Source of the DNA: Sphingomonadales bacterium
GTDB lineage: Bacteria; Pseudomonadota; Alphaproteobacteria; Sphingomonadales; Sphingomonadaceae
Length of the DNA: 64,000 nt
Reading direction: 5' to 3'
Assembly (NCBI GenBank): GCA_004173185.1
Contig: SEFZ01000019.1
Coordinates: 1 to 64,000 of the forward strand
Shown here: in pieces, positions 1 to 64,000 of the stretch
How positions within the stretch are numbered: position 1 is the first letter of the stretch
How the letters are laid out: each line of letters opens with the position of its first letter
Program-made: the position numbers and the translations under genes
Notes under the pieces: model-generated
The model's input: only the letters and a program-made list of their open reading frames with translations
What the model was told of the DNA's origin: nothing
The model's database searches: none

Positions 1-300
1 ACCGTGCTCAAGCCGGGCAGCGTGTGGAACACCATGCCCCCGCACATCCATGAGCGCCGCAGCGAGATCTATTTCTACTTCGAGCTGGACGACACCGACA
101 AGGATCGCGTCTTCCATTATATGGGCGAGGAAGATGCGATGCGTCACATCGTCATCCAGAACGAGGAAGCCGTGATCTCGCCGCCCTGGTCGGTCCATAT
201 GGGCTCGGGCACCAAGGCCTATGCCTTTATCTGGGCGATGGCTGGCGAGAACCAGGATTATACCGACATGAAGGTGCTGGACATCTGCCAGCTGGCGTAA
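1..300 (+). CDS. kduI: 5-dehydro-4-deoxy-D-glucuronate isomerase (KduI), C-terminal part; 5' end outside window
   Basis: Translation ...[37 protein letters not shown]... matches the KduI C-terminal region; followed by kduD and kdgK. Confidence 0.9.
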
Positions 301-442
301 GCCGATCGCTCCCCTCCCTGACGGGAAGGGGCCGGGGGTGGGTGGCGCGCTTGCGCAAAGGAAGGCGGTATCCTTCCGGCCACCGTACCGCCCGGACACG
401 ACCCACCCGACCCCTCCCTGTCAGGGAGGGGAGGAGTTTAGA

Positions 443-1198
443 ATGACCAATCCTTTCGATCTGACCGGCAAGGTTGCCGTCGTCACCGGCGCGAACACTG
501 GCATCGGGCAGGGCATTGCGCTCGCGCTTGCCGCAGCCGGCGCGGATGTCGCCGCAGTCGGCCGCAGCGCCGCGACCGAGACGGTGGAGAAAATCCGCGC
601 GCTCGGCCGCAAGGCGGAGATCATCTCGGCCGATTTTTCGACCATCGAACCTGTTAACAGGGTTGTGGACGAAGCTATGGAAAAGCTGGGGGGAATCCAT
701 ATCCTGGTCAACAATGCCGGGATCATCCGCCGCAACGACAGCGTGGATTTCACCGAGGAAGATTGGGACGCTGTGGTCGATACCAATCTGAAATCGGTGT
801 TCTTCCTGTGCCAGGCGGCGGCGAAGAAGATGATCCCGCAAGGCCATGGCAAGATCATCAATATCGCATCGATGCTGACCTTTCAGGGTGGCATTCGCGT
901 GCCGAGCTACACTGCGTCGAAATCGGGTATTGGCGGCCTGACCAAGCTGCTGGCGAACGAATGGGCGGCGAAGGGCATCAACGTGAACGCCATCGCGCCG
1001 GGCTATATCGCGACCAACAACACAGCCGCGTTGCAGACCGATGCGGATCGCAACCGCTCGATCATGGAGCGCATCCCGGCGGGCCGCTGGGGCGATCCGG
1101 ACGATTTGGGAGGCGCGGCGGTGTTCCTCGCATCCTCTGCGTCCAACTATGTGCAGGGCCATGTGCTTGCCGTTGACGGCGGATGGCTGGCGCGATGA
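443..1198 (+). CDS. kduD: 2-dehydro-3-deoxy-D-gluconate/2-deoxy-D-gluconate 3-dehydrogenase (SDR family)
   Basis: MTNPFDLTGKVAVVTGANTGIGQG Rossmann motif, YTASKSG active site; next to kduI. ATG 443 after ggggagg. Confidence 0.9.
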   Translation: MTNPFDLTGKVAVVTGANTGIGQGIALALAAAGADVAAVGRSAATETVEKIRALGRKAEIISADFSTIEPVNRVVDEAMEKLGGIHILVNNAGIIRRNDSVDFTEEDWDAVVDTNLKSVFFLCQAAAKKMIPQGHGKIINIASMLTFQGGIRVPSYTASKSGIGGLTKLLANEWAAKGINVNAIAPGYIATNNTAALQTDADRNRSIMERIPAGRWGDPDDLGGAAVFLASSASNYVQGHVLAVDGGWLAR

Positions 1199-1265
1199 AC
1201 TGCCTCACCGCCGCTCACCTTGAACGGGTTAGGGTGTGCGGCATTTCCGAATGGGAGCATGCGGC

Positions 1266-2270
1266 ATGACGGCGGTATTCTTCGGCGAACTGATGCTGCG
1301 GCTTTCGCCCCCGGGGCGCGAGCTTCTGCTCCAGACGCCGAAGCTCGAGGTCAACGTCGGCGGGGCGGAGGCGAATGTCGCCACCGGGCTTGCGTGCCTT
1401 GGCCATAAGGTCCGCATGGTCAGCGCTGTGGCGGACAATCCGCTTGGCGCAGCCGTGATCGGCGAATTGCGGCGGCGCGGGGTGGATACCTCGACCGTCG
1501 CCAGTGAAGCCGGGCGGCTGGGGCTATATTTCCTGACGCCGGGCGCGGGGCTGCGCGCTTCCGAAGTCGTCTATGATCGCGCGGGTTCTGTTTTCGCGAC
1601 GCGGGCCGCCGATAGCTGGGACTGGGACACAGCGCTTGCGGGCGCAACGCGGCTGCATCTGTCCGGCATCACGCCCGCTCTGGGGCCGAACTCGGCTGCC
1701 GCTGCGATTGCCGCTGCCGAAGCTGCGGCCGCGCGCGGCGTGCCGGTGTCGTTCGACGGCAATTATCGCGCGAAATTGTGGGAAGCGTGGGACAGCGATC
1801 CCAAGGCAGTGCTCACCAAGCTGATCGGCCATGCCGACATCTTGTTCGGCAACCACCGCGATATTTCGCTGCTGCTCGGCAAGGCGTTTTCGGGCGACGG
1901 CGCGGATCGTCGCCGCGAAGCATCCGAGGCGGCCTTCGCAGCATTCCCGAAGCTCCAGACCATCGCCAATACCGCACGCCATGTCGTGGACGCTGATAGC
2001 CATCGCGTATCCGCGCGGGTCGATACCCGCAGCGGCGGGCATCAGACCGACGAAGTGACCATCGCGGGCATTGTCGACCGGATCGGCGCAGGCGATGCCT
2101 TTGCCGCGGGCGTGCTCCACGGCCTGTCCAAGGGCGGCGATGCAGCCTTTGCCGCGCAATCGGGCCTCGCGCTCACCGCGCTCAAACATTCGCTGCCGGG
2201 CGACGCCAGCCTGTTCGCACAGGCCGATATCGACGCCTTCCTCGAAGGAGAACTGGATGTCCGCCGATGA
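1266..2270 (+). CDS. kdgK: 2-dehydro-3-deoxygluconokinase (PfkB family)
   Basis: PfkB-type sequence with C-terminal DRIGAGDAFAAG signature; pectin locus context. Confidence 0.85.
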   Translation: MTAVFFGELMLRLSPPGRELLLQTPKLEVNVGGAEANVATGLACLGHKVRMVSAVADNPLGAAVIGELRRRGVDTSTVASEAGRLGLYFLTPGAGLRASEVVYDRAGSVFATRAADSWDWDTALAGATRLHLSGITPALGPNSAAAAIAAAEAAAARGVPVSFDGNYRAKLWEAWDSDPKAVLTKLIGHADILFGNHRDISLLLGKAFSGDGADRRREASEAAFAAFPKLQTIANTARHVVDADSHRVSARVDTRSGGHQTDEVTIAGIVDRIGAGDAFAAGVLHGLSKGGDAAFAAQSGLALTALKHSLPGDASLFAQADIDAFLEGELDVRR

Positions 2271-3810
2271 CGGGATTTCGCGCCGCGCGCTGATCGGGGT
2301 TGGGGCTGCGTTGACATTGCTGCCGCATGCCGCGCGGGCCACGCCGGTGAGCCTGACGGTCGACTGTCCGGCGGGGCGCTTCCGCAGCATTGGTCATCAC
2401 GAAAGCGAAAGCGGAGCCTGGGCGTTCAAGGGCATCCGCTACGGCCGCGCCGAGCGCTTCCGTGCACCGCGCCCCGAGCCGCGCCTCGCGGAGGACCAAT
2501 GGGCGGATAAATTCGGCCCGATCGCGCCGCAGCGTGGGGGCGACGAGGCCAAGTCCGAAGACTGCCTGTTCCTCAATATCTGGACGCCGGGCGGCACCGC
2601 GAAGAAGCGCCCGGTGATGGTCTATTTCCACGGCGGGGCCTATTCGAACGGCAGCGTCACCGATCCGCAGAATGACGGCGCGATCCTCGCTGCGACGCAG
2701 GATGTCGTGGTGGTCACGGTCAATCACCGGCTCAACGCGTTCGGCTTCCTCTATCTCGCGCGGCTCGATCCGCGCTTTGCCGATAGCGGCAATCTGGGGC
2801 AGCTCGATCTGATCCTCGCGCTGCAATGGATCAAGGCGAACGTGGCGGCATTTGGTGGTGATCCGAACCGCGTGTTCGTGTTCGGCCAATCGGGCGGTGG
2901 CGCGAAGATCGCGACGCTGATGGGGATGCCGGCCGCCAAGGGCCTGTTCCATTCCGCCGCGACGATGAGCGGGCAGCAAGTGACGGCTTCGGGGCCGATC
3001 AACGCGCATAAGCGGACGCTCGCCTATCTCGACCGGGCGGGTGTGAAGCCGGACAATCTTCAGCCGTTGCTGGATATGCCGATGGCGAAACTGATCGAGG
3101 CGACCGACGCGACCGATCCGATCCTGGGCGGCGGCGTCTATTTCGGGCCGGTGCTCGATATGAAATGGCTGACGCGCCACCCGTTCTGGCCCGATCCCCA
3201 TCCGCAATCGAACCACATTCCAATGATCCTCGGCAACACGCGTGACGAGACGCGCGCGTTTATCGGGCCGGACAAGATGAAGGGGCTGAGCTGGGACAAT
3301 ATCGCGGCGCGGATGGCACCCGAATTGCGGATGGACCTGCTCCCCGAATGGATCGTCTCGGAATATCGCGCGCACTTCCCATCGGACACGCCGGAGCAGC
3401 TATTTTATCGCGCAACCACGGCGGGGCGCAGTTGGCCGGGTCAGGTGATCGAAGCCGATGCCCGCGCCGCGGCGGGGGCCAAGGCGACCTGGGTATATCA
3501 GTTCGACTATCAATCGCCGGTTCGGCCCGAGCGGGGTGCGCCGCATGCGGGGGATATCGCCTTTGTGTTCGGCACGCTGGGTGCGCGGGGCGCGATCAGC
3601 GGCACCGGCCCGGCGGCACAGAAGCTCAGCGAGAAGATGATGGGTGCGTTCGCTTCGCTTGCCCGCACCGGCAAGCCGGGCTGGGCGCCCTATACGCTGC
3701 CCAATCGCGCGACGATGCTGTTCGATGTCGAGAGCCGCGTCGTCAACGATCCGCGCAAATGGGAACGCGAACTGTTTGCGCGGGTGCCGTATATCCAGCC
3801 GGGTTCCTAG
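2257..3810 (+). CDS. carboxylesterase type B family protein with N-terminal signal
   Basis: SEDCLFLNIWTPG and VFGQSGGGAK (nucleophile elbow); RRALIGVGAALTLLPHAARA signal-like start. Confidence 0.85.
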   Translation: MSADDGISRRALIGVGAALTLLPHAARATPVSLTVDCPAGRFRSIGHHESESGAWAFKGIRYGRAERFRAPRPEPRLAEDQWADKFGPIAPQRGGDEAKSEDCLFLNIWTPGGTAKKRPVMVYFHGGAYSNGSVTDPQNDGAILAATQDVVVVTVNHRLNAFGFLYLARLDPRFADSGNLGQLDLILALQWIKANVAAFGGDPNRVFVFGQSGGGAKIATLMGMPAAKGLFHSAATMSGQQVTASGPINAHKRTLAYLDRAGVKPDNLQPLLDMPMAKLIEATDATDPILGGGVYFGPVLDMKWLTRHPFWPDPHPQSNHIPMILGNTRDETRAFIGPDKMKGLSWDNIAARMAPELRMDLLPEWIVSEYRAHFPSDTPEQLFYRATTAGRSWPGQVIEADARAAAGAKATWVYQFDYQSPVRPERGAPHAGDIAFVFGTLGARGAISGTGPAAQKLSEKMMGAFASLARTGKPGWAPYTLPNRATMLFDVESRVVNDPRKWERELFARVPYIQPGS

Positions 3811-5054
3811 CGCGAGCACGCCTCCGCCCGGGCCAGGAGGAAGGCGCGTTCCGTCAGATTGCGGGTAAGCGCCGCGGCGGTTTCGAATTCTGCCCGCGCC
3901 TCGGCCAGCCGGTTCATCCGGAACAGGAAATCGCCGCGCGCCGCCGGGAAAGGCGCATATTGGCGCAAGGCATCGGCGTCGATCTCGTTCAATAGCCGCA
4001 AGCCAGCTTCGGGGCCGAACGCCATGCTGTGGGCGATGGCGCGGTTGAGATCCACCACCGCCGAGGGCGTTACGCTACGCAGCCGATCGTAAAGCGCGGC
4101 GATGCGCGGCCAATCGGTATCGGCGGGGCGGCGGGCGCGGGCATGGCAGGCGGCGAGCGCGGCTTGCAGCACATAGGGGCCATTGCCGCCCAGCGTTTCG
4201 GCGCGGGCCAGCGCTTCGAGGCCGCGGGCGATCAACAACTGGTCCCAACGCGCGCGATCCTGCCGGTCCAGCGGCACAAAGGCTCCGTCCGCCCCGGTGC
4301 GCGTGGGGAGGCGCGATGCCTGTATCTCCATCAGCGCGAGCAGCCCGTGGACCTCGGCATCCTCGGGCATCAGCGCCGCGAGGATGCGCCCGAGCCGCTG
4401 GGCCTCCTGCGCCAGCCCCGGCCGGACCAGATCGTCGCCCGTAGTGGCGGCATAGCCTTCGTTGAAGATCAAATAGAGGACTTCCAGCACCGATCCCAGC
4501 CGCGCCGCCCGCTGCGGACCGCGCGGCACCGCAAAGCCGATGGCGGCGCTTGCGATCGCCTTTTTGGCGCGGACGATGCGCTGGGCGATGGTGGCCTCGT
4601 TGGACAGGAAGGCGCGGGCAATCTCGTCGGTGGTTAGCCCCCCGACCACCCGCAGGGTGAGCGCCGCGCGGGCATCGGGGGAAAGGATCGGATGGCAGGC
4701 GGTGAAGATCAGCCCGAGCAGTTCGTCGCCGAGATCGTCGTCAATGGCCGTGCCTGGGTCGCTATCGTCTGCTTCGTCGAGGTCGCGGGCGATTTCCGCA
4801 TGCTTGCGGGTTCGCATCTGGTCGCGCCGGATCGCATCGATCCCGCGCCGTTTCGCTGCGGTCATCAACCACGCGCCCGGATTGGCAGGGACCCCCGTGC
4901 GCGGCCATTCGGCGAGCGCCGTCACCAGCGCGTCCTGCGCCAGTTCCTCCGCCCGATCGATATCGCGCACCAGCCGGGCAAGCCCCGCGATCAGCCGCGC
5001 GCGCTCGATGCGGAAAGTCGCTTCGATCGCCTTGTGGGTATCGCTGGCGGGCAT
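3807..5054 (-). CDS. ECF sigma factor, large form with C-terminal DUF6596-like extension (ECF42-like)
   Basis: IDRAEELAQDALVTALAEWPRTGVPANPGAWLMTAAKRRGIDAIRR sigma region 2, then long C-terminal domain (FNEGYAATTGDDLVRPGLAQEAQRLGRIL). Confidence 0.85.
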   Translation of the reverse strand: MPASDTHKAIEATFRIERARLIAGLARLVRDIDRAEELAQDALVTALAEWPRTGVPANPGAWLMTAAKRRGIDAIRRDQMRTRKHAEIARDLDEADDSDPGTAIDDDLGDELLGLIFTACHPILSPDARAALTLRVVGGLTTDEIARAFLSNEATIAQRIVRAKKAIASAAIGFAVPRGPQRAARLGSVLEVLYLIFNEGYAATTGDDLVRPGLAQEAQRLGRILAALMPEDAEVHGLLALMEIQASRLPTRTGADGAFVPLDRQDRARWDQLLIARGLEALARAETLGGNGPYVLQAALAACHARARRPADTDWPRIAALYDRLRSVTPSAVVDLNRAIAHSMAFGPEAGLRLLNEIDADALRQYAPFPAARGDFLFRMNRLAEARAEFETAAALTRNLTERAFLLARAEACSR

Positions 5055-5137
5055 GCTGCCTTGTCGGGCAGGGCATTGAGGGAGGCAAGGCCGCCGATGC
5101 GCACGAGACCGACAGAAACCCTGTGCCACCGCGAACA

Positions 5138-5161
5138 CTCCTGACGATATGCTGTCAGGAG
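5138..5161. promoter_or_regulatory. palindromic operator-like site CTCCTGAC-gatatgct-GTCAGGAG upstream of VOC/WYL operon
   Basis: Perfect 8-bp arms, 8-nt spacer, between divergent ECF and VOC genes. Confidence 0.6.
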
Positions 5162-5206
5162 GGGTGTGCCAAAACAGGCTTGTTCAACACAGAGAGGGAC
5201 AAGCCA

Positions 5207-5584
5207 ATGACCGACGCAGCCCGGGGGCAAATCGTATTCACCGAGATTCCCGCCGCCGATTCCGAGCGCGCTCGCAAATTCTATGAGACTTTGCTGCAAG
5301 CGCCGCTAATCCTGAACGACAATGGTCCCGATCGGAAATGGATGCTTCCGGGCGCTGAAGGCGCTCACCCTGTCGGGCATATCGTTCCCGGAAAACCTGC
5401 GACGGATGGCGGCGGCGTGACCACCCATTTCGCCGTGACCGATGGGCTGGCCGACGCGATGGACCGGGTCAGGCAGGGTGGTGGCGAAATCCTGTCCGGG
5501 ATCATCGATATTCCGCTTGGCTGGTTTTTCTATGCCACCGATAGCGAAGGCAACCGCCTTGGCCTGTTCAAGTACGCGAACTGA
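5207..5584 (+). CDS. VOC (glyoxalase/bleomycin resistance) family protein
   Basis: MTDAARGQIVFTEIPAADSERARKFYETLLQ... VOC fold pattern; overlaps next gene start. Confidence 0.8.
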   Translation: MTDAARGQIVFTEIPAADSERARKFYETLLQAPLILNDNGPDRKWMLPGAEGAHPVGHIVPGKPATDGGGVTTHFAVTDGLADAMDRVRQGGGEILSGIIDIPLGWFFYATDSEGNRLGLFKYAN

Positions 5585-6279
5585 TGCGCAGAGCCGACCG
5601 CCTTTTCCAGATCGTCCAGTATCTGCGGGGCGGTCGGCTTGTCACCGCAGCAATGCTCGGCGAGCGGCTGGAGGTGTCAGAGCGCACCATCTATCGCGAC
5701 ATCGCCGATCTCCAGTCGACCGGCGTTCCGATCGATGGAGCGGCGGGCGTCGGCTATGTGCTGCGCAGTGGTTATGATCTGCCGCCATTGATGTTCACGC
5801 GAGACGAGATTGTCGCGCTGGTCGCGGGCATCCGGATGGTGAAATCCTGGGGTGGGATCAGCATGGCGCGCGCTGCCGCCGAGGCGATGGTGAAGATCGA
5901 ACTGGTGCTGCCCGAGGCCGAGCGGGAGCGTGTCGCGAAAACCCATATCTTTGTGCCGTCGCTCGAGTTGACCGACGAGGTGCGCGCGCTGATTGATCTG
6001 GTGGAGAAGGCGATTGCCGCAAGCGACATATTACGCTTCGGCTATAAGGATCGCGAAGGCGCCATCACCGAACGATGCGTCCATCCGCTGGGGCTGTGGT
6101 TCTGGGGAAAAGTCTGGACGTTGGTCGCGTGGTGCCAGACGCGCGAGGATTTCCGGATGTTCAGGCTCGATCGGACACGCGAGCTGGCGATCACCGGCGA
6201 GCAGTTCAAACCCGTGCCCGAACGATCGCTCGCGGAATGTCTGCGCCGATATGAAGCGCTATACGGGCCGCAAAGCTGA
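5584..6279 (+). CDS. HTH/WYL-domain transcriptional regulator (YafY family)
   Basis: MRRADRLFQIVQYLRGGRLVTAAMLGERLEVSERTIYRDIADLQSTGVPIDGAAGVGYVLR. Confidence 0.88.
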   Translation: MRRADRLFQIVQYLRGGRLVTAAMLGERLEVSERTIYRDIADLQSTGVPIDGAAGVGYVLRSGYDLPPLMFTRDEIVALVAGIRMVKSWGGISMARAAAEAMVKIELVLPEAERERVAKTHIFVPSLELTDEVRALIDLVEKAIAASDILRFGYKDREGAITERCVHPLGLWFWGKVWTLVAWCQTREDFRMFRLDRTRELAITGEQFKPVPERSLAECLRRYEALYGPQS

Positions 6280-6338
6280 GCGACACGGGCGGCGGCTTCC
6301 GGCCAATACCGGCCAGAAGCCCCGTCGATCCGGACGGC

Positions 6339-6776
6339 TTACGCGACTCCCAGCTTTCCCCGATCCCCTTCACGGGTCCCCATCGCCAGTTCCTCCGGCG
6401 TCACGAAATCGGCAAGGTCCGCCGCCTCATAGAAAGGCCGGATCTCGATCTCGCTTTTGCCCGGCATGCAATTGGGGCTGCGTTTCGCCCAGGCCACGGC
6501 TTCGTCCATGTCGCGCACTTCCCAGATCGAGAAGCCGGCGACCATCTCGCGGGCTTCGGCAAACGGTCCGTCGATGACCGTGCGGCTGGGGCCATCGAAT
6601 GCGATCCGCTTGGATTCTGCGCTGGGCTTCAGCCCGGCAGCCGCGACGAAGATGCCGGCGGCGAGCAGTTCGTCAGTGAAGCGGTCCATCGCCGCGAATG
6701 CCTCCAGCATTTCGGGCGTGGGCTCCATGCCCTGCTCGCTGCTCTCCGTGGCCTTTACGAACACCATCACGCGCAT
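6339..6776 (-). CDS. YCII-related (DGPF) domain protein
   Basis: MRVMVFVKATESSEQGMEPTPEMLEAF...DGPFAEAREMVAGFSIWEVRDMDEAVAWAKRSP. Confidence 0.88.
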   Translation of the reverse strand: MRVMVFVKATESSEQGMEPTPEMLEAFAAMDRFTDELLAAGIFVAAAGLKPSAESKRIAFDGPSRTVIDGPFAEAREMVAGFSIWEVRDMDEAVAWAKRSPNCMPGKSEIEIRPFYEAADLADFVTPEELAMGTREGDRGKLGVA

Positions 6777-6894
6777 CGTCTGTCTCCTTGCTTGAACCCG
6801 CCATTTTGGCGGCTCATCGGAACGACGAACGAGCTTGTCCTGAATCGACAGGCCCGTGCAAATTTTTCTCAGGCCGCCGATCAGCGGGCGCTGC

Positions 6895-8247
6895 TTACTG
6901 CTTCCCGGCGCCCCGCATCGCCTGATCACGAACGCTAAGCGCTTCTCGAATCGCGCCGGTCTGGCCCGGATAGCGGCCAGCCTTGGGCTCCATCGTGGCG
7001 AGGTCCCAATCGGCTTCCACAAAGGGCGCCTTGGTCGGTTTGAAATCGGGATAGGCGCTTACGTCCTTCTCATCGTTGATGATGTCGCCGCGGCCTTCCG
7101 CCACGAAGAACAACACCCGGATGTCGTCGGCGTCGCGGTCCCAGGGGCGGGCGCCGGCGGTGCCGAGCACGCTGGTCTCTACGTCGAGCGAGGGGAGTAT
7201 GGTCATGCCGGCCAGACTGGCGAGCGGCTGCTTGGCTTCGATCAGCTTGGCGCGGGTTTCGCCATAGCGGCCGAACATCGGCAGTTTCTCGCCGTGGCGA
7301 TCCACTGCGCGATTGTCCTTGCCGTAATAAGCGAGGTCGCCATCGCCGCCGAGCATCAGGAAGGAGAGGCCCACATCGGTATCGTTGCCGCCGCGCAGCA
7401 CGTTGCCGACCGCAGTGATCTCTCCGGTGACATAGGGGTGCTCGCCCCATTCAAGCGCCATGAGGTTGTAATGCACCGCGCGGTGGCCGGGATTGTAGAT
7501 CAGGTTGTTGACCATCAGCACCTGCGCGCCGCCCTTCACCAGCGGATGCCGCTCGACATTATGCGCCCAGATGTTGCGGTAAAACACGATGCCGGTGGTG
7601 TTGTCGTGGATCAGCGAGCCCTTCGAATGCTCACCCTTGGGGTGCGACGAATCGGCAAGGCCTTCGGCGGCGAGGTTGTTCGAGAAGGTGATGTTGCGGC
7701 TGGTGCCCTCGCGCCATTCCGCGACGGTGTTGCCGGTAAAACGAGGGCCGCTGGCCGACATATTCTCGTCGATCGCCCAGGTGAAGCTGTTGTGATCGAT
7801 CAGAACATTCTTCGCGGCAACGGTGGAGAAGGCATCAGCTTCCCAGCCGCTGCGCTTCGCCTGGCCATCGGCACCGGTGCGCACGCGGATATGGCGGACG
7901 ATCACGTCATGCGTCTTCACGTCGATCCCGGTCTTGATCAGCGTGATGCCGGGGGAGGGGGCGGTCTGCCCCGCGATGGTGAGATAGGGTTCGGTGATGT
8001 TGATCGTCTCGCGCTTGAAATCGATCACACCGCCGACTTCGAACACGACGATGCGCGGGCCCTTGGTCTGCACAGCCGCCTTGAACGAGCCGGGGCCGTC
8101 AGCATTGAGATTGGTTACGCGGATGATCTGGCCGCCGCGCCCGCCGGGCGTCTGCGCCGCAGGGCCTACGGCACCGGGAAAAGCCGTCTGCGCATGCGCC
8201 GGAGCGGCGGCCAGCAGCAAGGCGAGCGGGAACGCGAACAACTTCAT
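6895..8247 (-). CDS. secreted pectate lyase family protein
   Basis: Signal peptide MKLFAFPLALLLAAAPAHAQ; GGRGGQIIRVTNLNADGPGSFKAAV; right-handed beta-helix pattern. Confidence 0.85.
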   Translation of the reverse strand: MKLFAFPLALLLAAAPAHAQTAFPGAVGPAAQTPGGRGGQIIRVTNLNADGPGSFKAAVQTKGPRIVVFEVGGVIDFKRETINITEPYLTIAGQTAPSPGITLIKTGIDVKTHDVIVRHIRVRTGADGQAKRSGWEADAFSTVAAKNVLIDHNSFTWAIDENMSASGPRFTGNTVAEWREGTSRNITFSNNLAAEGLADSSHPKGEHSKGSLIHDNTTGIVFYRNIWAHNVERHPLVKGGAQVLMVNNLIYNPGHRAVHYNLMALEWGEHPYVTGEITAVGNVLRGGNDTDVGLSFLMLGGDGDLAYYGKDNRAVDRHGEKLPMFGRYGETRAKLIEAKQPLASLAGMTILPSLDVETSVLGTAGARPWDRDADDIRVLFFVAEGRGDIINDEKDVSAYPDFKPTKAPFVEADWDLATMEPKAGRYPGQTGAIREALSVRDQAMRGAGKQ

Positions 8248-8266
8248 CTGCCTCTCCATCTTCCGG

Positions 8267-8280
8267 TGATACCGGTTACC
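8267..8280. promoter_or_regulatory. candidate LacI-family operator TGATACCGGTTACC
   Basis: CCGG-centred near-palindrome between the pectate lyase and the LacI regulator; similar to 9457..9470. Confidence 0.5.
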
Positions 8281-8377
8281 GTTCGGGTATTGCCCCGGTT
8301 TTTCCACGATGCAAGCCCATGACGTTTTGTCTCTAAGGACAGTATCGCTTTGGCTCGCGAGCCATTATAGCGGGCAA

Positions 8378-9406
8378 ATGCAGCGAACCGGCAAGCCCAC
8401 AATCAACGATGTCGCCCGTATTTCCGGGGTTTCCAAAAAGACCGTCAGCCGGGTGATCAATCGATCTCCGCTGCTCAACGCGGATACCCGCGCCAAGGTC
8501 GAGGCGGTGATCGCGGAACTGGGTTATGTGCCCAACGTGCAGGCGCGCGCGCTGGCGCTGCGCCGCAATTTCCTGATCGGGCTGATCCACGACAATCCCA
8601 ACGCCCAGATGGTGATGAACGTGCAGGCCGGCATGCTGGAGGCGATGCGCGAGACCGAGTTCGAGCTGATCGTCCGCCCGATCGATCGCGGCAGTTCGAC
8701 GATGCTCGCCGATGTTCGCAATTTCCTCGAGCGGCAGCGGCCGCACGGGGTGATGATCCTGCCGCCGATTTCCGAGAATGATATGATCGCCAGCGTCTGC
8801 GAAGACTTGGGCATTCGCTATGTGCGGATGGGGTCGGCGACGCTCGATACGCCGGAGCATATGGTGGCGTCGAACGACCGCGAAGTGGTGACATCGGCGA
8901 TCAACCACCTGATTTCGCTGGGACATCGCCGCATCGGGCTGATCGCCGGCCCGCATGGTTTCCGTTCGGCGCGCGAGCGGCGGGCGGGCTTTGAGGAAGC
9001 GCTGGCAGCGGCCGGGATAAAGCTGCCGCGCAGCCTGATCGCCGATGGCAATTACACCTTCGATACCGGGCTGGCCGCCGCCGACCGACTGCTCGATCTG
9101 TCGCCGCGCCCCACCGCGATCTTCGCGTCGAACGACGAGATGGCGGCGGCGACGCTGCATGCGGCCCGGCGGCGGGGCATGACCGTGCCTGACGACCTTT
9201 CGATCATCGGCTTCGACGATACTGCGATCGCCCAGCATATCTGGCCACCGATGACGACGGTGCACTGGCCGATCATCTCAATGGCGCGCTCCGCGGCGTT
9301 GAAACTGCTCGCGGATTTCTTCGGAGATGACCTCGCCAGCGAGGAGCCGTCGCTCTTTACCTCGACCCTGATCCACCGCGCATCGGTATCACCGCCCGCC
9401 GCCTGA
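8378..9406 (+). CDS. LacI family transcriptional regulator
   Basis: KPTINDVARISGVSKKTVSRVINRSPLLNADTRAKV HTH and periplasmic-binding-like sensor domain. Confidence 0.93.
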   Translation: MQRTGKPTINDVARISGVSKKTVSRVINRSPLLNADTRAKVEAVIAELGYVPNVQARALALRRNFLIGLIHDNPNAQMVMNVQAGMLEAMRETEFELIVRPIDRGSSTMLADVRNFLERQRPHGVMILPPISENDMIASVCEDLGIRYVRMGSATLDTPEHMVASNDREVVTSAINHLISLGHRRIGLIAGPHGFRSARERRAGFEEALAAAGIKLPRSLIADGNYTFDTGLAAADRLLDLSPRPTAIFASNDEMAAATLHAARRRGMTVPDDLSIIGFDDTAIAQHIWPPMTTVHWPIISMARSAALKLLADFFGDDLASEEPSLFTSTLIHRASVSPPAA

Positions 9407-9456
9407 ACTGTTGCAAAGAGGTCGCAATCCTTCGGCATTGCACGTGAATGCGCCAA

Positions 9457-9470
9457 TGACACCGGTTGAC
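9457..9470. promoter_or_regulatory. candidate LacI-family operator TGACACCGGTTGAC overlapping a TTGACA -35-like box
   Basis: Shares TGAYACCGGTT with 8267..8280; upstream of the TonB receptor gene. Confidence 0.5.
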
Positions 9471-9689
9471 AAAGCAGGCTGCGCTCGCTCACAAAGCGTG
9501 TGACAGGCGTGATGAACGCTTGCGCCGAAGCGACCGGAGAGTCGTGGAAGGCATCGGAGGCGTGATGTGCAACGATCGGTTCGAGGGGCGGCCGCGCCCG
9601 TTCGCGACTGAAATCGACACGGCATATTCCCCGATCTCTTCAAAGGCGCAGCGGCCAAATCCGCGCCTGCGACTATGGGGAGGGAAAAC

Positions 9690-12600
9690 ATGTCTCGGAT
9701 TCTGAATTTTGCTGCCGGATCGGCGGACGCGAAGCGAATGCTACGCAATAGCTGTGCATTTGGTGCGCTGGGCCTCGCAATGCTGATGGCTGCACCGGCT
9801 TATGCGCAGGACGCGCCCGCACCGACCGCCGAGGAAAAAACGCAGGGCGAAGAAATCGTCGTCACGGGCTTCCGCGCCTCGCTGCAGGACGCGCTGAGCC
9901 TCAAGCGCCGTTCGAACCAGATCGTCGACGCGATCACCGCCGAAGACATTGCCGATTTCCCGGACGCCAACCTCGCCGAATCGATCCAGCGCCTGCCCGG
10001 CATCTCGATCGATCGCGACAATGGCGAAGGCCGCACGATCACGGTGCGCGGTCTGGGCGGGGACTTCCAATCGACCCGGCTGAACGGTGCCGACGCCCAG
10101 AATATCGCGGGGGGCAACCAGTCCGACGCGGGCGCGAACCGCAGCCGCGGCTTCGATTTCAACACCTTCGCATCCGAGCTGTTCGGCGGCGTGAAGATCA
10201 CCAAGACGACGGCGGCGGAAGATGACGAAGGATCGCTGGGCGCGATCATCGATCTTACCACCGGCCGCCCGCTCAGCTACAAGAAGAACCGCTTCGCGCT
10301 GGGCGTGGAAGGCGAATATCGCGAGAACGGCCAGAGCTGGAACCCGCGCATTTCGGGCCTCGCGTCGATCAAGGTCGCCGACAATTTCGGCATCCTCGTC
10401 TCGGGCGCCTATCAGAAGCAGGAACAGCAGATCGATGCGTATAAGCGCAACATCGGTGCGTTCGAATATCTCTATCGCAATTCGCAGCTGAACGGCGTTA
10501 CGCCGATCACCTATGGCTTTGCGCGTCCCGGCGGCACGGGGCCCACTTTTGGATCGGACCCCGCAGCCTATGCGCTCCTCGGGCCGACCACGCTGATTCC
10601 CACGCTGCCGTCGATCGGCCGCCAGGATCTGCGCTACGAGCGCCTCGGCGGCACCGCCACGATGCAGTGGCGCCCGACCAGCCGCACAGAGATCGTCGCG
10701 GATTTCGTCTATTCGAAATATGATCAGGACAGCGACAATACCGGCATCACGCCGATCGGCCTCAACCGCAACGGGACCAACGCCCGCGCGGCGCAGACCG
10801 GTGCCAACGGCCTGCGTCCGGTTGGCAACGCCAATTATTTCCCGGATCGCGTCGCGCTGTATCCAAACTGCGTGCCCAGCGCGATCATCGACTGCGATGG
10901 CACCGCGACCGGCAATGTCGTGCTGCCGGGCTATCTCAACAGCATGAATCCGAACAATCTCAACCCGTTCGACTATTACAACAATCCGGCATCGCCGGGC
11001 TTTGTGGCGTCGACGGGCCAGACCGGTTTTTATAACGAGCTGATCGGTCGCCCGAATACAAAGGTGCGCGCCGCGAATGTGAACGCCGCGGGCCAGGCCG
11101 ATTATCTGGTGCTCGATGACGTCGATTGGCGCAGCTATTCGGACTCGCAGTTCGGTTCGACCACCTTCAAGCAGGGCACGCTCAACTTCCGTCAGGATAT
11201 CGGCGAGAGCATCGTGATGAACGGCACGCTCGGCTGGTCGAAGTCCAGCTTCCGCGCAACCGGCTATCTCGTTGAATTCAACGCGATCGATCGGGACGGC
11301 TTTACGTTCGACGGCCGCGGCGATGCCAAGATGCCGATCTTCAACCCCGGATTCGACTCTGCCAATCCGGCAAACTGGTCGCTGGTAAAGGGCCTGTCGA
11401 CGATCCGCTATTTCACCAATCAGGTGGATAACGAGTTCAAGGTCGGTCGCCTGAATTTCGCGTATGAAGCGCTGCCCGAAATGACGCTGCGCTTCGGCGG
11501 CACCTGGAAGGAGTTCGATTATGCGGGCGACCAGGGCCGCCGTAACCAGGGCATCGAAGCGATCAACCCGACCCTGTTGGAAGCGGGCATCCCGATCACC
11601 GCGCTCGGCAAGACCGTAGGCTTCGGCAAGGGCATCGACGTCTCCGCCGGCACGCCGACCAGCTATTATGCGCCAAACCTGAACAGCTTCATCAACCAGT
11701 TCGGCATTAACTGTAACTGCGTGAACAAATGGGGCGATTTCCGCGCCGTGGTCGATGGCCGCCAGCGCAGCGCCGTGGGCGAGCGCGATGCCTCGGCTTT
11801 CTTCCAGGTCGATTATAAGCTCGATCTGCTCGGTGGCCCGCTGCGGGGCAATGTCGGCCTGCGCGTCGCCAACACCAAGGTGAACGGCGCGGGCAATGTC
11901 GGCGGTGCTGATGGCATTGCGGGCACCGCGGTGACGGCGACCAACGAATATTGGGATTGGCTGCCCTCGATGAACGCGACGTGGGAGCCGACCAATGGTC
12001 TGCTCGTGCGCTTCGCTGCCTCGAAGGTGATGTCGCGGCCACAGCTTTCGAGCCTGACGCCCGGCACCAGCGCCTTCACGACGGCGCTGGCGACCAGCGG
12101 CGCGGCACCTACGGTGACGGTGGGCAATCCCTATCTGAACCCCTTCCGCGCGACCAACCTCGATCTGAGCTTCGAGAAGTATTTCCGGAACAACGGCCTG
12201 ATTTCGGTGACCTTCTTCAAGAAGAACATCGAATCCTTCCCGCAGCAGCTTGCCGGTGAAGCGCCGCTCTCTTCGGTGTTCGAGCCTGCGGTCTATGCCC
12301 AGATCCTCGAATCGCTTCGCGGTGCCGCGGCAACGCCGACGACGCTTTACACCTATACGGCGGCTGGTGGCGTTTGGGGTATCCGCCAGTTCAAGGATGC
12401 ACCGGGCGGCAACATCAAGGGCTTCGAAGTCAATCTGCAGACCGACTTCTTCTTCCTGCCCGGCTTCCTCAAGAATTTCGGCGTGACGGCGAACTATACG
12501 CACATCGCATCGAACCTGAGCTATCTGACGGGCACTGCGCTCTCGACCACGCAGACGGGCACGGCATCGACCTCGTCGAACACCTATGCCGAGGGGCCGT

Positions 12601-14171
12601 TCCTCAACACCTCGCCGGATTCGTTCAACGCGACGCTCTATTACGAGGACAAGTTCTTCTCGGCGCGCGTCTCGGGTGCGTATCGCAAGGCCTATGTGAA
12701 CCGCTTCCCGCTGGCGACCGGCACCTGCTCGGTCGGCACGACGACGAATGCGGGCGCAGCCTGCAACTCGCCGGTGGTCGCGGACTTTGGCTATAACGAA
12801 GACACGCTCAACATCGACTTCGCGATCTCGGTGAACGTCACCGATTTCGCCAAGCTGACCCTCGAAGGCCGCAACCTGATCAACAATCCGCAATATCGCA
12901 CCATGTATGCGGCAAACCCGGTCACGCAGACCTATGCGAGCACGGGGCGGATCTTCACGGGCGGCCTGCGGGTGATCTTTGTCACCAATCTCGAAGATTC
13001 GGGGCCGGGCAGCCTCCGCGCCGCAGTGATGACCAAAGGGCCGCGCACGATCCTGTTCAAAGTGTCGGGGACGATTGCGCTCAAGACCCCACTGGCGATC
13101 CGCGAAGGCCGCGTGACTATTGCCGGGCAATCCGCGCCGGGCGACGGGATCACCCTGCGCGATCACATGCTTCAGGTTTCGGCCGACGATGTGGTGGTGC
13201 GCTATATCCGCTCGCGGCTGGGCGATGAGTCCAAGACCGAGTCCGATGCGGTGACGATCACCAAGGGGCGGCGGATCATTCTCGATCACGTCTCGGCGAG
13301 CTGGTCGGTGGATGAGACGCTGTCGGTCTCGGCGAATTACACCAGCCCGGATCAGGGCTTTTATGATGTCACCGTGCAATGGTCGATCATCTCGGAATCG
13401 CTCACCCGGTCGCTCCATGCCAAGGGCGAGCATGGCTATGGCAGCCTGATCCGTGGCGGGCGCGGATCGAAGGTGAGCTTCCACCATAATCTATGGGCCA
13501 ATCATTCGGCGCGGATGCCGCGACCGGGCAATTATAGTGGCCCGGATGTCGATCCGCTCGGCGCGTTCTTCGATTTCCGCTCGAACGTCTTCTACAATTG
13601 GGGCGGCGGACGCTCCGGCTATAACGCCGACAAGGCGACGCTCTCGCGCTATAACTTCGTCGACAATGCCTATGTCGCCGGGCCGAATTCGAAGAAGAAC
13701 ATCGCGTTCGATGAGTCCGATATGCTGGCAAAGGCCTATTTCGCCGGCAACAGCATGAACGGGGTGATCCCCGCCGATCCCTGGAGTCTCGTCACCGGCG
13801 TGCAGCCCGAAGGATACCGGCTGACGGCGCCGATCGACGTGGCGCCGGTGAAGAGCGAAGCCGCGGCTTCGGCCTATGAGAAAGTGCTCGCCAAGGCGGG
13901 CGCATCCAAGGCGCGCGACAGCGTGGATGCGCGCGTGGTGGCGGGCGTGCGGGGCCGGACCGGCAAGCAGATCGACAGCCAAAGTGAAGTAGGCGGCTGG
14001 CCCGCGCTAAAGAGCCTGCCCGCACCGCTCGACAGCGATGGCGACGGGATGCCCGATGCTTGGGAAAAGGCGCATGGCCTCAATCCCAGGAGCGCGGCAG
14101 ATGGCAATGCGGACCGCAACAAGGATGGCTGGACCAACCTCGAGGAATATCTGGCCGATCTGGTGAAGTGA
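9690..14171 (+). CDS. TonB-dependent receptor fused in frame to a pectate lyase-like domain (1493 aa)
   Basis: Signal peptide, plug (EEIVVTGFRASLQDALSLKRRSNQIVDAITAEDIADFPDANLAESIQRLPG), barrel ending ...STGRIFTGGLRVIF, then immediately VTNLEDSGPGSLRAAVMTKGPRTILFKVSGTIALKTPLAIREGRVTIAGQSAPGDGIT... (pectate lyase). Confidence 0.85.
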   Translation: MSRILNFAAGSADAKRMLRNSCAFGALGLAMLMAAPAYAQDAPAPTAEEKTQGEEIVVTGFRASLQDALSLKRRSNQIVDAITAEDIADFPDANLAESIQRLPGISIDRDNGEGRTITVRGLGGDFQSTRLNGADAQNIAGGNQSDAGANRSRGFDFNTFASELFGGVKITKTTAAEDDEGSLGAIIDLTTGRPLSYKKNRFALGVEGEYRENGQSWNPRISGLASIKVADNFGILVSGAYQKQEQQIDAYKRNIGAFEYLYRNSQLNGVTPITYGFARPGGTGPTFGSDPAAYALLGPTTLIPTLPSIGRQDLRYERLGGTATMQWRPTSRTEIVADFVYSKYDQDSDNTGITPIGLNRNGTNARAAQTGANGLRPVGNANYFPDRVALYPNCVPSAIIDCDGTATGNVVLPGYLNSMNPNNLNPFDYYNNPASPGFVASTGQTGFYNELIGRPNTKVRAANVNAAGQADYLVLDDVDWRSYSDSQFGSTTFKQGTLNFRQDIGESIVMNGTLGWSKSSFRATGYLVEFNAIDRDGFTFDGRGDAKMPIFNPGFDSANPANWSLVKGLSTIRYFTNQVDNEFKVGRLNFAYEALPEMTLRFGGTWKEFDYAGDQGRRNQGIEAINPTLLEAGIPITALGKTVGFGKGIDVSAGTPTSYYAPNLNSFINQFGINCNCVNKWGDFRAVVDGRQRSAVGERDASAFFQVDYKLDLLGGPLRGNVGLRVANTKVNGAGNVGGADGIAGTAVTATNEYWDWLPSMNATWEPTNGLLVRFAASKVMSRPQLSSLTPGTSAFTTALATSGAAPTVTVGNPYLNPFRATNLDLSFEKYFRNNGLISVTFFKKNIESFPQQLAGEAPLSSVFEPAVYAQILESLRGAAATPTTLYTYTAAGGVWGIRQFKDAPGGNIKGFEVNLQTDFFFLPGFLKNFGVTANYTHIASNLSYLTGTALSTTQTGTASTSSNTYAEGPFLNTSPDSFNATLYYEDKFFSARVSGAYRKAYVNRFPLATGTCSVGTTTNAGAACNSPVVADFGYNEDTLNIDFAISVNVTDFAKLTLEGRNLINNPQYRTMYAANPVTQTYASTGRIFTGGLRVIFVTNLEDSGPGSLRAAVMTKGPRTILFKVSGTIALKTPLAIREGRVTIAGQSAPGDGITLRDHMLQVSADDVVVRYIRSRLGDESKTESDAVTITKGRRIILDHVSASWSVDETLSVSANYTSPDQGFYDVTVQWSIISESLTRSLHAKGEHGYGSLIRGGRGSKVSFHHNLWANHSARMPRPGNYSGPDVDPLGAFFDFRSNVFYNWGGGRSGYNADKATLSRYNFVDNAYVAGPNSKKNIAFDESDMLAKAYFAGNSMNGVIPADPWSLVTGVQPEGYRLTAPIDVAPVKSEAAASAYEKVLAKAGASKARDSVDARVVAGVRGRTGKQIDSQSEVGGWPALKSLPAPLDSDGDGMPDAWEKAHGLNPRSAADGNADRNKDGWTNLEEYLADLVK

Positions 14172-14341
14172 ATATCATCGCCCGCGAACGACCCGTTCAT
14201 TGTCCCCTATATGCGAACCATGTCGTTCATACCCGGCTCCGCAACCGACATCGTCCGCCCGACCGCACCCAGAACGCTCTAGCCGAGATTGCCCTAAACC
14301 TGCGCTCTGTCGGGCGAAATCACGTGTTTATGATTGGGAAG

Positions 14342-14417
14342 TGGTGCCGGCTGCAGGAATCGAACCCGCGACATCCAGTTTACAAAACTGGCGCTCTACC
14401 AACTGAGCTAAGCCGGC
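14342..14417 (-). tRNA. tRNA-Thr (anticodon TGT)
   Basis: Reverse complement GCCGGCTTAGCTCAGTTGGTAGAGCGCCAGTTTTGTAAACTGGATGTCGCGGGTTCGATTCCTGCAGCCGGCACCA folds as cloverleaf with encoded CCA. Confidence 0.95.
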
Positions 14418-14435
14418 ATCCGCCGCTCCCTTGCT

Positions 14436-15299
14436 TCATGAGACGCCGAAGGTCCAGCCCTCGGTTGCAGCTAGTTCGGGTGTTAACGCCGGTGGCGCCC
14501 ATAATTCTTGCTGGTTGGCAGCCACGCGGAGCGATGCGGCGCTGAGGATCGCGTCAGTCGCGTGGTCGTCATAGCGGGCGAGCGGGGCGTGGGGTTCGGA
14601 GCCGAATGCGGCGAGCATCGCGTCGAGTGTGGCGGCGTCGCGGATCTTGGACAGGCCCTTGCGCATCCCCGCCAGCCGCGCTGCCAGCGAGGTATAGATT
14701 TCCACCAGCAACGGGCCTTGGTCAGGCACCGGATCGAACGGCCATATCGGTACCTTGCCGCGTAGCTGGTGGAGCACGCGCATGCCGGTCAGGCTCGATT
14801 TGCCAACCTGCGAGGCACCGACCAGATTGAAGCAGCTATAAGGGGATAGGCGCATCGCCTCCTGCCCATGTTCGCAGACCCGGAAACGCCCGCGCCCCGG
14901 CGGAAACAGGTCGCCGCATTGGCCAAGCTGGCGGAAATGGCGGCGGGCATCCGGATGCGCGACGAAGCTGGTGGCGGCGAGGTGAGCGTCGTCGGCGCAG
15001 AGTGCGTCGACCAGTGCCCAGAGCGCTTTGGCATCGGGCGGCGAACGGTCCCAGCCGGGGAAGTACGCGCCTTCGTCGTGGAACGGGAAAGCTGGGGAGA
15101 GGTCGAGGCCGATCAGGGCCCGCGTGCCGCTGTCGGCGAGGCCCGCGAGCCAATCGAGGATGTCGTGGCGCGACCAGTTGCGGTCGATCAGTTCGGGCGC
15201 GGCGTTGCCCGCATGGCAGCGCGCGACCGCGAGGCCCCTGGGCCGCTCGACCGCCTGGCCGGACCAGTCGATCGCGATGAAATCGGTGAAGGAAGGCAT
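14436..15299 (-). CDS. conserved hypothetical protein (RNase H-like/DUF429-like appearance)
   Basis: FIAIDWSGQ...IGLDLSPAFPF...; ATG at 15299. Confidence 0.55.
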   Translation of the reverse strand: MPSFTDFIAIDWSGQAVERPRGLAVARCHAGNAAPELIDRNWSRHDILDWLAGLADSGTRALIGLDLSPAFPFHDEGAYFPGWDRSPPDAKALWALVDALCADDAHLAATSFVAHPDARRHFRQLGQCGDLFPPGRGRFRVCEHGQEAMRLSPYSCFNLVGASQVGKSSLTGMRVLHQLRGKVPIWPFDPVPDQGPLLVEIYTSLAARLAGMRKGLSKIRDAATLDAMLAAFGSEPHAPLARYDDHATDAILSAASLRVAANQQELWAPPALTPELAATEGWTFGVS

Positions 15300-15316
15300 C
15301 ACACTACTTCCACTTC

Positions 15317-15405
15317 GTCACCCTGAACTTGTTTCAGGGTCCAACCCTCCACAAGCGAAGCTGTCATCGGCGGCACGTTGGATGCTGAAACAAGTTCAGC
15401 ATGAC
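15317..15405. repeat. intergenic inverted repeat (GTCACCCTGAACTTGTTTCAGGGTCCAA ... TTGGATGCTGAAACAAGTTCAGCATGAC)
   Basis: 28-bp imperfect inverted arms 15317-15344 / 15378-15405. Confidence 0.85.
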
Positions 15406-15421
15406 GGGGCTTGGGAAGATG

Positions 15422-15772
15422 TCACGGCCGCTCTTCCAACCCGGCGGCCACTCGCTGCGGCTTCTTCAGCCGATCCCACCATGCCCGCTGGATGTAGAGC
15501 TCGATCCGCTCGCGGCTATCGGTGCCGTAGCGGACGAGGAGCATCGGGTAATTGGCGTAATGCGGGGTCTGCCAGAACGTGTCGGGATCGGTTTCGAACA
15601 AGATTTCCTTCTCGGCACTCGTCACCGAGAGCGCGAAGCTGCCCGCCTCGCGGCCCGGCGCCATGAAGCCCTTGGCGTTAATTTTGGGGCACATGCTGCC
15701 CCACCACGACGCCATCTCGACGCCGGGGAGGGTGAGGGCGAACGCACAGGCATCGTCCCAATCATCCATCAA
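15422..15772 (-). CDS. MmcQ/YjbR family protein
   Basis: MMDDWDDACAFALTLPGVEMASWWGSMCPKINAKGFMAPGREAGSFALSV. Confidence 0.75.
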   Translation of the reverse strand: MMDDWDDACAFALTLPGVEMASWWGSMCPKINAKGFMAPGREAGSFALSVTSAEKEILFETDPDTFWQTPHYANYPMLLVRYGTDSRERIELYIQRAWWDRLKKPQRVAAGLEERP

Positions 15773-15786
15773 AACCTCCGCTCAGC

Positions 15787-15836
15787 CTGAGCTTGTCGAA
15801 GGCGGTTTTCCTGCCGGCACCCTTCGACAGGCTCAG
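15787..15836. repeat. intergenic inverted repeat CTGAGCTTGTCGAAGG ... CCTTCGACAGGCTCAG
   Basis: 16-bp arms, one mismatch, 18-nt spacer. Confidence 0.85.
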
Positions 15837-15870
15837 CGTGAGCGGCATGATATCGCCGAGGGGATGGGGC

Positions 15871-17190
15871 TCATTCACCGCGCAATTTCCCCCGCATATC
15901 GTCCCACCACGCCATGCGCTCCGCGATGCGCTTCTCCACGCCGCGGTCGGTGGGGGTGTAGAAGGTCTGCGGTTCCATTTCCTCGGGCCAGTAATTGTCG
16001 CCCGAAAAGCCATGCTCGGTGTCGGGGTCGTAATTATAACCCTTTCCATAGCCGATCTCTTTCATCAGCTTTGTCGGCGCATTGAGGATGTTTTGTGGGG
16101 GCATTAGCGAGCCGGTTTCCTTCGCCGATTTCCACGCTGCCTTATGCGCCTTGTAACTCGAAACCGATTTGGGCGCGGTGGCGAGGTAGAGACACGCCTG
16201 CACGATCGCCAGCTCACCTTCGGGCGAGCCGAGGAATTCATAGGTGTCCTTGGCGGCGATGCACTGGACGAGCGCGTTCGGGTCGGCGAGGCCGATGTCT
16301 TCGACTGCCATGCGTACGAGGCGGCGCAACACGAAGAGCGGCTCCTCGCCAGCGGTGAGCATGCGCGCGAGGTAATAGAGCGCCGCCTGGGGATCGCTGC
16401 CGCGCACCGATTTATGGAGCGCGGAGATGATGTTGTAATGCCCCTCGCGATCCTTGTCGTAGACCGCGACGCGGCGCTGGAGGAACTCGCCAAGCGATGC
16501 GGGATCGAGCGGCGCGGGGAAGCTGACCGAGAACAACGTCTCAGCCTGATTGAGCAGGAAGCGCCCATCGCCATCCGCGCTGGCGACGAATGCGTCGCGG
16601 GCCTCGGGCGTGAGGGGCAGGGGCTTGCCCTCCAGTTCCTCGGCACGGTCGAGCAGCTTGCAGAGCGCCTTGTGATCGAGCCGGTGGAGGATCAGCACCT
16701 GTGCGCGGCTGAGCAATGCCGCGTTTAGCTCGAAACTCGGATTCTCCGTGGTCGCGCCGACGAGCGTGACGGTGCCGTCCTCGACAAAGGGCAGGAAGCC
16801 ATCCTGTTGCGCGCGATTGAAGCGGTGGATCTCGTCCACGAACAGCAAGGTCTTGCGACCGATCCGGGCATGCTCGCGGGCCTCGGCAAAGACCTTCTTG
16901 AGGTCCGCCACGCCGGAAAACACCGCCGAGATCGCCACGAAGCGCAGCCCCACCGCGTCCGCCAGCAGCCGAGCGATCGTGGTCTTGCCGGTGCCGGGCG
17001 GCCCCCACAAAAGGATCGAGCTGAGCTTGCCCGCCGCGACCATCCGCCCGATCGCGCCCTCCGGGCCGGTGATATGTTCCTGCCCGACGACCTGATCGAG
17101 CGATTGCGGGCGCAGGCGATCGGCGAGCGGGCCGCCCGGCGCGTCCTCAGTGAGTGGTTCCTGTTCCTGGGGTCCGAAGAGATCAGTCAT
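15871..17190 (-). CDS. rarA: replication-associated recombination protein A (AAA ATPase RarA/MgsA)
   Basis: PLADRLRPQSLDQVVGQEHITGPEGAIGRMV, WGPPGTGKTTIARLLAD, FVDEIHRFNRAQQD. Confidence 0.93.
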   Translation of the reverse strand: MTDLFGPQEQEPLTEDAPGGPLADRLRPQSLDQVVGQEHITGPEGAIGRMVAAGKLSSILLWGPPGTGKTTIARLLADAVGLRFVAISAVFSGVADLKKVFAEAREHARIGRKTLLFVDEIHRFNRAQQDGFLPFVEDGTVTLVGATTENPSFELNAALLSRAQVLILHRLDHKALCKLLDRAEELEGKPLPLTPEARDAFVASADGDGRFLLNQAETLFSVSFPAPLDPASLGEFLQRRVAVYDKDREGHYNIISALHKSVRGSDPQAALYYLARMLTAGEEPLFVLRRLVRMAVEDIGLADPNALVQCIAAKDTYEFLGSPEGELAIVQACLYLATAPKSVSSYKAHKAAWKSAKETGSLMPPQNILNAPTKLMKEIGYGKGYNYDPDTEHGFSGDNYWPEEMEPQTFYTPTDRGVEKRIAERMAWWDDMRGKLRGE

Positions 17191-17222
17191 TGGGTGGGAA
17201 GATAGGCCCTCACATCCACGCC

Positions 17223-17330
17223 GTCACCCCGGCCGAAGTGCCGGGGTCCACTTATCCGCACGCCAGCAGCTAGAGGCTCTAGTGCCTCGCTTAGTCGCGC
17301 AGTGGACCCCGGCACTTCGGCCGGGGTGAC
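17223..17330. repeat. perfect 30-bp inverted repeat GTCACCCCGGCCGAAGTGCCGGGGTCCACT / AGTGGACCCCGGCACTTCGGCCGGGGTGAC
   Basis: Arms 17223-17252 and 17301-17330, 48-nt spacer. Confidence 0.9.
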
Positions 17331-17411
17331 GATTTTTGACGAAGCGCCCTTGCATCAAAACATTCAAGATATATCTTAGATCCATCAAGACTCGCTAGAT
17401 AAGGATTTTAC

Positions 17412-17993
17412 ATGCGTTTTGGATCTCACCATGGCCGCCACGAGCGCGGCCATCATTTCGGCCCGCGTGGCTTTGGGCGTGGGGGGTTTGGCGGGGGCTT
17501 CGGCCATCCGGGCCGCGAAGGCGGTCGCGGGCGGCGGATGTTCGACGGGAGCGAGCTGCGGCTCATTCTGCTCAAGCTGATCGAGGAGCAGCCGCGCCAC
17601 GGCTATGACCTGATCCGCGAAATCGAGGAGCGGACCGGCGGCGCGTATGCCCCGAGCCCGGGCGTCGTTTATCCGACGCTGACCATGCTCGACGACATGG
17701 AGCATATCGCCGAGCACAAGGCAGAGGGTGCCAAGAAGTCGTTCGCGATCACCGAGACCGGCACCGCGCATCTCGCGGAACATGCCGAACAGGTGACCGC
17801 ATTGTTCGAGCGGCTCGCGCATCTTGCTTCGCATCAGGCGCGCACCGATGGCGGGCCGATCCGCCGCGCAATGGGCAATTTGCGCGTTGCGCTGCAGAAC
17901 CGGATGAGCGCCGAGGGCGTTGATGCCGATACGTTGCATGACGTCGCGGCGATCCTCGACGAGGCGGCGCAGAAGATTGAGAGGCTGGCATGA
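17412..17993 (+). CDS. PadR family regulator with His/Gly-rich N-terminus
   Basis: MRFGSHHGRHERGHHFGPRGFGRGG... then LRLILLKLIEEQPRHGYDLIREIEERTGGAYAPSPGVVYPTLTMLDDM. Confidence 0.88.
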   Translation: MRFGSHHGRHERGHHFGPRGFGRGGFGGGFGHPGREGGRGRRMFDGSELRLILLKLIEEQPRHGYDLIREIEERTGGAYAPSPGVVYPTLTMLDDMEHIAEHKAEGAKKSFAITETGTAHLAEHAEQVTALFERLAHLASHQARTDGGPIRRAMGNLRVALQNRMSAEGVDADTLHDVAAILDEAAQKIERLA

Positions 17994-18313
17994 CGATCGC
18001 AACAATCAGCGCGCAGGCGGTGACCCCCACTGCCAGCGCCAGCAAATATCTCCAGCAGCTGTGCAAGCATTGGCAGCATAATCTGGAGGTGAGCTTCACG
18101 CCGGAAAACGGCACCGTGGTGTTCCCGAAGGACGCGCGCGGCGCCGATTGGCCGGGCGATGCGGTGGTCACGTTCGACGTGGTCGAAGCCGGGCTACAGG
18201 TTCGCATCGACGCGACGAGCGATGAGCAGTTGGAGGGACTGAAGGGCGCAGTCGCCCGGCATCTCGATCGCTTCGCGTTTCGCGAAGCGCCGTTGGCGTT
18301 CGACTGGAACTGA
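17990..18313 (+). CDS. DUF2218 domain-containing protein
   Basis: YLQQLCKHWQHNLEVSFTPENGTVVFP...HLDRFAFREAPLAFDW; overlaps padR stop. Confidence 0.8.
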   Translation: MTIATISAQAVTPTASASKYLQQLCKHWQHNLEVSFTPENGTVVFPKDARGADWPGDAVVTFDVVEAGLQVRIDATSDEQLEGLKGAVARHLDRFAFREAPLAFDWN

Positions 18314-18357
18314 GGAAATGGGCCTGGGCGAACTGCGCCGTCCACTCAGGCCATTCA

Positions 18358-19179
18358 TCATTTAATTCTGGCGAGGCCCTGCGCGCGATCGCAATCGTCA
18401 ATCGTGGTGACCATTTTCCGGGTCGCTGCGTCAGCAATCTTCTTGTCCGGCGAAAACTGCGCGCTGCGCACCGTGCTGACTTCGAGTTGCAGTTTGGGAT
18501 CCAATTTGGTGCCGTCTGCCAGCCCGAGCATTGCCATGCCGCGCTTCTGTGTTTGCGCTACGCCAGGAGCGGCCGGCTTTCCGTTCACCATCGCGAGGGT
18601 GGTATAAAGTTCGGCATAGCCCAGATACTGGACGCCACATGCGCGCCGCTCGGCTGCGGTTAGCGTGCGGCGCTCCGCAGCCGTGGGTGGTGCTGCGGTT
18701 TCCTTGCCGGTCGGGCAGGCCTGTTTCTCTCCATATTCGCAGGCTTTGGAAACGACGATGGTCGCCTGCGCCATGTCCTTGGGGCCTCCCGAACCGCTGC
18801 CCAGCATCAGGCCCAGCCGCAAGCAGCTATGCCCGTCCTTTAGATCACATCCCTTGGCATAGGATGCGCGTGCCATGGGCAGGTTGATCGGTACGCCATT
18901 TCCCTGTCGCGTGATGTTGCCCAGCCCGCGGCATCCGATCGCATGCCCCCGATCGCAACCCATCTGGATGTAGAGCAAAGCCATTGCTTCGTTCTTCGGC
19001 AGCGTAGGGGAGCCGCGCATGAGCAGCACGCCATATTGGGTGCAGGCGCTCGCATTCTTGCCGACTTCACAAGCGCGCAACACGGTCGCTTCAGAGGGCG
19101 GGGTCTGGCTCTGCTGGCCGTGCGCTCCGGAGAAGGGGAGCATCAAAGTGAGCGCAAGAAGGGGTCGCATCAAGGTCAT
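18358..19179 (-). CDS. secreted Sel1-like repeat protein
   Basis: Signal-like N-terminus; ALLYIQMGCDRGHAIGCRGLGNITRQG... / ASYAKGCDLKDGHSCLRLGLMLGSG repeats. Confidence 0.65.
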   Translation of the reverse strand: MTLMRPLLALTLMLPFSGAHGQQSQTPPSEATVLRACEVGKNASACTQYGVLLMRGSPTLPKNEAMALLYIQMGCDRGHAIGCRGLGNITRQGNGVPINLPMARASYAKGCDLKDGHSCLRLGLMLGSGSGGPKDMAQATIVVSKACEYGEKQACPTGKETAAPPTAAERRTLTAAERRACGVQYLGYAELYTTLAMVNGKPAAPGVAQTQKRGMAMLGLADGTKLDPKLQLEVSTVRSAQFSPDKKIADAATRKMVTTIDDCDRAQGLARIK

Positions 19180-19302
19180 GGGCGTGGATCCCGCAGAGCG
19201 ACTGCGCGCCAGATTAGCGCGCGGTTTTCGCGGGTCAGAAAAGCATGACGGACCGGCGACAGGAATACCCAGTTCAGGGGGGGCGCCCGGCGACCGCTGA
19301 CC

Positions 19303-20889
19303 TCAGTCTTCGCCCCGTTGCAACACCATGCCCATTTCCTCGACGTCGAGGTCGCGCTCAAGTTCGTGCAGCACTTCGTCTTCGATATATCCGGCGCGGT
19401 GGAGGCGGACGAGTTCCTCGCGACTTGCCGCGAGCGCGCCTAGCAGCACGTCGAAATGCGGACGCAGCTTTTCCATCGCGGCCGGCGCGTTCTCGGCATA
19501 GCGCTCCATATATTCGAGCCGCTTCCTGTGCTGCTCCAGCAACATCGGGTGGATCAGCGTGCCGTCTGGCGCATAGGCCAGCTCCTCGGCCTTGGCGACG
19601 CGGGCGCGGGCCATCGCGGCTTCGGTTTGGGCCATGTCCATCCGGGCTGGCGGATCGACATCTTCGGGCTGGATAGTGCGGATCAGCCAGCCAAGGCTCG
19701 ACCCCTGGCCCACGACGGTGAAGAAGATCACCGCGAATGCACAGACCAGCATCAGGTCACGTCCCGGCATGTCGAGCGGCAAGGTGAGCGCCACCGCGAG
19801 CGTGACGACCCCGCGCATGCCCGCCCAGCCAAGCACGCTCGCCTGCCGCCAGCCCAGTGGCCGGGCGGTCTTCATCCCTTTCTTGCGCAGGGCGGCGAGG
19901 ATGAAGTCCTGTCCGAACACCCAGACGAAGCGCGAAAGGGTGACCGCGAGGACTACCCCGATGACCGCCGCGATCATCGATGCCGGGATCGCGTCCACGC
20001 CGCCGATGCGCTCGATCGCGCCGCGCAGAGAAAAGCCGATCAGGATGAACACCATGGCTTCGAGGATGAAGCTCTGGATCTGCCAGAAGGAACCGCCGAT
20101 CAGCCGCACTGAGGCAGACATCACCGTGTGCTGGAACCAGCCGAGGATGAGGCCCGCGGTGACCGCTGAGATCACGCCTGAAACATGCACCGCTTCGCCG
20201 GCGATATAGGCGGTCCAGCCGAGAAGCGTGGTCGCGACGATGATCAGCATTCGGTCATGCAGTTTCTTGGCGATGAGTATCCACAGCGCGCCGACTGCGC
20301 CGCCGACGATCACGCCGCCGATCGCGACCATGAAGAAGCTGCCAATCGCTTCGCCCGCATCGAAAACCCCACTCAGCGTCGCGACGACGGCGAAGCGGAA
20401 GAGGATCAGCCCCGTCGCGTCGTTGAGCAGGCTCTCGCCCTCCAGCAACGCGGTCAGGCGGCGTGGCAGGGGCACGCCTTTGAGCACCGCGCGCGCGGAC
20501 ACCGCATCGGGCGGCGACACGATCGCGCCCAGCGCAAAGCAGGCGGCGAGCGGCAGTTCCGGCACCAGCCAATGGACGACGAGCCCTACGATCAGCGTGG
20601 TGAAGATCACCGCGCCCACCGCGAGCGACAATATGCCGGGCAAGTGACGGCGAAAGCGTCCGAGCGCCGTCGAATAGGCACCATCGACCAGCAAGGGCGG
20701 CAGGAACAGCACCAGCGCCAGTTCCGGATCGAGCGAAATGCTGGGCAGGCCGGGGATGAAGGCAAGCGCGCCACCACCAACCAGCAGCGCCGTGGCGGGC
20801 GGCAGGCGGAGCTTCAGTGCCAGCCAATATAAGCCGACGACCACAGCCAGCAGGGCAAGTATGAGCTCAAACGCGTCGACGGCATGCAT
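19303..20889 (-). CDS. Na+/H+ antiporter (CPA1 family)
   Basis: Multi-TM; VLFLPPLLVDGAYSTALGRFRRHLPGILSLAVGAV...SPPDAVSARAVLKGVPLPRRL. Confidence 0.88.
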   Translation of the reverse strand: MHAVDAFELILALLAVVVGLYWLALKLRLPPATALLVGGGALAFIPGLPSISLDPELALVLFLPPLLVDGAYSTALGRFRRHLPGILSLAVGAVIFTTLIVGLVVHWLVPELPLAACFALGAIVSPPDAVSARAVLKGVPLPRRLTALLEGESLLNDATGLILFRFAVVATLSGVFDAGEAIGSFFMVAIGGVIVGGAVGALWILIAKKLHDRMLIIVATTLLGWTAYIAGEAVHVSGVISAVTAGLILGWFQHTVMSASVRLIGGSFWQIQSFILEAMVFILIGFSLRGAIERIGGVDAIPASMIAAVIGVVLAVTLSRFVWVFGQDFILAALRKKGMKTARPLGWRQASVLGWAGMRGVVTLAVALTLPLDMPGRDLMLVCAFAVIFFTVVGQGSSLGWLIRTIQPEDVDPPARMDMAQTEAAMARARVAKAEELAYAPDGTLIHPMLLEQHRKRLEYMERYAENAPAAMEKLRPHFDVLLGALAASREELVRLHRAGYIEDEVLHELERDLDVEEMGMVLQRGED

Positions 20890-20918
20890 CAGCTTGGGCT
20901 CCTACTTGCGCGGGATGG

Positions 20919-22067
20919 TCAGGCCTTACGCTCCAATACTTCGAGATAGGTGTCGAGCACCTTCTCGTTGATCGCGCTCCACACATAGCCATCCGCCTTG
21001 GCGTGGCCGGCGTCGGATTGCGCGCGATACAGCGCCGGGTCCTGCGCCAGCATCGCGATCTTGTCCGCATAGGCATGCACGTCGCGGGCCGGGACCAGAA
21101 AGCCGGTCTTGCCTTCGTCGATCAGGTCCATCGCGCCGGTTGCGTGCGCGGCGACGACGGGAACGCCTGCGGCCATCGCCTCCAGCGTCACGTTGCCGAA
21201 GGTCTCGGTGACCGAGGGGTTGAACAGCACGTCCATGCACGCGACCGCGCGGCCGAGATCGTCGCCGCGCTGGAAACCGGCGAACACGGCTTCGGGCACG
21301 CGCTCGGCAAACCATTCGCGCGCGGGGCCGTCGCCGATCACGAGCACGCGGTGCGGCACATTGCGCGCGGTCAGCTCGCGGCACACCTCGGAGAAGATAT
21401 CGAGGCCCTTTTCCTTGACCAGCCGGCCAAGGAATCCAACCGCGAATTCCTGATCGCCAAGCCCGAGCGATTGCCGCCATTCCATGCTGCGGCGATCGGG
21501 AGAGAAGCGATCATGATCGACCCCGCGCGCCCAGATGTTGATCGGGGTGGTGACGCCCCATTCGTGCAACAGGTCCTTCATCGATTGGCCGGGGACGACC
21601 ACGGCATCGACCTTGTTGTAAAAGCGCTTCGACAGGCCAACGACCAGCGGCTCGAGAAAGCCGAGATGATAGTAGCGCGGATAAGTCTCGAAGCGGGTGT
21701 GCAGCGATGCGATCACCGGCAGCTTGTTCCGGCGTGCATAGCGGATCGCGGCGTGGCCGATAAATTCGGGGGCCGAGACATGGATCATGTTGGGCTTGAA
21801 CGCCGCCAGATCGTCGCGCACCGATTTGGGCAGGCGGGTCGCGAAGCGGAATTCGCCGCGCTCGCCGGGCAGCGGCCAGCTGGGAATGCTTACCAGATCG
21901 CCGGTCGGCTCGAACGCGGGCTTTTCGACCGTGGGCGAATAGATGCGCACCTTCACGCCGCGCGAAAGCAGGTGACCAACCAGCATGTTAAGTGCCTGAT
22001 TGGCCCCGTCGCGAACGTAATTATAGTTGCCGCTGAACAGCGCAACGCGGAGGTCCGAAGGATTCAT
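20919..22067 (-). CDS. GT-B glycosyltransferase (family 1/4-like)
   Basis: FLGRLVKEKGLDIFSEVCRE...FNPSVTETFGNVTLEAMAAGVPVVAAHATG. Confidence 0.88.
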   Translation of the reverse strand: MNPSDLRVALFSGNYNYVRDGANQALNMLVGHLLSRGVKVRIYSPTVEKPAFEPTGDLVSIPSWPLPGERGEFRFATRLPKSVRDDLAAFKPNMIHVSAPEFIGHAAIRYARRNKLPVIASLHTRFETYPRYYHLGFLEPLVVGLSKRFYNKVDAVVVPGQSMKDLLHEWGVTTPINIWARGVDHDRFSPDRRSMEWRQSLGLGDQEFAVGFLGRLVKEKGLDIFSEVCRELTARNVPHRVLVIGDGPAREWFAERVPEAVFAGFQRGDDLGRAVACMDVLFNPSVTETFGNVTLEAMAAGVPVVAAHATGAMDLIDEGKTGFLVPARDVHAYADKIAMLAQDPALYRAQSDAGHAKADGYVWSAINEKVLDTYLEVLERKA

Positions 22068-22149
22068 CGCAGCGCAGATAGCGGGCAGCGGGGTTAAGGT
22101 CCATCGGTACGGGCTTGTTCTTGGATTGTTCCTGCGTTACGCAGCCGCC

Positions 22150-23535
22150 ATGGCAAAACCACGCAAACGCTATGTCTGTCAGGCTTGTGGCTCGGTAACC
22201 GCGCAATGGGCCGGGCAATGCGGCGATTGCAGCGACTGGAACACGCTGGTCGAGGAAGCGGGCGGCAACGTCACGCCGTTTCAGGCCAAGCACAACCTCC
22301 AGTCCGGCGGGCGCGCGATCCAGCTTACCGGGCTGAACACCGATATCGCGCTGCCGGAGCGGATGGAGACCGGGATCGCCGAACTCGATCGCGCATTGGG
22401 CGGCGGCTTTGTCGAGGGTTCGGCCACGCTGATCGGCGGCGATCCGGGGATCGGCAAATCGACATTGCTGCTCCAGGCCGCGGCCAAGGTCGCCAACCGG
22501 GGGCTGCGCGTCGTCTATGTCTCGGGCGAGGAAGCCGGGGATCAGGTGCGGCTGCGGGCGCGACGGTTGGGGCTGGGACAGGCACCGGTGATGTTCGCAG
22601 CGGCGACTTCGGTGCGCGATATCCTGACGACGATGGGTGCCAATGAATCAGGGGGGGGCGCCCCGCCCGCATTGCTGGTGATCGATTCGATCCAGACGAT
22701 GCACAGCGACCTGATCGAAGGCGCACCGGGTACGGTGAGTCAGGTGCGCGCCTCGGCAGGCGAACTGATCCGCTTCGCCAAGGAAAATAGCACGGCGGTC
22801 GTGCTGGTCGGCCACGTCACCAAGGACGGCAATATCGCCGGCCCGCGCGTGCTCGAACATATGGTGGATACCGTGCTGGCGTTCGAAGGCGAGCGCAGCC
22901 ACCAATATCGCATCCTGCGCGCCGTGAAGAACCGCTTCGGCGGCACCGACGAGATCGGGGTGTTCGCGATGGAGAGCGAGGGGCTTTCAGAGGTCGCGAA
23001 CCCTTCGTCGCTGTTCCTCACCCAGCGCGACGAAAGCGTGACCGGCACGATCGTGTTCCCCGCGCTGGAGGGCACCCGGCCTGTTCTGGTCGAGGTACAG
23101 GCGCTGGTGGTCCGGCTGGCATCGGGCGCAACCCCCCGCCGCGCCGTGGTCGGCTGGGATTCATCGCGGCTGTCGATGATCCTCGCAGTGCTGGAGGCGC
23201 GCTGCGGGCTGAGTTTCTCCACCTGCGAAGTCTATCTCAACATCGCGGGCGGATACCGCGTGCAGGACCCCGCCGCCGATCTGGCGGTCGCGGCGGCTCT
23301 GGTCTCGGCGCTGGCAGAACGCCCGCTGGCGGCGGACGCGGTGGCGTTTGGCGAGATTGCCTTGTCGGGCGAAGTACGCCCGGTGGCGCATGGGGCGCTC
23401 CGGTGCCGCGAGGCAGGCAAGCTCGGCTTCGCCAAGGCGCTCGCTCCCGCGGCGCAGGCGGACAAGGGCGGCCTGGCGCTAACCGGGTTCAAGAACCTCG
23501 CGGCGTTCGTGGATCATCTGCTGGGTGTTAGGTGA
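22150..23535 (+). CDS. radA: DNA repair protein RadA; last codons supplied by prophage left end
   Basis: MAKPRKRYVCQACGSVTAQWAGQCGDCSDWNTLVEE zinc finger; GGDPGIGKSTLLLQ Walker A; stop TGA at 23533-23535 lies inside the prophage. Confidence 0.95.
   Translation: MAKPRKRYVCQACGSVTAQWAGQCGDCSDWNTLVEEAGGNVTPFQAKHNLQSGGRAIQLTGLNTDIALPERMETGIAELDRALGGGFVEGSATLIGGDPGIGKSTLLLQAAAKVANRGLRVVYVSGEEAGDQVRLRARRLGLGQAPVMFAAATSVRDILTTMGANESGGGAPPALLVIDSIQTMHSDLIEGAPGTVSQVRASAGELIRFAKENSTAVVLVGHVTKDGNIAGPRVLEHMVDTVLAFEGERSHQYRILRAVKNRFGGTDEIGVFAMESEGLSEVANPSSLFLTQRDESVTGTIVFPALEGTRPVLVEVQALVVRLASGATPRRAVVGWDSSRLSMILAVLEARCGLSFSTCEVYLNIAGGYRVQDPAADLAVAAALVSALAERPLAADAVAFGEIALSGEVRPVAHGALRCREAGKLGFAKALAPAAQADKGGLALTGFKNLAAFVDHLLGVR
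23521..23525 (+). repeat. 5-bp target-site duplication CTGGG (left copy)
   Basis: Immediately before TGTTAGGTGACAG; matching copy at 60339-60343. Confidence 0.88.
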
Positions 23536-23825
23536 CAGTTGATGTCGGAGTGGGCGGGATAATGTGGCATTTGGCGGGATTATCCGGGACGAATGGCGGT
23601 TTTGCGTCGGTTCTGGCATTTCGGGTCGCCTCGTTACGCACTGCGGGCGCTGTCAAGAGTCGGTAGGCGTCTTACCATTGGTTTGACAAGACAGGCCGGA
23701 GTTGGGGCGGTCAAGCCCGCGAACCGCGCATAGGCCGCTCAGGCGTCTCTCAATGGCTGTTTTTCGTGCTCTAAGCGATCGATGAGCGGTCGTTGAGGCG
23801 CGCTAGGGCTGCGACCGGGCACCTG

Positions 23826-23851
23826 AAGTGGGACTTTTGAAGGTCCCACTT
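23826..23851. repeat. hairpin AAGTGGGAC-ttttgaag-GTCCCACTT in prophage left end
   Basis: Perfect 9-bp arms in an ORF-poor region. Confidence 0.7.
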
Positions 23852-23984
23852 TGCAGAGCCGAGGCCCACTTCCAGAAAATGACGGATTTCCGCGCCTTTT
23901 ACTCGCTGCCGCACATTAAATCATGTGTTTCGGCTGACAGCTAAGTGGGACCCTTTTCTAGCGACGGCAATGATCCTCGATCGC

Positions 23985-24113
23985 TCAGGGAGCGAGATGC
24001 AGGATGCCCATGATCAGCAGCACAATGATGCCTAGAGCCCAGCGCGGCACGCCGCGTAGCAGTGGGCCGTGGCCGGCCTCGGCTCGGAGGCAATCGATCA
24101 GCCGATCCAACAT
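23985..24113 (-). CDS. small single-TM protein (42 aa)
   Basis: MLDRLIDCLRAEAGHGPLLRGVPRWALGIIVLLIMGILHLAP*; 6 nt after the upstream ORF stop. Confidence 0.5.
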   Translation of the reverse strand: MLDRLIDCLRAEAGHGPLLRGVPRWALGIIVLLIMGILHLAP

Positions 24114-24119
24114 TTCGCT

Positions 24120-24299
24120 TCAGCTGGTCGAGCTGGTCGCCATGACAAGGAAAAAGATGGCGACGAAGCCAACGCCGATAATCCAATGAACGCGCCGCTT
24201 ATGCGGATCTAGATCGGCTCTGCAGTGCGGGCATATCAGAGCTTTCGCGCTGATCGCTCCGTCACATTGGGGGCAATTGGCCGCTGTCACCTCAAGCAT
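24120..24299 (-). CDS. small zinc-ribbon + TM protein (59 aa)
   Basis: MLEVTAANCPQCDGAISAKALICPHCRADLDPHKRRVHWIIGVGFVAIFFLVMATSSTS*; starts 4 nt after repressor stop. Confidence 0.65.
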   Translation of the reverse strand: MLEVTAANCPQCDGAISAKALICPHCRADLDPHKRRVHWIIGVGFVAIFFLVMATSSTS

Positions 24300-24303
24300 G
24301 CTC

Positions 24304-25014
24304 CTAAACTCGCTTTCCGATAAAGACGACCCGGCCCACGATATTGACCTCTTCATGGAAGACGTCGTCAGATTCGACGCGATCATTATCCGAGTAAAGT
24401 AACACGCGATCCTTACGAATTCGCAAGCGCTTGATCATTGCGATATCCCCGATCGTCAGCGCCCAAAAGGCATCTTCTTCCCTAACCGTTTTCGCAGAGA
24501 GGTCGATGAGGATCAGATCGCCATTGTTGATCGTCGGTGCCATCGAATCCCCCAGGCCCCGAGTCCATGCCAATTGCGATGGCGGCGTTCTGGTTATCGA
24601 TTCGATCCATGACCGCGGGAAGAACTTCGGTTCGGCCTGAATATCACCATCTGAGTACGTTCCCCCAAGACCGTACGCAAATTCGACATCGTTCACGGCG
24701 ACGAGATCGAGATCGCTTGGCGCGGTCTTCGCTCCTGCCCCGCCGCTCAACCATTTGCGGATCTCCTCGCCGGGAACCGTCGCAGCTTCCTGGCGCCCGA
24801 AAAGCAGCCATTCCAGACTGACGTTCAGGGCCTCGGCGATCCGAATAGCGACGTCCGTTTTCTTGGGGCCGTTCTGAATCGCGTCGCCGATGGTGCTTTC
24901 CGGCAAACCCGATTGCTGCGCCAGCCAAGACCGAGTTTTCGGCCCCATTGCCTCCAAAATGCGCAATCCGACCGAATTTTCGGTCTTTGCAGCTTGACGC
25001 CCCGGCCGAGACAT
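24304..25014 (-). CDS. phage repressor, HTH + peptidase S24 (LexA/CI-like)
   Basis: N-terminal HTH (TRSWLAQQSGLPESTIGDAIQNG), C-terminal LGDSMAPTINNGDLILIDLSAKTV S24 signature. Confidence 0.92.
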   Translation of the reverse strand: MSRPGRQAAKTENSVGLRILEAMGPKTRSWLAQQSGLPESTIGDAIQNGPKKTDVAIRIAEALNVSLEWLLFGRQEAATVPGEEIRKWLSGGAGAKTAPSDLDLVAVNDVEFAYGLGGTYSDGDIQAEPKFFPRSWIESITRTPPSQLAWTRGLGDSMAPTINNGDLILIDLSAKTVREEDAFWALTIGDIAMIKRLRIRKDRVLLYSDNDRVESDDVFHEEVNIVGRVVFIGKRV

Positions 25015-25264
25015 TTTAACCGAGTTTTCGGACCGAATTTCCGGGGATTTACTCACGTGACAATTGCCGACATGCACAGGATCGACGTGAAAGCGGCGCT
25101 CCAGAAGAAATTCGGATCTGTTGCCAGCTTCGAGCGCAAACATGATTTGCCCGAAAAGTCGGTGAACGACGTGCTTCGAGGACGCCCCTGGAAGCGCGTT
25201 GCTGACGCAATTGAAAAAGCTTTGGCCACAGAAGAGGGCACTCCTGCCGAATCCGAATTTTCGG
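24931..25264. promoter_or_regulatory. array of 12-bp operator-like palindromes CCGA(A/G)TTTTCGG across the repressor/ner divergent region
   Basis: CCGAGTTTTCGG 24931 and 25020; CCGAATTTTCGG 24972 and 25253; variants CCGAATTTCCGG 25033, CCGAAAAGTCGG 25151. Confidence 0.75.
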
Positions 25265-25317
25265 ATTGTAGCAAGGGATGTGCGACCTCGCATCGTCTAA
25301 TTGAAGGTGCGCGCTAG
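25072..25317 (+). CDS. Ner-like/small HTH regulator
   Basis: MHRIDVKAALQKKFGSVASFERKHDLPEKSVNDVLRGRPWKRVADAIEKALA; divergent from repressor as in Mu. Confidence 0.72.
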   Translation: MHRIDVKAALQKKFGSVASFERKHDLPEKSVNDVLRGRPWKRVADAIEKALATEEGTPAESEFSDCSKGCATSHRLIEGAR

Positions 25318-25319
25318 AC

Positions 25320-26525
25320 ATGGTGCTGCATCTTCAAGCTCTTACGCAGGGCGACCGCGACCTTTCCGTGCCTGGCGACCTGCTTACGCTGGATGCCAAC
25401 GAGATCGAGCTGGGCGAGCGTCTTCGCGAAATCGATATGCCCTGGGCAGAGGCGATCGGCGCATCGATGCGCACGGACGGGCAGATCAACCCCGTCCATG
25501 TGTCGCGTGTCGCGGGCTCTGACAAATGGCACCTCGCCGGGCCGGGCGGGCATCGCACCATGGGTGCGCGCATCGCCGGCATCCCGATCGAAGCGAAGTT
25601 TGTTTCGTCCGACAAGCTCGGTCAGCGGCGCCGTGAAGTGGTCGAGAACCTCTTCCGCCGTCCGAACGACCCGCTGGAACGGGCCGCTGCGATCGCCGAG
25701 TTGGTGCGCCTGCATAAGCTGGAACGCGGCATCGACCCTGCGAAGGACGGCCGCACTGCATCTGTCCAGGCTCGGTGGCAAAAGCAATTAAAGGACGAGG
25801 CTGCCGATACAAACGCAACCGTTGCGCTTGTATATGGATGGACTGCCGACGTTGCCGATCAGATCGGCCTCAGCCGCCGGACGGTCGAAAATGATCTGCT
25901 GCTTTATCGCCGCCTTCCGCCTTCCTTGGTGGCCCGGCTGCGCGAAAAGCAGCACCCGATCCTCGATCAAGCCGGCCAGCTGCGCACGCTCGCGAAACTG
26001 AGCGACGCGGATCAGGCGCAGGCGGTCAATTTGCTAATCGGCGACGATCACCGCGAACCACTGAAAACTGTCAACGACGCTTTGGCGCAGATGCGTGGCG
26101 CAAACCGGGTGCCCAGCGATCCCGAAGCGAAACGCCTCTCCGCTTTCATCGGCAGCTTTCAGCGCATGGGGATCACCGAGAAGAAGGGGGCGCTGGACGA
26201 GCTGACGGCGTTGCTGCCGTCCGGTTATTCGATCGTACGGGCGCAGCCAGATGCGGCTTCAGAACCCCTGACGCCTGCCGTTCCGATCCGGAAATCGGTC
26301 AAAATCGATTATCTCGTCTGCCTGGAATGTGCGGAGAAGACTGAGAAGCTGGGCGCGCACCTGCGCGAAGTCCACCAGATCGAGCCTTCGGCATATCGGG
26401 CACGCTGGCAGTTGCCGGCCGATTATCCCGTCTTCGCGCCAACCTTGGCGGACGCTCGGCGTCGCCTCGCGAAGCACCGCCTAACGACATTCCTGACCCG
26501 CAAATCCCAAGGAGTTGAGGCATGA
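25320..26525 (+). CDS. ParB/Spo0J-like N-terminal domain protein with C-terminal Ros/MucR-like zinc-finger domain
   Basis: N-term ParB-like (INPVHVSRVAGSDKWHLAGPGGHRTMGARIAG), HTH (VADQIGLSRRTVENDLLL); C-term DYLVCLECAEKTEKLGAHLREVHQIEPSAYRARWQLPADYPVFAPTLADARRRLAKH. Confidence 0.82.
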   Translation: MVLHLQALTQGDRDLSVPGDLLTLDANEIELGERLREIDMPWAEAIGASMRTDGQINPVHVSRVAGSDKWHLAGPGGHRTMGARIAGIPIEAKFVSSDKLGQRRREVVENLFRRPNDPLERAAAIAELVRLHKLERGIDPAKDGRTASVQARWQKQLKDEAADTNATVALVYGWTADVADQIGLSRRTVENDLLLYRRLPPSLVARLREKQHPILDQAGQLRTLAKLSDADQAQAVNLLIGDDHREPLKTVNDALAQMRGANRVPSDPEAKRLSAFIGSFQRMGITEKKGALDELTALLPSGYSIVRAQPDAASEPLTPAVPIRKSVKIDYLVCLECAEKTEKLGAHLREVHQIEPSAYRARWQLPADYPVFAPTLADARRRLAKHRLTTFLTRKSQGVEA

Positions 26526-26641
26526 CAACCCATCGCCGGATGACCGTCTCAGATTGGCTGTTCTTAGCCGTTCTACTGCTCGTGGCCTACGGCGCGCCGA
26601 TCGGTTTGGCCCTCGCCGTGATGAACGGTGGCATCCTGTGA
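26522..26641 (+). CDS. small single-TM protein (39 aa)
   Basis: MTTHRRMTVSDWLFLAVLLLVAYGAPIGLALAVMNGGIL*; aaggag SD upstream; stop overlaps next GTG (GTGA). Confidence 0.55.
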   Translation: MTTHRRMTVSDWLFLAVLLLVAYGAPIGLALAVMNGGIL

Positions 26642-27177
26642 CACCGAAAGAAATCCAGGCGCTGGATTATATCCGCGGCTGCATCACGCGCGGCGGTTTC
26701 TCGCCAACGCTCGACGGAGTCGCCCAGCACGTAGGCGCAAGCAAGACTACCGCGCATGGCTTGGTCTCGGCGTTGGTCGATGCCGGTTATCTGACCCGCA
26801 CACCGGGCAAAAAACGGGGGCTTGAGCTTGTCGGCGTGACCGACTTGCGCGCGACCGACAGCGAAGCGCTGCGCGCGGAACTGGCGCGGCGTGGCGAAAC
26901 CCCCGGGGCGCTCTCGCGTCCGGAGCGGCGCGCTGTCCATGGTCGCGAAGTTACCTGCGCAGCGGATTGCTGCACCGTTATTGTCCGTTGGGGACACCCG
27001 TTCTGCATAACCCATTGGCGCGCGATCGGCCCGGAAACCCAGCGCGCGCTTTTCGATGCAAAGCGCGTAGCGGAGTTGACCGGCTTCGACGCAGATCTAG
27101 CGCGCCTTCAGGACGCGTTCGGGCGGGCGAAGGCCGAAGCCGAAGGCTCACCCTGGACCGATCGAGAGGCCGCGTGA
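26638..27177 (+). CDS. LexA-type winged-HTH protein with C-terminal Cys/His region
   Basis: VTPKEIQALDYIRGCITRGGFSPTLDGVAQHVGASKTTAHGLVSALVDAGYLTRTPGKKRGLEL; later CAADCCTVIVRWGHPFCITHW. Confidence 0.65.
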   Translation: MTPKEIQALDYIRGCITRGGFSPTLDGVAQHVGASKTTAHGLVSALVDAGYLTRTPGKKRGLELVGVTDLRATDSEALRAELARRGETPGALSRPERRAVHGREVTCAADCCTVIVRWGHPFCITHWRAIGPETQRALFDAKRVAELTGFDADLARLQDAFGRAKAEAEGSPWTDREAA

Positions 27178-27422
27178 TGGCCCGCATCATGTCCGAGGCC
27201 GAACGGCTCCATCACTGCAGCGAAGTGTTTCAGCGCGCGATTCGCGATGGCGTCGATATGTCCGAAGCGAAGAAGCGGATCATGCTCGACGGCGTTGCCG
27301 ATCGGCAGGCTCGGATCGCCGCCCTGCGCGGCAAACAGGGCTTCGTCACCGTCGATGAGTTCGCGTTTGAAGGTGAGGCCAAGGAACCACGCTTTTATTG
27401 GCAGCGGGGCGATCTCGCATGA
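27177..27422 (+). CDS. hypothetical phage protein
   Basis: ATGA-type overlaps with both neighbours in the early operon. Confidence 0.6.
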   Translation: MARIMSEAERLHHCSEVFQRAIRDGVDMSEAKKRIMLDGVADRQARIAALRGKQGFVTVDEFAFEGEAKEPRFYWQRGDLA

Positions 27423-27760
27423 GCGACCTTCGCCAGATCCACTCGGATAATCTGCGCGTAGCTCCTGATTTGCTGACGTCCGCTGTGGCCGATCGGCTGG
27501 TCGCGCTCGCAGATCGGCTTTGCGGCATTCGCGCCGATGTCGATCGCGAGGCACGCGAGGCCGGGAAGCGGCGCGAGATCGCGCGGCAGTTCGCCAATGT
27601 CTCGAATCCGTTGCCGCTCATGCGTGCGGCGGCACCAGCGGGGGCGCTCATTGCGCTCACGCCCGGTCTGCCGATCGCGATTAGCCGTGAACCGTGCCGT
27701 CGGTGCCCAACGCGTGGCGATATCGGCTGCGCACACCAGCTGCCGATGGAGGCGCGCTGA
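27419..27760 (+). CDS. hypothetical phage protein, Cys-rich C-terminus
   Basis: MSDLRQIHSDNLRVAPDLLTSAVADRLVALADRLCGIRADVDREARE...CRRCPTRGDIGC; ATGA overlap. Confidence 0.6.
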   Translation: MSDLRQIHSDNLRVAPDLLTSAVADRLVALADRLCGIRADVDREAREAGKRREIARQFANVSNPLPLMRAAAPAGALIALTPGLPIAISREPCRRCPTRGDIGCAHQLPMEAR

Positions 27761-28041
27761 TGGCCGGCCTACGTCTCCCGATCTATCTCGGAGCGCGCGC
27801 GCAGTATGCTGCGACCTGGCTCAATTCGATGTGGGAGCGGGAAACTCCTATTATTGGCAATGGCGCTGGGCTCTGGCGCGTCACCTGCGCGCCGACGCCT
27901 CATGAGGCGTCTATCCCGCGCGGCGTAATGATCTGGTCGGACGCGACGATCATCGCGATGGCTGAGGCTGACGCTGGGTCCGCTGACCTATTAGACGAGT
28001 GGATCGCCGGACACCGCGCGGGGCTGATCTCCCATGGCTAA
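27760..28041 (+). CDS. hypothetical phage protein
   Basis: MAGLRLPIYLGARAQYAATWLNSMWERETPI...; overlapping start/stop. Confidence 0.6.
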   Translation: MAGLRLPIYLGARAQYAATWLNSMWERETPIIGNGAGLWRVTCAPTPHEASIPRGVMIWSDATIIAMAEADAGSADLLDEWIAGHRAGLISHG

Positions 28042-28504
28042 GCGCCGCCCGTCCGTTCCCCCTGGGCAGTTCGCCTTCACGTTCGACGTGCCGACTGCGG
28101 CTCGGGAACCTTCCGCGCTGTCCGGGCTCGATCGGGAGGTCGCGGCAACGGTCGCGCTGATCCTTTGGGAGGCGCGTCCCAAAACGCGTTTCGAGATCGC
28201 GGGCGCAATCTCCGAATTGCTCGATGACGACGTGACGAAGTCGATGCTCGACAAATACGCTTCGGAGGGAAGCGAGGCACACGCGATTTCGGCGGCACGT
28301 CTGCTGGCATTGGTTGCCGCGACCGATCGCCACGATCTGCTCGACCGGCTCACCCGCCGGATCGGCGCGGCGCTGCTCGTGGGCGAAGAAATCCTGACGG
28401 CAGAAATCGGCGATCTCGATCGTCAGATCGCCGCGCTCAAGCGCCGCCGGAGCGAGAAGGCGACGGTAGCACCGATTATTGCATTTGGGAGGCGGCGTAC
28501 GTGA
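28034..28504 (+). CDS. hypothetical phage protein upstream of MuA
   Basis: MAKRRPSVPPGQFAFTFDVPTAAREPSALSGLDREVAATVALILWEARPKTRFEIAGAISELLDDDV... Confidence 0.65.
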   Translation: MAKRRPSVPPGQFAFTFDVPTAAREPSALSGLDREVAATVALILWEARPKTRFEIAGAISELLDDDVTKSMLDKYASEGSEAHAISAARLLALVAATDRHDLLDRLTRRIGAALLVGEEILTAEIGDLDRQIAALKRRRSEKATVAPIIAFGRRRT

Positions 28505-30453
28505 AGCTTGGCGGGGGAAAAGAGTGGTTCACTGCGGCTGAGCTCGCCGAGCTCGACTTGCCGGGTCTGCGCAAGACCAAGCGCAAGGTGAACGAGCTGG
28601 CCGACGAGCGCGGTTGGAAGTTCCTCACCAACGACGCCGGTGAACCTTTGGCCCGCCCGCGCCAGGCGCGTGGCGGCGGCACCGAATATCACATCGATGT
28701 TCTGCCAGCCGCGACACGATCCGCACTGGTGGCACGCGGTGTCGGCGCAGTCGCACACGTCGCATCCAAGCCGGAAACCCGAGCCGCCAGCATGTGGGGC
28801 TGGTTCGAGGCGCAGAACGAGAAGACGCAAGGCGAAGCACGCAAGCGCGCGCAGATCGTTGCCCTGGTCGAGACCTATGAGCGCGTTGGGCTCACCCGTT
28901 CGGCGGCCGTGGCCTCGACGGCCGCGCGATCGGCGGTAGCGGCGTCCACACTATGGGGCTGGCTAGCCCTACTCGACGGAGTCTCCCCAGCCGATCGGCT
29001 GCCGTACCTAGCGCCCCGCAGGGCGGGCGGTGCCGCTGCGGCGGATATCGACGCTCGTGCCTGGCAGCTTTTCCTGTCCGACTATCTGCGGCCCGAAAAG
29101 CCGACCTTGTCGGAATGCTTTCGCCGCACCCAGGCATGGGCCGCAGCCAACGGCATCGAGCTCCCGCACCAACGCACCTTCAATCGCCGGCTCGACAAGC
29201 TCGACCAGCGCATCGTTGTCGCGAAGCGCGCAGGCGCAGAAGCGTTGCGTCGCATGCTGCCGTCGCAGCAACGCTCGGTTGCTGAGCTGCACGCGATGGA
29301 AGCGGTCAATATCGACGGGCACAAGTTCGACGTGTTCTGCCGGTATCCGGACGGACGCATTGCGCGCCCGCTGATGATCGCGATTCAGGACGTCTATTCG
29401 CGCAAGATGCTCGCCTGGCGGGTCGCCGAAAGCGAGAACGCGATCGACACGCGGCTTGCCTTTGCCGAGTTGTTCAAAACGTGGGGTATTCCGCGTCACT
29501 GCCTGCTCGATAATGGTCGCGCGTTCGCTTCGAAATGGATCACCGGCGGCGCGCCGAACCGCTTTCGCTTCAAGGTCAAGGACGATGAACCGCTCGGGCT
29601 GCTGACGGCGCTAGGCATCGTGATCCATTGGGCAACGCCGTTCCGCGGGCAGTCGAAGCCGATCGAGCGGGCGTTCAAGGATCTGACCGACATCATCGCG
29701 CGGCATCCGGCGACGCACGGTGCGTATACCGGTCACAAGCCCGACGCGAAGCCCGAGAATTACGGCGACGCCGCCGTGCCGATCGAGGATTTCAAGCGCC
29801 TCGTGGAAGTAGGAATCGCGGCACACAACGCTCGAGTAGGTCGTCGCACTGAGACTGCGCGCGGGCGCTTCAGCTTCGACCAGGTGTTTGCCGAGAGCTA
29901 TGCCGCCGCGCCGATCGGCAAGGCCACACCGGAGCAGCTGCGCATTGCCCTTCTCGCGGCCGAGCAGCAGACATGCGACCGCAGCACGGCCGAAATCCGC
30001 CTTGAGGGCAATCGCTATTGGTCGCCAGCTCTGCATGCCCATGCTGGCAAGCGCGTCACGGTACGGTTCAACCCCGATAATCTGCACGAAGAAGTTCACG
30101 TTTACGCGAATAACGGCGAGTTCATCGCGACGGCCGAGATCATCGACAAGACCGGGTTCTTCGACAAGGAATCGGCGGGCAAGCGCCGGAAGCAGGAAGC
30201 GGATTGGCGACGCCAGGTGCGTGACGCCACGAAGCTGGAAGATTTGCTGTCGATCGGCGCGGTCGCTTCGATGCTTTCAGACGAACCAGAGCCGCTTGAC
30301 ATGCCGGAGGCCACTGTCGTGCGCCCCGTCCGCATGCGTGGGCAGACAGCTGCCGCTCTCAAACCCGTCTCAGAAGTCGCTCCACACCAGCCCGCGCCCG
30401 AAGTCGTCGACCGGATGACGTCTGCGATGGAGCGGCTTCGCATCGTCAGGTGA
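28501..30453 (+). CDS. Mu-type DDE transposase (MuA homologue)
   Basis: Mu-type HTH (VKLGGGKEWFTAAELAELDLPGLRKTKRKVNELADERGW), rve core (NIDGHKFDVFCRYPDGRIARPLMIAIQDVYSRKMLAWRVAESENAIDTRLAFAELFKTWGIPRHCLLDNGRAFAS), Mu-C beta-barrel. Confidence 0.95.
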   Translation: MKLGGGKEWFTAAELAELDLPGLRKTKRKVNELADERGWKFLTNDAGEPLARPRQARGGGTEYHIDVLPAATRSALVARGVGAVAHVASKPETRAASMWGWFEAQNEKTQGEARKRAQIVALVETYERVGLTRSAAVASTAARSAVAASTLWGWLALLDGVSPADRLPYLAPRRAGGAAAADIDARAWQLFLSDYLRPEKPTLSECFRRTQAWAAANGIELPHQRTFNRRLDKLDQRIVVAKRAGAEALRRMLPSQQRSVAELHAMEAVNIDGHKFDVFCRYPDGRIARPLMIAIQDVYSRKMLAWRVAESENAIDTRLAFAELFKTWGIPRHCLLDNGRAFASKWITGGAPNRFRFKVKDDEPLGLLTALGIVIHWATPFRGQSKPIERAFKDLTDIIARHPATHGAYTGHKPDAKPENYGDAAVPIEDFKRLVEVGIAAHNARVGRRTETARGRFSFDQVFAESYAAAPIGKATPEQLRIALLAAEQQTCDRSTAEIRLEGNRYWSPALHAHAGKRVTVRFNPDNLHEEVHVYANNGEFIATAEIIDKTGFFDKESAGKRRKQEADWRRQVRDATKLEDLLSIGAVASMLSDEPEPLDMPEATVVRPVRMRGQTAAALKPVSEVAPHQPAPEVVDRMTSAMERLRIVR

Positions 30454-30483
30454 ATGCGCGCCCGGCGCACCCCGGGCAGGAGA

Positions 30484-30762
30484 ATGAAGATGCCAGTGTC
30501 CAGATATCTAGCCCTCTACGTGAACAAGCACGGTGACCCAGCGGCGGCGATGCTGTCGGATATTCATGGCGCACACCTGCCAGTCGGGGTGGACGAATTC
30601 TCGCTAGGCCTGCCCGACTATGACGGCGAGCCTGTCACCTTGGTCGGTATGCCCGCCGACGAAAACTTCCGGCCGGTCGTACACGATGTCGAGACCGACA
30701 CCGAGCTGCCGCTCGCCTTTGTCGATCTGCCCGACGAACTCACCGCCCCCGACGAGGACTGA
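30484..30762 (+). CDS. hypothetical phage protein between MuA and MuB
   Basis: MKMPVSRYLALYVNKHGDPAAAMLSDIHGAHLPVGVDEFSLGLPDYDGEPVTLVGMPADENF... Confidence 0.55.
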   Translation: MKMPVSRYLALYVNKHGDPAAAMLSDIHGAHLPVGVDEFSLGLPDYDGEPVTLVGMPADENFRPVVHDVETDTELPLAFVDLPDELTAPDED

Positions 30763-30768
30763 ATGCGA

Positions 30769-30799
30769 CGGGAGCGCGCGGTTGGAACGCGCGCTCCCG
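30769..30799. repeat. strong hairpin CGGGAGCGCGCG-gttggaa-CGCGCGCTCCCG between MuA and MuB genes
   Basis: Perfect 12-bp arms, 7-nt loop, no U-tract. Confidence 0.9.
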
Positions 30800-30838
30800 G
30801 CATCGACCGCCGCCCAATCCAATGAAGGAAATGCGCAC

Positions 30839-31828
30839 ATGAATAATCCAACCAACATGCCGATCGACATCGAAGAGCAGCGCTCATGGCTGGTCCGGCA
30901 CAAGGCCGACACGGGCCTCCCATGGCCAGCTATCAGCAAGCCAGCCGGCATTCCGAAAGGTACGATCAGCAACTTCGCAGGTGACACCTATGAAGGGAAC
31001 AACCAGAACATCGCTGAAATCATCTTCCGCTATCGCCAGGTTCTGACCACGCGTGCGGAGATTGATGTCGAGGCGCCCGATCTGCCCGGCTATTTTGAGA
31101 CCCCGACCTCGCGCCGGGTGAATGCAATCCTGAACTACGCAATGGCCCGGAGCCGCATCGGAGTGGTCGCTACCGAATCCGGCCTGGGAAAAACCACGAC
31201 GCTGGAGAACTTCCGCGCATCGGCGACGCCAGTGTGGCTCGCAACGATGGCGCCTTCGTCGGCCGGCGTGAACAACATGCAGATCGCCATTCTTGAATCG
31301 ATGGGCGAGACCGACGCGAAGGGCACGCCGCAGGCACTATCGCGGCGAATTAAGGACCGTGTGCGGGCGTCGGGCGGGCTGCTAATCCTCGATGAGGCGC
31401 AGTTCCTTTCCGAGAAATCGCTAGAGGAACTGCGGACGATCCATGACGACGCGATGAAACGCGCGTTGATTGATGGCACGCGTGGCGTCGGGATCTGCTT
31501 GGTTGGCAACACGGACGTCCTCCTGCGCCTTGAGCTTGGCCGCCAAAAGGATGCCTTCGCGCGCCTCGCTAGCCGGGTTGCTCAGCGCGTGATCGCATAT
31601 CACGCGGTCGAGGGCGACGTGCTCGCACTGGCCGACGCTTGGCGCATTCAGGATGAAGATATGCGTCGGTTCCTGCTGGGGCTGCGGCAGGTGCCGGGCT
31701 CGCTCCGAACGCTAACTTTTATGCTCGAATCCGCGTGGATGTTGGCGTCGGGCGATGGCAAGCCGCTGTCCCTTTCGTATCTTCAGGAGGGCTGGGCGCT
31801 GCAATCGCAACGGCAGCTGGCAGCATGA
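30839..31828 (+). CDS. MuB-like ATP-dependent target-DNA activator
   Basis: N-terminal HTH; VVATESGLGKTTTLENF Walker A; LLILDEAQFLSEKSLEELRTIHDDA Walker B; after MuA. Confidence 0.92.
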   Translation: MNNPTNMPIDIEEQRSWLVRHKADTGLPWPAISKPAGIPKGTISNFAGDTYEGNNQNIAEIIFRYRQVLTTRAEIDVEAPDLPGYFETPTSRRVNAILNYAMARSRIGVVATESGLGKTTTLENFRASATPVWLATMAPSSAGVNNMQIAILESMGETDAKGTPQALSRRIKDRVRASGGLLILDEAQFLSEKSLEELRTIHDDAMKRALIDGTRGVGICLVGNTDVLLRLELGRQKDAFARLASRVAQRVIAYHAVEGDVLALADAWRIQDEDMRRFLLGLRQVPGSLRTLTFMLESAWMLASGDGKPLSLSYLQEGWALQSQRQLAA

Positions 31829-32235
31829 ACGCGCTCGATCGCCACATGATGGTCGGTGGAGCCCATAACCGGTTTCGCTTCAAGATCGATGTCGTCGAAG
31901 TCGCCAACCGGCTGGAGATAGGCTCGCCGACGATGGACGAGCTGATCGGCGAAGTTTCGGAAGAGACCGGCGTTAGCAGGGAGGATATACTTGCGGACGC
32001 CAAGGGCAGGCGCGGTGCGCATACCGGGCGCGGTGGGCGAGCGCGAAACGCGATCGTGTGGCTGGCGTATCGGGTCACCCGGCACGCCAGCGGCGCGATC
32101 GGTCGCCCGCTAGGTCTGACTGACAATGCAGTCCGGCGCGCGATCGCTGACGCCGATCTGATGCGCAAGCGCGAGCCAGCCTTCGAAGAACTGACCAATC
32201 GCCTGCATGTGCAATATATGGGAGCGCGCCCGTGA
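31825..32235 (+). CDS. DnaA domain IV-like HTH phage protein
   Basis: VSREDILADAKGRRGAHTGRGGRARNAIVWLAYRVTRHASGAIGRPLGLTDNAVRRAI resembles the DnaA C-terminal DNA-binding fold. Confidence 0.6.
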   Translation: MNALDRHMMVGGAHNRFRFKIDVVEVANRLEIGSPTMDELIGEVSEETGVSREDILADAKGRRGAHTGRGGRARNAIVWLAYRVTRHASGAIGRPLGLTDNAVRRAIADADLMRKREPAFEELTNRLHVQYMGARP

Positions 32236-33008
32236 AGCGCGGTCCCGATCGCCTCTTTGGCGCAGCTCGGGCGGTCAATCCGCTCAAATACCAACCCTCT
32301 CAGCGCCAGTTCGCTGGCGACCCGGTGCGCCGCCAGCTTATCGGTAAGGTGCACATTGCTCGCAAGGATCTCGGGATCGAAGAGGATGACTATCGCGCCA
32401 TCCTCTTTCGCCTGACCCAGCACAGCAGCGCCAAGGACTGCTCCACCGCCGAGCTCGTCGCGGTTGTGGAGGAGTTCAAGCGGAAGGGCTGGAAACCCGC
32501 GCAGCCGAAGGGGCGCAAGCCCGCAGACGCACGCCCCGCTGATCATCCATCGGCCAAGAAGGCACGCGCGCTATGGATCTCGCTGCATCACTTGGGTGCT
32601 ATCAAAAACCCGTCCGATCAGGCGCTTGAGGCGTTCGCGTGCGGCCAGCTCAAATGTGAACGCCTGCAATGGGCTGACCAGGGAAAGACCGACAGTCTGA
32701 TCGAGGCCCTGAAGGCGATGGCCGAGCGCGAGGGGTGGGATCAGTCGCTTAAAGGCGTAAAACCCGAGGCGCGCATTCTGGTCCTAAAGCGCCGACTGGT
32801 CGATGCGATCTTCGACAAGCTGGTCAAAGTGGGCCTGGTGCCCGACGACTGGACGATAGCGCGGGCGGCAAAAACGTTCGCCGGCATCGAGCTCGACGGT
32901 TCAATGCTGCTCTGGTCGCTTGGAGATCTAGACCGCGTTGCGAAGGTTCTCGGCATGACCCTGCGCCAGCCCGTGCGCCCGGTCACCGCCGAGGAGATCC
33001 AGCGATGA
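32232..33008 (+). CDS. Mu gp16 / GemA-like regulatory protein
   Basis: VRRQLIGKVHIARKDLGIEEDDYRAILFRLTQHSSAKDCSTAELVAVVEEFKRKGW. Confidence 0.85.
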   Translation: MKRGPDRLFGAARAVNPLKYQPSQRQFAGDPVRRQLIGKVHIARKDLGIEEDDYRAILFRLTQHSSAKDCSTAELVAVVEEFKRKGWKPAQPKGRKPADARPADHPSAKKARALWISLHHLGAIKNPSDQALEAFACGQLKCERLQWADQGKTDSLIEALKAMAEREGWDQSLKGVKPEARILVLKRRLVDAIFDKLVKVGLVPDDWTIARAAKTFAGIELDGSMLLWSLGDLDRVAKVLGMTLRQPVRPVTAEEIQR

Positions 33009-33169
33009 GCGCGCCCCTTCACCGTGAGGGCCAGCCGGTGCCGACGTTGAGCTATCTTCAGGCACCATTGCTCACCCCGCGTCGCCGCCGCGTTGTGCGG
33101 CTGGACGTTATTGGCGCGTTCGTCGCGGGCTTCGCTGTCGCCCTGCTTCTCGTGGCGTTCGTGCGGTGA
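33005..33169 (+). CDS. small single-TM protein (54 aa)
   Basis: MSAPLHREGQPVPTLSYLQAPLLTPRRRRVVRLDVIGAFVAGFAVALLLVAFVR*; overlaps both neighbours. Confidence 0.5.
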   Translation: MSAPLHREGQPVPTLSYLQAPLLTPRRRRVVRLDVIGAFVAGFAVALLLVAFVR

Positions 33170-33567
33170 ACGCGCTTCGTCCAATCTCCGTCGCGGGCGA
33201 TCTGCAGGACGAACTGGCCGCAGTGATTGGTCAGGGCGCGGTGACCCGGCTGATCGAGCGCATGGGCGGTACCCGCACCTATGTGCCCCGCACGATCGGC
33301 GCGCACCATCCGATCGCCGCCACTATCGGGTTGAAGCCGGCCTCGCTTCTCGCAGAGTATTTTCACGGCCGCACGCTGGACCTTCCCAAGGCGCATGCGC
33401 GGCGGCAACGCGCCCTTGAAACCGCGCTAAATCGCCCAGAGGGTGTTACGCTGAAGCAAGTGGCGCTAGACTTCGATTACACCGAGCGGCATCTGTACAA
33501 TCTGCTAGAGGCGCACAAAGCAGCGCACGGCCATCAAGATGACGGGCAACTCGGTCTGTTTGATTGA
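33166..33567 (+). CDS. Mor/C-like transcriptional activator
   Basis: LAAVIGQGAVTRLIERMGGTRTYVPRTIG...C-terminal HTH GVTLKQVALDFDYTERHLYNLLEAH; precedes the lysis region as in Mu. Confidence 0.75.
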   Translation: MNALRPISVAGDLQDELAAVIGQGAVTRLIERMGGTRTYVPRTIGAHHPIAATIGLKPASLLAEYFHGRTLDLPKAHARRQRALETALNRPEGVTLKQVALDFDYTERHLYNLLEAHKAAHGHQDDGQLGLFD

Positions 33568-33575
33568 TCGCCCCG

Positions 33576-33591
33576 CCTGAAATTCTTCAGG
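33576..33591 (+). promoter_or_regulatory. candidate late-promoter activator site (Plys-equivalent) CCTGAAATTCTTCAGG
   Basis: Identical 16-bp dyad at 44829-44844; followed by related GAGAC and CATA elements. Confidence 0.7.
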
Positions 33592-33628
33592 TCTGAGACT
33601 ACCTCACACATGCCGCATAGACCCGTAC

Positions 33629-34276
33629 ATGGGCGGGAAAACTGACGAGATCGTAATCGAGGCCTTCAGCGCGCGCTTTCTGCGCGCCTATGGCCGGGTC
33701 GCAGCTTTCGAGGGAGGGTTCTCGAACGACCCAATCGACCGCGGCGGTGCGACCAACCACGGCATCTCACTCCGGTTCTTGCTCGCCGAGGGAAAGATTG
33801 ATCTCGATGAAGACGGCATTGCCGACTTCGATCTCGACATGGATGGCGACATCGATGTCGCCGACATCCGCAAGCTCCAGCCGATAGATGCGCAGATCCT
33901 TTTTCAGCGCTGCTTCTGGAACCGGCTCGGCTGCGGCGACTATCCAGCGCCGCTCGGCGAAGCGATGTTCGACCAGGGCGTCAATGGCGGGCTGGGTGCG
34001 GCGCGGAAGCTTTTGCAACGCGCGATCAACTCGGCATCCGCAGCGTGCCTCGCCTCCAAACCATCTCCGCTGAGCGTGGACGGAGACATCGGTGAAGCGA
34101 CCCGCGAGCGGCTGGCCCGCATCCTGAACACCCCGTGCTGCGGCATGCCTCTGCTGATCGAGTGCTACCGCGAGGAAGCTGCTGATCGCTACCGCGCGAT
34201 CGTTGCGCGCATCCCTTCCCAGGCGAAGTATCTGAAAGGCTGGCTGCGCCGCGCCGAAAGCTTGGGTGCCGCGTGA
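33629..34276 (+). CDS. endolysin, glycosyl hydrolase 108-like, with Ca-binding-like insert
   Basis: FEGGFSNDPIDRGGATNHGIS GH108 signature; insert DLDEDGIADFDLDMDGDIDVADI; YREEAADRYRAIVARIPSQAKYLKGWLRRAE. Confidence 0.9.
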   Translation: MGGKTDEIVIEAFSARFLRAYGRVAAFEGGFSNDPIDRGGATNHGISLRFLLAEGKIDLDEDGIADFDLDMDGDIDVADIRKLQPIDAQILFQRCFWNRLGCGDYPAPLGEAMFDQGVNGGLGAARKLLQRAINSASAACLASKPSPLSVDGDIGEATRERLARILNTPCCGMPLLIECYREEAADRYRAIVARIPSQAKYLKGWLRRAESLGAA

Positions 34277-34309
34277 TCATCCTCACCTTAGAAAGCGAGG
34301 CGCGGAGCC

Positions 34310-37015
34310 ATGGCTGACGCCTTTGACACGATTCAGCCGAAGAATCTGCCGCTCGCCGCTTCGGTGAACGAAGAAGACTATGTAATTATCCAGTCCCCAG
34401 CAGGCCCACCGGAAAAGTTGCCGGTGTGGAAGCTGGTGGGGAAGCTGCTGCTCACCGGTACGGCGAAAGGTGCGTATGCCGACTTGGCTGCCGATCTGGA
34501 GCACGTCGATAAAACTATTGGCCTGATATTCGCTGATCCCGCTGGTGATGCGAAAAACGGCTGGTATCGCAAGGTAGGAGCTCCAGGGGCCGGGAGCTGG
34601 GCGCGCTTCGACACGCTGTCCAAAAAGGGTGATCCGGGCGGATCGGCGATGGCCATCGGCAGCTTCGATATGTTGCCAACGCTATCGATTCCCGGAGGCA
34701 CGGACCTAATACAGGCGACCGAGTTTTGGCGCGGATCGGGTCGTGGCGGCATGTATCTCGCTTACGATGCGTCAGTCGATGCCGATTTCGTCGCTGCGTG
34801 GCCGTACACCTCCGGCATATCCGCAAATGGCCGTGGCTTTCGCCTGGCCGAAGTTGCGCCCTCGACCGAGCAAATGGGCGTGGTGCACGATGGCGAGACT
34901 GACAATGCCGCGGTTCTGCAGCTCGCTATGAAGTGGTTCCGCGCATTCTCATTCGGCGCTGCCATGCTGATTTGGTCGCCAGGCAATGCCTGCGTTTCAA
35001 CGACCGTGCTCCCGGCGGACGACTTGACGATATCTGCGGCGGATAGCACGTCGCGCATCACCAACACCGCCACGAGCGGCCCGGCCAATTTCAAAGCGCC
35101 GTTCCTCATGGGGAACTGGCATCCAAAGCATTACGGCTACAAGGAAGACCTGCTTGCGTTCGATGCGGGTTCGGTGGCGATTGTGCCGGGTGATACCATC
35201 ACGGGCGCGACAAGTGGCGCGACGGCGGTGGTGTCAGCGCTGCGCAATCAGACCGGAAGCTGGGGCGCAGGCACGGCGGCGGGCACCATATTCGTGGTGC
35301 ACCTCAAGGGTATGTTCCAGGACAATGAAGCGATCAAAGTGGGCGGGGCCAACCGGGCACTGGCCAACGGCGAAAACTATCGCAGTCCGGTCTGGATACG
35401 CCCGTGGATCGATCGCATCGCGCTCGCTCCGATTTCGGGCGGGACAACCAGGATCGAGGACCGCCAGGTCAGATGCTCCGCCGCCGCAGCCGCGACGCTC
35501 ACGGTTGGCAATGTCTATCCGTTGACCAGCAATGGCAGCACCACGCAGGCGGACTCGGGCGAAGTGCTGGAGATCCCCAATGCGCAATCGATCCTGCGGC
35601 TGGAGGCGATCGACATCGATGACGCCGATCAAGCGGTCCTGACGTTTGAATATCCGCTCGACGTGCCGATGGGGGCAACGCCGTGGCTTGTGCGCGTGAA
35701 GGATGGTGAGGCCGGGCATGATCAGTTCGGTCTGCCGATCTGCATCGTGCGCGGCCTGAGCATCTTCGGGCTCAAACTGGACGGGCATGCCAGCCTGGGA
35801 TCGGTGGCGGCTGCGGTATATCAATCCAAATTCGGCGGCTGCGGCGGCGTTGCCGAGATATCGATCCAGTTCAACGCGCTGACACACAGCCAGATCGAGA
35901 ATTTCGAAGGCGAGTTCCTGACCGCCCGCGCAGTGGAAGTGAAGTTCGGGCATCATGACGGATCGATCACCGGGCTTCGGGTGCTCAACCGGCAGACGCT
36001 GACTTCGGCGGTGGGGGTGATTTCGGTAGGTGAAAAGTGCCGCCGTTTTTCCCTGACCAATTTCGAGATCATCGCCCCCAAGCTCAACGCCCCTGCATTC
36101 CAGTTGCAGCCAGGGCAATATTGCCACTTTGCGCACGGCAAGGTGTTCATGCCGAGCGCTACCCAGCCGCCGATCCTGTTCTATGGCGACGAGACCCGCG
36201 CGCTGCGGTTCAGCGGGATAGATGATGTTCGTTTCGTTCATGCCGCCTCGACCAGCATCCTGTTTGGCGGCGGTGCTGAGGTTCCGACCGACTGCTATAT
36301 CACCCGCTGCACCTTCGAAACCAGCGCCGTCGATGTCGAAGGCGAAGGCGAAGACGAAGTCGTTGTCTATGCTCTGGTGATGCTGAGCGGGAAGAATAAC
36401 CGGATTACGGGCAACCGCTTCAACAAGGGCGGCATACTGCTCATCGAGCCCGCTTATGGCAACATCATCGAGGGTAACCAGTCCGATCGTGATTTCGTCG
36501 GGGGAAGCTTTGCCGGATACAATCGCGTCGGCGTCAACTTCAAGGCGGAAGTCGATGTGCAATTGACGCCCTTTGGCTCCAGCGATTTTGGCGGTGTTCG
36601 CGCCAGCGGGATGGGGGCCTGGGCAGACCGCGCCGGTCTGACCATGGAGTGGGACGGTAACCAAGGCATCATTTCGGCGCGCACCCCGGGTGCTTACAAG
36701 CCTGTCGTGTTGCGTGGTGAGGAGATCTTGCTCGGCGATGGCGCAGGAAACTACATCGTCATGCAGGCGGGCTTGTTCGCGCCGGTGATCGCGGGCGGTG
36801 CTGATTTGGGTAGCACGGCGTTCCCGTTCAGAGAGGCGCACGCCATCCAGCTATTCGGCACCTATCTGGGCAGCGCAGCTTCCCCATTCACCCGAGCCTT
36901 CATCAACTATCCGGAATACGCTGACGATGCGGCAGCGATTTTGGACGGTCTCCCGAACCTCCAGCCGTATCGCAGAGTCAGCGATCACGTCCTCGTGCAG
37001 CTGGTGATCCCATGA
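34310..37015 (+). CDS. tailspike/tail-fibre-like protein (901 aa), probable beta-helix
   Basis: N-terminal phage-type region, HDGETDNAAVLQLAMKWF motif, repetitive beta-rich body with ITGNRFNKGGILLIEPAYGNIIEGNQS. Confidence 0.7.
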   Translation: MADAFDTIQPKNLPLAASVNEEDYVIIQSPAGPPEKLPVWKLVGKLLLTGTAKGAYADLAADLEHVDKTIGLIFADPAGDAKNGWYRKVGAPGAGSWARFDTLSKKGDPGGSAMAIGSFDMLPTLSIPGGTDLIQATEFWRGSGRGGMYLAYDASVDADFVAAWPYTSGISANGRGFRLAEVAPSTEQMGVVHDGETDNAAVLQLAMKWFRAFSFGAAMLIWSPGNACVSTTVLPADDLTISAADSTSRITNTATSGPANFKAPFLMGNWHPKHYGYKEDLLAFDAGSVAIVPGDTITGATSGATAVVSALRNQTGSWGAGTAAGTIFVVHLKGMFQDNEAIKVGGANRALANGENYRSPVWIRPWIDRIALAPISGGTTRIEDRQVRCSAAAAATLTVGNVYPLTSNGSTTQADSGEVLEIPNAQSILRLEAIDIDDADQAVLTFEYPLDVPMGATPWLVRVKDGEAGHDQFGLPICIVRGLSIFGLKLDGHASLGSVAAAVYQSKFGGCGGVAEISIQFNALTHSQIENFEGEFLTARAVEVKFGHHDGSITGLRVLNRQTLTSAVGVISVGEKCRRFSLTNFEIIAPKLNAPAFQLQPGQYCHFAHGKVFMPSATQPPILFYGDETRALRFSGIDDVRFVHAASTSILFGGGAEVPTDCYITRCTFETSAVDVEGEGEDEVVVYALVMLSGKNNRITGNRFNKGGILLIEPAYGNIIEGNQSDRDFVGGSFAGYNRVGVNFKAEVDVQLTPFGSSDFGGVRASGMGAWADRAGLTMEWDGNQGIISARTPGAYKPVVLRGEEILLGDGAGNYIVMQAGLFAPVIAGGADLGSTAFPFREAHAIQLFGTYLGSAASPFTRAFINYPEYADDAAAILDGLPNLQPYRRVSDHVLVQLVIP

Positions 37016-37743
37016 GGGCCGCAGGGGGCGGCTGGACCGGCGCGCCGATTTCGGTGGCGGCTTGGGCCGTGCAGATGCTCGGCCCGCTGCTCAACGGTTA
37101 TTGGGACGCGGCAGCGGCGGACACGCTCGATCTTAGCGGCGATACCGTGACCGCGTGGCGCGATCAGGTCTCCGGCTTGGTGCTGACGGGGATCGGTTCG
37201 CCGGCCTTTGCCAATTCGGGCGGCGTCCCGCGCATCGAGCTGGATGGCATTGGCGATGGTTTTGAGCTGCCGAACCCGCCTTTCCCGATCGGCAATGCGC
37301 CGAGCGAGACTTGGGCGCTGGTGCGGCAGGATGCGATTGCGGGCGACGATGCAAGCGTGCGCACCGCCATCGGCTATGGCGGCCCCGGCACCGGCCGGCG
37401 CATCGATCGCGCGGTGAATGGCGGCGTCAACAGCACATGGGGCGTTTCGGCCAGCACGGTGGCCGCCAACCTTTCGACCGATATGAGCGGGCTTCATCTG
37501 CTGCGGCTGGCAGTGAGCGCCAACGCCGTGAGCATCGGGGTGGACCGGGATGCGGTTGTCTCGAAAGCGACGATGCCGGCCACGGCGGGCACGCGGTTGC
37601 GCGTGGGCGCGAACCCCGGCCCGGATACGCCCAATCAGTTCTGGCACGGCGCGATCATCGCGGTGCTGAACACGCAACCGCTATCCCCGTACCACGTCAC
37701 GAGGATGCGCCAGTTCGCTGATCTGCGGATGGGGCTGGCGTGA
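37012..37743 (+). CDS. phage protein with LamG/ConA-lectin-like domain
   Basis: NGYWDAAAADTLDLSGDTVTAWRDQVSGLVL...; overlaps tailspike stop. Confidence 0.6.
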   Translation: MRAAGGGWTGAPISVAAWAVQMLGPLLNGYWDAAAADTLDLSGDTVTAWRDQVSGLVLTGIGSPAFANSGGVPRIELDGIGDGFELPNPPFPIGNAPSETWALVRQDAIAGDDASVRTAIGYGGPGTGRRIDRAVNGGVNSTWGVSASTVAANLSTDMSGLHLLRLAVSANAVSIGVDRDAVVSKATMPATAGTRLRVGANPGPDTPNQFWHGAIIAVLNTQPLSPYHVTRMRQFADLRMGLA

Positions 37744-37819
37744 TGCAGAGCCGTTCGCCTGGTATTTGTGCCCGCATGCGAGCCGACATGCGCCAGCCCG
37801 GCAGATTGAGGAGCGGCGC

Positions 37820-38281
37820 GTGATCGGTGCAGCCAATCTCGATACGGTCAAGGCGCAGTTCGTGGTGCCACTGGTGGCGGCGCTCAGCTCTGGCGCCGGC
37901 AGTTCGTTGACCGTGCGCGGACCGGAATTCGTTGTAATCGCCGGTGTCACGGTTCCGTTGTTTTCAGCAGTGACCGGCGTGGTGGGCGTGGGGCTGGGTC
38001 TATGGCTTGCGCCTTCTCGCGCTGTTGCCCTCGGAGGTGGCCGCCTGATCGGGCTGACGCTCGCACTGATAGCGATCATCTTGTGCAGTGTTATCACCAC
38101 AGGACAGCAGCCCCTGGTGGCGATCAGCTGGGGCATTGGTTTGGGCTTCTCCGGCTTGCCCGTTGCTGAGACGCTCGGCGCTCAGGCGAAGGCCGGCGTG
38201 AAGGCTCTCATCGACGTTTCAATCGCGATAGCTGCGGCAAAGGCCGGCGTCAGAAAGACCAAGGAAACCGACGATGTCTGA
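37820..38281 (+). CDS. holin-like membrane protein
   Basis: GTG start; about three hydrophobic segments, charged C-terminus; in lysis region. Confidence 0.6.
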   Translation: MIGAANLDTVKAQFVVPLVAALSSGAGSSLTVRGPEFVVIAGVTVPLFSAVTGVVGVGLGLWLAPSRAVALGGGRLIGLTLALIAIILCSVITTGQQPLVAISWGIGLGFSGLPVAETLGAQAKAGVKALIDVSIAIAAAKAGVRKTKETDDV

Positions 38282-38660
38282 TTATCTCCAGCTCGCTATC
38301 GCTGCCGCGATCGTGATTGCCGTCTTCTACTCGGTGCACCGCCATGGACGGGGCAACCCGGAAGGCACGGGCGCGCTCGATAGGCGTATGCAGAAGGTCG
38401 AGCAGACGCTCAAAGGATGCGCGACGCGCGGCTCGCTGGATTTACTCGCCGAGCAGGTGCGAAACCTAGAAGCGCATGCAGCGTCCAGCGGCGAGGTCGC
38501 GGCGATCGAGGGCAAGATCAACTTGGCGCGCGCCGAGATCCAGGGCGTCCGCGACCTGATGAGCGAGCGCATCTCGGGCGTGGCGGCATCCGCGAAGCGC
38601 ACCGAAGAAGGCGTGCAGCGGATCGAGAAGTTCTTCCTCGAAGCAGGGATGCAGCGGTGA
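38274..38660 (+). CDS. DUF2730-like phage protein (TM + coiled coil)
   Basis: MSDYLQLAIAAAIVIAVFYSVHRHGR...LDRRMQKVEQTLKG...; Mu-type position before gp26/27. Confidence 0.65.
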   Translation: MSDYLQLAIAAAIVIAVFYSVHRHGRGNPEGTGALDRRMQKVEQTLKGCATRGSLDLLAEQVRNLEAHAASSGEVAAIEGKINLARAEIQGVRDLMSERISGVAASAKRTEEGVQRIEKFFLEAGMQR

Positions 38661-38962
38661 CCCACTATTCCGAACATCTCGATGCCAACCGGCGTCTCGC
38701 GATCCTGAAGCTGCTGATCGAGGATTGCGGCACTTCTAACGACAGCGTGCTTGAGCTCGCTCTCCGCGAGATCGGCCATCGCAAGGAACTCGATCGCACA
38801 GCCGTGCGCCGTCTGGTCACTGAACTGGAGGAGCGCGCCTGCGTTACCAGCGAGATCGTGCGCGGCGTCGTGATGGTGGTGAAGATCACCCAGCGCGGGC
38901 GCATGGCGGCGGTTGGCGACGTGTCGATCGACGGGATCGCAAGCCCCTTTGCGGGCCTCTGA
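38657..38962 (+). CDS. Mu gp26-like phage protein
   Basis: MTHYSEHLDANRRLAILKLLIEDCGTSNDSVLELALREIGHRKELDRTAVRRLVTELEERACV. Confidence 0.7.
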   Translation: MTHYSEHLDANRRLAILKLLIEDCGTSNDSVLELALREIGHRKELDRTAVRRLVTELEERACVTSEIVRGVVMVVKITQRGRMAAVGDVSIDGIASPFAGL

Positions 38963-39528
38963 TGACGCGCGCCCGGCATCGGCCGTCATCGATCGACCGC
39001 CTCAATCCCGAGATCAAGGATCTGATCGGCAAGCTGCGGATCGACTTTGGCTGGACGATTGACGAAATTTTGTCGCGCTTGCGGGAGCTTGGTCAGGGCG
39101 AAGTTTCACGCTCGGCGCTTGGCCGACACGTCAAGTCGATCGAGGAAGTCGGCGCGCAGCTGCGCCTGGCGCGCGAGACGGCGCAGGCACTGGTCAGCCA
39201 GGTCGGTGAAGGCAATGAAGATCGCATCACTGAGTTGAACCTCGAACTCGCCCAGGCGGGTATTCTGCGCATTCTCACCGCGACTGACGATGAGGGCGAC
39301 GGTCAGCCGGTCACACTCGGCCCGAAAGAGATGGCCCTGGTAACGAAGGCCATCCAGCAGGCGGCCGGCGCGCGGAAGACAAACACAGAGCTTATTCTGA
39401 GAACCCGACAAGAGGCCGCGAAGGCAGCTGCGAAGGCCGTGGATGACTTTGCCAAGGACAAGTCGGCAGGGCTCACGAAGGAGACCGTGGACGAGATCAA
39501 GAAGCGCATCATGGGAATCGCGGCCTGA
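38962..39528 (+). CDS. DUF3486 family protein (Mu gp27-like, small terminase-like)
   Basis: RHRPSSIDRLNPEIKDLIGKLRIDFGWTIDEILSRLRELGQGEVSRSALGRHVKSIEEVG. Confidence 0.85.
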   Translation: MTRARHRPSSIDRLNPEIKDLIGKLRIDFGWTIDEILSRLRELGQGEVSRSALGRHVKSIEEVGAQLRLARETAQALVSQVGEGNEDRITELNLELAQAGILRILTATDDEGDGQPVTLGPKEMALVTKAIQQAAGARKTNTELILRTRQEAAKAAAKAVDDFAKDKSAGLTKETVDEIKKRIMGIAA

Positions 39529-41198
39529 TGGCCCTTACCACGGATCAGCTAGAGCGCATGATCGGCGAAGGCGTGCCCGTGTCCGAAGAGGACTGGGCTG
39601 CATTTCGGGCAGCATCGCGCCAGCAGTTGCCGGACGGGCTGACGGGCAAGGAATTGCCGGACGTCTTGATGACGTTTCAAAAAGAGCTCCTGGCTTCGAC
39701 TTCGAAGTATTCGGTGACGGTGGCGGACAAGGCGCGGCGCACCGGAGCAACTTGGGCGATCGGCGGCGATGCCGTGCTTACCGCTGGCTCGGCCGCGACG
39801 GCTGGCGGCATGGACGTCCTTTATATCGGCTACAATCTCGATATGGCGCGGGAGTTCATCGACACCTGCGCGATGTGGGCCAAGGCGTTTATGCCGGCAT
39901 GCAGCGAGGTCGGTGAGTTCCTGTTCCACGACGCCGGCATCGATGGCGCCGAGGATAAACATATCCAGGCGTTCCGCATTCGCTTCGCATCTGGCTTCGA
40001 GATCTGCGCGCTCTCCAGCCGGCCGCGCTCGCTGCGGGGCCGCCAGGGCTACGTCATTCTCGACGAGTTCGCGTTCCATGATGATCCCGAAGGCCTGCTC
40101 AAGGCCTGCATGGCGCTGCTGATCTGGGGCGGGAAGATCCTCGTGATCTCGACGCACAATGGCGCCGACAATCCGTTCAACCTTCTCATACAGGATATCC
40201 GCAAGGGCGAACTCGGTGACGATGCCAATGTCGTGCGCTGCACCTTCGACGATGCGGTGCGCGACGGGCTCTACGAGCGCGTCTGCCTGCGCAAGGGGAT
40301 CGAATGGACCGCCGAGGGCGAGGCGAAGTGGCGTGCCAGTATCCGCAAGATCTACCGCGCCAACGCCGAGGAAGAGCTTGACTGCGTGCCAGCCCAGGGC
40401 AGCGGCGTCTATCTCAGCCGGATGCTGCTAGAGGCATGCACGGTTCCGCCCGACAAGGTGTTTGTGTTGAAGTGTCCCTCGGGCTTCGAGCTGCGGGAGG
40501 AACGCAGCCGGCTGGATTATGTACAATCGTGGCTAGAGCAGAACGTCGGGCCTGAGCTCGAAGGCCTCGATGTGCGACTCCAGCATGCATTTGGCCAGGA
40601 CTTCGCCCGGAGCGGCGATGCGTCGATCTATGTGCCACTTGTGATCGAGCCCGATCTGACCAGGCGCGCGCCGTTCGTGATCGAAATGCGCAACGTGCCC
40701 TTCGAGCAGCAAAAGCAAATCCTGATCTGGGTGACCGAGCGGCTTCCTCGCTTCATCGGCGGCAAGATCGATGCGACTGGCAATGGCGGCTTCCTTGGTG
40801 AAGTCGCTGTCCAGCGGTTCGGACCGAGCCTGATCGAGGCGGTCAAGCTCAGCCAGGCATGGTACGCCGAATGGATGCCGAAGATGAAAACCGGCATCGA
40901 AGACCGCAAGCTCCTGTTCCCTGCCAACGATAACCTCGTCTCGGACCTGCGCCAGGTGCGCCTCGTGCGCGGTATCCCGATGGTGCCGCAAGGCGTGAAG
41001 AACGAGGGCACCGATGGACTTTCGCGCCATGGAGACTTTGCGCCGGCACTCGCCCTGGCCAACGCTGCGTCGTTCAACAGTGCCCAGGTCATCGCTTACT
41101 ACCCGGTCGGCCGCGAAGCAGCTGATCGCCGCGACCCCAACCGCCGCCATGCCGAGGACACCCGATCGCGCGGGCGCTTCGGACGCGGCACTTTTTGA
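39528..41198 (+). CDS. terminase large subunit (Mu gp28-like)
   Basis: QKELLASTSKYSVTVADKARRTGATWAIGGDAVLTA...LRGRQGYVILDEFAFHDDPEGLLKACMALLIWGGKILVISTHNG. Confidence 0.93.
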   Translation: MALTTDQLERMIGEGVPVSEEDWAAFRAASRQQLPDGLTGKELPDVLMTFQKELLASTSKYSVTVADKARRTGATWAIGGDAVLTAGSAATAGGMDVLYIGYNLDMAREFIDTCAMWAKAFMPACSEVGEFLFHDAGIDGAEDKHIQAFRIRFASGFEICALSSRPRSLRGRQGYVILDEFAFHDDPEGLLKACMALLIWGGKILVISTHNGADNPFNLLIQDIRKGELGDDANVVRCTFDDAVRDGLYERVCLRKGIEWTAEGEAKWRASIRKIYRANAEEELDCVPAQGSGVYLSRMLLEACTVPPDKVFVLKCPSGFELREERSRLDYVQSWLEQNVGPELEGLDVRLQHAFGQDFARSGDASIYVPLVIEPDLTRRAPFVIEMRNVPFEQQKQILIWVTERLPRFIGGKIDATGNGGFLGEVAVQRFGPSLIEAVKLSQAWYAEWMPKMKTGIEDRKLLFPANDNLVSDLRQVRLVRGIPMVPQGVKNEGTDGLSRHGDFAPALALANAASFNSAQVIAYYPVGREAADRRDPNRRHAEDTRSRGRFGRGTF

Positions 41199-41206
41199 GT
41201 ACCGAC

Positions 41207-42865
41207 ATGGCTGACCGTCCGCCCGCCCTCATCGACACCCATGGCCGCCCGTTGCGCCGAGAGGAGCTGACGCGCGAGATCGCCGCGCCGAGCACCATGG
41301 GTGTGCGCTCGATCCTTTCCGGGCATCCCGCCCAGGGTCTTACGCCGCAGAAGCTGGCGCGCCTGTTGCGCGATGCCGAGCAGGGCGACCCGCTCGCTTA
41401 TCTCGAACTAGCGGAGGAGATGGAGGAGAAGGACCCCCATTACCTCGCAGTTCTCAGCACGCGTAAGCGCCAGGTGGCGCAGCTGCCGGTCACCGTCGTG
41501 GCGGCCGGCGATAGCGAAGAGGAAAAGGACGACGCGCAGCTGGTCCGCGACTGGCTCGATCGAGATCTGCTCGAAGCGGAGCTGTTCGATATTCTCGACG
41601 CCATGGGCAAAGGCTATAGCGCGACCGAGATGATATGGGATCTCGGGCCGGATCTCTGGCAGCCCAACGCTCTGAAATGGCGAGATCCTCGCTACTTCGA
41701 ATGGGATCGGGTGACCGGCGAGGAGTTGTTGCTGCGCGACATCAACGGTCCGCAGTCGCTGCCCGGGTTCAAGTTCATCGTTCACGTTCACCAGGCGAAG
41801 TCGGGCTTGCCCGTTCGCGGCGGCCTCGCTCGCGTCATCGCGTGGGGCTATATGTTCAAGAACTATGCGATCAAGGATTGGGTTACCTTCCTTGAAACCT
41901 ACGGCATGCCGATGCGCATCGGGCGCTATGAGAACGGTACCAGCGAGCCTGATATTCAGCTCCTCAAGGATGCTCTCGCCGATCTCGGTTCCGACGCCGC
42001 AGCCGCGTTCCCGAAGTCCATGGACATCACCTTCGAGAACACCACTGCCGGCAGTACGCCCGAAGCGCTCTGGCAGAAGAAAGCCGAGTATGTAGATTCG
42101 CAGGTATCCAAGGCGGTGCTTGGGCAGACCGGCACCACCGATATGAAGTCAGGCGGCCTCGGTGATGGCGGCAACAAGGTCCATGATCGCGTGGCGGGTG
42201 ATATCGAGCGTGCCGATGCGAAGATGCTTGCCGCCACACTCAACCGCGACTTCGTGCCCGCTTACGTTATGCTCAATCGTGGGCCGCGCAGGAAATATCC
42301 GCGCATCCGTATTGGTCGTGAAGATGCCTGCGACATTGGCCAGATGATCACCAATGCCGGAAAGCTTGCAGCATTGGGCGTCGAGATCGATGGCGAGCCG
42401 CTGCGGGAGATGGCTGGTCTTCAAGCACCCGCAGAGGGCGGGATCGTTCTGCGCGCAGCGATAGTTTCTGAACCCGCCGAATTTCCGCCCGTAAAGGCCG
42501 CTAAGGCCCCAGAAGGTAAAAGCCCCGCCGCAGCGACGGCAAGCGCCCTCTCACGACCTCTCAGGGGGCTTCCGGTGGACGCGGAGGGCATAGCGTCGGG
42601 TATTAATTCACCCGCACGTTCGGAGCCCGACCCGATCGACGTGGCGACTGACGAATCTCTTGCCGATTGGGAGTTGCTTGCCGAGCCGGTGTTTGCGCCG
42701 ATCGAGCGGCTTGCTCGGGATGCGGGCAGCCTAGAGGAACTGCGCGACGGGCTTATCTCGTCGATCGCCAGCATGGATGCCACGCAGCTGGTCGAGGCGC
42801 TCGCTCGCGGCATGTTCGCGGCTCGCCTTGCGGGCGATGCCGATGCACGGCCGAACGCGGGATGA
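41207..42865 (+). CDS. DUF935 portal protein (Mu gp29-like)
   Basis: MADRPPALIDTHGRPLRREELTREIAAPS...HYLAVLSTRKRQVAQLPVTVVAAG; WVTFLETYGMPMRIGRYENG. Confidence 0.93.
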   Translation: MADRPPALIDTHGRPLRREELTREIAAPSTMGVRSILSGHPAQGLTPQKLARLLRDAEQGDPLAYLELAEEMEEKDPHYLAVLSTRKRQVAQLPVTVVAAGDSEEEKDDAQLVRDWLDRDLLEAELFDILDAMGKGYSATEMIWDLGPDLWQPNALKWRDPRYFEWDRVTGEELLLRDINGPQSLPGFKFIVHVHQAKSGLPVRGGLARVIAWGYMFKNYAIKDWVTFLETYGMPMRIGRYENGTSEPDIQLLKDALADLGSDAAAAFPKSMDITFENTTAGSTPEALWQKKAEYVDSQVSKAVLGQTGTTDMKSGGLGDGGNKVHDRVAGDIERADAKMLAATLNRDFVPAYVMLNRGPRRKYPRIRIGREDACDIGQMITNAGKLAALGVEIDGEPLREMAGLQAPAEGGIVLRAAIVSEPAEFPPVKAAKAPEGKSPAAATASALSRPLRGLPVDAEGIASGINSPARSEPDPIDVATDESLADWELLAEPVFAPIERLARDAGSLEELRDGLISSIASMDATQLVEALARGMFAARLAGDADARPNAG

Positions 42866-43332
42866 CCTTCGCGACGCTCTTCGACTTCAAGCGGCCGCAC
42901 GTGGCCGACTATCGCAACGCCAATGGCGCGATCGTCACAGCGGCGATCGATGCGCCGCGTTTCGATCATGATCTGGCTGGATCGCCGATTGGTCTGGTCG
43001 TGGAGCCAGGCCCGGATCTTGGTCAGCATGATCGGGTATCGCTCGCGGCAGCGATCGCGATCGATGGACCGGCCACGGTGTTTCAAGCGATCACGCTCCC
43101 GGATGGAAGTACGTTACGCCGCGCGGTCTACACACGCGATGTGACAGCGACGGTGAATGCGCTGCTCAGGGTTGCGGGTCGTCACCAGGCAATCGGCGCG
43201 GTTGGTGGCTTCATTGCGATCCGCAATGGCGCGGTTCGCTATCGCGGCAAAAGCTGGACACCTCCAGCGGTGATCGCCGCCGACGCCGCATTGCTCGCGG
43301 GTGGCCATGACCGGCCCATGTTGGCGAACTGA
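42862..43332 (+). CDS. hypothetical phage protein
   Basis: MTFATLFDFKRPHVADYRNANGAIVTAAIDAPRFDHD...; between portal and MuF genes. Confidence 0.65.
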   Translation: MTFATLFDFKRPHVADYRNANGAIVTAAIDAPRFDHDLAGSPIGLVVEPGPDLGQHDRVSLAAAIAIDGPATVFQAITLPDGSTLRRAVYTRDVTATVNALLRVAGRHQAIGAVGGFIAIRNGAVRYRGKSWTPPAVIAADAALLAGGHDRPMLAN

Positions 43333-44519
43333 TGTCCGCCGATTCCCCGGTACCGTTGCTGCCGCCCGAAGAGGCTATCGCGTTCTTCAAGCGCAAGGGC
43401 TTCGTGTTTGGCTTTTCATGGCAGGACGTGTGGCAGGAGGAACATGCCAGGGCGTTCACCGTCGCGAAGGCAATGACGCGCGACGTGCTTGAGACAATTC
43501 GAACCGCCGTCGATCGCGCGATCGCAGAAGGTGAGACGCTCGACGACTTCCGCAAAGATCTGCGGCCGAAGCTCGAAAAGCTGGGCTGGTGGGGCCGCAA
43601 GCAGATGATCGACCCGCTCACCGCCGAGCGGTCGATGGTCCAGCTCGGCAGCCCGCGCAGGCTCAAGACAATCTTCCAGGTCAATATGCGCACCTCCTAT
43701 GCTGTCGGTGCCTGGGAACGTATCCAGCGGCAGAAGGCGGCGTTTCCGTTCATCCGCTACACCAGCGTGATGGACGGTCGCGAGCGCGAGCAGCACCATG
43801 CCTGGCACGGGACGACGCTGCCGGTCGATCATCCCTGGTGGGACACGCACTATCCGCCCTGCGGCTGGAACTGTCGCTGCAAGCCGCAAGCCTACAGCGC
43901 GAAGATGCTCGCACGCAGGGGCTATACCGTTACCGAGAAACCCGTCGCCTTCCCGGCCAAGGCATGGACCAACAAGCGCACCGGCGAGGTTCACCAGATC
44001 GAGGAAGGCATAGATCCGGGCTGGTCGTACAATGTAGGCAAGGCCGCGCTCGCCGGTCAGGCACCGCCACCATTGCCGGACAGCTTCAGCGGGTCGGCCA
44101 CGGCATCGGCCGCCAGCCAGGGTGCAACGCTGGCCGCCTTCTTCGCGCCGTTCGCGATGAAGGCAGGCGAGGCCCGCACCGGGCGCGTCTTTATCGACAA
44201 GGGCGGCTGGCCGCTGGGGATCTCGCTGGCCTGGCTAGAGCGCGACGGGCGTCTGACGCTGCCAGCGCCGGGGCGGCGCGCCCAGCTCGGCCTCGCCGCC
44301 CGTACGATCGCCGAGCCGAGCGAGATCCGCTGGCTCTGGATCACGGGCGCGAATGGCGCGGATATGCTGTTCCGGCGCTATATCTCGCTTGGCGATGATG
44401 GCCGCGCGGCGTGCGTTGTCGATGTAGGCCGCGACGGCTGGGGGTTCATCGCTCGCGAGGACGGTCGCGATCTCGACGTGATGCGGCGCGGTGAGCTCGC
44501 GTGGTCGGCGATCGCGTGA
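43332..44519 (+). CDS. Mu F-like head morphogenesis protein with C-terminal PBECR-like domain
   Basis: YTSVMDGREREQHHAWHGTTLPVDHPWWDTHYPPCGWNCRCKPQAYS; C-term LGLAARTIAEPSEIRWLWITGANGADMLFRRYISLGDD. Confidence 0.88.
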   Translation: MSADSPVPLLPPEEAIAFFKRKGFVFGFSWQDVWQEEHARAFTVAKAMTRDVLETIRTAVDRAIAEGETLDDFRKDLRPKLEKLGWWGRKQMIDPLTAERSMVQLGSPRRLKTIFQVNMRTSYAVGAWERIQRQKAAFPFIRYTSVMDGREREQHHAWHGTTLPVDHPWWDTHYPPCGWNCRCKPQAYSAKMLARRGYTVTEKPVAFPAKAWTNKRTGEVHQIEEGIDPGWSYNVGKAALAGQAPPPLPDSFSGSATASAASQGATLAAFFAPFAMKAGEARTGRVFIDKGGWPLGISLAWLERDGRLTLPAPGRRAQLGLAARTIAEPSEIRWLWITGANGADMLFRRYISLGDDGRAACVVDVGRDGWGFIAREDGRDLDVMRRGELAWSAIA

Positions 44520-44833
44520 TCCGTTTCTGGCACTCCTCAAGCACGACCCTTGGTGAGTCTAGGGATGTCGTGGGGCGACACTGGTACGCTGACTTCGGCA
44601 GGGTCCAGCTAGCGCTCAACGTTCGGACTCGGGTGGGCATCCAGATCGATGCCGATAGGAAAGAATATTACGACCTGCGCGATTGCGCGGTACGAGCGAG
44701 TTCGCCCGAAACCGTCGAATGGGCGCTTGAAGACCTTTACGCGGCCGGAGGGTATCGTATCACTGCCATGGCGCTGATGCGGCGAATAATAGACGGCACC
44801 TACAAATCGCCTTGGGGTCCAGAGTTGGCCTGA
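44516..44833 (+). CDS. hypothetical phage protein
   Basis: GTG start overlapping F stop; VIRFWHSSSTTLGESRDVVGRHWYADFGRVQLALNV... Confidence 0.55.
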   Translation: MIRFWHSSSTTLGESRDVVGRHWYADFGRVQLALNVRTRVGIQIDADRKEYYDLRDCAVRASSPETVEWALEDLYAAGGYRITAMALMRRIIDGTYKSPWGPELA

Positions 44834-44844
44834 AATTCTTCAGG
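44829..44844 (+). promoter_or_regulatory. candidate late-promoter activator site (PI-equivalent) CCTGAAATTCTTCAGG
   Basis: Identical to 33576-33591; upstream of the protease gene. Confidence 0.7.
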
Positions 44845-44880
44845 TTAGAGACGTCTCTCCACCCGCTCATAAGCTCCCTT

Positions 44881-45927
44881 ATGCGGGGAACGGGAAACTT
44901 CGGAACATTGGCGGCGGTGGCTGCGGCGGTCGAGCTTTCCGCCGGTGCCACGCGCGTCCAGCTCTTCCCTGGCTATGGCACCTGGCGCGGCCGAAACGGT
45001 GCCGGTCCTTACATTCTCACCGACCAGGCGCATGCCGAGCGCGTCATCGCCGCAACGATGGCTGCGATGGGGCCGGTCGATCTCAGCTTCGACTATGATC
45101 ACCAGGCCGCGCTTGCTGCCGTTCCCGGCGTAGGCGGCACCGCCAAGGCTGCGGGCTGGTTTAAGTCGCTCACCGCCGATGCAGACGGCATTTGGGCCGA
45201 AGGCGTCGATTGGACGCCGGCAGCGGCCGCCGCGATCGAGGCGCGCGAGTATCGCTACGCGAGCCCGTTCTTCCACCACGACAAGCAGGGCCGGATCACG
45301 CGCATCGTGAATGCAGCCCTCACCAACATCCCGAATTTTGATCTGGCGGCCATTGCGTCCGCGATTCACGGAGAAGACGACAAAATGGTTATTCCTCCCG
45401 AGATCCTCGCGGCCCTTGGCCTCGGGGCGGACGCGGACGTCACAGCGGCGGTCGCTTCCATCACGACCCTCAAGGGTTCGACTTCGCTCACGTCGATCGC
45501 CAGTGCGCTCGGCCTGGACGAAACAGCAGACGTCGCGGCGATCGCTTCGGCGGCGACCATCGCAAAGGCCGCAGCTGACGCCGGTCCCGATCCCAAGGCC
45601 TTCGTGCCGGTGGCCGTCGTCGAGCAGATGCGTGGTGAGCTGGTCGAGATCAACGATGATCGCGCGAAGTCAGCGATCGCGTCCGCGACGTCGGAGGGCA
45701 AGCTCACGCCGGCAGAGCACAAATGGGCACGAGACTACATCAAGGATGCGGGCCTCGCCGCCTTCGCTTCGATGCTCGCCAACCGGCCTGCAATCCTCGC
45801 GCCTGGCGCGGTGGAGCCGAAGGTCGATGTGAACTCGGACACGGTGACGGATAGCGAGATGGCGATCGCCAGCATGCTGGGCGTCTCCCGCGAAAACTTC
45901 ATCGCCGCTCGAAAGGACGCCGCATGA
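44881..45927 (+). CDS. Mu I-like prohead protease/scaffold
   Basis: VQLFPGYGTWRGRNGAGPYILTDQAHAERVIAATMAAMGPVDLSFDYDHQAALAAVPG...; Ala-rich C-terminal scaffold part. Confidence 0.88.
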   Translation: MRGTGNFGTLAAVAAAVELSAGATRVQLFPGYGTWRGRNGAGPYILTDQAHAERVIAATMAAMGPVDLSFDYDHQAALAAVPGVGGTAKAAGWFKSLTADADGIWAEGVDWTPAAAAAIEAREYRYASPFFHHDKQGRITRIVNAALTNIPNFDLAAIASAIHGEDDKMVIPPEILAALGLGADADVTAAVASITTLKGSTSLTSIASALGLDETADVAAIASAATIAKAAADAGPDPKAFVPVAVVEQMRGELVEINDDRAKSAIASATSEGKLTPAEHKWARDYIKDAGLAAFASMLANRPAILAPGAVEPKVDVNSDTVTDSEMAIASMLGVSRENFIAARKDAA

Positions 45928-46340
45928 CCGCAACTACCACGCCGCGCGACACGCCGGCCATGACGGCGGGGGTTGTCTCCCGCAAGGTCGCCGCAAGCAC
46001 CAAGATCCTCCAGGGCACTTTTGTGGCGCTCAATGCTGCCGGCTATCTCGTGCCGATGTCCGCGGCGACGACGCTGATCGCCCAGGGCCGCGCCGAAGAG
46101 ACCGTGGACAACACCGCTGGCGCAGCCGGCGATCTGTCGTGCCTGGTCAAGCCGGGCATCTTCCGCTGGGCCAATAGCGCCAGCACCGACACCATCACGA
46201 TCGCCGAGTTGGGGGACACCGCATACGGCGTGGACAACCAGACGGTCGCGAAGACCGATGGTTCGAGCGCGCGTTCGGCGGCCGGCAAGATCGTGGACGT
46301 GGACGCCCAGGGCGTCTGGGTCGCCACCTCCATCCTTTAA
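45924..46340 (+). CDS. capsid decoration-like/DUF2190-like protein
   Basis: ASTKILQGTFVALNAAGYLVPMSAATTLIAQGRAEETVDNTAGAAGD; between I and T. Confidence 0.6.
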   Translation: MTATTTPRDTPAMTAGVVSRKVAASTKILQGTFVALNAAGYLVPMSAATTLIAQGRAEETVDNTAGAAGDLSCLVKPGIFRWANSASTDTITIAELGDTAYGVDNQTVAKTDGSSARSAAGKIVDVDAQGVWVATSIL

Positions 46341-46356
46341 TCGACGGGAACCACAC

Positions 46357-47253
46357 ATGCTCATCAACTCGGGCAATCTCCGCTCGCTTGGAACTGGTTT
46401 CAAGGCCAATTTCTCGACCGGCCTCGCCATGGCCACGCCGGATCATCTCCAGATCGCCACTGAAGTCACGTCTACTACCGGCAAGGAAGAATATGGCTGG
46501 CTCGGCCAAGTCCCTGGTATGCGCGAGTGGCTCGGTGATCGCGTCATTCAGAACATCATGACGCATGACTACGCGATCAAGAACAAGGATTGGGAGCTCA
46601 CGATCGGCGTAAAGCGGAACGACATCCAGGATGATAATATCGGCATCTATGCGCCGCTGTTCCAGGAGATGGGCCGAGCGGTCACCGCGCATCCGTCGCA
46701 ACTCTGCTATCCGGCTTTGAAGGCTGGGTTCTCGACAATCTGCTATGACGGGCAGTACTTCTTCGACACCGATCATCCGGTGCTCGACGAGAACGGTGTT
46801 CTCCAGTCCGTTGCTAATACCGACGGCGGCTCGGGCGCGCCCTGGTTCATCATTGATGACACCCGTGCCATCAAGCCAATCATCTTCCAGAAGCGGAAGG
46901 TCGCTGACTTTGTCGCGATGGACAATCCTGATGACGAGAGTGTGTGGCGCCGCAAGGAGTTCGAGTATGGCGTCGATACCCGCGACAACGTCGGATATGC
47001 ATTCTGGCAGTTTGCGTGGGGCTCCAAGCAACCGCTCACCCCGGCCAATTTCGAAATTGGGCTCGCCGCGCTCCAAAACATGAAGGGTGACTACGGCCGG
47101 CCCCTCGGCTTGGGCGCAAATCCACTGCTCGTTGTGTCGCCCACGCTGCGTTCCGCTGGAACCAAAATCGTGAAAAGCGACGTGGATGCCAGCGGCGCAA
47201 GCAACGCAAACAAGGACGCGGCACGCCTGTTCGTGACGCCGTGGCTCGCGTGA
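46357..47253 (+). CDS. Mu T-like major capsid protein
   Basis: MLINSGNLRSLGTGFKANFSTGLA...EEYGWLGQVPGMREWLGDRVIQNIMTHDYAIKNKDWELTIGVKRNDIQDDNIGIYAPLFQEMGRA. Confidence 0.95.
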   Translation: MLINSGNLRSLGTGFKANFSTGLAMATPDHLQIATEVTSTTGKEEYGWLGQVPGMREWLGDRVIQNIMTHDYAIKNKDWELTIGVKRNDIQDDNIGIYAPLFQEMGRAVTAHPSQLCYPALKAGFSTICYDGQYFFDTDHPVLDENGVLQSVANTDGGSGAPWFIIDDTRAIKPIIFQKRKVADFVAMDNPDDESVWRRKEFEYGVDTRDNVGYAFWQFAWGSKQPLTPANFEIGLAALQNMKGDYGRPLGLGANPLLVVSPTLRSAGTKIVKSDVDASGASNANKDAARLFVTPWLA

Positions 47254-47864
47254 TGATGCCGCAGCTTCGCGTCCGCGCTGCGGGCAAGCCGCTTCGCCGT
47301 GCCGGTTTCGCTTTCGGGGCCGAGCCGTCGATCCTTGTTGTCGCCGCACTCACGCTGCTCCAGATCGGGCGGCTGGTAGGCGAGCCCTTGCTGGTCGTTG
47401 AGATCGGCGATGGTGAGACCTTCTCCACCTTTCCCGACGACGATCGCGGCGCGCTGATCGAGCTCGGCGAGGCAGTCGCCGGCCTGACGCGCGAAGAAGT
47501 TCGCGAGCAGCTGCTTGCCGGCACGCTTCCGGTCTCGGATGATATCCGTGATGCGATGCTCGCGGCGGACGTGGCCGGTGACGCCGTCGCCTCGGAACAT
47601 GATGCAAATGTAGTGCCGGGCGCTCACCCCACAGGCGGAACGGCGAAGCCGCCCGCTGCGGCGAAGCCCAAATCGGCCAAGGCTCCGGCCGGGAAGCGCA
47701 CTGCGCCAAAGGCGGCGGCACCAAAGGTCGGTGCTTCGAAGCCGGTCGGCGAAGTGACGCCAGCGCCGACGCCAACGCCGACACCTACTGAGCCGGTCAG
47801 CAATGAAGGCAGCGGCACGACGGGCGAAGGTGACGGCCAAGGAACGGGAGGCGCGAATGCGTAG
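47253..47864 (+). CDS. Mu-like virion-region protein (HI1506/gp35-like), Ala/Pro-rich tail
   Basis: MMPQLRVRAAGKPLRRAGFAFGAEPSILVVAALTLLQIGRLVGEPLLVVE...; position after T. Confidence 0.6.
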   Translation: MMPQLRVRAAGKPLRRAGFAFGAEPSILVVAALTLLQIGRLVGEPLLVVEIGDGETFSTFPDDDRGALIELGEAVAGLTREEVREQLLAGTLPVSDDIRDAMLAADVAGDAVASEHDANVVPGAHPTGGTAKPPAAAKPKSAKAPAGKRTAPKAAAPKVGASKPVGEVTPAPTPTPTPTEPVSNEGSGTTGEGDGQGTGGANA

Positions 47865-48150
47865 GTCTTTCCGGCTTGGCCTGGTCGCAGTCGGCGCGCT
47901 GTTGCTCGCGGCATGCACGCCCGGTGGCGGTGTGAAGTCGGGCGGTTCGGCTGCGGTCGGGGATGCGATCTGCTCGCGCCAGGGCGAGACGCGGACCGCG
48001 CTTGAGTTTGCTCGCATGGAAGCGGTGCGCATCGATAGCCCTGCCGTGCGTATCCTCGTGCTCGGCTCGATCGAGATGTCGCTCGCGGCGCTCGATCACT
48101 GCCCTGCGCCGTTCGCGATCGAACTCGGACCGGGCATCAAGCCCATTTAA
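47857..48150 (+). CDS. phage-encoded lipoprotein
   Basis: MRRSFRLGLVAVGALLLAACTPGGG lipobox. Confidence 0.7.
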   Translation: MRRSFRLGLVAVGALLLAACTPGGGVKSGGSAAVGDAICSRQGETRTALEFARMEAVRIDSPAVRILVLGSIEMSLAALDHCPAPFAIELGPGIKPI

Positions 48151-48206
48151 CCCATCGGTCGGGGCACGCTGGCGAAGGTAATGTACGCCGCCGTGCCCTG
48201 GCTCAA

Positions 48207-48246
48207 CTCCCGGCGAGCCGCTTGCGCATTTGCGGTTCGCCGGGAG
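48207..48246. terminator. stem-loop CTCCCGGCGAGCCGC-ttgcgcattt-GCGGTTCGCCGGGAG (terminator/processing-site-like)
   Basis: 15-bp stem with one G:U pair; no U-tract; in a gap of the late operon. Confidence 0.55.
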
Positions 48247-48271
48247 CCTATCAGGATCTGATCCCCTCGCC

Positions 48272-48688
48272 ATGTATGCCACCCTTGCAGATATGCTGGC
48301 CCGCTTCTCGGAGGACGAGCTCGTGCAGCTCGCCCAGGCCGACGATGTCGTGGACACGCGGCTTGCCGAGCGCGTGGCGACGGCGATCGCGCGGGTCAAA
48401 CCGCTGATCGACGGGCATGTGGCGGCGAAATACCAGATTGCGGGCCAGCCGGTCCCGCCGCTTCTGACCGAGATCAGCTGCGATCTGGCGCGGTTTGCGC
48501 TCTATCGCGACACGCCGCCGGATGCCGTCAAAGACGCGCGCGACCAGGCACTGAAGAACCTCAAGGACATCGCAAAGGGGGTGATCAAGCTCGACCAGGG
48601 CGAGGAGAGCTTGCCCGCACGCGAAGGCGCAGTCCTCGTCTCGCGCCCGCCGCGCGTATTCGGCCGCGAAGCGATGGAGGGCTTTTGA
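48272..48688 (+). CDS. DUF1320 protein (Mu gp36-like)
   Basis: MYATLADMLARFSEDELVQLAQADDVVDTRLAERVATAIARVKPLIDGHVAAKYQ. Confidence 0.88.
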   Translation: MYATLADMLARFSEDELVQLAQADDVVDTRLAERVATAIARVKPLIDGHVAAKYQIAGQPVPPLLTEISCDLARFALYRDTPPDAVKDARDQALKNLKDIAKGVIKLDQGEESLPAREGAVLVSRPPRVFGREAMEGF

Positions 48689-48870
48689 TGCCCCGCCACG
48701 ACACCAACATCGACATGAAGCCCTTTGGCCTGGCGCTGAAGTTCACTTCGCCGGGGAAGCATGACGGCCCCGCTAATGCATGGCGTGTCGAATTCGACAC
48801 CGGCATTATCATCCACGCGCCCGATCGCGTGTTTGGCACCATGACGTTCCAGCTGGCGGAAGCAAAATGA
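48688..48870 (+). CDS. hypothetical phage protein
   Basis: MPRHDTNIDMKPFGLALKFTSPGKHDGPANAWRVEFDTGIIIHAPDRVFG. Confidence 0.55.
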   Translation: MPRHDTNIDMKPFGLALKFTSPGKHDGPANAWRVEFDTGIIIHAPDRVFGTMTFQLAEAK

Positions 48871-49376
48871 CCGCCGGTCTCGCCCTTCGCGCGACTGGCG
48901 CAACCGAGATCGAGCAGTTGCTCGGACGGCTGCTCGGTCGTTTCGGCGATCTGACGCCGTTGATGGACCGGCTCGGCCTCGCGATGGAGACGCAGACCGA
49001 CGAACGCTTCGACCAAGAGCGCGCGCCGGATGGAGCACGCTGGATGCCCAGCCTTCGCGCCAAGGTTCAGGGCGGAAAGACGCTCACCGATTCGGCGCGG
49101 CTGCGCCAGTCGATCACGCACCGCGCATCCCGCGATCGCGTCGAGGTCGGCACCAATGTCAAATATGCCGGCGTTCACCAGGGCGGCGCGACGATCGTTC
49201 CCAAGGGCGATGGCAAGCTGAAATTCCGCCTGCCTGGCGGCCTGGGCTTTCGCACGGCATCCAAGGTCGTGATCCCGGCTCGGCCGTTTCTGGGCGTATC
49301 GACCGAAAACGAAATCGAGCTGGTCGAGATCGCAGAAGATTGGGTTGCCGAAGTCGCGCCGGAGATCGAGCGGTGA
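48867..49376 (+). CDS. phage virion morphogenesis protein (Mu G-like)
   Basis: GDLTPLMDRLGLAMETQTDERFDQERAPDGARWMPSLRAKVQGGKTLTDSARLRQSITH. Confidence 0.88.
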   Translation: MTAGLALRATGATEIEQLLGRLLGRFGDLTPLMDRLGLAMETQTDERFDQERAPDGARWMPSLRAKVQGGKTLTDSARLRQSITHRASRDRVEVGTNVKYAGVHQGGATIVPKGDGKLKFRLPGGLGFRTASKVVIPARPFLGVSTENEIELVEIAEDWVAEVAPEIER

Positions 49377-49470
49377 CCCGGTTTCGTGCATTCCTTTGGC
49401 TTACGGTCCAGGCGTTCCGTTCTGCACGCGCTGAGCGTTCGCGGCTTCGTCGGCTTCGCGGCGGCCGTCG

Positions 49471-50118
49471 ATGATCGACCAGACCGAACTCTCCATCCTC
49501 GCGCATCTCCAGGCGGCGTCCGATTCCGATATGCTCGGCTATCGGTACAGGCAGCTTGAGACCTATCCCGTCGATTGGGACGAGTATCTGAAGGACAAGG
49601 GCCAGCTGGCATCGCCGGCCGCCTGGGTCACCTTCGCCGGCATCGATCGCTTCGAGGGCGGCAAGTCGAACCTTCGGGCGATATGCAGCTTCGGTGTCGT
49701 CGTTGCCGCGCGCAACGAGCGCAGCGAGACCGCGACCCGGCATGGCCATCGCAAGCAGGGCGGCGCGCTGGCCGAAGTCGGCAGCTATCAGATGATGCTC
49801 GATGCGGCCGGGCTGCTTGTTGGCGAGGACTTCGGTCTCGACATCGACAAGCTGGAACTGGTCGCGGCCGGGCCGGTGCCGGCGGGCAATCTGGCGTTCC
49901 TGCGCAAGGCTTCGATGTTCGCGCTGCATTTCCAGACGGCGGTCGCTGTCGAGAAGCTCCAGCTCGGGACGGGCCAGCTTACCGACTTCGCCAAGTTTCA
50001 CGCCAATTGGGACATCGCGCCGCACGGCAACGTCGATGCCGATCCCGAGGCGGCCGGCATCCAGATCCCGGCAGACGCAACCGCCGATGCAAACGACCAT
50101 GTGGAGATCCAGCCGTGA
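49471..50118 (+). CDS. DUF1834 protein (Mu gp37-like)
   Basis: WVTFAGIDRFEGGKSNLRAICSFGVVVAARNERSETATRHGH; position before gp38/sheath. Confidence 0.8.
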   Translation: MIDQTELSILAHLQAASDSDMLGYRYRQLETYPVDWDEYLKDKGQLASPAAWVTFAGIDRFEGGKSNLRAICSFGVVVAARNERSETATRHGHRKQGGALAEVGSYQMMLDAAGLLVGEDFGLDIDKLELVAAGPVPAGNLAFLRKASMFALHFQTAVAVEKLQLGTGQLTDFAKFHANWDIAPHGNVDADPEAAGIQIPADATADANDHVEIQP

Positions 50119-50294
50119 AGCTCGCGACATTTTACGTCCTGCCTGCGCCCGATCGGCGCGTCCGCAAGCCCGATGGCTCGCTGCTCGATGCCGTGGGCGA
50201 TACCGTTCAGGACATTCCGTACTGGCGGCGGCGTCTGGCCGATGAAGACGTGGTGATCGGCAAGGAGCCGAAGGCCGCCAAGGGGGAAGAGTAA
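50115..50294 (+). CDS. DUF2635 protein (Mu gp38-like)
   Basis: VKLATFYVLPAPDRRVRKPDGSLLDAVGDTVQDIPYWRRRLADEDVVIG. Confidence 0.85.
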   Translation: MKLATFYVLPAPDRRVRKPDGSLLDAVGDTVQDIPYWRRRLADEDVVIGKEPKAAKGEE

Positions 50295-50295
50295 C

Positions 50296-51762
50296 ATGAC
50301 CATCTCGTTCGGTTCGATCCCGGCGTCGCTGCGCACGCCCGGCAATTATCTTGAGTTCGACAGCTCCAAGGCCGTTTCCGGCCTGCCGCCAGCGCCCAAC
50401 AAGGTGCTGCTGATCGGGCAACGCATCGCTGCCGGCACTGTCGCCGAGCTGGTGCCGACGCGCATCGTCTCGGCCGATCAGGCCGTTCAGGCTTTCGGTC
50501 GGGGCTCGATGCTCGCCGGCATGGCGCGCGCTTTCAAAAAGGCGGACGCGATTACCGAATGCTGGGCGGTCGCGCTCGACGATAACGCCGCCGGCACGGC
50601 CGCGACCAAGACGATCACGGTCAGCGGCCCTTCGACGGCGGCCGGCACTATCGCTCTGATGGTCGCCGGCCAGTCGTTCGCTGTGCCAGTCGCGAGCGGC
50701 GCGAGCGCCAACACGGTTGCTACTGCCATTGCAGCAGCGATCACTGGAGGCCTTGATCTGCCATGCACGGCCGCAGCCGCTTCGGCCGTCGTGACCGTGA
50801 CGGCGCGCAACAAGGGCACGGCCGGCAACGACATCGATGTGCGCCACAGCTATTATCAGGGCGAAGCGCTCCCGGCCGGTATCGGCCTTGCGATCGCCGA
50901 TGGCGTTGCCGGCGCGACAAATCCCGACGTAGCGAGCGTGTTCGCCGCGATCGGCGACGCGCATTATCCCACGATCGCTATCGGCTTCGGCGATGCGGGC
51001 ACGCTGACCAAGGTCGAGACCGAGCTGGCGGACCGCTGGGGTCCGCTGCGGATGATCGAGGGCGTGGCCTATGTCGGCAGCCGTGGTTCCCAGGGCACGC
51101 TCGCGGCGCTCGGCGCGGCGCGCAATTCGGCGTTCGTTTCGATCATCGGCGCGAACAAGGCACCCAACCCGACTTGGGAATGGGCTGCGAGCTATGCCGG
51201 CATCGTCGGCTTCAACGGCTCGATCGACCCGGCGCGCCCGTTCCAGACGCTTGAGCTGCCGGGGTTGCTGCCGCCCGCCCAGGCGGACCGCTTCGGCCGT
51301 GCGGAACGCGAGCTGCTGCTGAAGGATGGCATCTCGACCTTTACCGTCGATGCGGGCGGCAAGGTGCTGCTTGAGCGGCCGATCACGACCTATCAGACCA
51401 ACGCCCAAGGCCTCGACGACATCGCGTTCCTCGACGTCAACACGGTGCTGACGCTTGGCTATCTGCGCCTTGCGGTTCGATCGCGGATCTCGCTTAAATA
51501 TCCGCGCCATAAGCTTGCCGACGATGGCGCGGTCTATGGAGCGGGTCAGGCGATCGTCACACCTAAGCTGCTTCGCTCGGAGCTGATCGCTCTGTTCCGC
51601 GAGCTTGAGGATGCGGGCCTTGTCGAGAACCTCGACCAGTTCGCAGCGGATCTGATCGTCCAGCGCTCGGCCAGCGATCCCAGCCGCGTCGATGCGCTGA
51701 TCCCGCCCAACATCGTCAACCAGTTCCGCGTGTTCGCGGGTCGCGTCGAGTTCCGGCTCTGA
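50296..51762 (+). CDS. contractile tail sheath protein (Mu L-like)
   Basis: MTISFGSIPASLRTPGNYLEFDSSKAVSGLPPAPNKVLLIGQR...; C-term NIVNQFRVFAGRVEFRL. Confidence 0.94.
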   Translation: MTISFGSIPASLRTPGNYLEFDSSKAVSGLPPAPNKVLLIGQRIAAGTVAELVPTRIVSADQAVQAFGRGSMLAGMARAFKKADAITECWAVALDDNAAGTAATKTITVSGPSTAAGTIALMVAGQSFAVPVASGASANTVATAIAAAITGGLDLPCTAAAASAVVTVTARNKGTAGNDIDVRHSYYQGEALPAGIGLAIADGVAGATNPDVASVFAAIGDAHYPTIAIGFGDAGTLTKVETELADRWGPLRMIEGVAYVGSRGSQGTLAALGAARNSAFVSIIGANKAPNPTWEWAASYAGIVGFNGSIDPARPFQTLELPGLLPPAQADRFGRAERELLLKDGISTFTVDAGGKVLLERPITTYQTNAQGLDDIAFLDVNTVLTLGYLRLAVRSRISLKYPRHKLADDGAVYGAGQAIVTPKLLRSELIALFRELEDAGLVENLDQFAADLIVQRSASDPSRVDALIPPNIVNQFRVFAGRVEFRL

Positions 51763-51798
51763 GCCGCCTCTGAGACGTCAATCAGGAGAGTTTAAGCG

Positions 51799-52170
51799 AT
51801 GGCAAACAAGAACCAGGTCCTCGGCGAAACCAAGGTCACCAGTGCGGCGCTGGGGCTGCTCGAAACGGACGGCCAATCTACCCTCGATATCGGCGGGAAG
51901 AAGCGAGAAGCCGTCACCGGTGACAACCAGGCGAGCGCGTTCAAGGCCTCCACCGAACCATCGAAGTTCGAATGCAATCTGCTGGTGAAGGGCGGGCTTA
52001 GCCTCTCCCAGATCCGCGCGATCGACAACGACACGCTGACGATCGAGTTCGACACCGGCCAGACCTTCGTCGTTCGCGCCGCCTATTCGGCCGACGTGCC
52101 CACGGTCGCGACCAGCGACGGCAAGGCCAAGGTAGTGTTCCAAGGCCCGCCCGCAGAGGAGCTGCGCTGA
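51799..52170 (+). CDS. tail tube protein (Mu M-like)
   Basis: SALDIGGKKREAVTGDN-type region and position directly after sheath. Confidence 0.85.
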   Translation: MANKNQVLGETKVTSAALGLLETDGQSTLDIGGKKREAVTGDNQASAFKASTEPSKFECNLLVKGGLSLSQIRAIDNDTLTIEFDTGQTFVVRAAYSADVPTVATSDGKAKVVFQGPPAEELR

Positions 52171-52496
52171 TGGACGATCAGGGCACCCAGAGCGAGCAGC
52201 GGCCAGCATTTCTGACCGCGGACAATCGCGTGCCATTGCTGGTGCCGGTCAATTACTCGATCGGCGAGGAGCGTCAGGTGGTGGCTGAACTTCAGCTCAA
52301 GCGACTGACGGCCGCCGAGCGCCTGATGCTCGATGAGCCGATGAAGTATACCGAAAAGCAGCTGCGCTTGCTTGAGCGGATGACTGCGCTTCCGCGCACC
52401 GTTCTGCTGAAGCTAGACGAAGTCGATCTCGACCGCGTCGATGAATGCTTCGGGTATTTCAGAACGCCTGGTTCGGTAACTGGCGCGATCTCCTAG
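52170..52496 (+). CDS. tail assembly chaperone (Mu gp41-like)
   Basis: VPVNYSIGEERQVVAELQLKRLTAAERLMLDEP...; between tube and tape measure. Confidence 0.85.
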   Translation: MDDQGTQSEQRPAFLTADNRVPLLVPVNYSIGEERQVVAELQLKRLTAAERLMLDEPMKYTEKQLRLLERMTALPRTVLLKLDEVDLDRVDECFGYFRTPGSVTGAIS

Positions 52497-52612
52497 CCGA
52501 TCTCGTCTTGCGCGGCGGGTTTCCACCCGCCGACGCATGGCTGCTCGATGATCAGCAACTGGATTTCTGGCTGGACCAGGCAAAGCGCATCGCCGCGACG
52601 GGGGAAGCATGA
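52445..52612 (+). CDS. -1 frame extension of tail assembly chaperone (possible recoding product)
   Basis: -1 frame open after TGA 52442-52444: MLRVFQNAWFGNWRDLLADLVLRGGFPPADAWLLDDQQLDFWLDQAKRIAATGEA*, ending at the tape-measure ATG. Confidence 0.65.
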   Translation: MLRVFQNAWFGNWRDLLADLVLRGGFPPADAWLLDDQQLDFWLDQAKRIAATGEA

Positions 52613-54225
52613 AGCTATCGCTCATTCTCGAAGCACGGGACCAGGCCAGCCGCGCGGTTGGCGGGCTTCGTCGCGCTGTCGGCGGCCTTAATCGCGACGC
52701 GCGTTCAGCTTCCGCAGGCCTTGTAACGACCGCTCGATCGATGATCCGCACCGAGCAGGCGGCTGAGCGTCTCGGGCGCGCTGCGTACCGCACTGGTCAC
52801 GCGCTTGGATCGATGACGCGGCGCGGCATCGGTGGCCTGGTCGCGCTTGAGCGGCGTTTAACGCTTAGCCGCTCGCATCTGGAGCGCTTCGCCAGCTGGA
52901 CCGGGCGCAAGATCGGTGAGGGCCTGCGCTTCGGCGCGCTCTCCGCGATCGGCGCCGGTTCGTTCGCGCTTTACAAGGTCGCCGGTGCCGGCATGAACTT
53001 CGAGAAATACCGCACCCAGCTCGAAGGGCTGGAAGGCGGCAAGGTCGGCGGCAACAAGGCAATGGGTTGGGTAATCGATTTCGCGCGGCAGACGCCGTAC
53101 GAGATCGGCGACGTGATGCAGGCATTCATCGCGCTCAAGGCCTACGGGATCGATCCGACGAACGGGTCGCTGAAGACGCTCGGAGATACTGCAGGCGGGA
53201 TGGGTAAAACCATCATGCAAGCCGTCGAGATGATGGCCGACGCACAAACGGGCGAGTTTGAGTGGCTGAAGGAGTTCGGCATCCGCGCCGCCCAGCAAGG
53301 CGATAAGGTGACGTTCCGCTTCATGCGCAACGGACAGGAAATGACGCGGAGCGTGAAGAAGGACGGCGCGGCGATTCAGGCCGCGTTGATGGAGATCTTC
53401 AACGAGCGTTTTGCCGGGGGCATGGACCGCCTGGCGCAGACCACCGAGGGCAAGTGGTCGAACCTAATGGACCGCCTGACCTTCAGCGCAAAGCGCGTGT
53501 GGGAAGGTGGCTTGGGCGAATCGGTCAATCGCGTCCTCGACCAACTTGGCGGCGCGCTTGATCGCGCCGAGGGCGATGGATCGCTCAAGCGCTGGGCCGA
53601 GCAGACCGGCACCGCGCTCGGCGACTTCGTTCAGAAAGTCGGCGAGTTCGATTGGTCGGGCTTCGCGGGTGACATCGCCATTTTGGCCAAGACGCTTTCT
53701 GATCTCGCTGGCGGACTGAACTCGGCCGGCACGGCGCTCGATCGCGTGGGTGGCTATGCGCGGCAGGCCGGTCTCAAGGGCTCGCTATACAATCCGTTCA
53801 TTGGCGACGAGACCAAGAAGAAGAACCGCGAGGAACTGCGCGGCCTGAACCGCAAGCTAGGCTATGATGAGAATTGGGGCATCCCCGCCGATCAGTCGGC
53901 GCGTGATCGCTCGGCCGAGCAGCGTGGCTTGAACGAAAAGGCCGGTCGGGATTATTGGGCGCGTCGCCAGGCGGGCAAGGTACCTGCGATGCCGTGGGAA
54001 CGCCAGCGCCTCGCGCCGACGCCGAGTTGGGGCGGTGGCGCACGTCGCTCGCCCTGGTCGCCGGGCACCACAACACCGAAGCCCACCCCGCCGCCCACCG
54101 GAAAAATTTCATTGCACGTGACAACCGATCGCGGGACGCAAGTCACGCAGACCGGCATGCAGGCGAGCGGCGTTCGTATTGAAACGAATATCCGGCGGGG
54201 TCCCGCCATGGGTGGCTTCGCATGA
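52609..54225 (+). CDS. tail tape measure protein
   Basis: MKLSLILEARDQASRAVGGLRRAVGGLNRD...EKYRTQLEGLEGGKVGGNKAMGWVIDFARQTPYEIGDVMQAFIALKAYGIDP. Confidence 0.92.
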   Translation: MKLSLILEARDQASRAVGGLRRAVGGLNRDARSASAGLVTTARSMIRTEQAAERLGRAAYRTGHALGSMTRRGIGGLVALERRLTLSRSHLERFASWTGRKIGEGLRFGALSAIGAGSFALYKVAGAGMNFEKYRTQLEGLEGGKVGGNKAMGWVIDFARQTPYEIGDVMQAFIALKAYGIDPTNGSLKTLGDTAGGMGKTIMQAVEMMADAQTGEFEWLKEFGIRAAQQGDKVTFRFMRNGQEMTRSVKKDGAAIQAALMEIFNERFAGGMDRLAQTTEGKWSNLMDRLTFSAKRVWEGGLGESVNRVLDQLGGALDRAEGDGSLKRWAEQTGTALGDFVQKVGEFDWSGFAGDIAILAKTLSDLAGGLNSAGTALDRVGGYARQAGLKGSLYNPFIGDETKKKNREELRGLNRKLGYDENWGIPADQSARDRSAEQRGLNEKAGRDYWARRQAGKVPAMPWERQRLAPTPSWGGGARRSPWSPGTTTPKPTPPPTGKISLHVTTDRGTQVTQTGMQASGVRIETNIRRGPAMGGFA

Positions 54226-55442
54226 GCTGGGCCGACAATTATCAGCCCGGCAGCTTCCGTGGCGTGCCTTTCGCGACCCAGCGGTCAGACCGATCGGGCG
54301 GGTTACGCGGGCCGACGCATGAGTTCCCCGGCCGTGACAAGCCGCTGTTCGAGGATCTGGGCAATCGCGCCGAGACCTTCGCGATCGAAGCGTATGTATG
54401 GGGTGAGGATTATGACGCCAAGCGTGACGCACTGGTTGCCGCGTTGCGCGGGCGCGGTGCGGGCACGCTGGTCCATCCTTATTACGGCACGATGGTCGTC
54501 GCCGCGACGGACTGGTCAGTCGGCGAAAGCACCGACGACCAGGGCATTGCGTTCTTCTCGATCACGTTTGGTGAATCCGGGCTTGCGCCACCCGCGCCCG
54601 CGCCCGACACGGTCGTCCAGGCGCAAGATGCCGCTGATGCTGCGGCGCAGGAAGCACCGCAGATCTTCGCGAGTGCATTCGATATCGCGGATGCACAGAG
54701 CTTCGTTGAAGGCGCTGCGGCGGATCTGGTGAAATATGGCGCAGCGGCGGTCGCGATCGCGGGCGGTCTTCAGGGGGGCATCGGGCCGACGCTGCTGGCA
54801 TTCCAGTCGCATCTGGATTTGTTGCCGGGCAATCTGCCCTCGCTGCTTCGCCAGCCATTGGCGCTCGGTCAAAGCGTGCTCGGCCTGGTGCAGACCGTCC
54901 GGACCCTTGGCGGCGGATCGCTATCTTTGATCGCCGCCCTTTCGGGGTTGCTCGGGTTCGGCGCGGATCTCCCGCCTGTTATCGGCTCCACTTCGGCCCG
55001 TGAGCGGCAGCGCGCCAATCAGGAAGCCTTTGTCGATCTGCTGACGACGACCGCCGCGTCCGAGCTGGTGCGCGCGATCGCGGGCACCGACTTTGCATCC
55101 TACGAAGCGGCGGGAGCGGTTCGCGACAAGGCGGTCGCCCTCCTCGAAGCGCGGATTGTCCACGCGGCTGACGCGCGGCGCGACGATGTAGCGCGCACAT
55201 TCGAGCGACTACAGGCCGCGATAGTGCTGGACGTGACGGCACGAGGCGGATCGCTTGCGCGCGTCTATCGCTTTATTCCCGCAGTGACTGAGCCGGCATT
55301 AGTGATTGCGGCGCGGCTTTACGGGATTGATGCGGCGCTTCCCGCCCGCGCGGCCGATATCGCTGCGCGCAATCGGCTTTCCCATCCGGGCTTCGTGTCG
55401 GGCGGCACGCCGATTGAAGTGTTGGAGGTCGCCGGTGGCTAA
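54222..55442 (+). CDS. DNA circularization protein (Mu N/gp43-like)
   Basis: WADNYQPGSFRGVPFATQRSDRSGGLRGPTHEFPGRDKPLFEDLGNRAETFAIEAYVWGEDYDAKRDALVAAL. Confidence 0.92.
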   Translation: MSWADNYQPGSFRGVPFATQRSDRSGGLRGPTHEFPGRDKPLFEDLGNRAETFAIEAYVWGEDYDAKRDALVAALRGRGAGTLVHPYYGTMVVAATDWSVGESTDDQGIAFFSITFGESGLAPPAPAPDTVVQAQDAADAAAQEAPQIFASAFDIADAQSFVEGAAADLVKYGAAAVAIAGGLQGGIGPTLLAFQSHLDLLPGNLPSLLRQPLALGQSVLGLVQTVRTLGGGSLSLIAALSGLLGFGADLPPVIGSTSARERQRANQEAFVDLLTTTAASELVRAIAGTDFASYEAAGAVRDKAVALLEARIVHAADARRDDVARTFERLQAAIVLDVTARGGSLARVYRFIPAVTEPALVIAARLYGIDAALPARAADIAARNRLSHPGFVSGGTPIEVLEVAGG

Positions 55443-56499
55443 CCAGGCGAGCACGGTAACTCTGACCGTTGGCGGGACGCGCCACGAGGGTTGGACCCGG
55501 ATCAACGTAACCCGCTCGATCGACGCGCTTGCCGGGAGCTTTGACCTGACGCTAGCGACCGCGTGGGCCGAATCTCCTGCGCCCTTCGTCCTTGAGGCCG
55601 GTGCGGCATGCACCGTCTCGATCGGCGGCGAGACGCTGATTACCGGCTACATCGATCGGCTTAGCCCCAGCTTCGATAGCGAAGCGCATTCGATTACAAT
55701 TTCCGGTCGGGACAAATCCGGGGATCTGATCGACTGCGCGGCGATCGCATCGCCGGGCACGTGGCGCGACACCAAGATTTCCACCATCCTGACGGCGATC
55801 GCCAAGCCCTATGGCGTCAAGATCATCTTGTCGGCCGACGAAGGTGCTCCGCTGCGCCGCTTCTCGCTGCAGCCCGGCGAGACCGTGCAGGCCGCAATCG
55901 AGCGCTTGTGCCGGTTTCGCGGTCTGCTGGCGATCCCGAATGCCCAAGGCGATATCGAGCTCACCACGCCGAATGCCGGCGCGCCGGCCGAAGTTCTGAC
56001 CCAAGGCGGCAATATCGTTTCCGCATCCGGCGAACACGACGTCAGCGGTCGCTTTAGCGAGTATATCGTGAAGGGACAGTCGAGCGGCGACGATCGAGCG
56101 CACGGCAAGACGGTGTCGGCACCGCACGCGAACGCGAAAGACCCGGCGATCAAGCGGCATAGGCCGATGGTCATCATCGCAGAAGAGCAGGCGACACTTG
56201 CCGGCCTTCAGACCCGCGCGCGTTGGGAAGCGAGCACGAGAGAGGGCAAAGGCCAGTCGGCCAATGTCCAGCTTCAGGGCTGGTATCGGCCAGACGGCAA
56301 GCTCCGCGACCGCAACACGATCGTGATGCTCGGTGCGCCTCACCTGTTCATGGACGGGCGCATGCTGGTCCAGTCGTGCAGCTATATTCTTGATGAGGGT
56401 GGCACGCGGACTGAATTGATCGTCGTGCCGCCTTCGGCCTGGTCGCAACTTCCAGTACCGGAAAAGGCGGAAGTCTCGCGCGTTGGGCGGCGGCGATGA
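55435..56499 (+). CDS. baseplate hub protein (Mu P/gp44-like)
   Basis: TVTLTVGGTRHEGWTRINVTRSIDALAGSFDLTLA...ITGYIDRLSPSFDSEAHSITISGRDKSGDLIDCAA. Confidence 0.92.
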   Translation: MANQASTVTLTVGGTRHEGWTRINVTRSIDALAGSFDLTLATAWAESPAPFVLEAGAACTVSIGGETLITGYIDRLSPSFDSEAHSITISGRDKSGDLIDCAAIASPGTWRDTKISTILTAIAKPYGVKIILSADEGAPLRRFSLQPGETVQAAIERLCRFRGLLAIPNAQGDIELTTPNAGAPAEVLTQGGNIVSASGEHDVSGRFSEYIVKGQSSGDDRAHGKTVSAPHANAKDPAIKRHRPMVIIAEEQATLAGLQTRARWEASTREGKGQSANVQLQGWYRPDGKLRDRNTIVMLGAPHLFMDGRMLVQSCSYILDEGGTRTELIVVPPSAWSQLPVPEKAEVSRVGRRR

Positions 56500-57053
56500 G
56501 CGAGGCGCTAAACCGCTTACTCGCGCCGCTGGCTGGCCGTGTGCGGCTGATGATCGGCCGCGCAGTGATCGCCGCTGTAAATGACGACCCGCGCGTCCAG
56601 GAAGTGCAGATAGACCTGCTTGATGGAGAGAGCAGCGACGGCGTGGAGCATTTTCAGAGTTACGGGCTGACCAGCCATCCGCCAGTTGGGCTTGAGGCAT
56701 TGGTCGCCTTCGTTGGCGGGCTTCGCAGCCACGGTGTTGTCGTGGCCGTTGGCGACCGGAAGTTCCGCATGGTTGGCCTCCAGCAGGGGGAAGTCGCGCT
56801 CTATGACGATCAGGGCCAGAGCGTGCATCTGAAGCGTGACGGCATTCACATCACCGGCAAGAAGCTCACCTTCGAGAGCGAGGCCGAGATCGACTTTATC
56901 GGCACGAAGGTCACCATCACCGCTGACGAGATAAGCCTGGCTACCGACAATCTCGGGCTGGGCAACGACGCGACGCTCGAAGCGGCGCGGAAGACCGATG
57001 CTGTTTCGGGCGGCGTAATCAGCGGGGGATCTAGCAAGGTGAAGATTGCATGA
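56496..57053 (+). CDS. baseplate assembly protein V (Mu gp45-like)
   Basis: AVNDDPRVQEVQIDLLDGESSDGVEHFQSYGLTSHPPVGLEALVAFVGGLRSHGVVVAVGDRKFR. Confidence 0.9.
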   Translation: MSEALNRLLAPLAGRVRLMIGRAVIAAVNDDPRVQEVQIDLLDGESSDGVEHFQSYGLTSHPPVGLEALVAFVGGLRSHGVVVAVGDRKFRMVGLQQGEVALYDDQGQSVHLKRDGIHITGKKLTFESEAEIDFIGTKVTITADEISLATDNLGLGNDATLEAARKTDAVSGGVISGGSSKVKIA

Positions 57054-57346
57054 GCGGAAAACGGGCGTGCGCGCGACGGGGCAATGCGGGCTGGCAGCGA
57101 CGTGATATCGCGATTGACGGCGCAGATCGGATATTCCGGGGGGTGGGCTTCGATGCCACCGAGACCGAGCCGGTCGAGGCCTGGGCAAGCTTTGATCGCC
57201 AAAACCGGATGCGGCGCGTGCATGCGCGCTGGGCATGCGGATGGCGCGCGACGCTGCAACTCCGCCTCGACGGCACCGGCTCTCTGAGCTCGGCGAAGAA
57301 GATCGCTACGATCACTCTTGTTAGCGACCCGCGAGGGGCAGCATGA
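57050..57346 (+). CDS. hypothetical baseplate-region protein
   Basis: ATGA overlaps with both neighbours. Confidence 0.6.
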   Translation: MSGKRACARRGNAGWQRRDIAIDGADRIFRGVGFDATETEPVEAWASFDRQNRMRRVHARWACGWRATLQLRLDGTGSLSSAKKIATITLVSDPRGAA

Positions 57347-57810
57347 CCGACGTCGCCCTCCATTGGGATGCCGTTGCCGGCGCGGCCGATATCCTGCTTG
57401 TCGATGGTGCGATCGACACCGATGCGGGGCTGCGGACCGCAATACTGATCTCGCTTTTCACAGACGCCTGCGCGGCGGCCGATGACGTTCTGCCGCAGCC
57501 GGGTGGCGATCGTCGCGGCTGGTGGGGCGATGCCCTTGCCGAAGGCTCGGACGTTACGGGCTCGCTCCTCTGGTTGCTTGCACGTGAGAAGATCACACCG
57601 CGCGTTCTCACCCGTGCTCGTGAGTATGCCGAAAAGGCTTTGGCGTGGCTGATCGCGGATAAGGTGGCCAGCAAGGTGACGGTTACCGCCGAGGCGCTCC
57701 GGCCGGGTACGCTGGCTCTGCGCATTGAGATCGTGCGGCCTTCCGGTCCTGCTCGCCAGCGGTTCGATTATGTTTGGGATGCCGAAGCTGGCTGGAGGAT
57801 GACAGCGTGA
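57343..57810 (+). CDS. phage GP46 family baseplate protein (Mu W-like)
   Basis: DTDAGLRTAILISLFTDACAAADDVLPQPGGDRRGWWGDAL. Confidence 0.92.
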   Translation: MTDVALHWDAVAGAADILLVDGAIDTDAGLRTAILISLFTDACAAADDVLPQPGGDRRGWWGDALAEGSDVTGSLLWLLAREKITPRVLTRAREYAEKALAWLIADKVASKVTVTAEALRPGTLALRIEIVRPSGPARQRFDYVWDAEAGWRMTA

Positions 57811-58856
57811 CATTATCGAGGCCTACTCTCAGCGCGCTCGATCGGCGCATCGCTGCGGATTTCGACGCCCATATGAAAGGCGCAGATAGCCGCCTGCGCC
57901 GATCGTTCCTTTCGGTCCTCGCGCGATCGAACGCAGGCGCATTCGACGGGGTCTATGCGCTCCTCGGGTGGCTCGCACGTCAGCTAATGCCCGATACGGC
58001 TGAGAAAGAGTTTCTTGAGCGCCACTCCACGACGTGGGGCGTACCGCGAAAGGCTGCTGGCCGCGCGGCCGGGACTATCGAAATCGGCGGGATTGTCGGC
58101 GCGATCGTACCGATCGGCGCCGAACTCGTACGGGTTGACGGAGCACGCTTCGTTACCACCGAGCGCGTCGTTCTCGCAGCGACGACCGGTTCGGTCTCCG
58201 TGGAGGCGATGGATGCCGGGGTCGCTGGCGTTACGGCCGAAGATGTCGAGCTTACCTTCGCGGCAACGCCATCCGGCATCAATGCGATTGCCATCGCGGG
58301 AGCGGGCCTTTCAGGCGGTGCAGATGAAGAGACCGACGCGGCGCTGCTTGCGCGACTGCTCACCCGCATCCGGACGCCGCCAAACGGTGGAGCCGCCGCA
58401 GACTGGGAGACGTGGGCTCTCCAACTTCCCGGCGTCACTCGTGCATGGGCGTTCCCCAACTGGACAGGGCCGGGCACCGTTGGCGTAACCTTCGTGCTCG
58501 ACGGCCGCGAAGACATCCTGCCTCTGGAGGCCGATTTGGAGGCCATGACCGATCATATCGACCTGCTCCGGCCCGTCACGGCCACACCCGTAATTTTCGC
58601 TGCCACGCCTTTCATGGTGAACCCTTTGATCACGGTGACCCCTGACACCGCCGATGTGCGGGCCGCGATCGTCGCGGAGCTTTCTGACCTGTTCCAACGC
58701 GAAGCAGAGCCAGGCGGAAGTATGTACGTTTCGCGGATGCGGGAGGCGATCAGTCTCGCGGTCGGCGAATTTGATCACGTGCTGCGTTCGCCGGCCGCAA
58801 ATCCGGTTGCGCCTGCCGGCTATATTCCGATGCTCGGAACGGTGACGTTCGGCTGA
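57807..58856 (+). CDS. baseplate J family protein (Mu gp47-like)
   Basis: EFLERHSTTWGVPRKAAGRAAGTIEIGGIVGAIVPIGAELVRVDGARFVTTE...GGADEETDAALLARLLTRIRTPPNGG. Confidence 0.94.
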   Translation: MTLSRPTLSALDRRIAADFDAHMKGADSRLRRSFLSVLARSNAGAFDGVYALLGWLARQLMPDTAEKEFLERHSTTWGVPRKAAGRAAGTIEIGGIVGAIVPIGAELVRVDGARFVTTERVVLAATTGSVSVEAMDAGVAGVTAEDVELTFAATPSGINAIAIAGAGLSGGADEETDAALLARLLTRIRTPPNGGAAADWETWALQLPGVTRAWAFPNWTGPGTVGVTFVLDGREDILPLEADLEAMTDHIDLLRPVTATPVIFAATPFMVNPLITVTPDTADVRAAIVAELSDLFQREAEPGGSMYVSRMREAISLAVGEFDHVLRSPAANPVAPAGYIPMLGTVTFG

Positions 58857-59503
58857 TGCGCGACGCCGCCGCCTATCGCGCCATGCTGGCGCAGCTTCTT
58901 CCGCGAGGCAGCGCATGGGCGAGCGGCCCGGATACTAACCTTGGTAAGTTGCTTGCTGGTGAAGCGGAGGAGTTCGCGCGTGCTGATGCCCGCGCGCAGC
59001 GTTTGCTCGACGAAGCAGATCCACGGACCGCGCTTGAGCTGCTGCCCGACTGGGAGCGCGTAGCGGGCTTACCTGACGCGTGCACGGGCGCGCCGGATTC
59101 GCTCGGTGAGAGGCAGGCCGCTCTGGCCAACAAGATCGCCCAGCGGGGTGGGCAGAGCCGCGCGTTCTTCATCGAACTGGCCGCTCGCCTCGGCTATTAT
59201 ATCGAGATTAGTGAGTTCACCTCACTCGATGCCGGCTTCTCGGCCGGTGACGCTTGCAACGATGATGGCTGGCGCTTTGCTTGGCTAATCGAAGTGCTGA
59301 TCGGGGACGATGCCTATCGTGCCGGATATGCGGAGTTCTGCGCGGGGTCGATGGCGGGCGAGCGCCTGCTCGGCTTCGGTGCTCTCGATCTCGAATGCCT
59401 GATCGGCCGAGCCAAACCCGCCCACACCCATGCAATTTTTGCCTACACCGTCGAGCCCGATCCCGACTTCTGGTTCGATTTCAACTTAGATGAGGGAAAT
59501 TAG
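58856..59503 (+). CDS. DUF2313/YmfQ-like tail protein (Mu gp48-like)
   Basis: LAQLLPRGSAWASGPDTNLGKLLAGEAEEFARADARAQRLLDEADPRTALELLPDWERVAGLPD. Confidence 0.92.
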   Translation: MRDAAAYRAMLAQLLPRGSAWASGPDTNLGKLLAGEAEEFARADARAQRLLDEADPRTALELLPDWERVAGLPDACTGAPDSLGERQAALANKIAQRGGQSRAFFIELAARLGYYIEISEFTSLDAGFSAGDACNDDGWRFAWLIEVLIGDDAYRAGYAEFCAGSMAGERLLGFGALDLECLIGRAKPAHTHAIFAYTVEPDPDFWFDFNLDEGN

Positions 59504-59505
59504 AC

Positions 59506-60198
59506 ATGCACGCGATCGACAGCGCCGGAAGCATCAACGGCGAGTTTAGCGAAGGAAATCCGGGAACCGGGCAGCGCGCCACCAAGGTGACCGCAGAATG
59601 GCTTAACGACGTTCAGGCGAACCTCCTCGCGGTGCTCGAAGCGGGCGAAATCGATGCGGAGAAGGGGCGAGCCCAAGATCTTCTCCAAGCTATTCAAGCT
59701 GTCGTCGCGGGAGCGGTGGGCACAGGCGGCGGTGCCGTTCCAACGACACGCAAGGTATTGGGCGCGGGGCTCGTTACCCAAAGCAGCACCGGAGCGTTGT
59801 CAGCGGACGTGACCTTGACCGTCGCTGCGGCTTCGGGGCCGGAACTTGCGGGGGGCATCGTCAACAACAAAGTCGTGACGCCTGCGTCGATGGCGGCCGC
59901 CCTCGGGAACGGCACGGGTGGATCAATCACGTTTCCCGGTGGCTTCACGGACAAGTTTGGCACCTACCTCGTTGGCGTTTCGCCAGGCACCTATTTCGTC
60001 GGTTTCGCCATACCGTTCACTGCAGGGTGCGGCGGCGTGGTTGCTTGCCCTATCAATGCATCTGGTAGCGCCAACCGGGATGTTTGGGTTCAGGTTGTCA
60101 GCTTCTCGGCGGACGGGTTCACAATGTGTATCCAGACTTCCAATACCGGCGGCAATAATACCCTCGACGGGTTCTCGTGGCGCGCCTGGGGGCTTTAG
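59506..60198 (+). CDS. short tail fibre-like protein (230 aa)
   Basis: GNPGTGQRATKVTAEWLNDVQANLLAVLEAGEI followed by Gly/Ser/Thr-rich beta domain; last gene before right end. Confidence 0.7.
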   Translation: MHAIDSAGSINGEFSEGNPGTGQRATKVTAEWLNDVQANLLAVLEAGEIDAEKGRAQDLLQAIQAVVAGAVGTGGGAVPTTRKVLGAGLVTQSSTGALSADVTLTVAAASGPELAGGIVNNKVVTPASMAAALGNGTGGSITFPGGFTDKFGTYLVGVSPGTYFVGFAIPFTAGCGGVVACPINASGSANRDVWVQVVSFSADGFTMCIQTSNTGGNNTLDGFSWRAWGL

Positions 60199-60338
60199 TA
60201 TGGACCGCTCAAGCGTCTCTGAGAGAGCGCTCAGCGGCCCTTCAGACCGTGACATCGGCGCGGCGGCGCGCTAGTTTACCGGAAATGAGTGCTCCAGAAT
60301 GTTCTGTCACACGCTCCGGAAGCATTTGTCCCGCTACA

Positions 60339-60343
60339 CTGGG
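60339..60343 (+). repeat. 5-bp target-site duplication CTGGG (right copy)
   Basis: Follows ...GTCCCGCTACA; continues gcggtaa to restore the radA 3' end. Confidence 0.88.
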
Positions 60344-60354
60344 GCGGTAATTTT

Positions 60355-60406
60355 TCAATCCTCCCCCGGAGGGGGCGGGGGACCAGCGAAGCTGGTGGAG
60401 GGGTAG
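60355..60406. repeat. inverted repeat left copy flanking DUF559 pseudogene
   Basis: TCAATCCTCCCCCGGAGGGGGCGGGGGACCAGCGAAGCTGGTGGAGGGGTAG; reverse complement of 60680-60732 with different inner stem. Confidence 0.85.
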
Positions 60407-60410
60407 CGGG

Positions 60411-60670
60411 CAAGAGCTTCGCAAACGCCATTCTGGTTTGCGCTTCCGCCGCCAGCATCCAGCGGGTGACTATATTCTCGATTTCTTCTGACCGCGTCGC
60501 CGATTGGTGATCGAAGTGGATGGCGAGGCCCATGCTCGCGGGCATCGGCCGGAGCGCGATCAGGTACGCGATGCATGGCTCCACGCACAGGGCGTGCAGA
60601 TGTGCCGAATCGCTGCGGTCGAAGTGCTTCGTGATTTGGAAGCGACCGTGCCCCATATCGAAACCATCGC
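60411..60670 (+). pseudogene. DUF559 (endonuclease-like) gene remnant with in-frame TGA at 60489-60491
   Basis: Frame reads ELRKRHSGLRFRRQHPAGDYILDFF*PRRRLVIEVDGEAHARGHRPERDQVRDAWLHAQGVQMCRIAAVEVLRDLEATV. Confidence 0.8.
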
Positions 60671-60679
60671 TCGCGGAGA

Positions 60680-60732
60680 CTACCCCTCCACCGCCTTTGG
60701 CGGTCCCCCTTCCCCTCCGGGGGAGGATTGAA
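60680..60732. repeat. inverted repeat right copy flanking DUF559 pseudogene
   Basis: CTACCCCTCCACCGCCTTTGGCGGTCCCCCTTCCCCTCCGGGGGAGGATTGAA. Confidence 0.85.
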
Positions 60733-60762
60733 GTTCTGTCTCTACCATCGCACAGTGCAGCC

Positions 60763-61320
60763 ATGAAGCAATCGACCGTGTTCAAGATTCTGGGCGGCGT
60801 GACCGTCGCGGCCATTGGCGGAGCGTTCGCCTATCGCCAGGCGACGCGGCCGCCGGTGATCAATGCGCAGGTGCCCGAGCCTGCCAAGCCGGTGGATCTC
60901 GATCGCTATCTGGGGCGCTGGTATGAACTGGCGCGGCACGAGAACCGTTTCGAAAAGGGCCTTGATGCGGTCACCGCCGAATATGCCACCGGGCCGGGCG
61001 GCAAGCTTCAGATCACCAATAGCGGCTGCCAGGGCGGACCGAAGGGCGAGCGCAGCTTTGTCGAGGGCAAGGCGATCGTCGCGGACGAAGAAACCAACGC
61101 CAAGCTCAAAGTCTCGTTCTTCGGGCCATTTTACACGGGCGATTACTGGGTACTCGATCATGGCGACGACTATGAATGGTCGATCGTCGGCGAGCCGAGC
61201 GGCCGCTATCTCTGGGTGCTGGCGCGCGAACCGCGCCCGGCCAATGCCGAAGCGATCATGAAGCGGGTCGAGGAACTCGGCTATGATCGCTGGGCGCTCA
61301 GGATCACGCGGCACAATTGA
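60763..61320 (+). CDS. lipocalin family (Blc-like) protein
   Basis: VDLDRYLGRWYELARHENRFEKGLDAVTAEYATGPGGKLQITNSG...YLWVLAREPRP. Confidence 0.92.
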   Translation: MKQSTVFKILGGVTVAAIGGAFAYRQATRPPVINAQVPEPAKPVDLDRYLGRWYELARHENRFEKGLDAVTAEYATGPGGKLQITNSGCQGGPKGERSFVEGKAIVADEETNAKLKVSFFGPFYTGDYWVLDHGDDYEWSIVGEPSGRYLWVLAREPRPANAEAIMKRVEELGYDRWALRITRHN

Positions 61321-61377
61321 GGCTACTTCCGCTGCAGCGGGCGAGCGCGTATCAGGCGCGCGGGAGGGCCTTTCGCC

Positions 61378-61950
61378 ATGACGTTTACCGGACTGGACAT
61401 CATCGTGCTGATCGCGATCGGCGGGGCGGCGGTGCTCGGCTTCATGCGTGGGTTCGTCACCGAAGTGCTGGCGTTGCTTGCCTGGGTGCTGGTGGTGCTC
61501 GCGATCAAGCTGTTCCATGCGCCGCTGGCGGAGACGCTCGCCGGTGCCGTGGGCACGGTGCAGGGCGGTTCGGTGCTGGCCTTCGCGATCCTTTCCGGCG
61601 CGACCTATTTCGGCGGGCGCCTGATCGCCAATTCGGTGGGCTCGCGGACGCGCGGCAGCTTCCTCGGCCCGATCGACCGCGCATTGGGGCTGGGCTTTGG
61701 CGCGCTCAAGGGGCTGATCCTGGTCAGCATCGGCTTCCTGCTGCTCGCCCTTGTGTTCGACACGATGAGTGGTGGCCCGTCGAAGCGGCCCGCATGGATC
61801 ACGACGTCGACCACGTATCCGCTGCTCAACGCCACCAGCGCGGGCATCGCGGATGTCGTCGATCGCCGCCGCAAGGGGCTGCCGGTGTTCGGTGAGGAGG
61901 AAGGCAATTCGACTGTGTCGAACAGCGCCGGGAATTCGCGCGACAAGTAA
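61378..61950 (+). CDS. cvpA: CvpA family protein
   Basis: MTFTGLDIIVLIAIGGAAVLGFMRGFVTEVLALLAWVLVVLAIKLF. Confidence 0.9.
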   Translation: MTFTGLDIIVLIAIGGAAVLGFMRGFVTEVLALLAWVLVVLAIKLFHAPLAETLAGAVGTVQGGSVLAFAILSGATYFGGRLIANSVGSRTRGSFLGPIDRALGLGFGALKGLILVSIGFLLLALVFDTMSGGPSKRPAWITTSTTYPLLNATSAGIADVVDRRRKGLPVFGEEEGNSTVSNSAGNSRDK

Positions 61951-62021
61951 ATCTCTTCCGCTGCCAGGGGGAGTATTTTTGGGAGTCGCGCTTCTTCCTT
62001 TGCTCCCTTAATCATCACGAC

Positions 62022-62441
62022 ATGAACGCGCCGCTCTACACTATGGAAATCCTGCGGCTTGCCGCGACGGTGCCGTTTCAGGAGCGGCTGGCCGATCCCA
62101 TGGGCACGTCCGAAAAGCGCTCGCCGGTCTGCGGGAGCCGCATAACGGTCGATGTGAACCTTGAGGACGGACGGGTCAGCGCGCTGGGGCTTCTGGTGCG
62201 GGCTTGCGCGCTGGGGCAGGCATCCGCGGGCATCCTCGCCGCGCATGTGATCGGGCGAACGGCGGACGAGATCGCCGAGGCGCGGGATCAGCTCGCCGCA
62301 TGGCTGGCGGGCGAGGGGCCGGCACCGGCATGGCCCGGGCTGGATATATTCGGGGCGGCGCTGCCGCATCGCGGGCGCCATGCCTCGATCCGGTTGGCGT
62401 TCGAAGCGGCAGCGGATGCTGCACAACAAGCGGGGCGCTGA
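62022..62441 (+). CDS. NifU/SufU-like iron-sulfur scaffold family protein
   Basis: MEILRLAATVPFQERLADPMGTSEKRSPVCGSRITVDVNLEDGRVSALGLLVRACALGQASAGILAAHV. Confidence 0.7.
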   Translation: MNAPLYTMEILRLAATVPFQERLADPMGTSEKRSPVCGSRITVDVNLEDGRVSALGLLVRACALGQASAGILAAHVIGRTADEIAEARDQLAAWLAGEGPAPAWPGLDIFGAALPHRGRHASIRLAFEAAADAAQQAGR

Positions 62442-64000
62442 TGCACGGGGAAGTTTCGATCGTTCGGGACGCGGTGCCGTTGCTCGGCTTTGCGCTGTTC
62501 TTCGTATTGCTGTTCCGCAAGCTTGGGCTGGGCGCGACCCTCGGTTTCCTCGTTGCGGGCGCGATAGTCGGGCCGCAGGTGCTTGGGTTGGTCGGCGGGG
62601 CCGAGAGCAAGATGGGCATCGCCGAACTCGGCATCGCGTTGCTGCTGTTCCTTGTCGGGCTTGAGCTGAGCCCCGGCCGTTTGTGGCGGATGCGGCGCGA
62701 CATTTTCGGGCTTGGTCTGTTGCAGGTGGTTTTGTGCGGCGTGGCAGTTGCGGGCATCGTTTGGTTCGTGACCGGATCGAGCCTCGCCGCCGCGCTGGCG
62801 CTCGGCTTGCCGCTGGCGCTGTCCTCGACCGCACAGGTCTTGCCGATGCTGCAATCGGCCGGGCGGCTGCGCACCCCGTTCGGCGAGCGCGCCTTTGCGA
62901 TCCTGTTGTTTCAGGATCTCTCGATCGTCCCGCTGATCACGATCATCGCGGCAATGTCCCGCAACCCCGCCGATATGAACGGCCCGCCGGGCTGGCTGCT
63001 CGGGCTTTACACGTTGGGGGCCATTGTCGGCCTGATCGTGGCGGGGCGCTATCTGCTCCAGCCGCTGTTCCGCCTGATCGGCAATCTGGGCGAGCGCGAG
63101 ATGTTCGTGTTCGCCGGGCTGTTCACCGTGATCGCCGCAGCCGCGCTGATGGAGTCGCTCGGATTGTCGGCGGCATTGGGTGCCTTCATCGCGGGCGTGA
63201 TGCTGGCGGATTCGCCCTATCGGCACGAGCTGGAAGCCGATGTCGAGCCGTTCCGCACGATCCTGCTCGGTCTGTTCTTCCTTGCGGTCGGCATGAGCCT
63301 CGATCTGCAAGCCATTGCGGACCGGCCCTTGTTCGTCGCCGGCATGGCGATCGCGCTGATCGTTACCAAGATGGCGATCATCATGGGGCTGGCGATGCTT
63401 TTCGGCATGAAGCTGCGCCCGGCCTTCGCGCTCGGGCTGCTGCTCAGTCAGGGCGGCGAGTTCGGCTTCGTGCTGTTCGCGCAGGCACAACAGGCATTCC
63501 TGATCGAGCCGGAGGCGGGCAGTGTATTCGGGGCAATCATCACACTTTCGATGGCGACCACGCCGTTCCTGATGATGCTCACCAGGAATATGCGGGTCGA
63601 TCCGGAGCGCAGCGCCGAAGGGATGCAAGGCCCGCAGCATGACGGCGCGAACGCCATCGTGGTGGGCTATGGCCGCTTCGGCCAGACGGTCGCGCAGATG
63701 CTGATCGGCCAGAATATCCCGGTCACGATCATCGATAGCGATGTGGAAATGATCGAAACCGCCGGCACCTTCGGCATGAAAGTCTATTATGGCGACGGCA
63801 CCCGAACCGATTTGTTACGCCAGGCGGGGGCGGCGGATGCCGAGCTGATCGTCTTCTGTCAGGACGGCGATGCGTTGGACACCGAGTTGCTCGAAGGCAT
63901 CCATCATGCTTTCCCCAACGCCAGCATCTTCGTGCGCGCTTTTGACCGGCGCTCGGTGATGAAGATGAAGGGTGCGCCGGTCGCAGGCATCGTCCGCGAG
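62441..64000 (+). CDS. Kef-type monovalent cation/H+ antiporter (CPA2) with TrkA-N domain; 3' end outside window
   Basis: MHGEVSIVRDAVPLLGFALFFVLLFRKLGLGATLGFLVAGAIVGPQVLGLV...; TrkA-N AIVVGYGRFGQTVAQMLIGQNIPVTIIDSD. Confidence 0.9.
   Translation, partial: MHGEVSIVRDAVPLLGFALFFVLLFRKLGLGATLGFLVAGAIVGPQVLGLVGGAESKMGIAELGIALLLFLVGLELSPGRLWRMRRDIFGLGLLQVVLCGVAVAGIVWFVTGSSLAAALALGLPLALSSTAQVLPMLQSAGRLRTPFGERAFAILLFQDLSIVPLITIIAAMSRNPADMNGPPGWLLGLYTLGAIVGLIVAGRYLLQPLFRLIGNLGEREMFVFAGLFTVIAAAALMESLGLSAALGAFIAGVMLADSPYRHELEADVEPFRTILLGLFFLAVGMSLDLQAIADRPLFVAGMAIALIVTKMAIIMGLAMLFGMKLRPAFALGLLLSQGGEFGFVLFAQAQQAFLIEPEAGSVFGAIITLSMATTPFLMMLTRNMRVDPERSAEGMQGPQHDGANAIVVGYGRFGQTVAQMLIGQNIPVTIIDSDVEMIETAGTFGMKVYYGDGTRTDLLRQAGAADAELIVFCQDGDALDTELLEGIHHAFPNASIFVRAFDRRSVMKMKGAPVAGIVRE

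Follow-up and report, generated by a model that had tools for sequence, protein, structure and literature searches.

Results

The radA locus and its prophage

The window, i.e. the whole 64-kb stretch of DNA that was analysed, contains a Mu-like prophage of 36,813 bp (23526-60338, plus strand), present in a single copy in the genome and inserted at the extreme 3′ end of radA (22150-23535, plus strand; KaiC/AAA, ChlI and Lon_C domains). PHROGs and Pfam comparisons recovered the complete gene set of a transposable Mu-like myovirus, with Mu-type A and B; the original prediction had called the prophage Mu-like from the sequence. All genes given below are on the plus strand except that of the S24 CI-type repressor (24304-25293, minus strand), which precedes an early gene for a ParB-like protein with a C-terminal Ros/MucR zinc-finger domain (25320-26525). 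The MuA-type DDE transposase (28501-30453; PF02914, PF09039 and PF09299, all above cut-off) and the adjoining MuB-type ATPase (30620-31828; PF13401 plus PF09077) are followed by GemA (32232-33008; PF06252), a Mor/C-type late activator (33166-33567; phrog_836) and a GH108 endolysin (33629-34276). A 901-aa protein encoded between the endolysin and terminase genes (34310-37015) had zero Pfam or PHROG matches; relatives match its N-terminal region only, up to residue 181, the pattern expected of a fibre or spike whose tip varies, and it is probably a tail fibre or spike. The late block comprises the terminase small and large subunits and portal (38962-43332), a MuF-like minor head protein, head protease, decoration protein and major head protein (43332-47253), the head-tail adaptor and neck (48230-49376), the sheath, tube and tape measure of a contractile tail (50296-54225), and the baseplate hub and wedge proteins with a tail fibre (54222-60198); the myovirus sheath, tube and baseplate assignments rest on phrog_165, 185, 177, 6 and 203.

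The phage itself is ordinary, a further member of a known Mu-like kind. It shares with Escherichia phages Mu and D108 the DDE transposase, B ATPase, GemA, late activator, Mu-type head proteins and contractile tail, as well as the 5-bp duplication, the TG/CA ends and several (here putative) transposase sites per end. However, A is only about 40% identical over residues 188-616, two thirds of the protein, the end sequences differ, the ParB-Ros protein is extra here, and a CI/S24 repressor and a large fibre-like gene between the lysis and terminase genes are further differences. By transposase the closest named phages, at 39-42%, are Pelagibaca vB_PeaS-P1, Rhodovulum vB_RhkS_P1, Sinorhizobium Aussie and Ochrobactrum POA1180. 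Several of these alphaproteobacterial transposable phages are named siphophages whereas the tail here is contractile, and the likeness is one of transposase.

Ends of the element and target duplication

Copies of the 5-bp target duplication CTGGG lie at 23521-23525 and 60339-60343, and the element between them begins with TG and ends with CA. The base-exact ends, the duplication and the element size had all been read from the sequence in the original prediction, and each was confirmed to the letter. Around the transposase gene, the best TG...CA pair with an exact 5-bp duplication is this one (score 25.0, runner-up 17.5). Weight matrices for the left and right ends, trained on 15 related prophages with the window left out, were run over the whole 64 kb: the left matrix peaked at 23526 (32.5 bits) and the right matrix at 60338 (58.0 bits; next -14.8), matching both ends exactly. 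The second-best left score, 14.2 at 23677, marks a second internal site.

Several repeats resembling transposase sites, and so named here as putative sites, are present at both ends. The left terminus (23526-23555, plus strand) would hold an L1-type site, with a weaker second copy about 150 bp inward (GTTTGACAAGACAGGCCGGAGT, 23677-23702, plus strand), as in most relatives. At the right terminus (60287-60338, minus strand) one motif occurs in two copies, R1 and R2, 22 bp apart. In phage Mu, too, each end carries several transposase sites, with the same 22-bp spacing of R1 and R2. The terminal pattern first proposed, TGTnnnGnGACAnnTG, has a last 'TG' that is not conserved in the family. In virions, host DNA is predicted to be attached at TGTTAGGTGACA and TGTAGCGGGACA.

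Related prophages in Sphingomonadales

Application of the end search to 17 related prophages, whose transposases are 47-62% identical, yielded the same kind of ends with exact duplications in 15. A further 18 relatives scanned with the matrices each showed both ends, flanked by an identical 5-bp duplication, and no end pair was found in four others scanned in this way (G404, G702, G718 and G543). There are thus 33 related prophages with this end type, or 34 mapped insertions including the window. The family ends are, in short form, TGTtaGgtGACA on the left and TGTAGCGgGaCa on the right, and the longer consensus is TGTtaGgtGACAngaggttcTgGAGTG and TGTAGCGgGaCaanAgntTcTGGAGTcTttGACAaGAcantcTgGAGCACT, respectively. 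The Mu target rule NYSRN fits 16 of the 34 duplications, CTGGG included, against a background of 19% (p 2e-4). We also considered whether an in-frame stop is built into the left end as an adaptation, as TGTTAG creates one in one or two of the frames. Since 14 of the 34 left ends differ from TGTTAG, the idea was rejected.

These prophages from public genomes resemble the present one in A, in end consensus and in size (36-41 kb), and differ from it in insertion site. The whole myovirus late block is common to four of them (G177, G542a, G546 and G548a), while the others have the transposition module and ends in common with it but carry unrelated tail genes in place of the contractile ones. The ParB-like part of the early protein was present in all 17 related prophages examined. 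In genome G311, two closely related Mu-like prophages lie about 130 bp apart, apparently tail to tail (contig C1, ~3.04-3.07 Mb; L275 and L277), a proximity that one would not expect if nearby DNA is protected by target immunity.

The insertions are dispersed and not site-specific, the 34 prophages lying at different loci. Genes for rmuC, an aceE-like product, an inositol-phosphatase, a glyoxalase and a 2′-5′ RNA ligase are among those interrupted, and joining the flanks restores whole domains there. A simple GC-frame gene caller placed 19 of the 34 insertions in intergenic DNA, as compared to 12.8% of background positions, and several of the intragenic sites are at most 40 nt from the end of the gene.

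The occupied and the empty radA site

The occupied gene ends CAT CTG CTG GGT GTT AGG TGA (HLLGVR*), and joining the flanks with one CTGGG gives an empty site reading CAT CTG CTG GGG CGG TAA (HLLGR*); the detached original end (gCGG TAA, in which the G completes GGG) is at 60344-60350 on the plus strand. The change of ending had been predicted, with an alignment to uninfected relatives as the check, and the bases are as claimed: among 29 other radA genes of the same genus, 17 end exactly in HLLGR*, and the others in (H/Y)MLGR* (seven), HMLGRG* (four) and YLLGKSA* (one). The sequence ctgctggggcgg is kept across the junction in several of these 29 genes. Because the RadA tail is variable here, as in HMLGRG* and YLLGKSA*, the HLLGVR* ending is likely tolerated, judging from these endings.

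In the two nearest relatives (L003 and L004), radA is followed by a lipocalin gene and cvpA, and the same order is found to the right of the prophage (60763-61320 and 61378-61950, both plus strand). The sequence 'tttttcaatcctccc', which had been expected downstream of radA in relatives, is absent from them, since it is part of the REP/DUF559 element, which is strain-specific; what is conserved downstream is lipocalin and cvpA. The insertion was described as causing almost no coding damage, which is true for the radA coding sequence, but the prophage also puts 37 kb between radA and its original neighbours. The label of an 'essential-type' repair gene fits as to repair, whereas essentiality was overstated: RadA is dispensable in bacteria, and radical damage to the gene would probably also be survivable.

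Paired palindromic repeats around DUF559 genes

Ten base pairs separate the insertion point from a 53-bp REP-like palindromic arm on its right (60354-60406), and the inverted partner of this arm (60680-60732) lies beyond a degraded DUF559 gene (60420-60665, plus strand; PF04480, one internal stop). This palindrome had no place in the original prediction. All four DUF559 genes of the genome, the one in the window (60354-60732 with its arms) and those on G000 contigs C6, C116 and C119, have a G/C-rich palindromic repeat on either side, the two forming an inverted pair whose sequence is particular to that gene. In a set of 30 DUF559 loci (L222-L251), 29 of them from other genomes of the genus, the flanking inverted pair scored above nearly all displaced controls at about 24. 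Short solo repeat pairs occur elsewhere, on C46, C130, C131, C136 and C122.

This arrangement resembles REP/REPIN sequences with their RAYT genes (Bertels and Rainey 2011, PMC3116915) in that paired inverted palindromes flank a repeat-associated gene and short solo pairs are found elsewhere, but the flanked gene is here DUF559, not RAYT. Between or near the palindromes of the window no RAYT transposase was found, DUF559 lying there, and the genome's single Y1_Tnp gene, on contig C71, is without such flanking arms. The DUF559 arrangement looks like a REPIN system with a Vsr-like nuclease family replacing RAYT. No paper on DUF559 together with inverted repeats was found in the literature searched.

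Insertions in and near REP-like palindromes

A site was scored as REP-near when at least three G/C-rich heptamers of such repeats occurred within 60 bp, a test written after the repeat in the window had been seen. Approximately 10 of the 34 mapped insertions fall inside REP-like palindromes or no more than about 45 bp away. Among the insertions called intergenic, 9 of 19 were REP-near, compared with 3.7% of intergenic positions (p 9e-9). That count includes the window, where the caller missed radA, and G311, which looks coding; without these two it is about 7 of 17. The second set of 18 insertion sites, collected after the heptamer test was written, gave 5 of 11 intergenic sites on its own (p 3e-5).

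The positions relative to the palindromes vary: the insertion is in the palindrome loop in G072, inside a long palindrome in G565, at the base of one hairpin type (the GGTGG hairpin) in G487, G593 and G551, at a hairpin base in G555, at the palindrome tail in G548a and G508, about 30 bp away in G566 and 10 bp off in the window. By BLAST, the repeat beside the insertion in the window is of one family with those at G593, G072, G487 and G566. The folding energy of 100-nt windows around the sites carried little signal (rank test p 0.20), leaving a general hairpin preference by folding energy unsupported. No REP-like repeat was found within 60 bp in any of 19 usable left flanks of further relatives, which are mostly viral contigs. 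Three independent prophages, in G043, G596 and G612 (L260-L265), are located within about 20 bp of a common intergenic pattern, in which AACAGGGC/AACAGCGG motifs occur in both orientations and CCAACATAACA comes after them, possibly a second kind of hotspot.

Discussion

The prophage almost certainly arose when a Mu-family phage lysogenised this strain, transposing with MuA/MuB-type proteins into the final codons of radA, at a site set by selection for harmlessness together with general preferences, and not by recognition of radA. The transposase would bind the putative sites at both ends (L1 with its weaker partner some 150 bp inward, and the pair R1 and R2) and join the prophage ends to the host strands at points 5 bp apart; CTGGG would be duplicated when this stagger was repaired. 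The left end supplies V-R-stop, RadA losing only its last residue with a net gain of one residue. The choice of site would reflect selection for a harmless place, the NYSRN target, noncoding DNA and probably the REP-like palindromes.

In regards to radA, a specific attachment site at its 3′ end would fit an insertion placed so precisely, and almost silently, in a gene that is conserved. This is very improbable, and for practical purposes ruled out, given that the other 33 mapped insertions lie elsewhere, that none of 29 other radA loci carries an insertion, and that the transposase is of the Mu type and is not an integrase; since related prophages interrupt rmuC, aceE-like and other genes, there is no radA specificity. 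A join of a phage contig to radA by misassembly or contamination could be suspected, as the genome is a draft in 140 contigs and its contamination stands at 5.55%, but it is scarcely credible where both junctions lie within one 85,679-bp contig, the duplication is exact, the ends agree with those of the family and the host DNA on either side keeps its synteny with relatives.

What brought the phage next to a palindrome is more finely balanced. Near-random insertion, after which only lysogens with tolerable sites (intergenic DNA and gene ends) persist and the REPs are incidental, has about an even chance of being the whole explanation: it accounts for the excess of intergenic sites and for the intragenic ones close to gene ends, but a roughly ten-fold REP excess remains after conditioning on intergenic DNA as a whole, promoters included. 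That remaining excess, which persists in the second set of sites, and the insertions lying inside palindromes, speak for an active attraction of the phage family to REP-like palindromes, whether by hairpins, by supercoiling or by a protein bound there, the radA landing then following from the palindrome just downstream. There are precedents, as insertions of the transposable Pseudomonas phages Ab30 and 2P1 are enriched near palindromic repeats, the hotspots of unselected replicative Ab30 insertions being 55-61 bp from BIME/REP motifs (PMC5977238), and Citromicrobium Mu-like phages have narrow target zones (PMC12486242). However, the sites mapped here are lysogenic and lie in or beside palindromes of another family than those of Ab30/2P1. 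REPs also mark harmless noncoding DNA, where survivors would gather anyway, the left flanks of the other relatives and the folding-energy test lend no help, and the window site is beside its palindrome, not inside it. We put active attraction at somewhat below even chances.

The REP association seen in the relatives may explain the harmless landing in radA. In its strongest form, sphingomonad Mu-like phages would be steered to DUF559-associated REP palindromes just past gene ends, making lysogeny routinely harmless, with radA as one case; this stays a tentative proposal, which we consider slightly less probable than attraction as such. With the end consensus, which includes the second R site 22 bp in, prophages of this family can be mapped to the base in Sphingomonadales genomes. 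Should the REP association represent targeting, it would provide a simple rule for the harmless landing of such phages.
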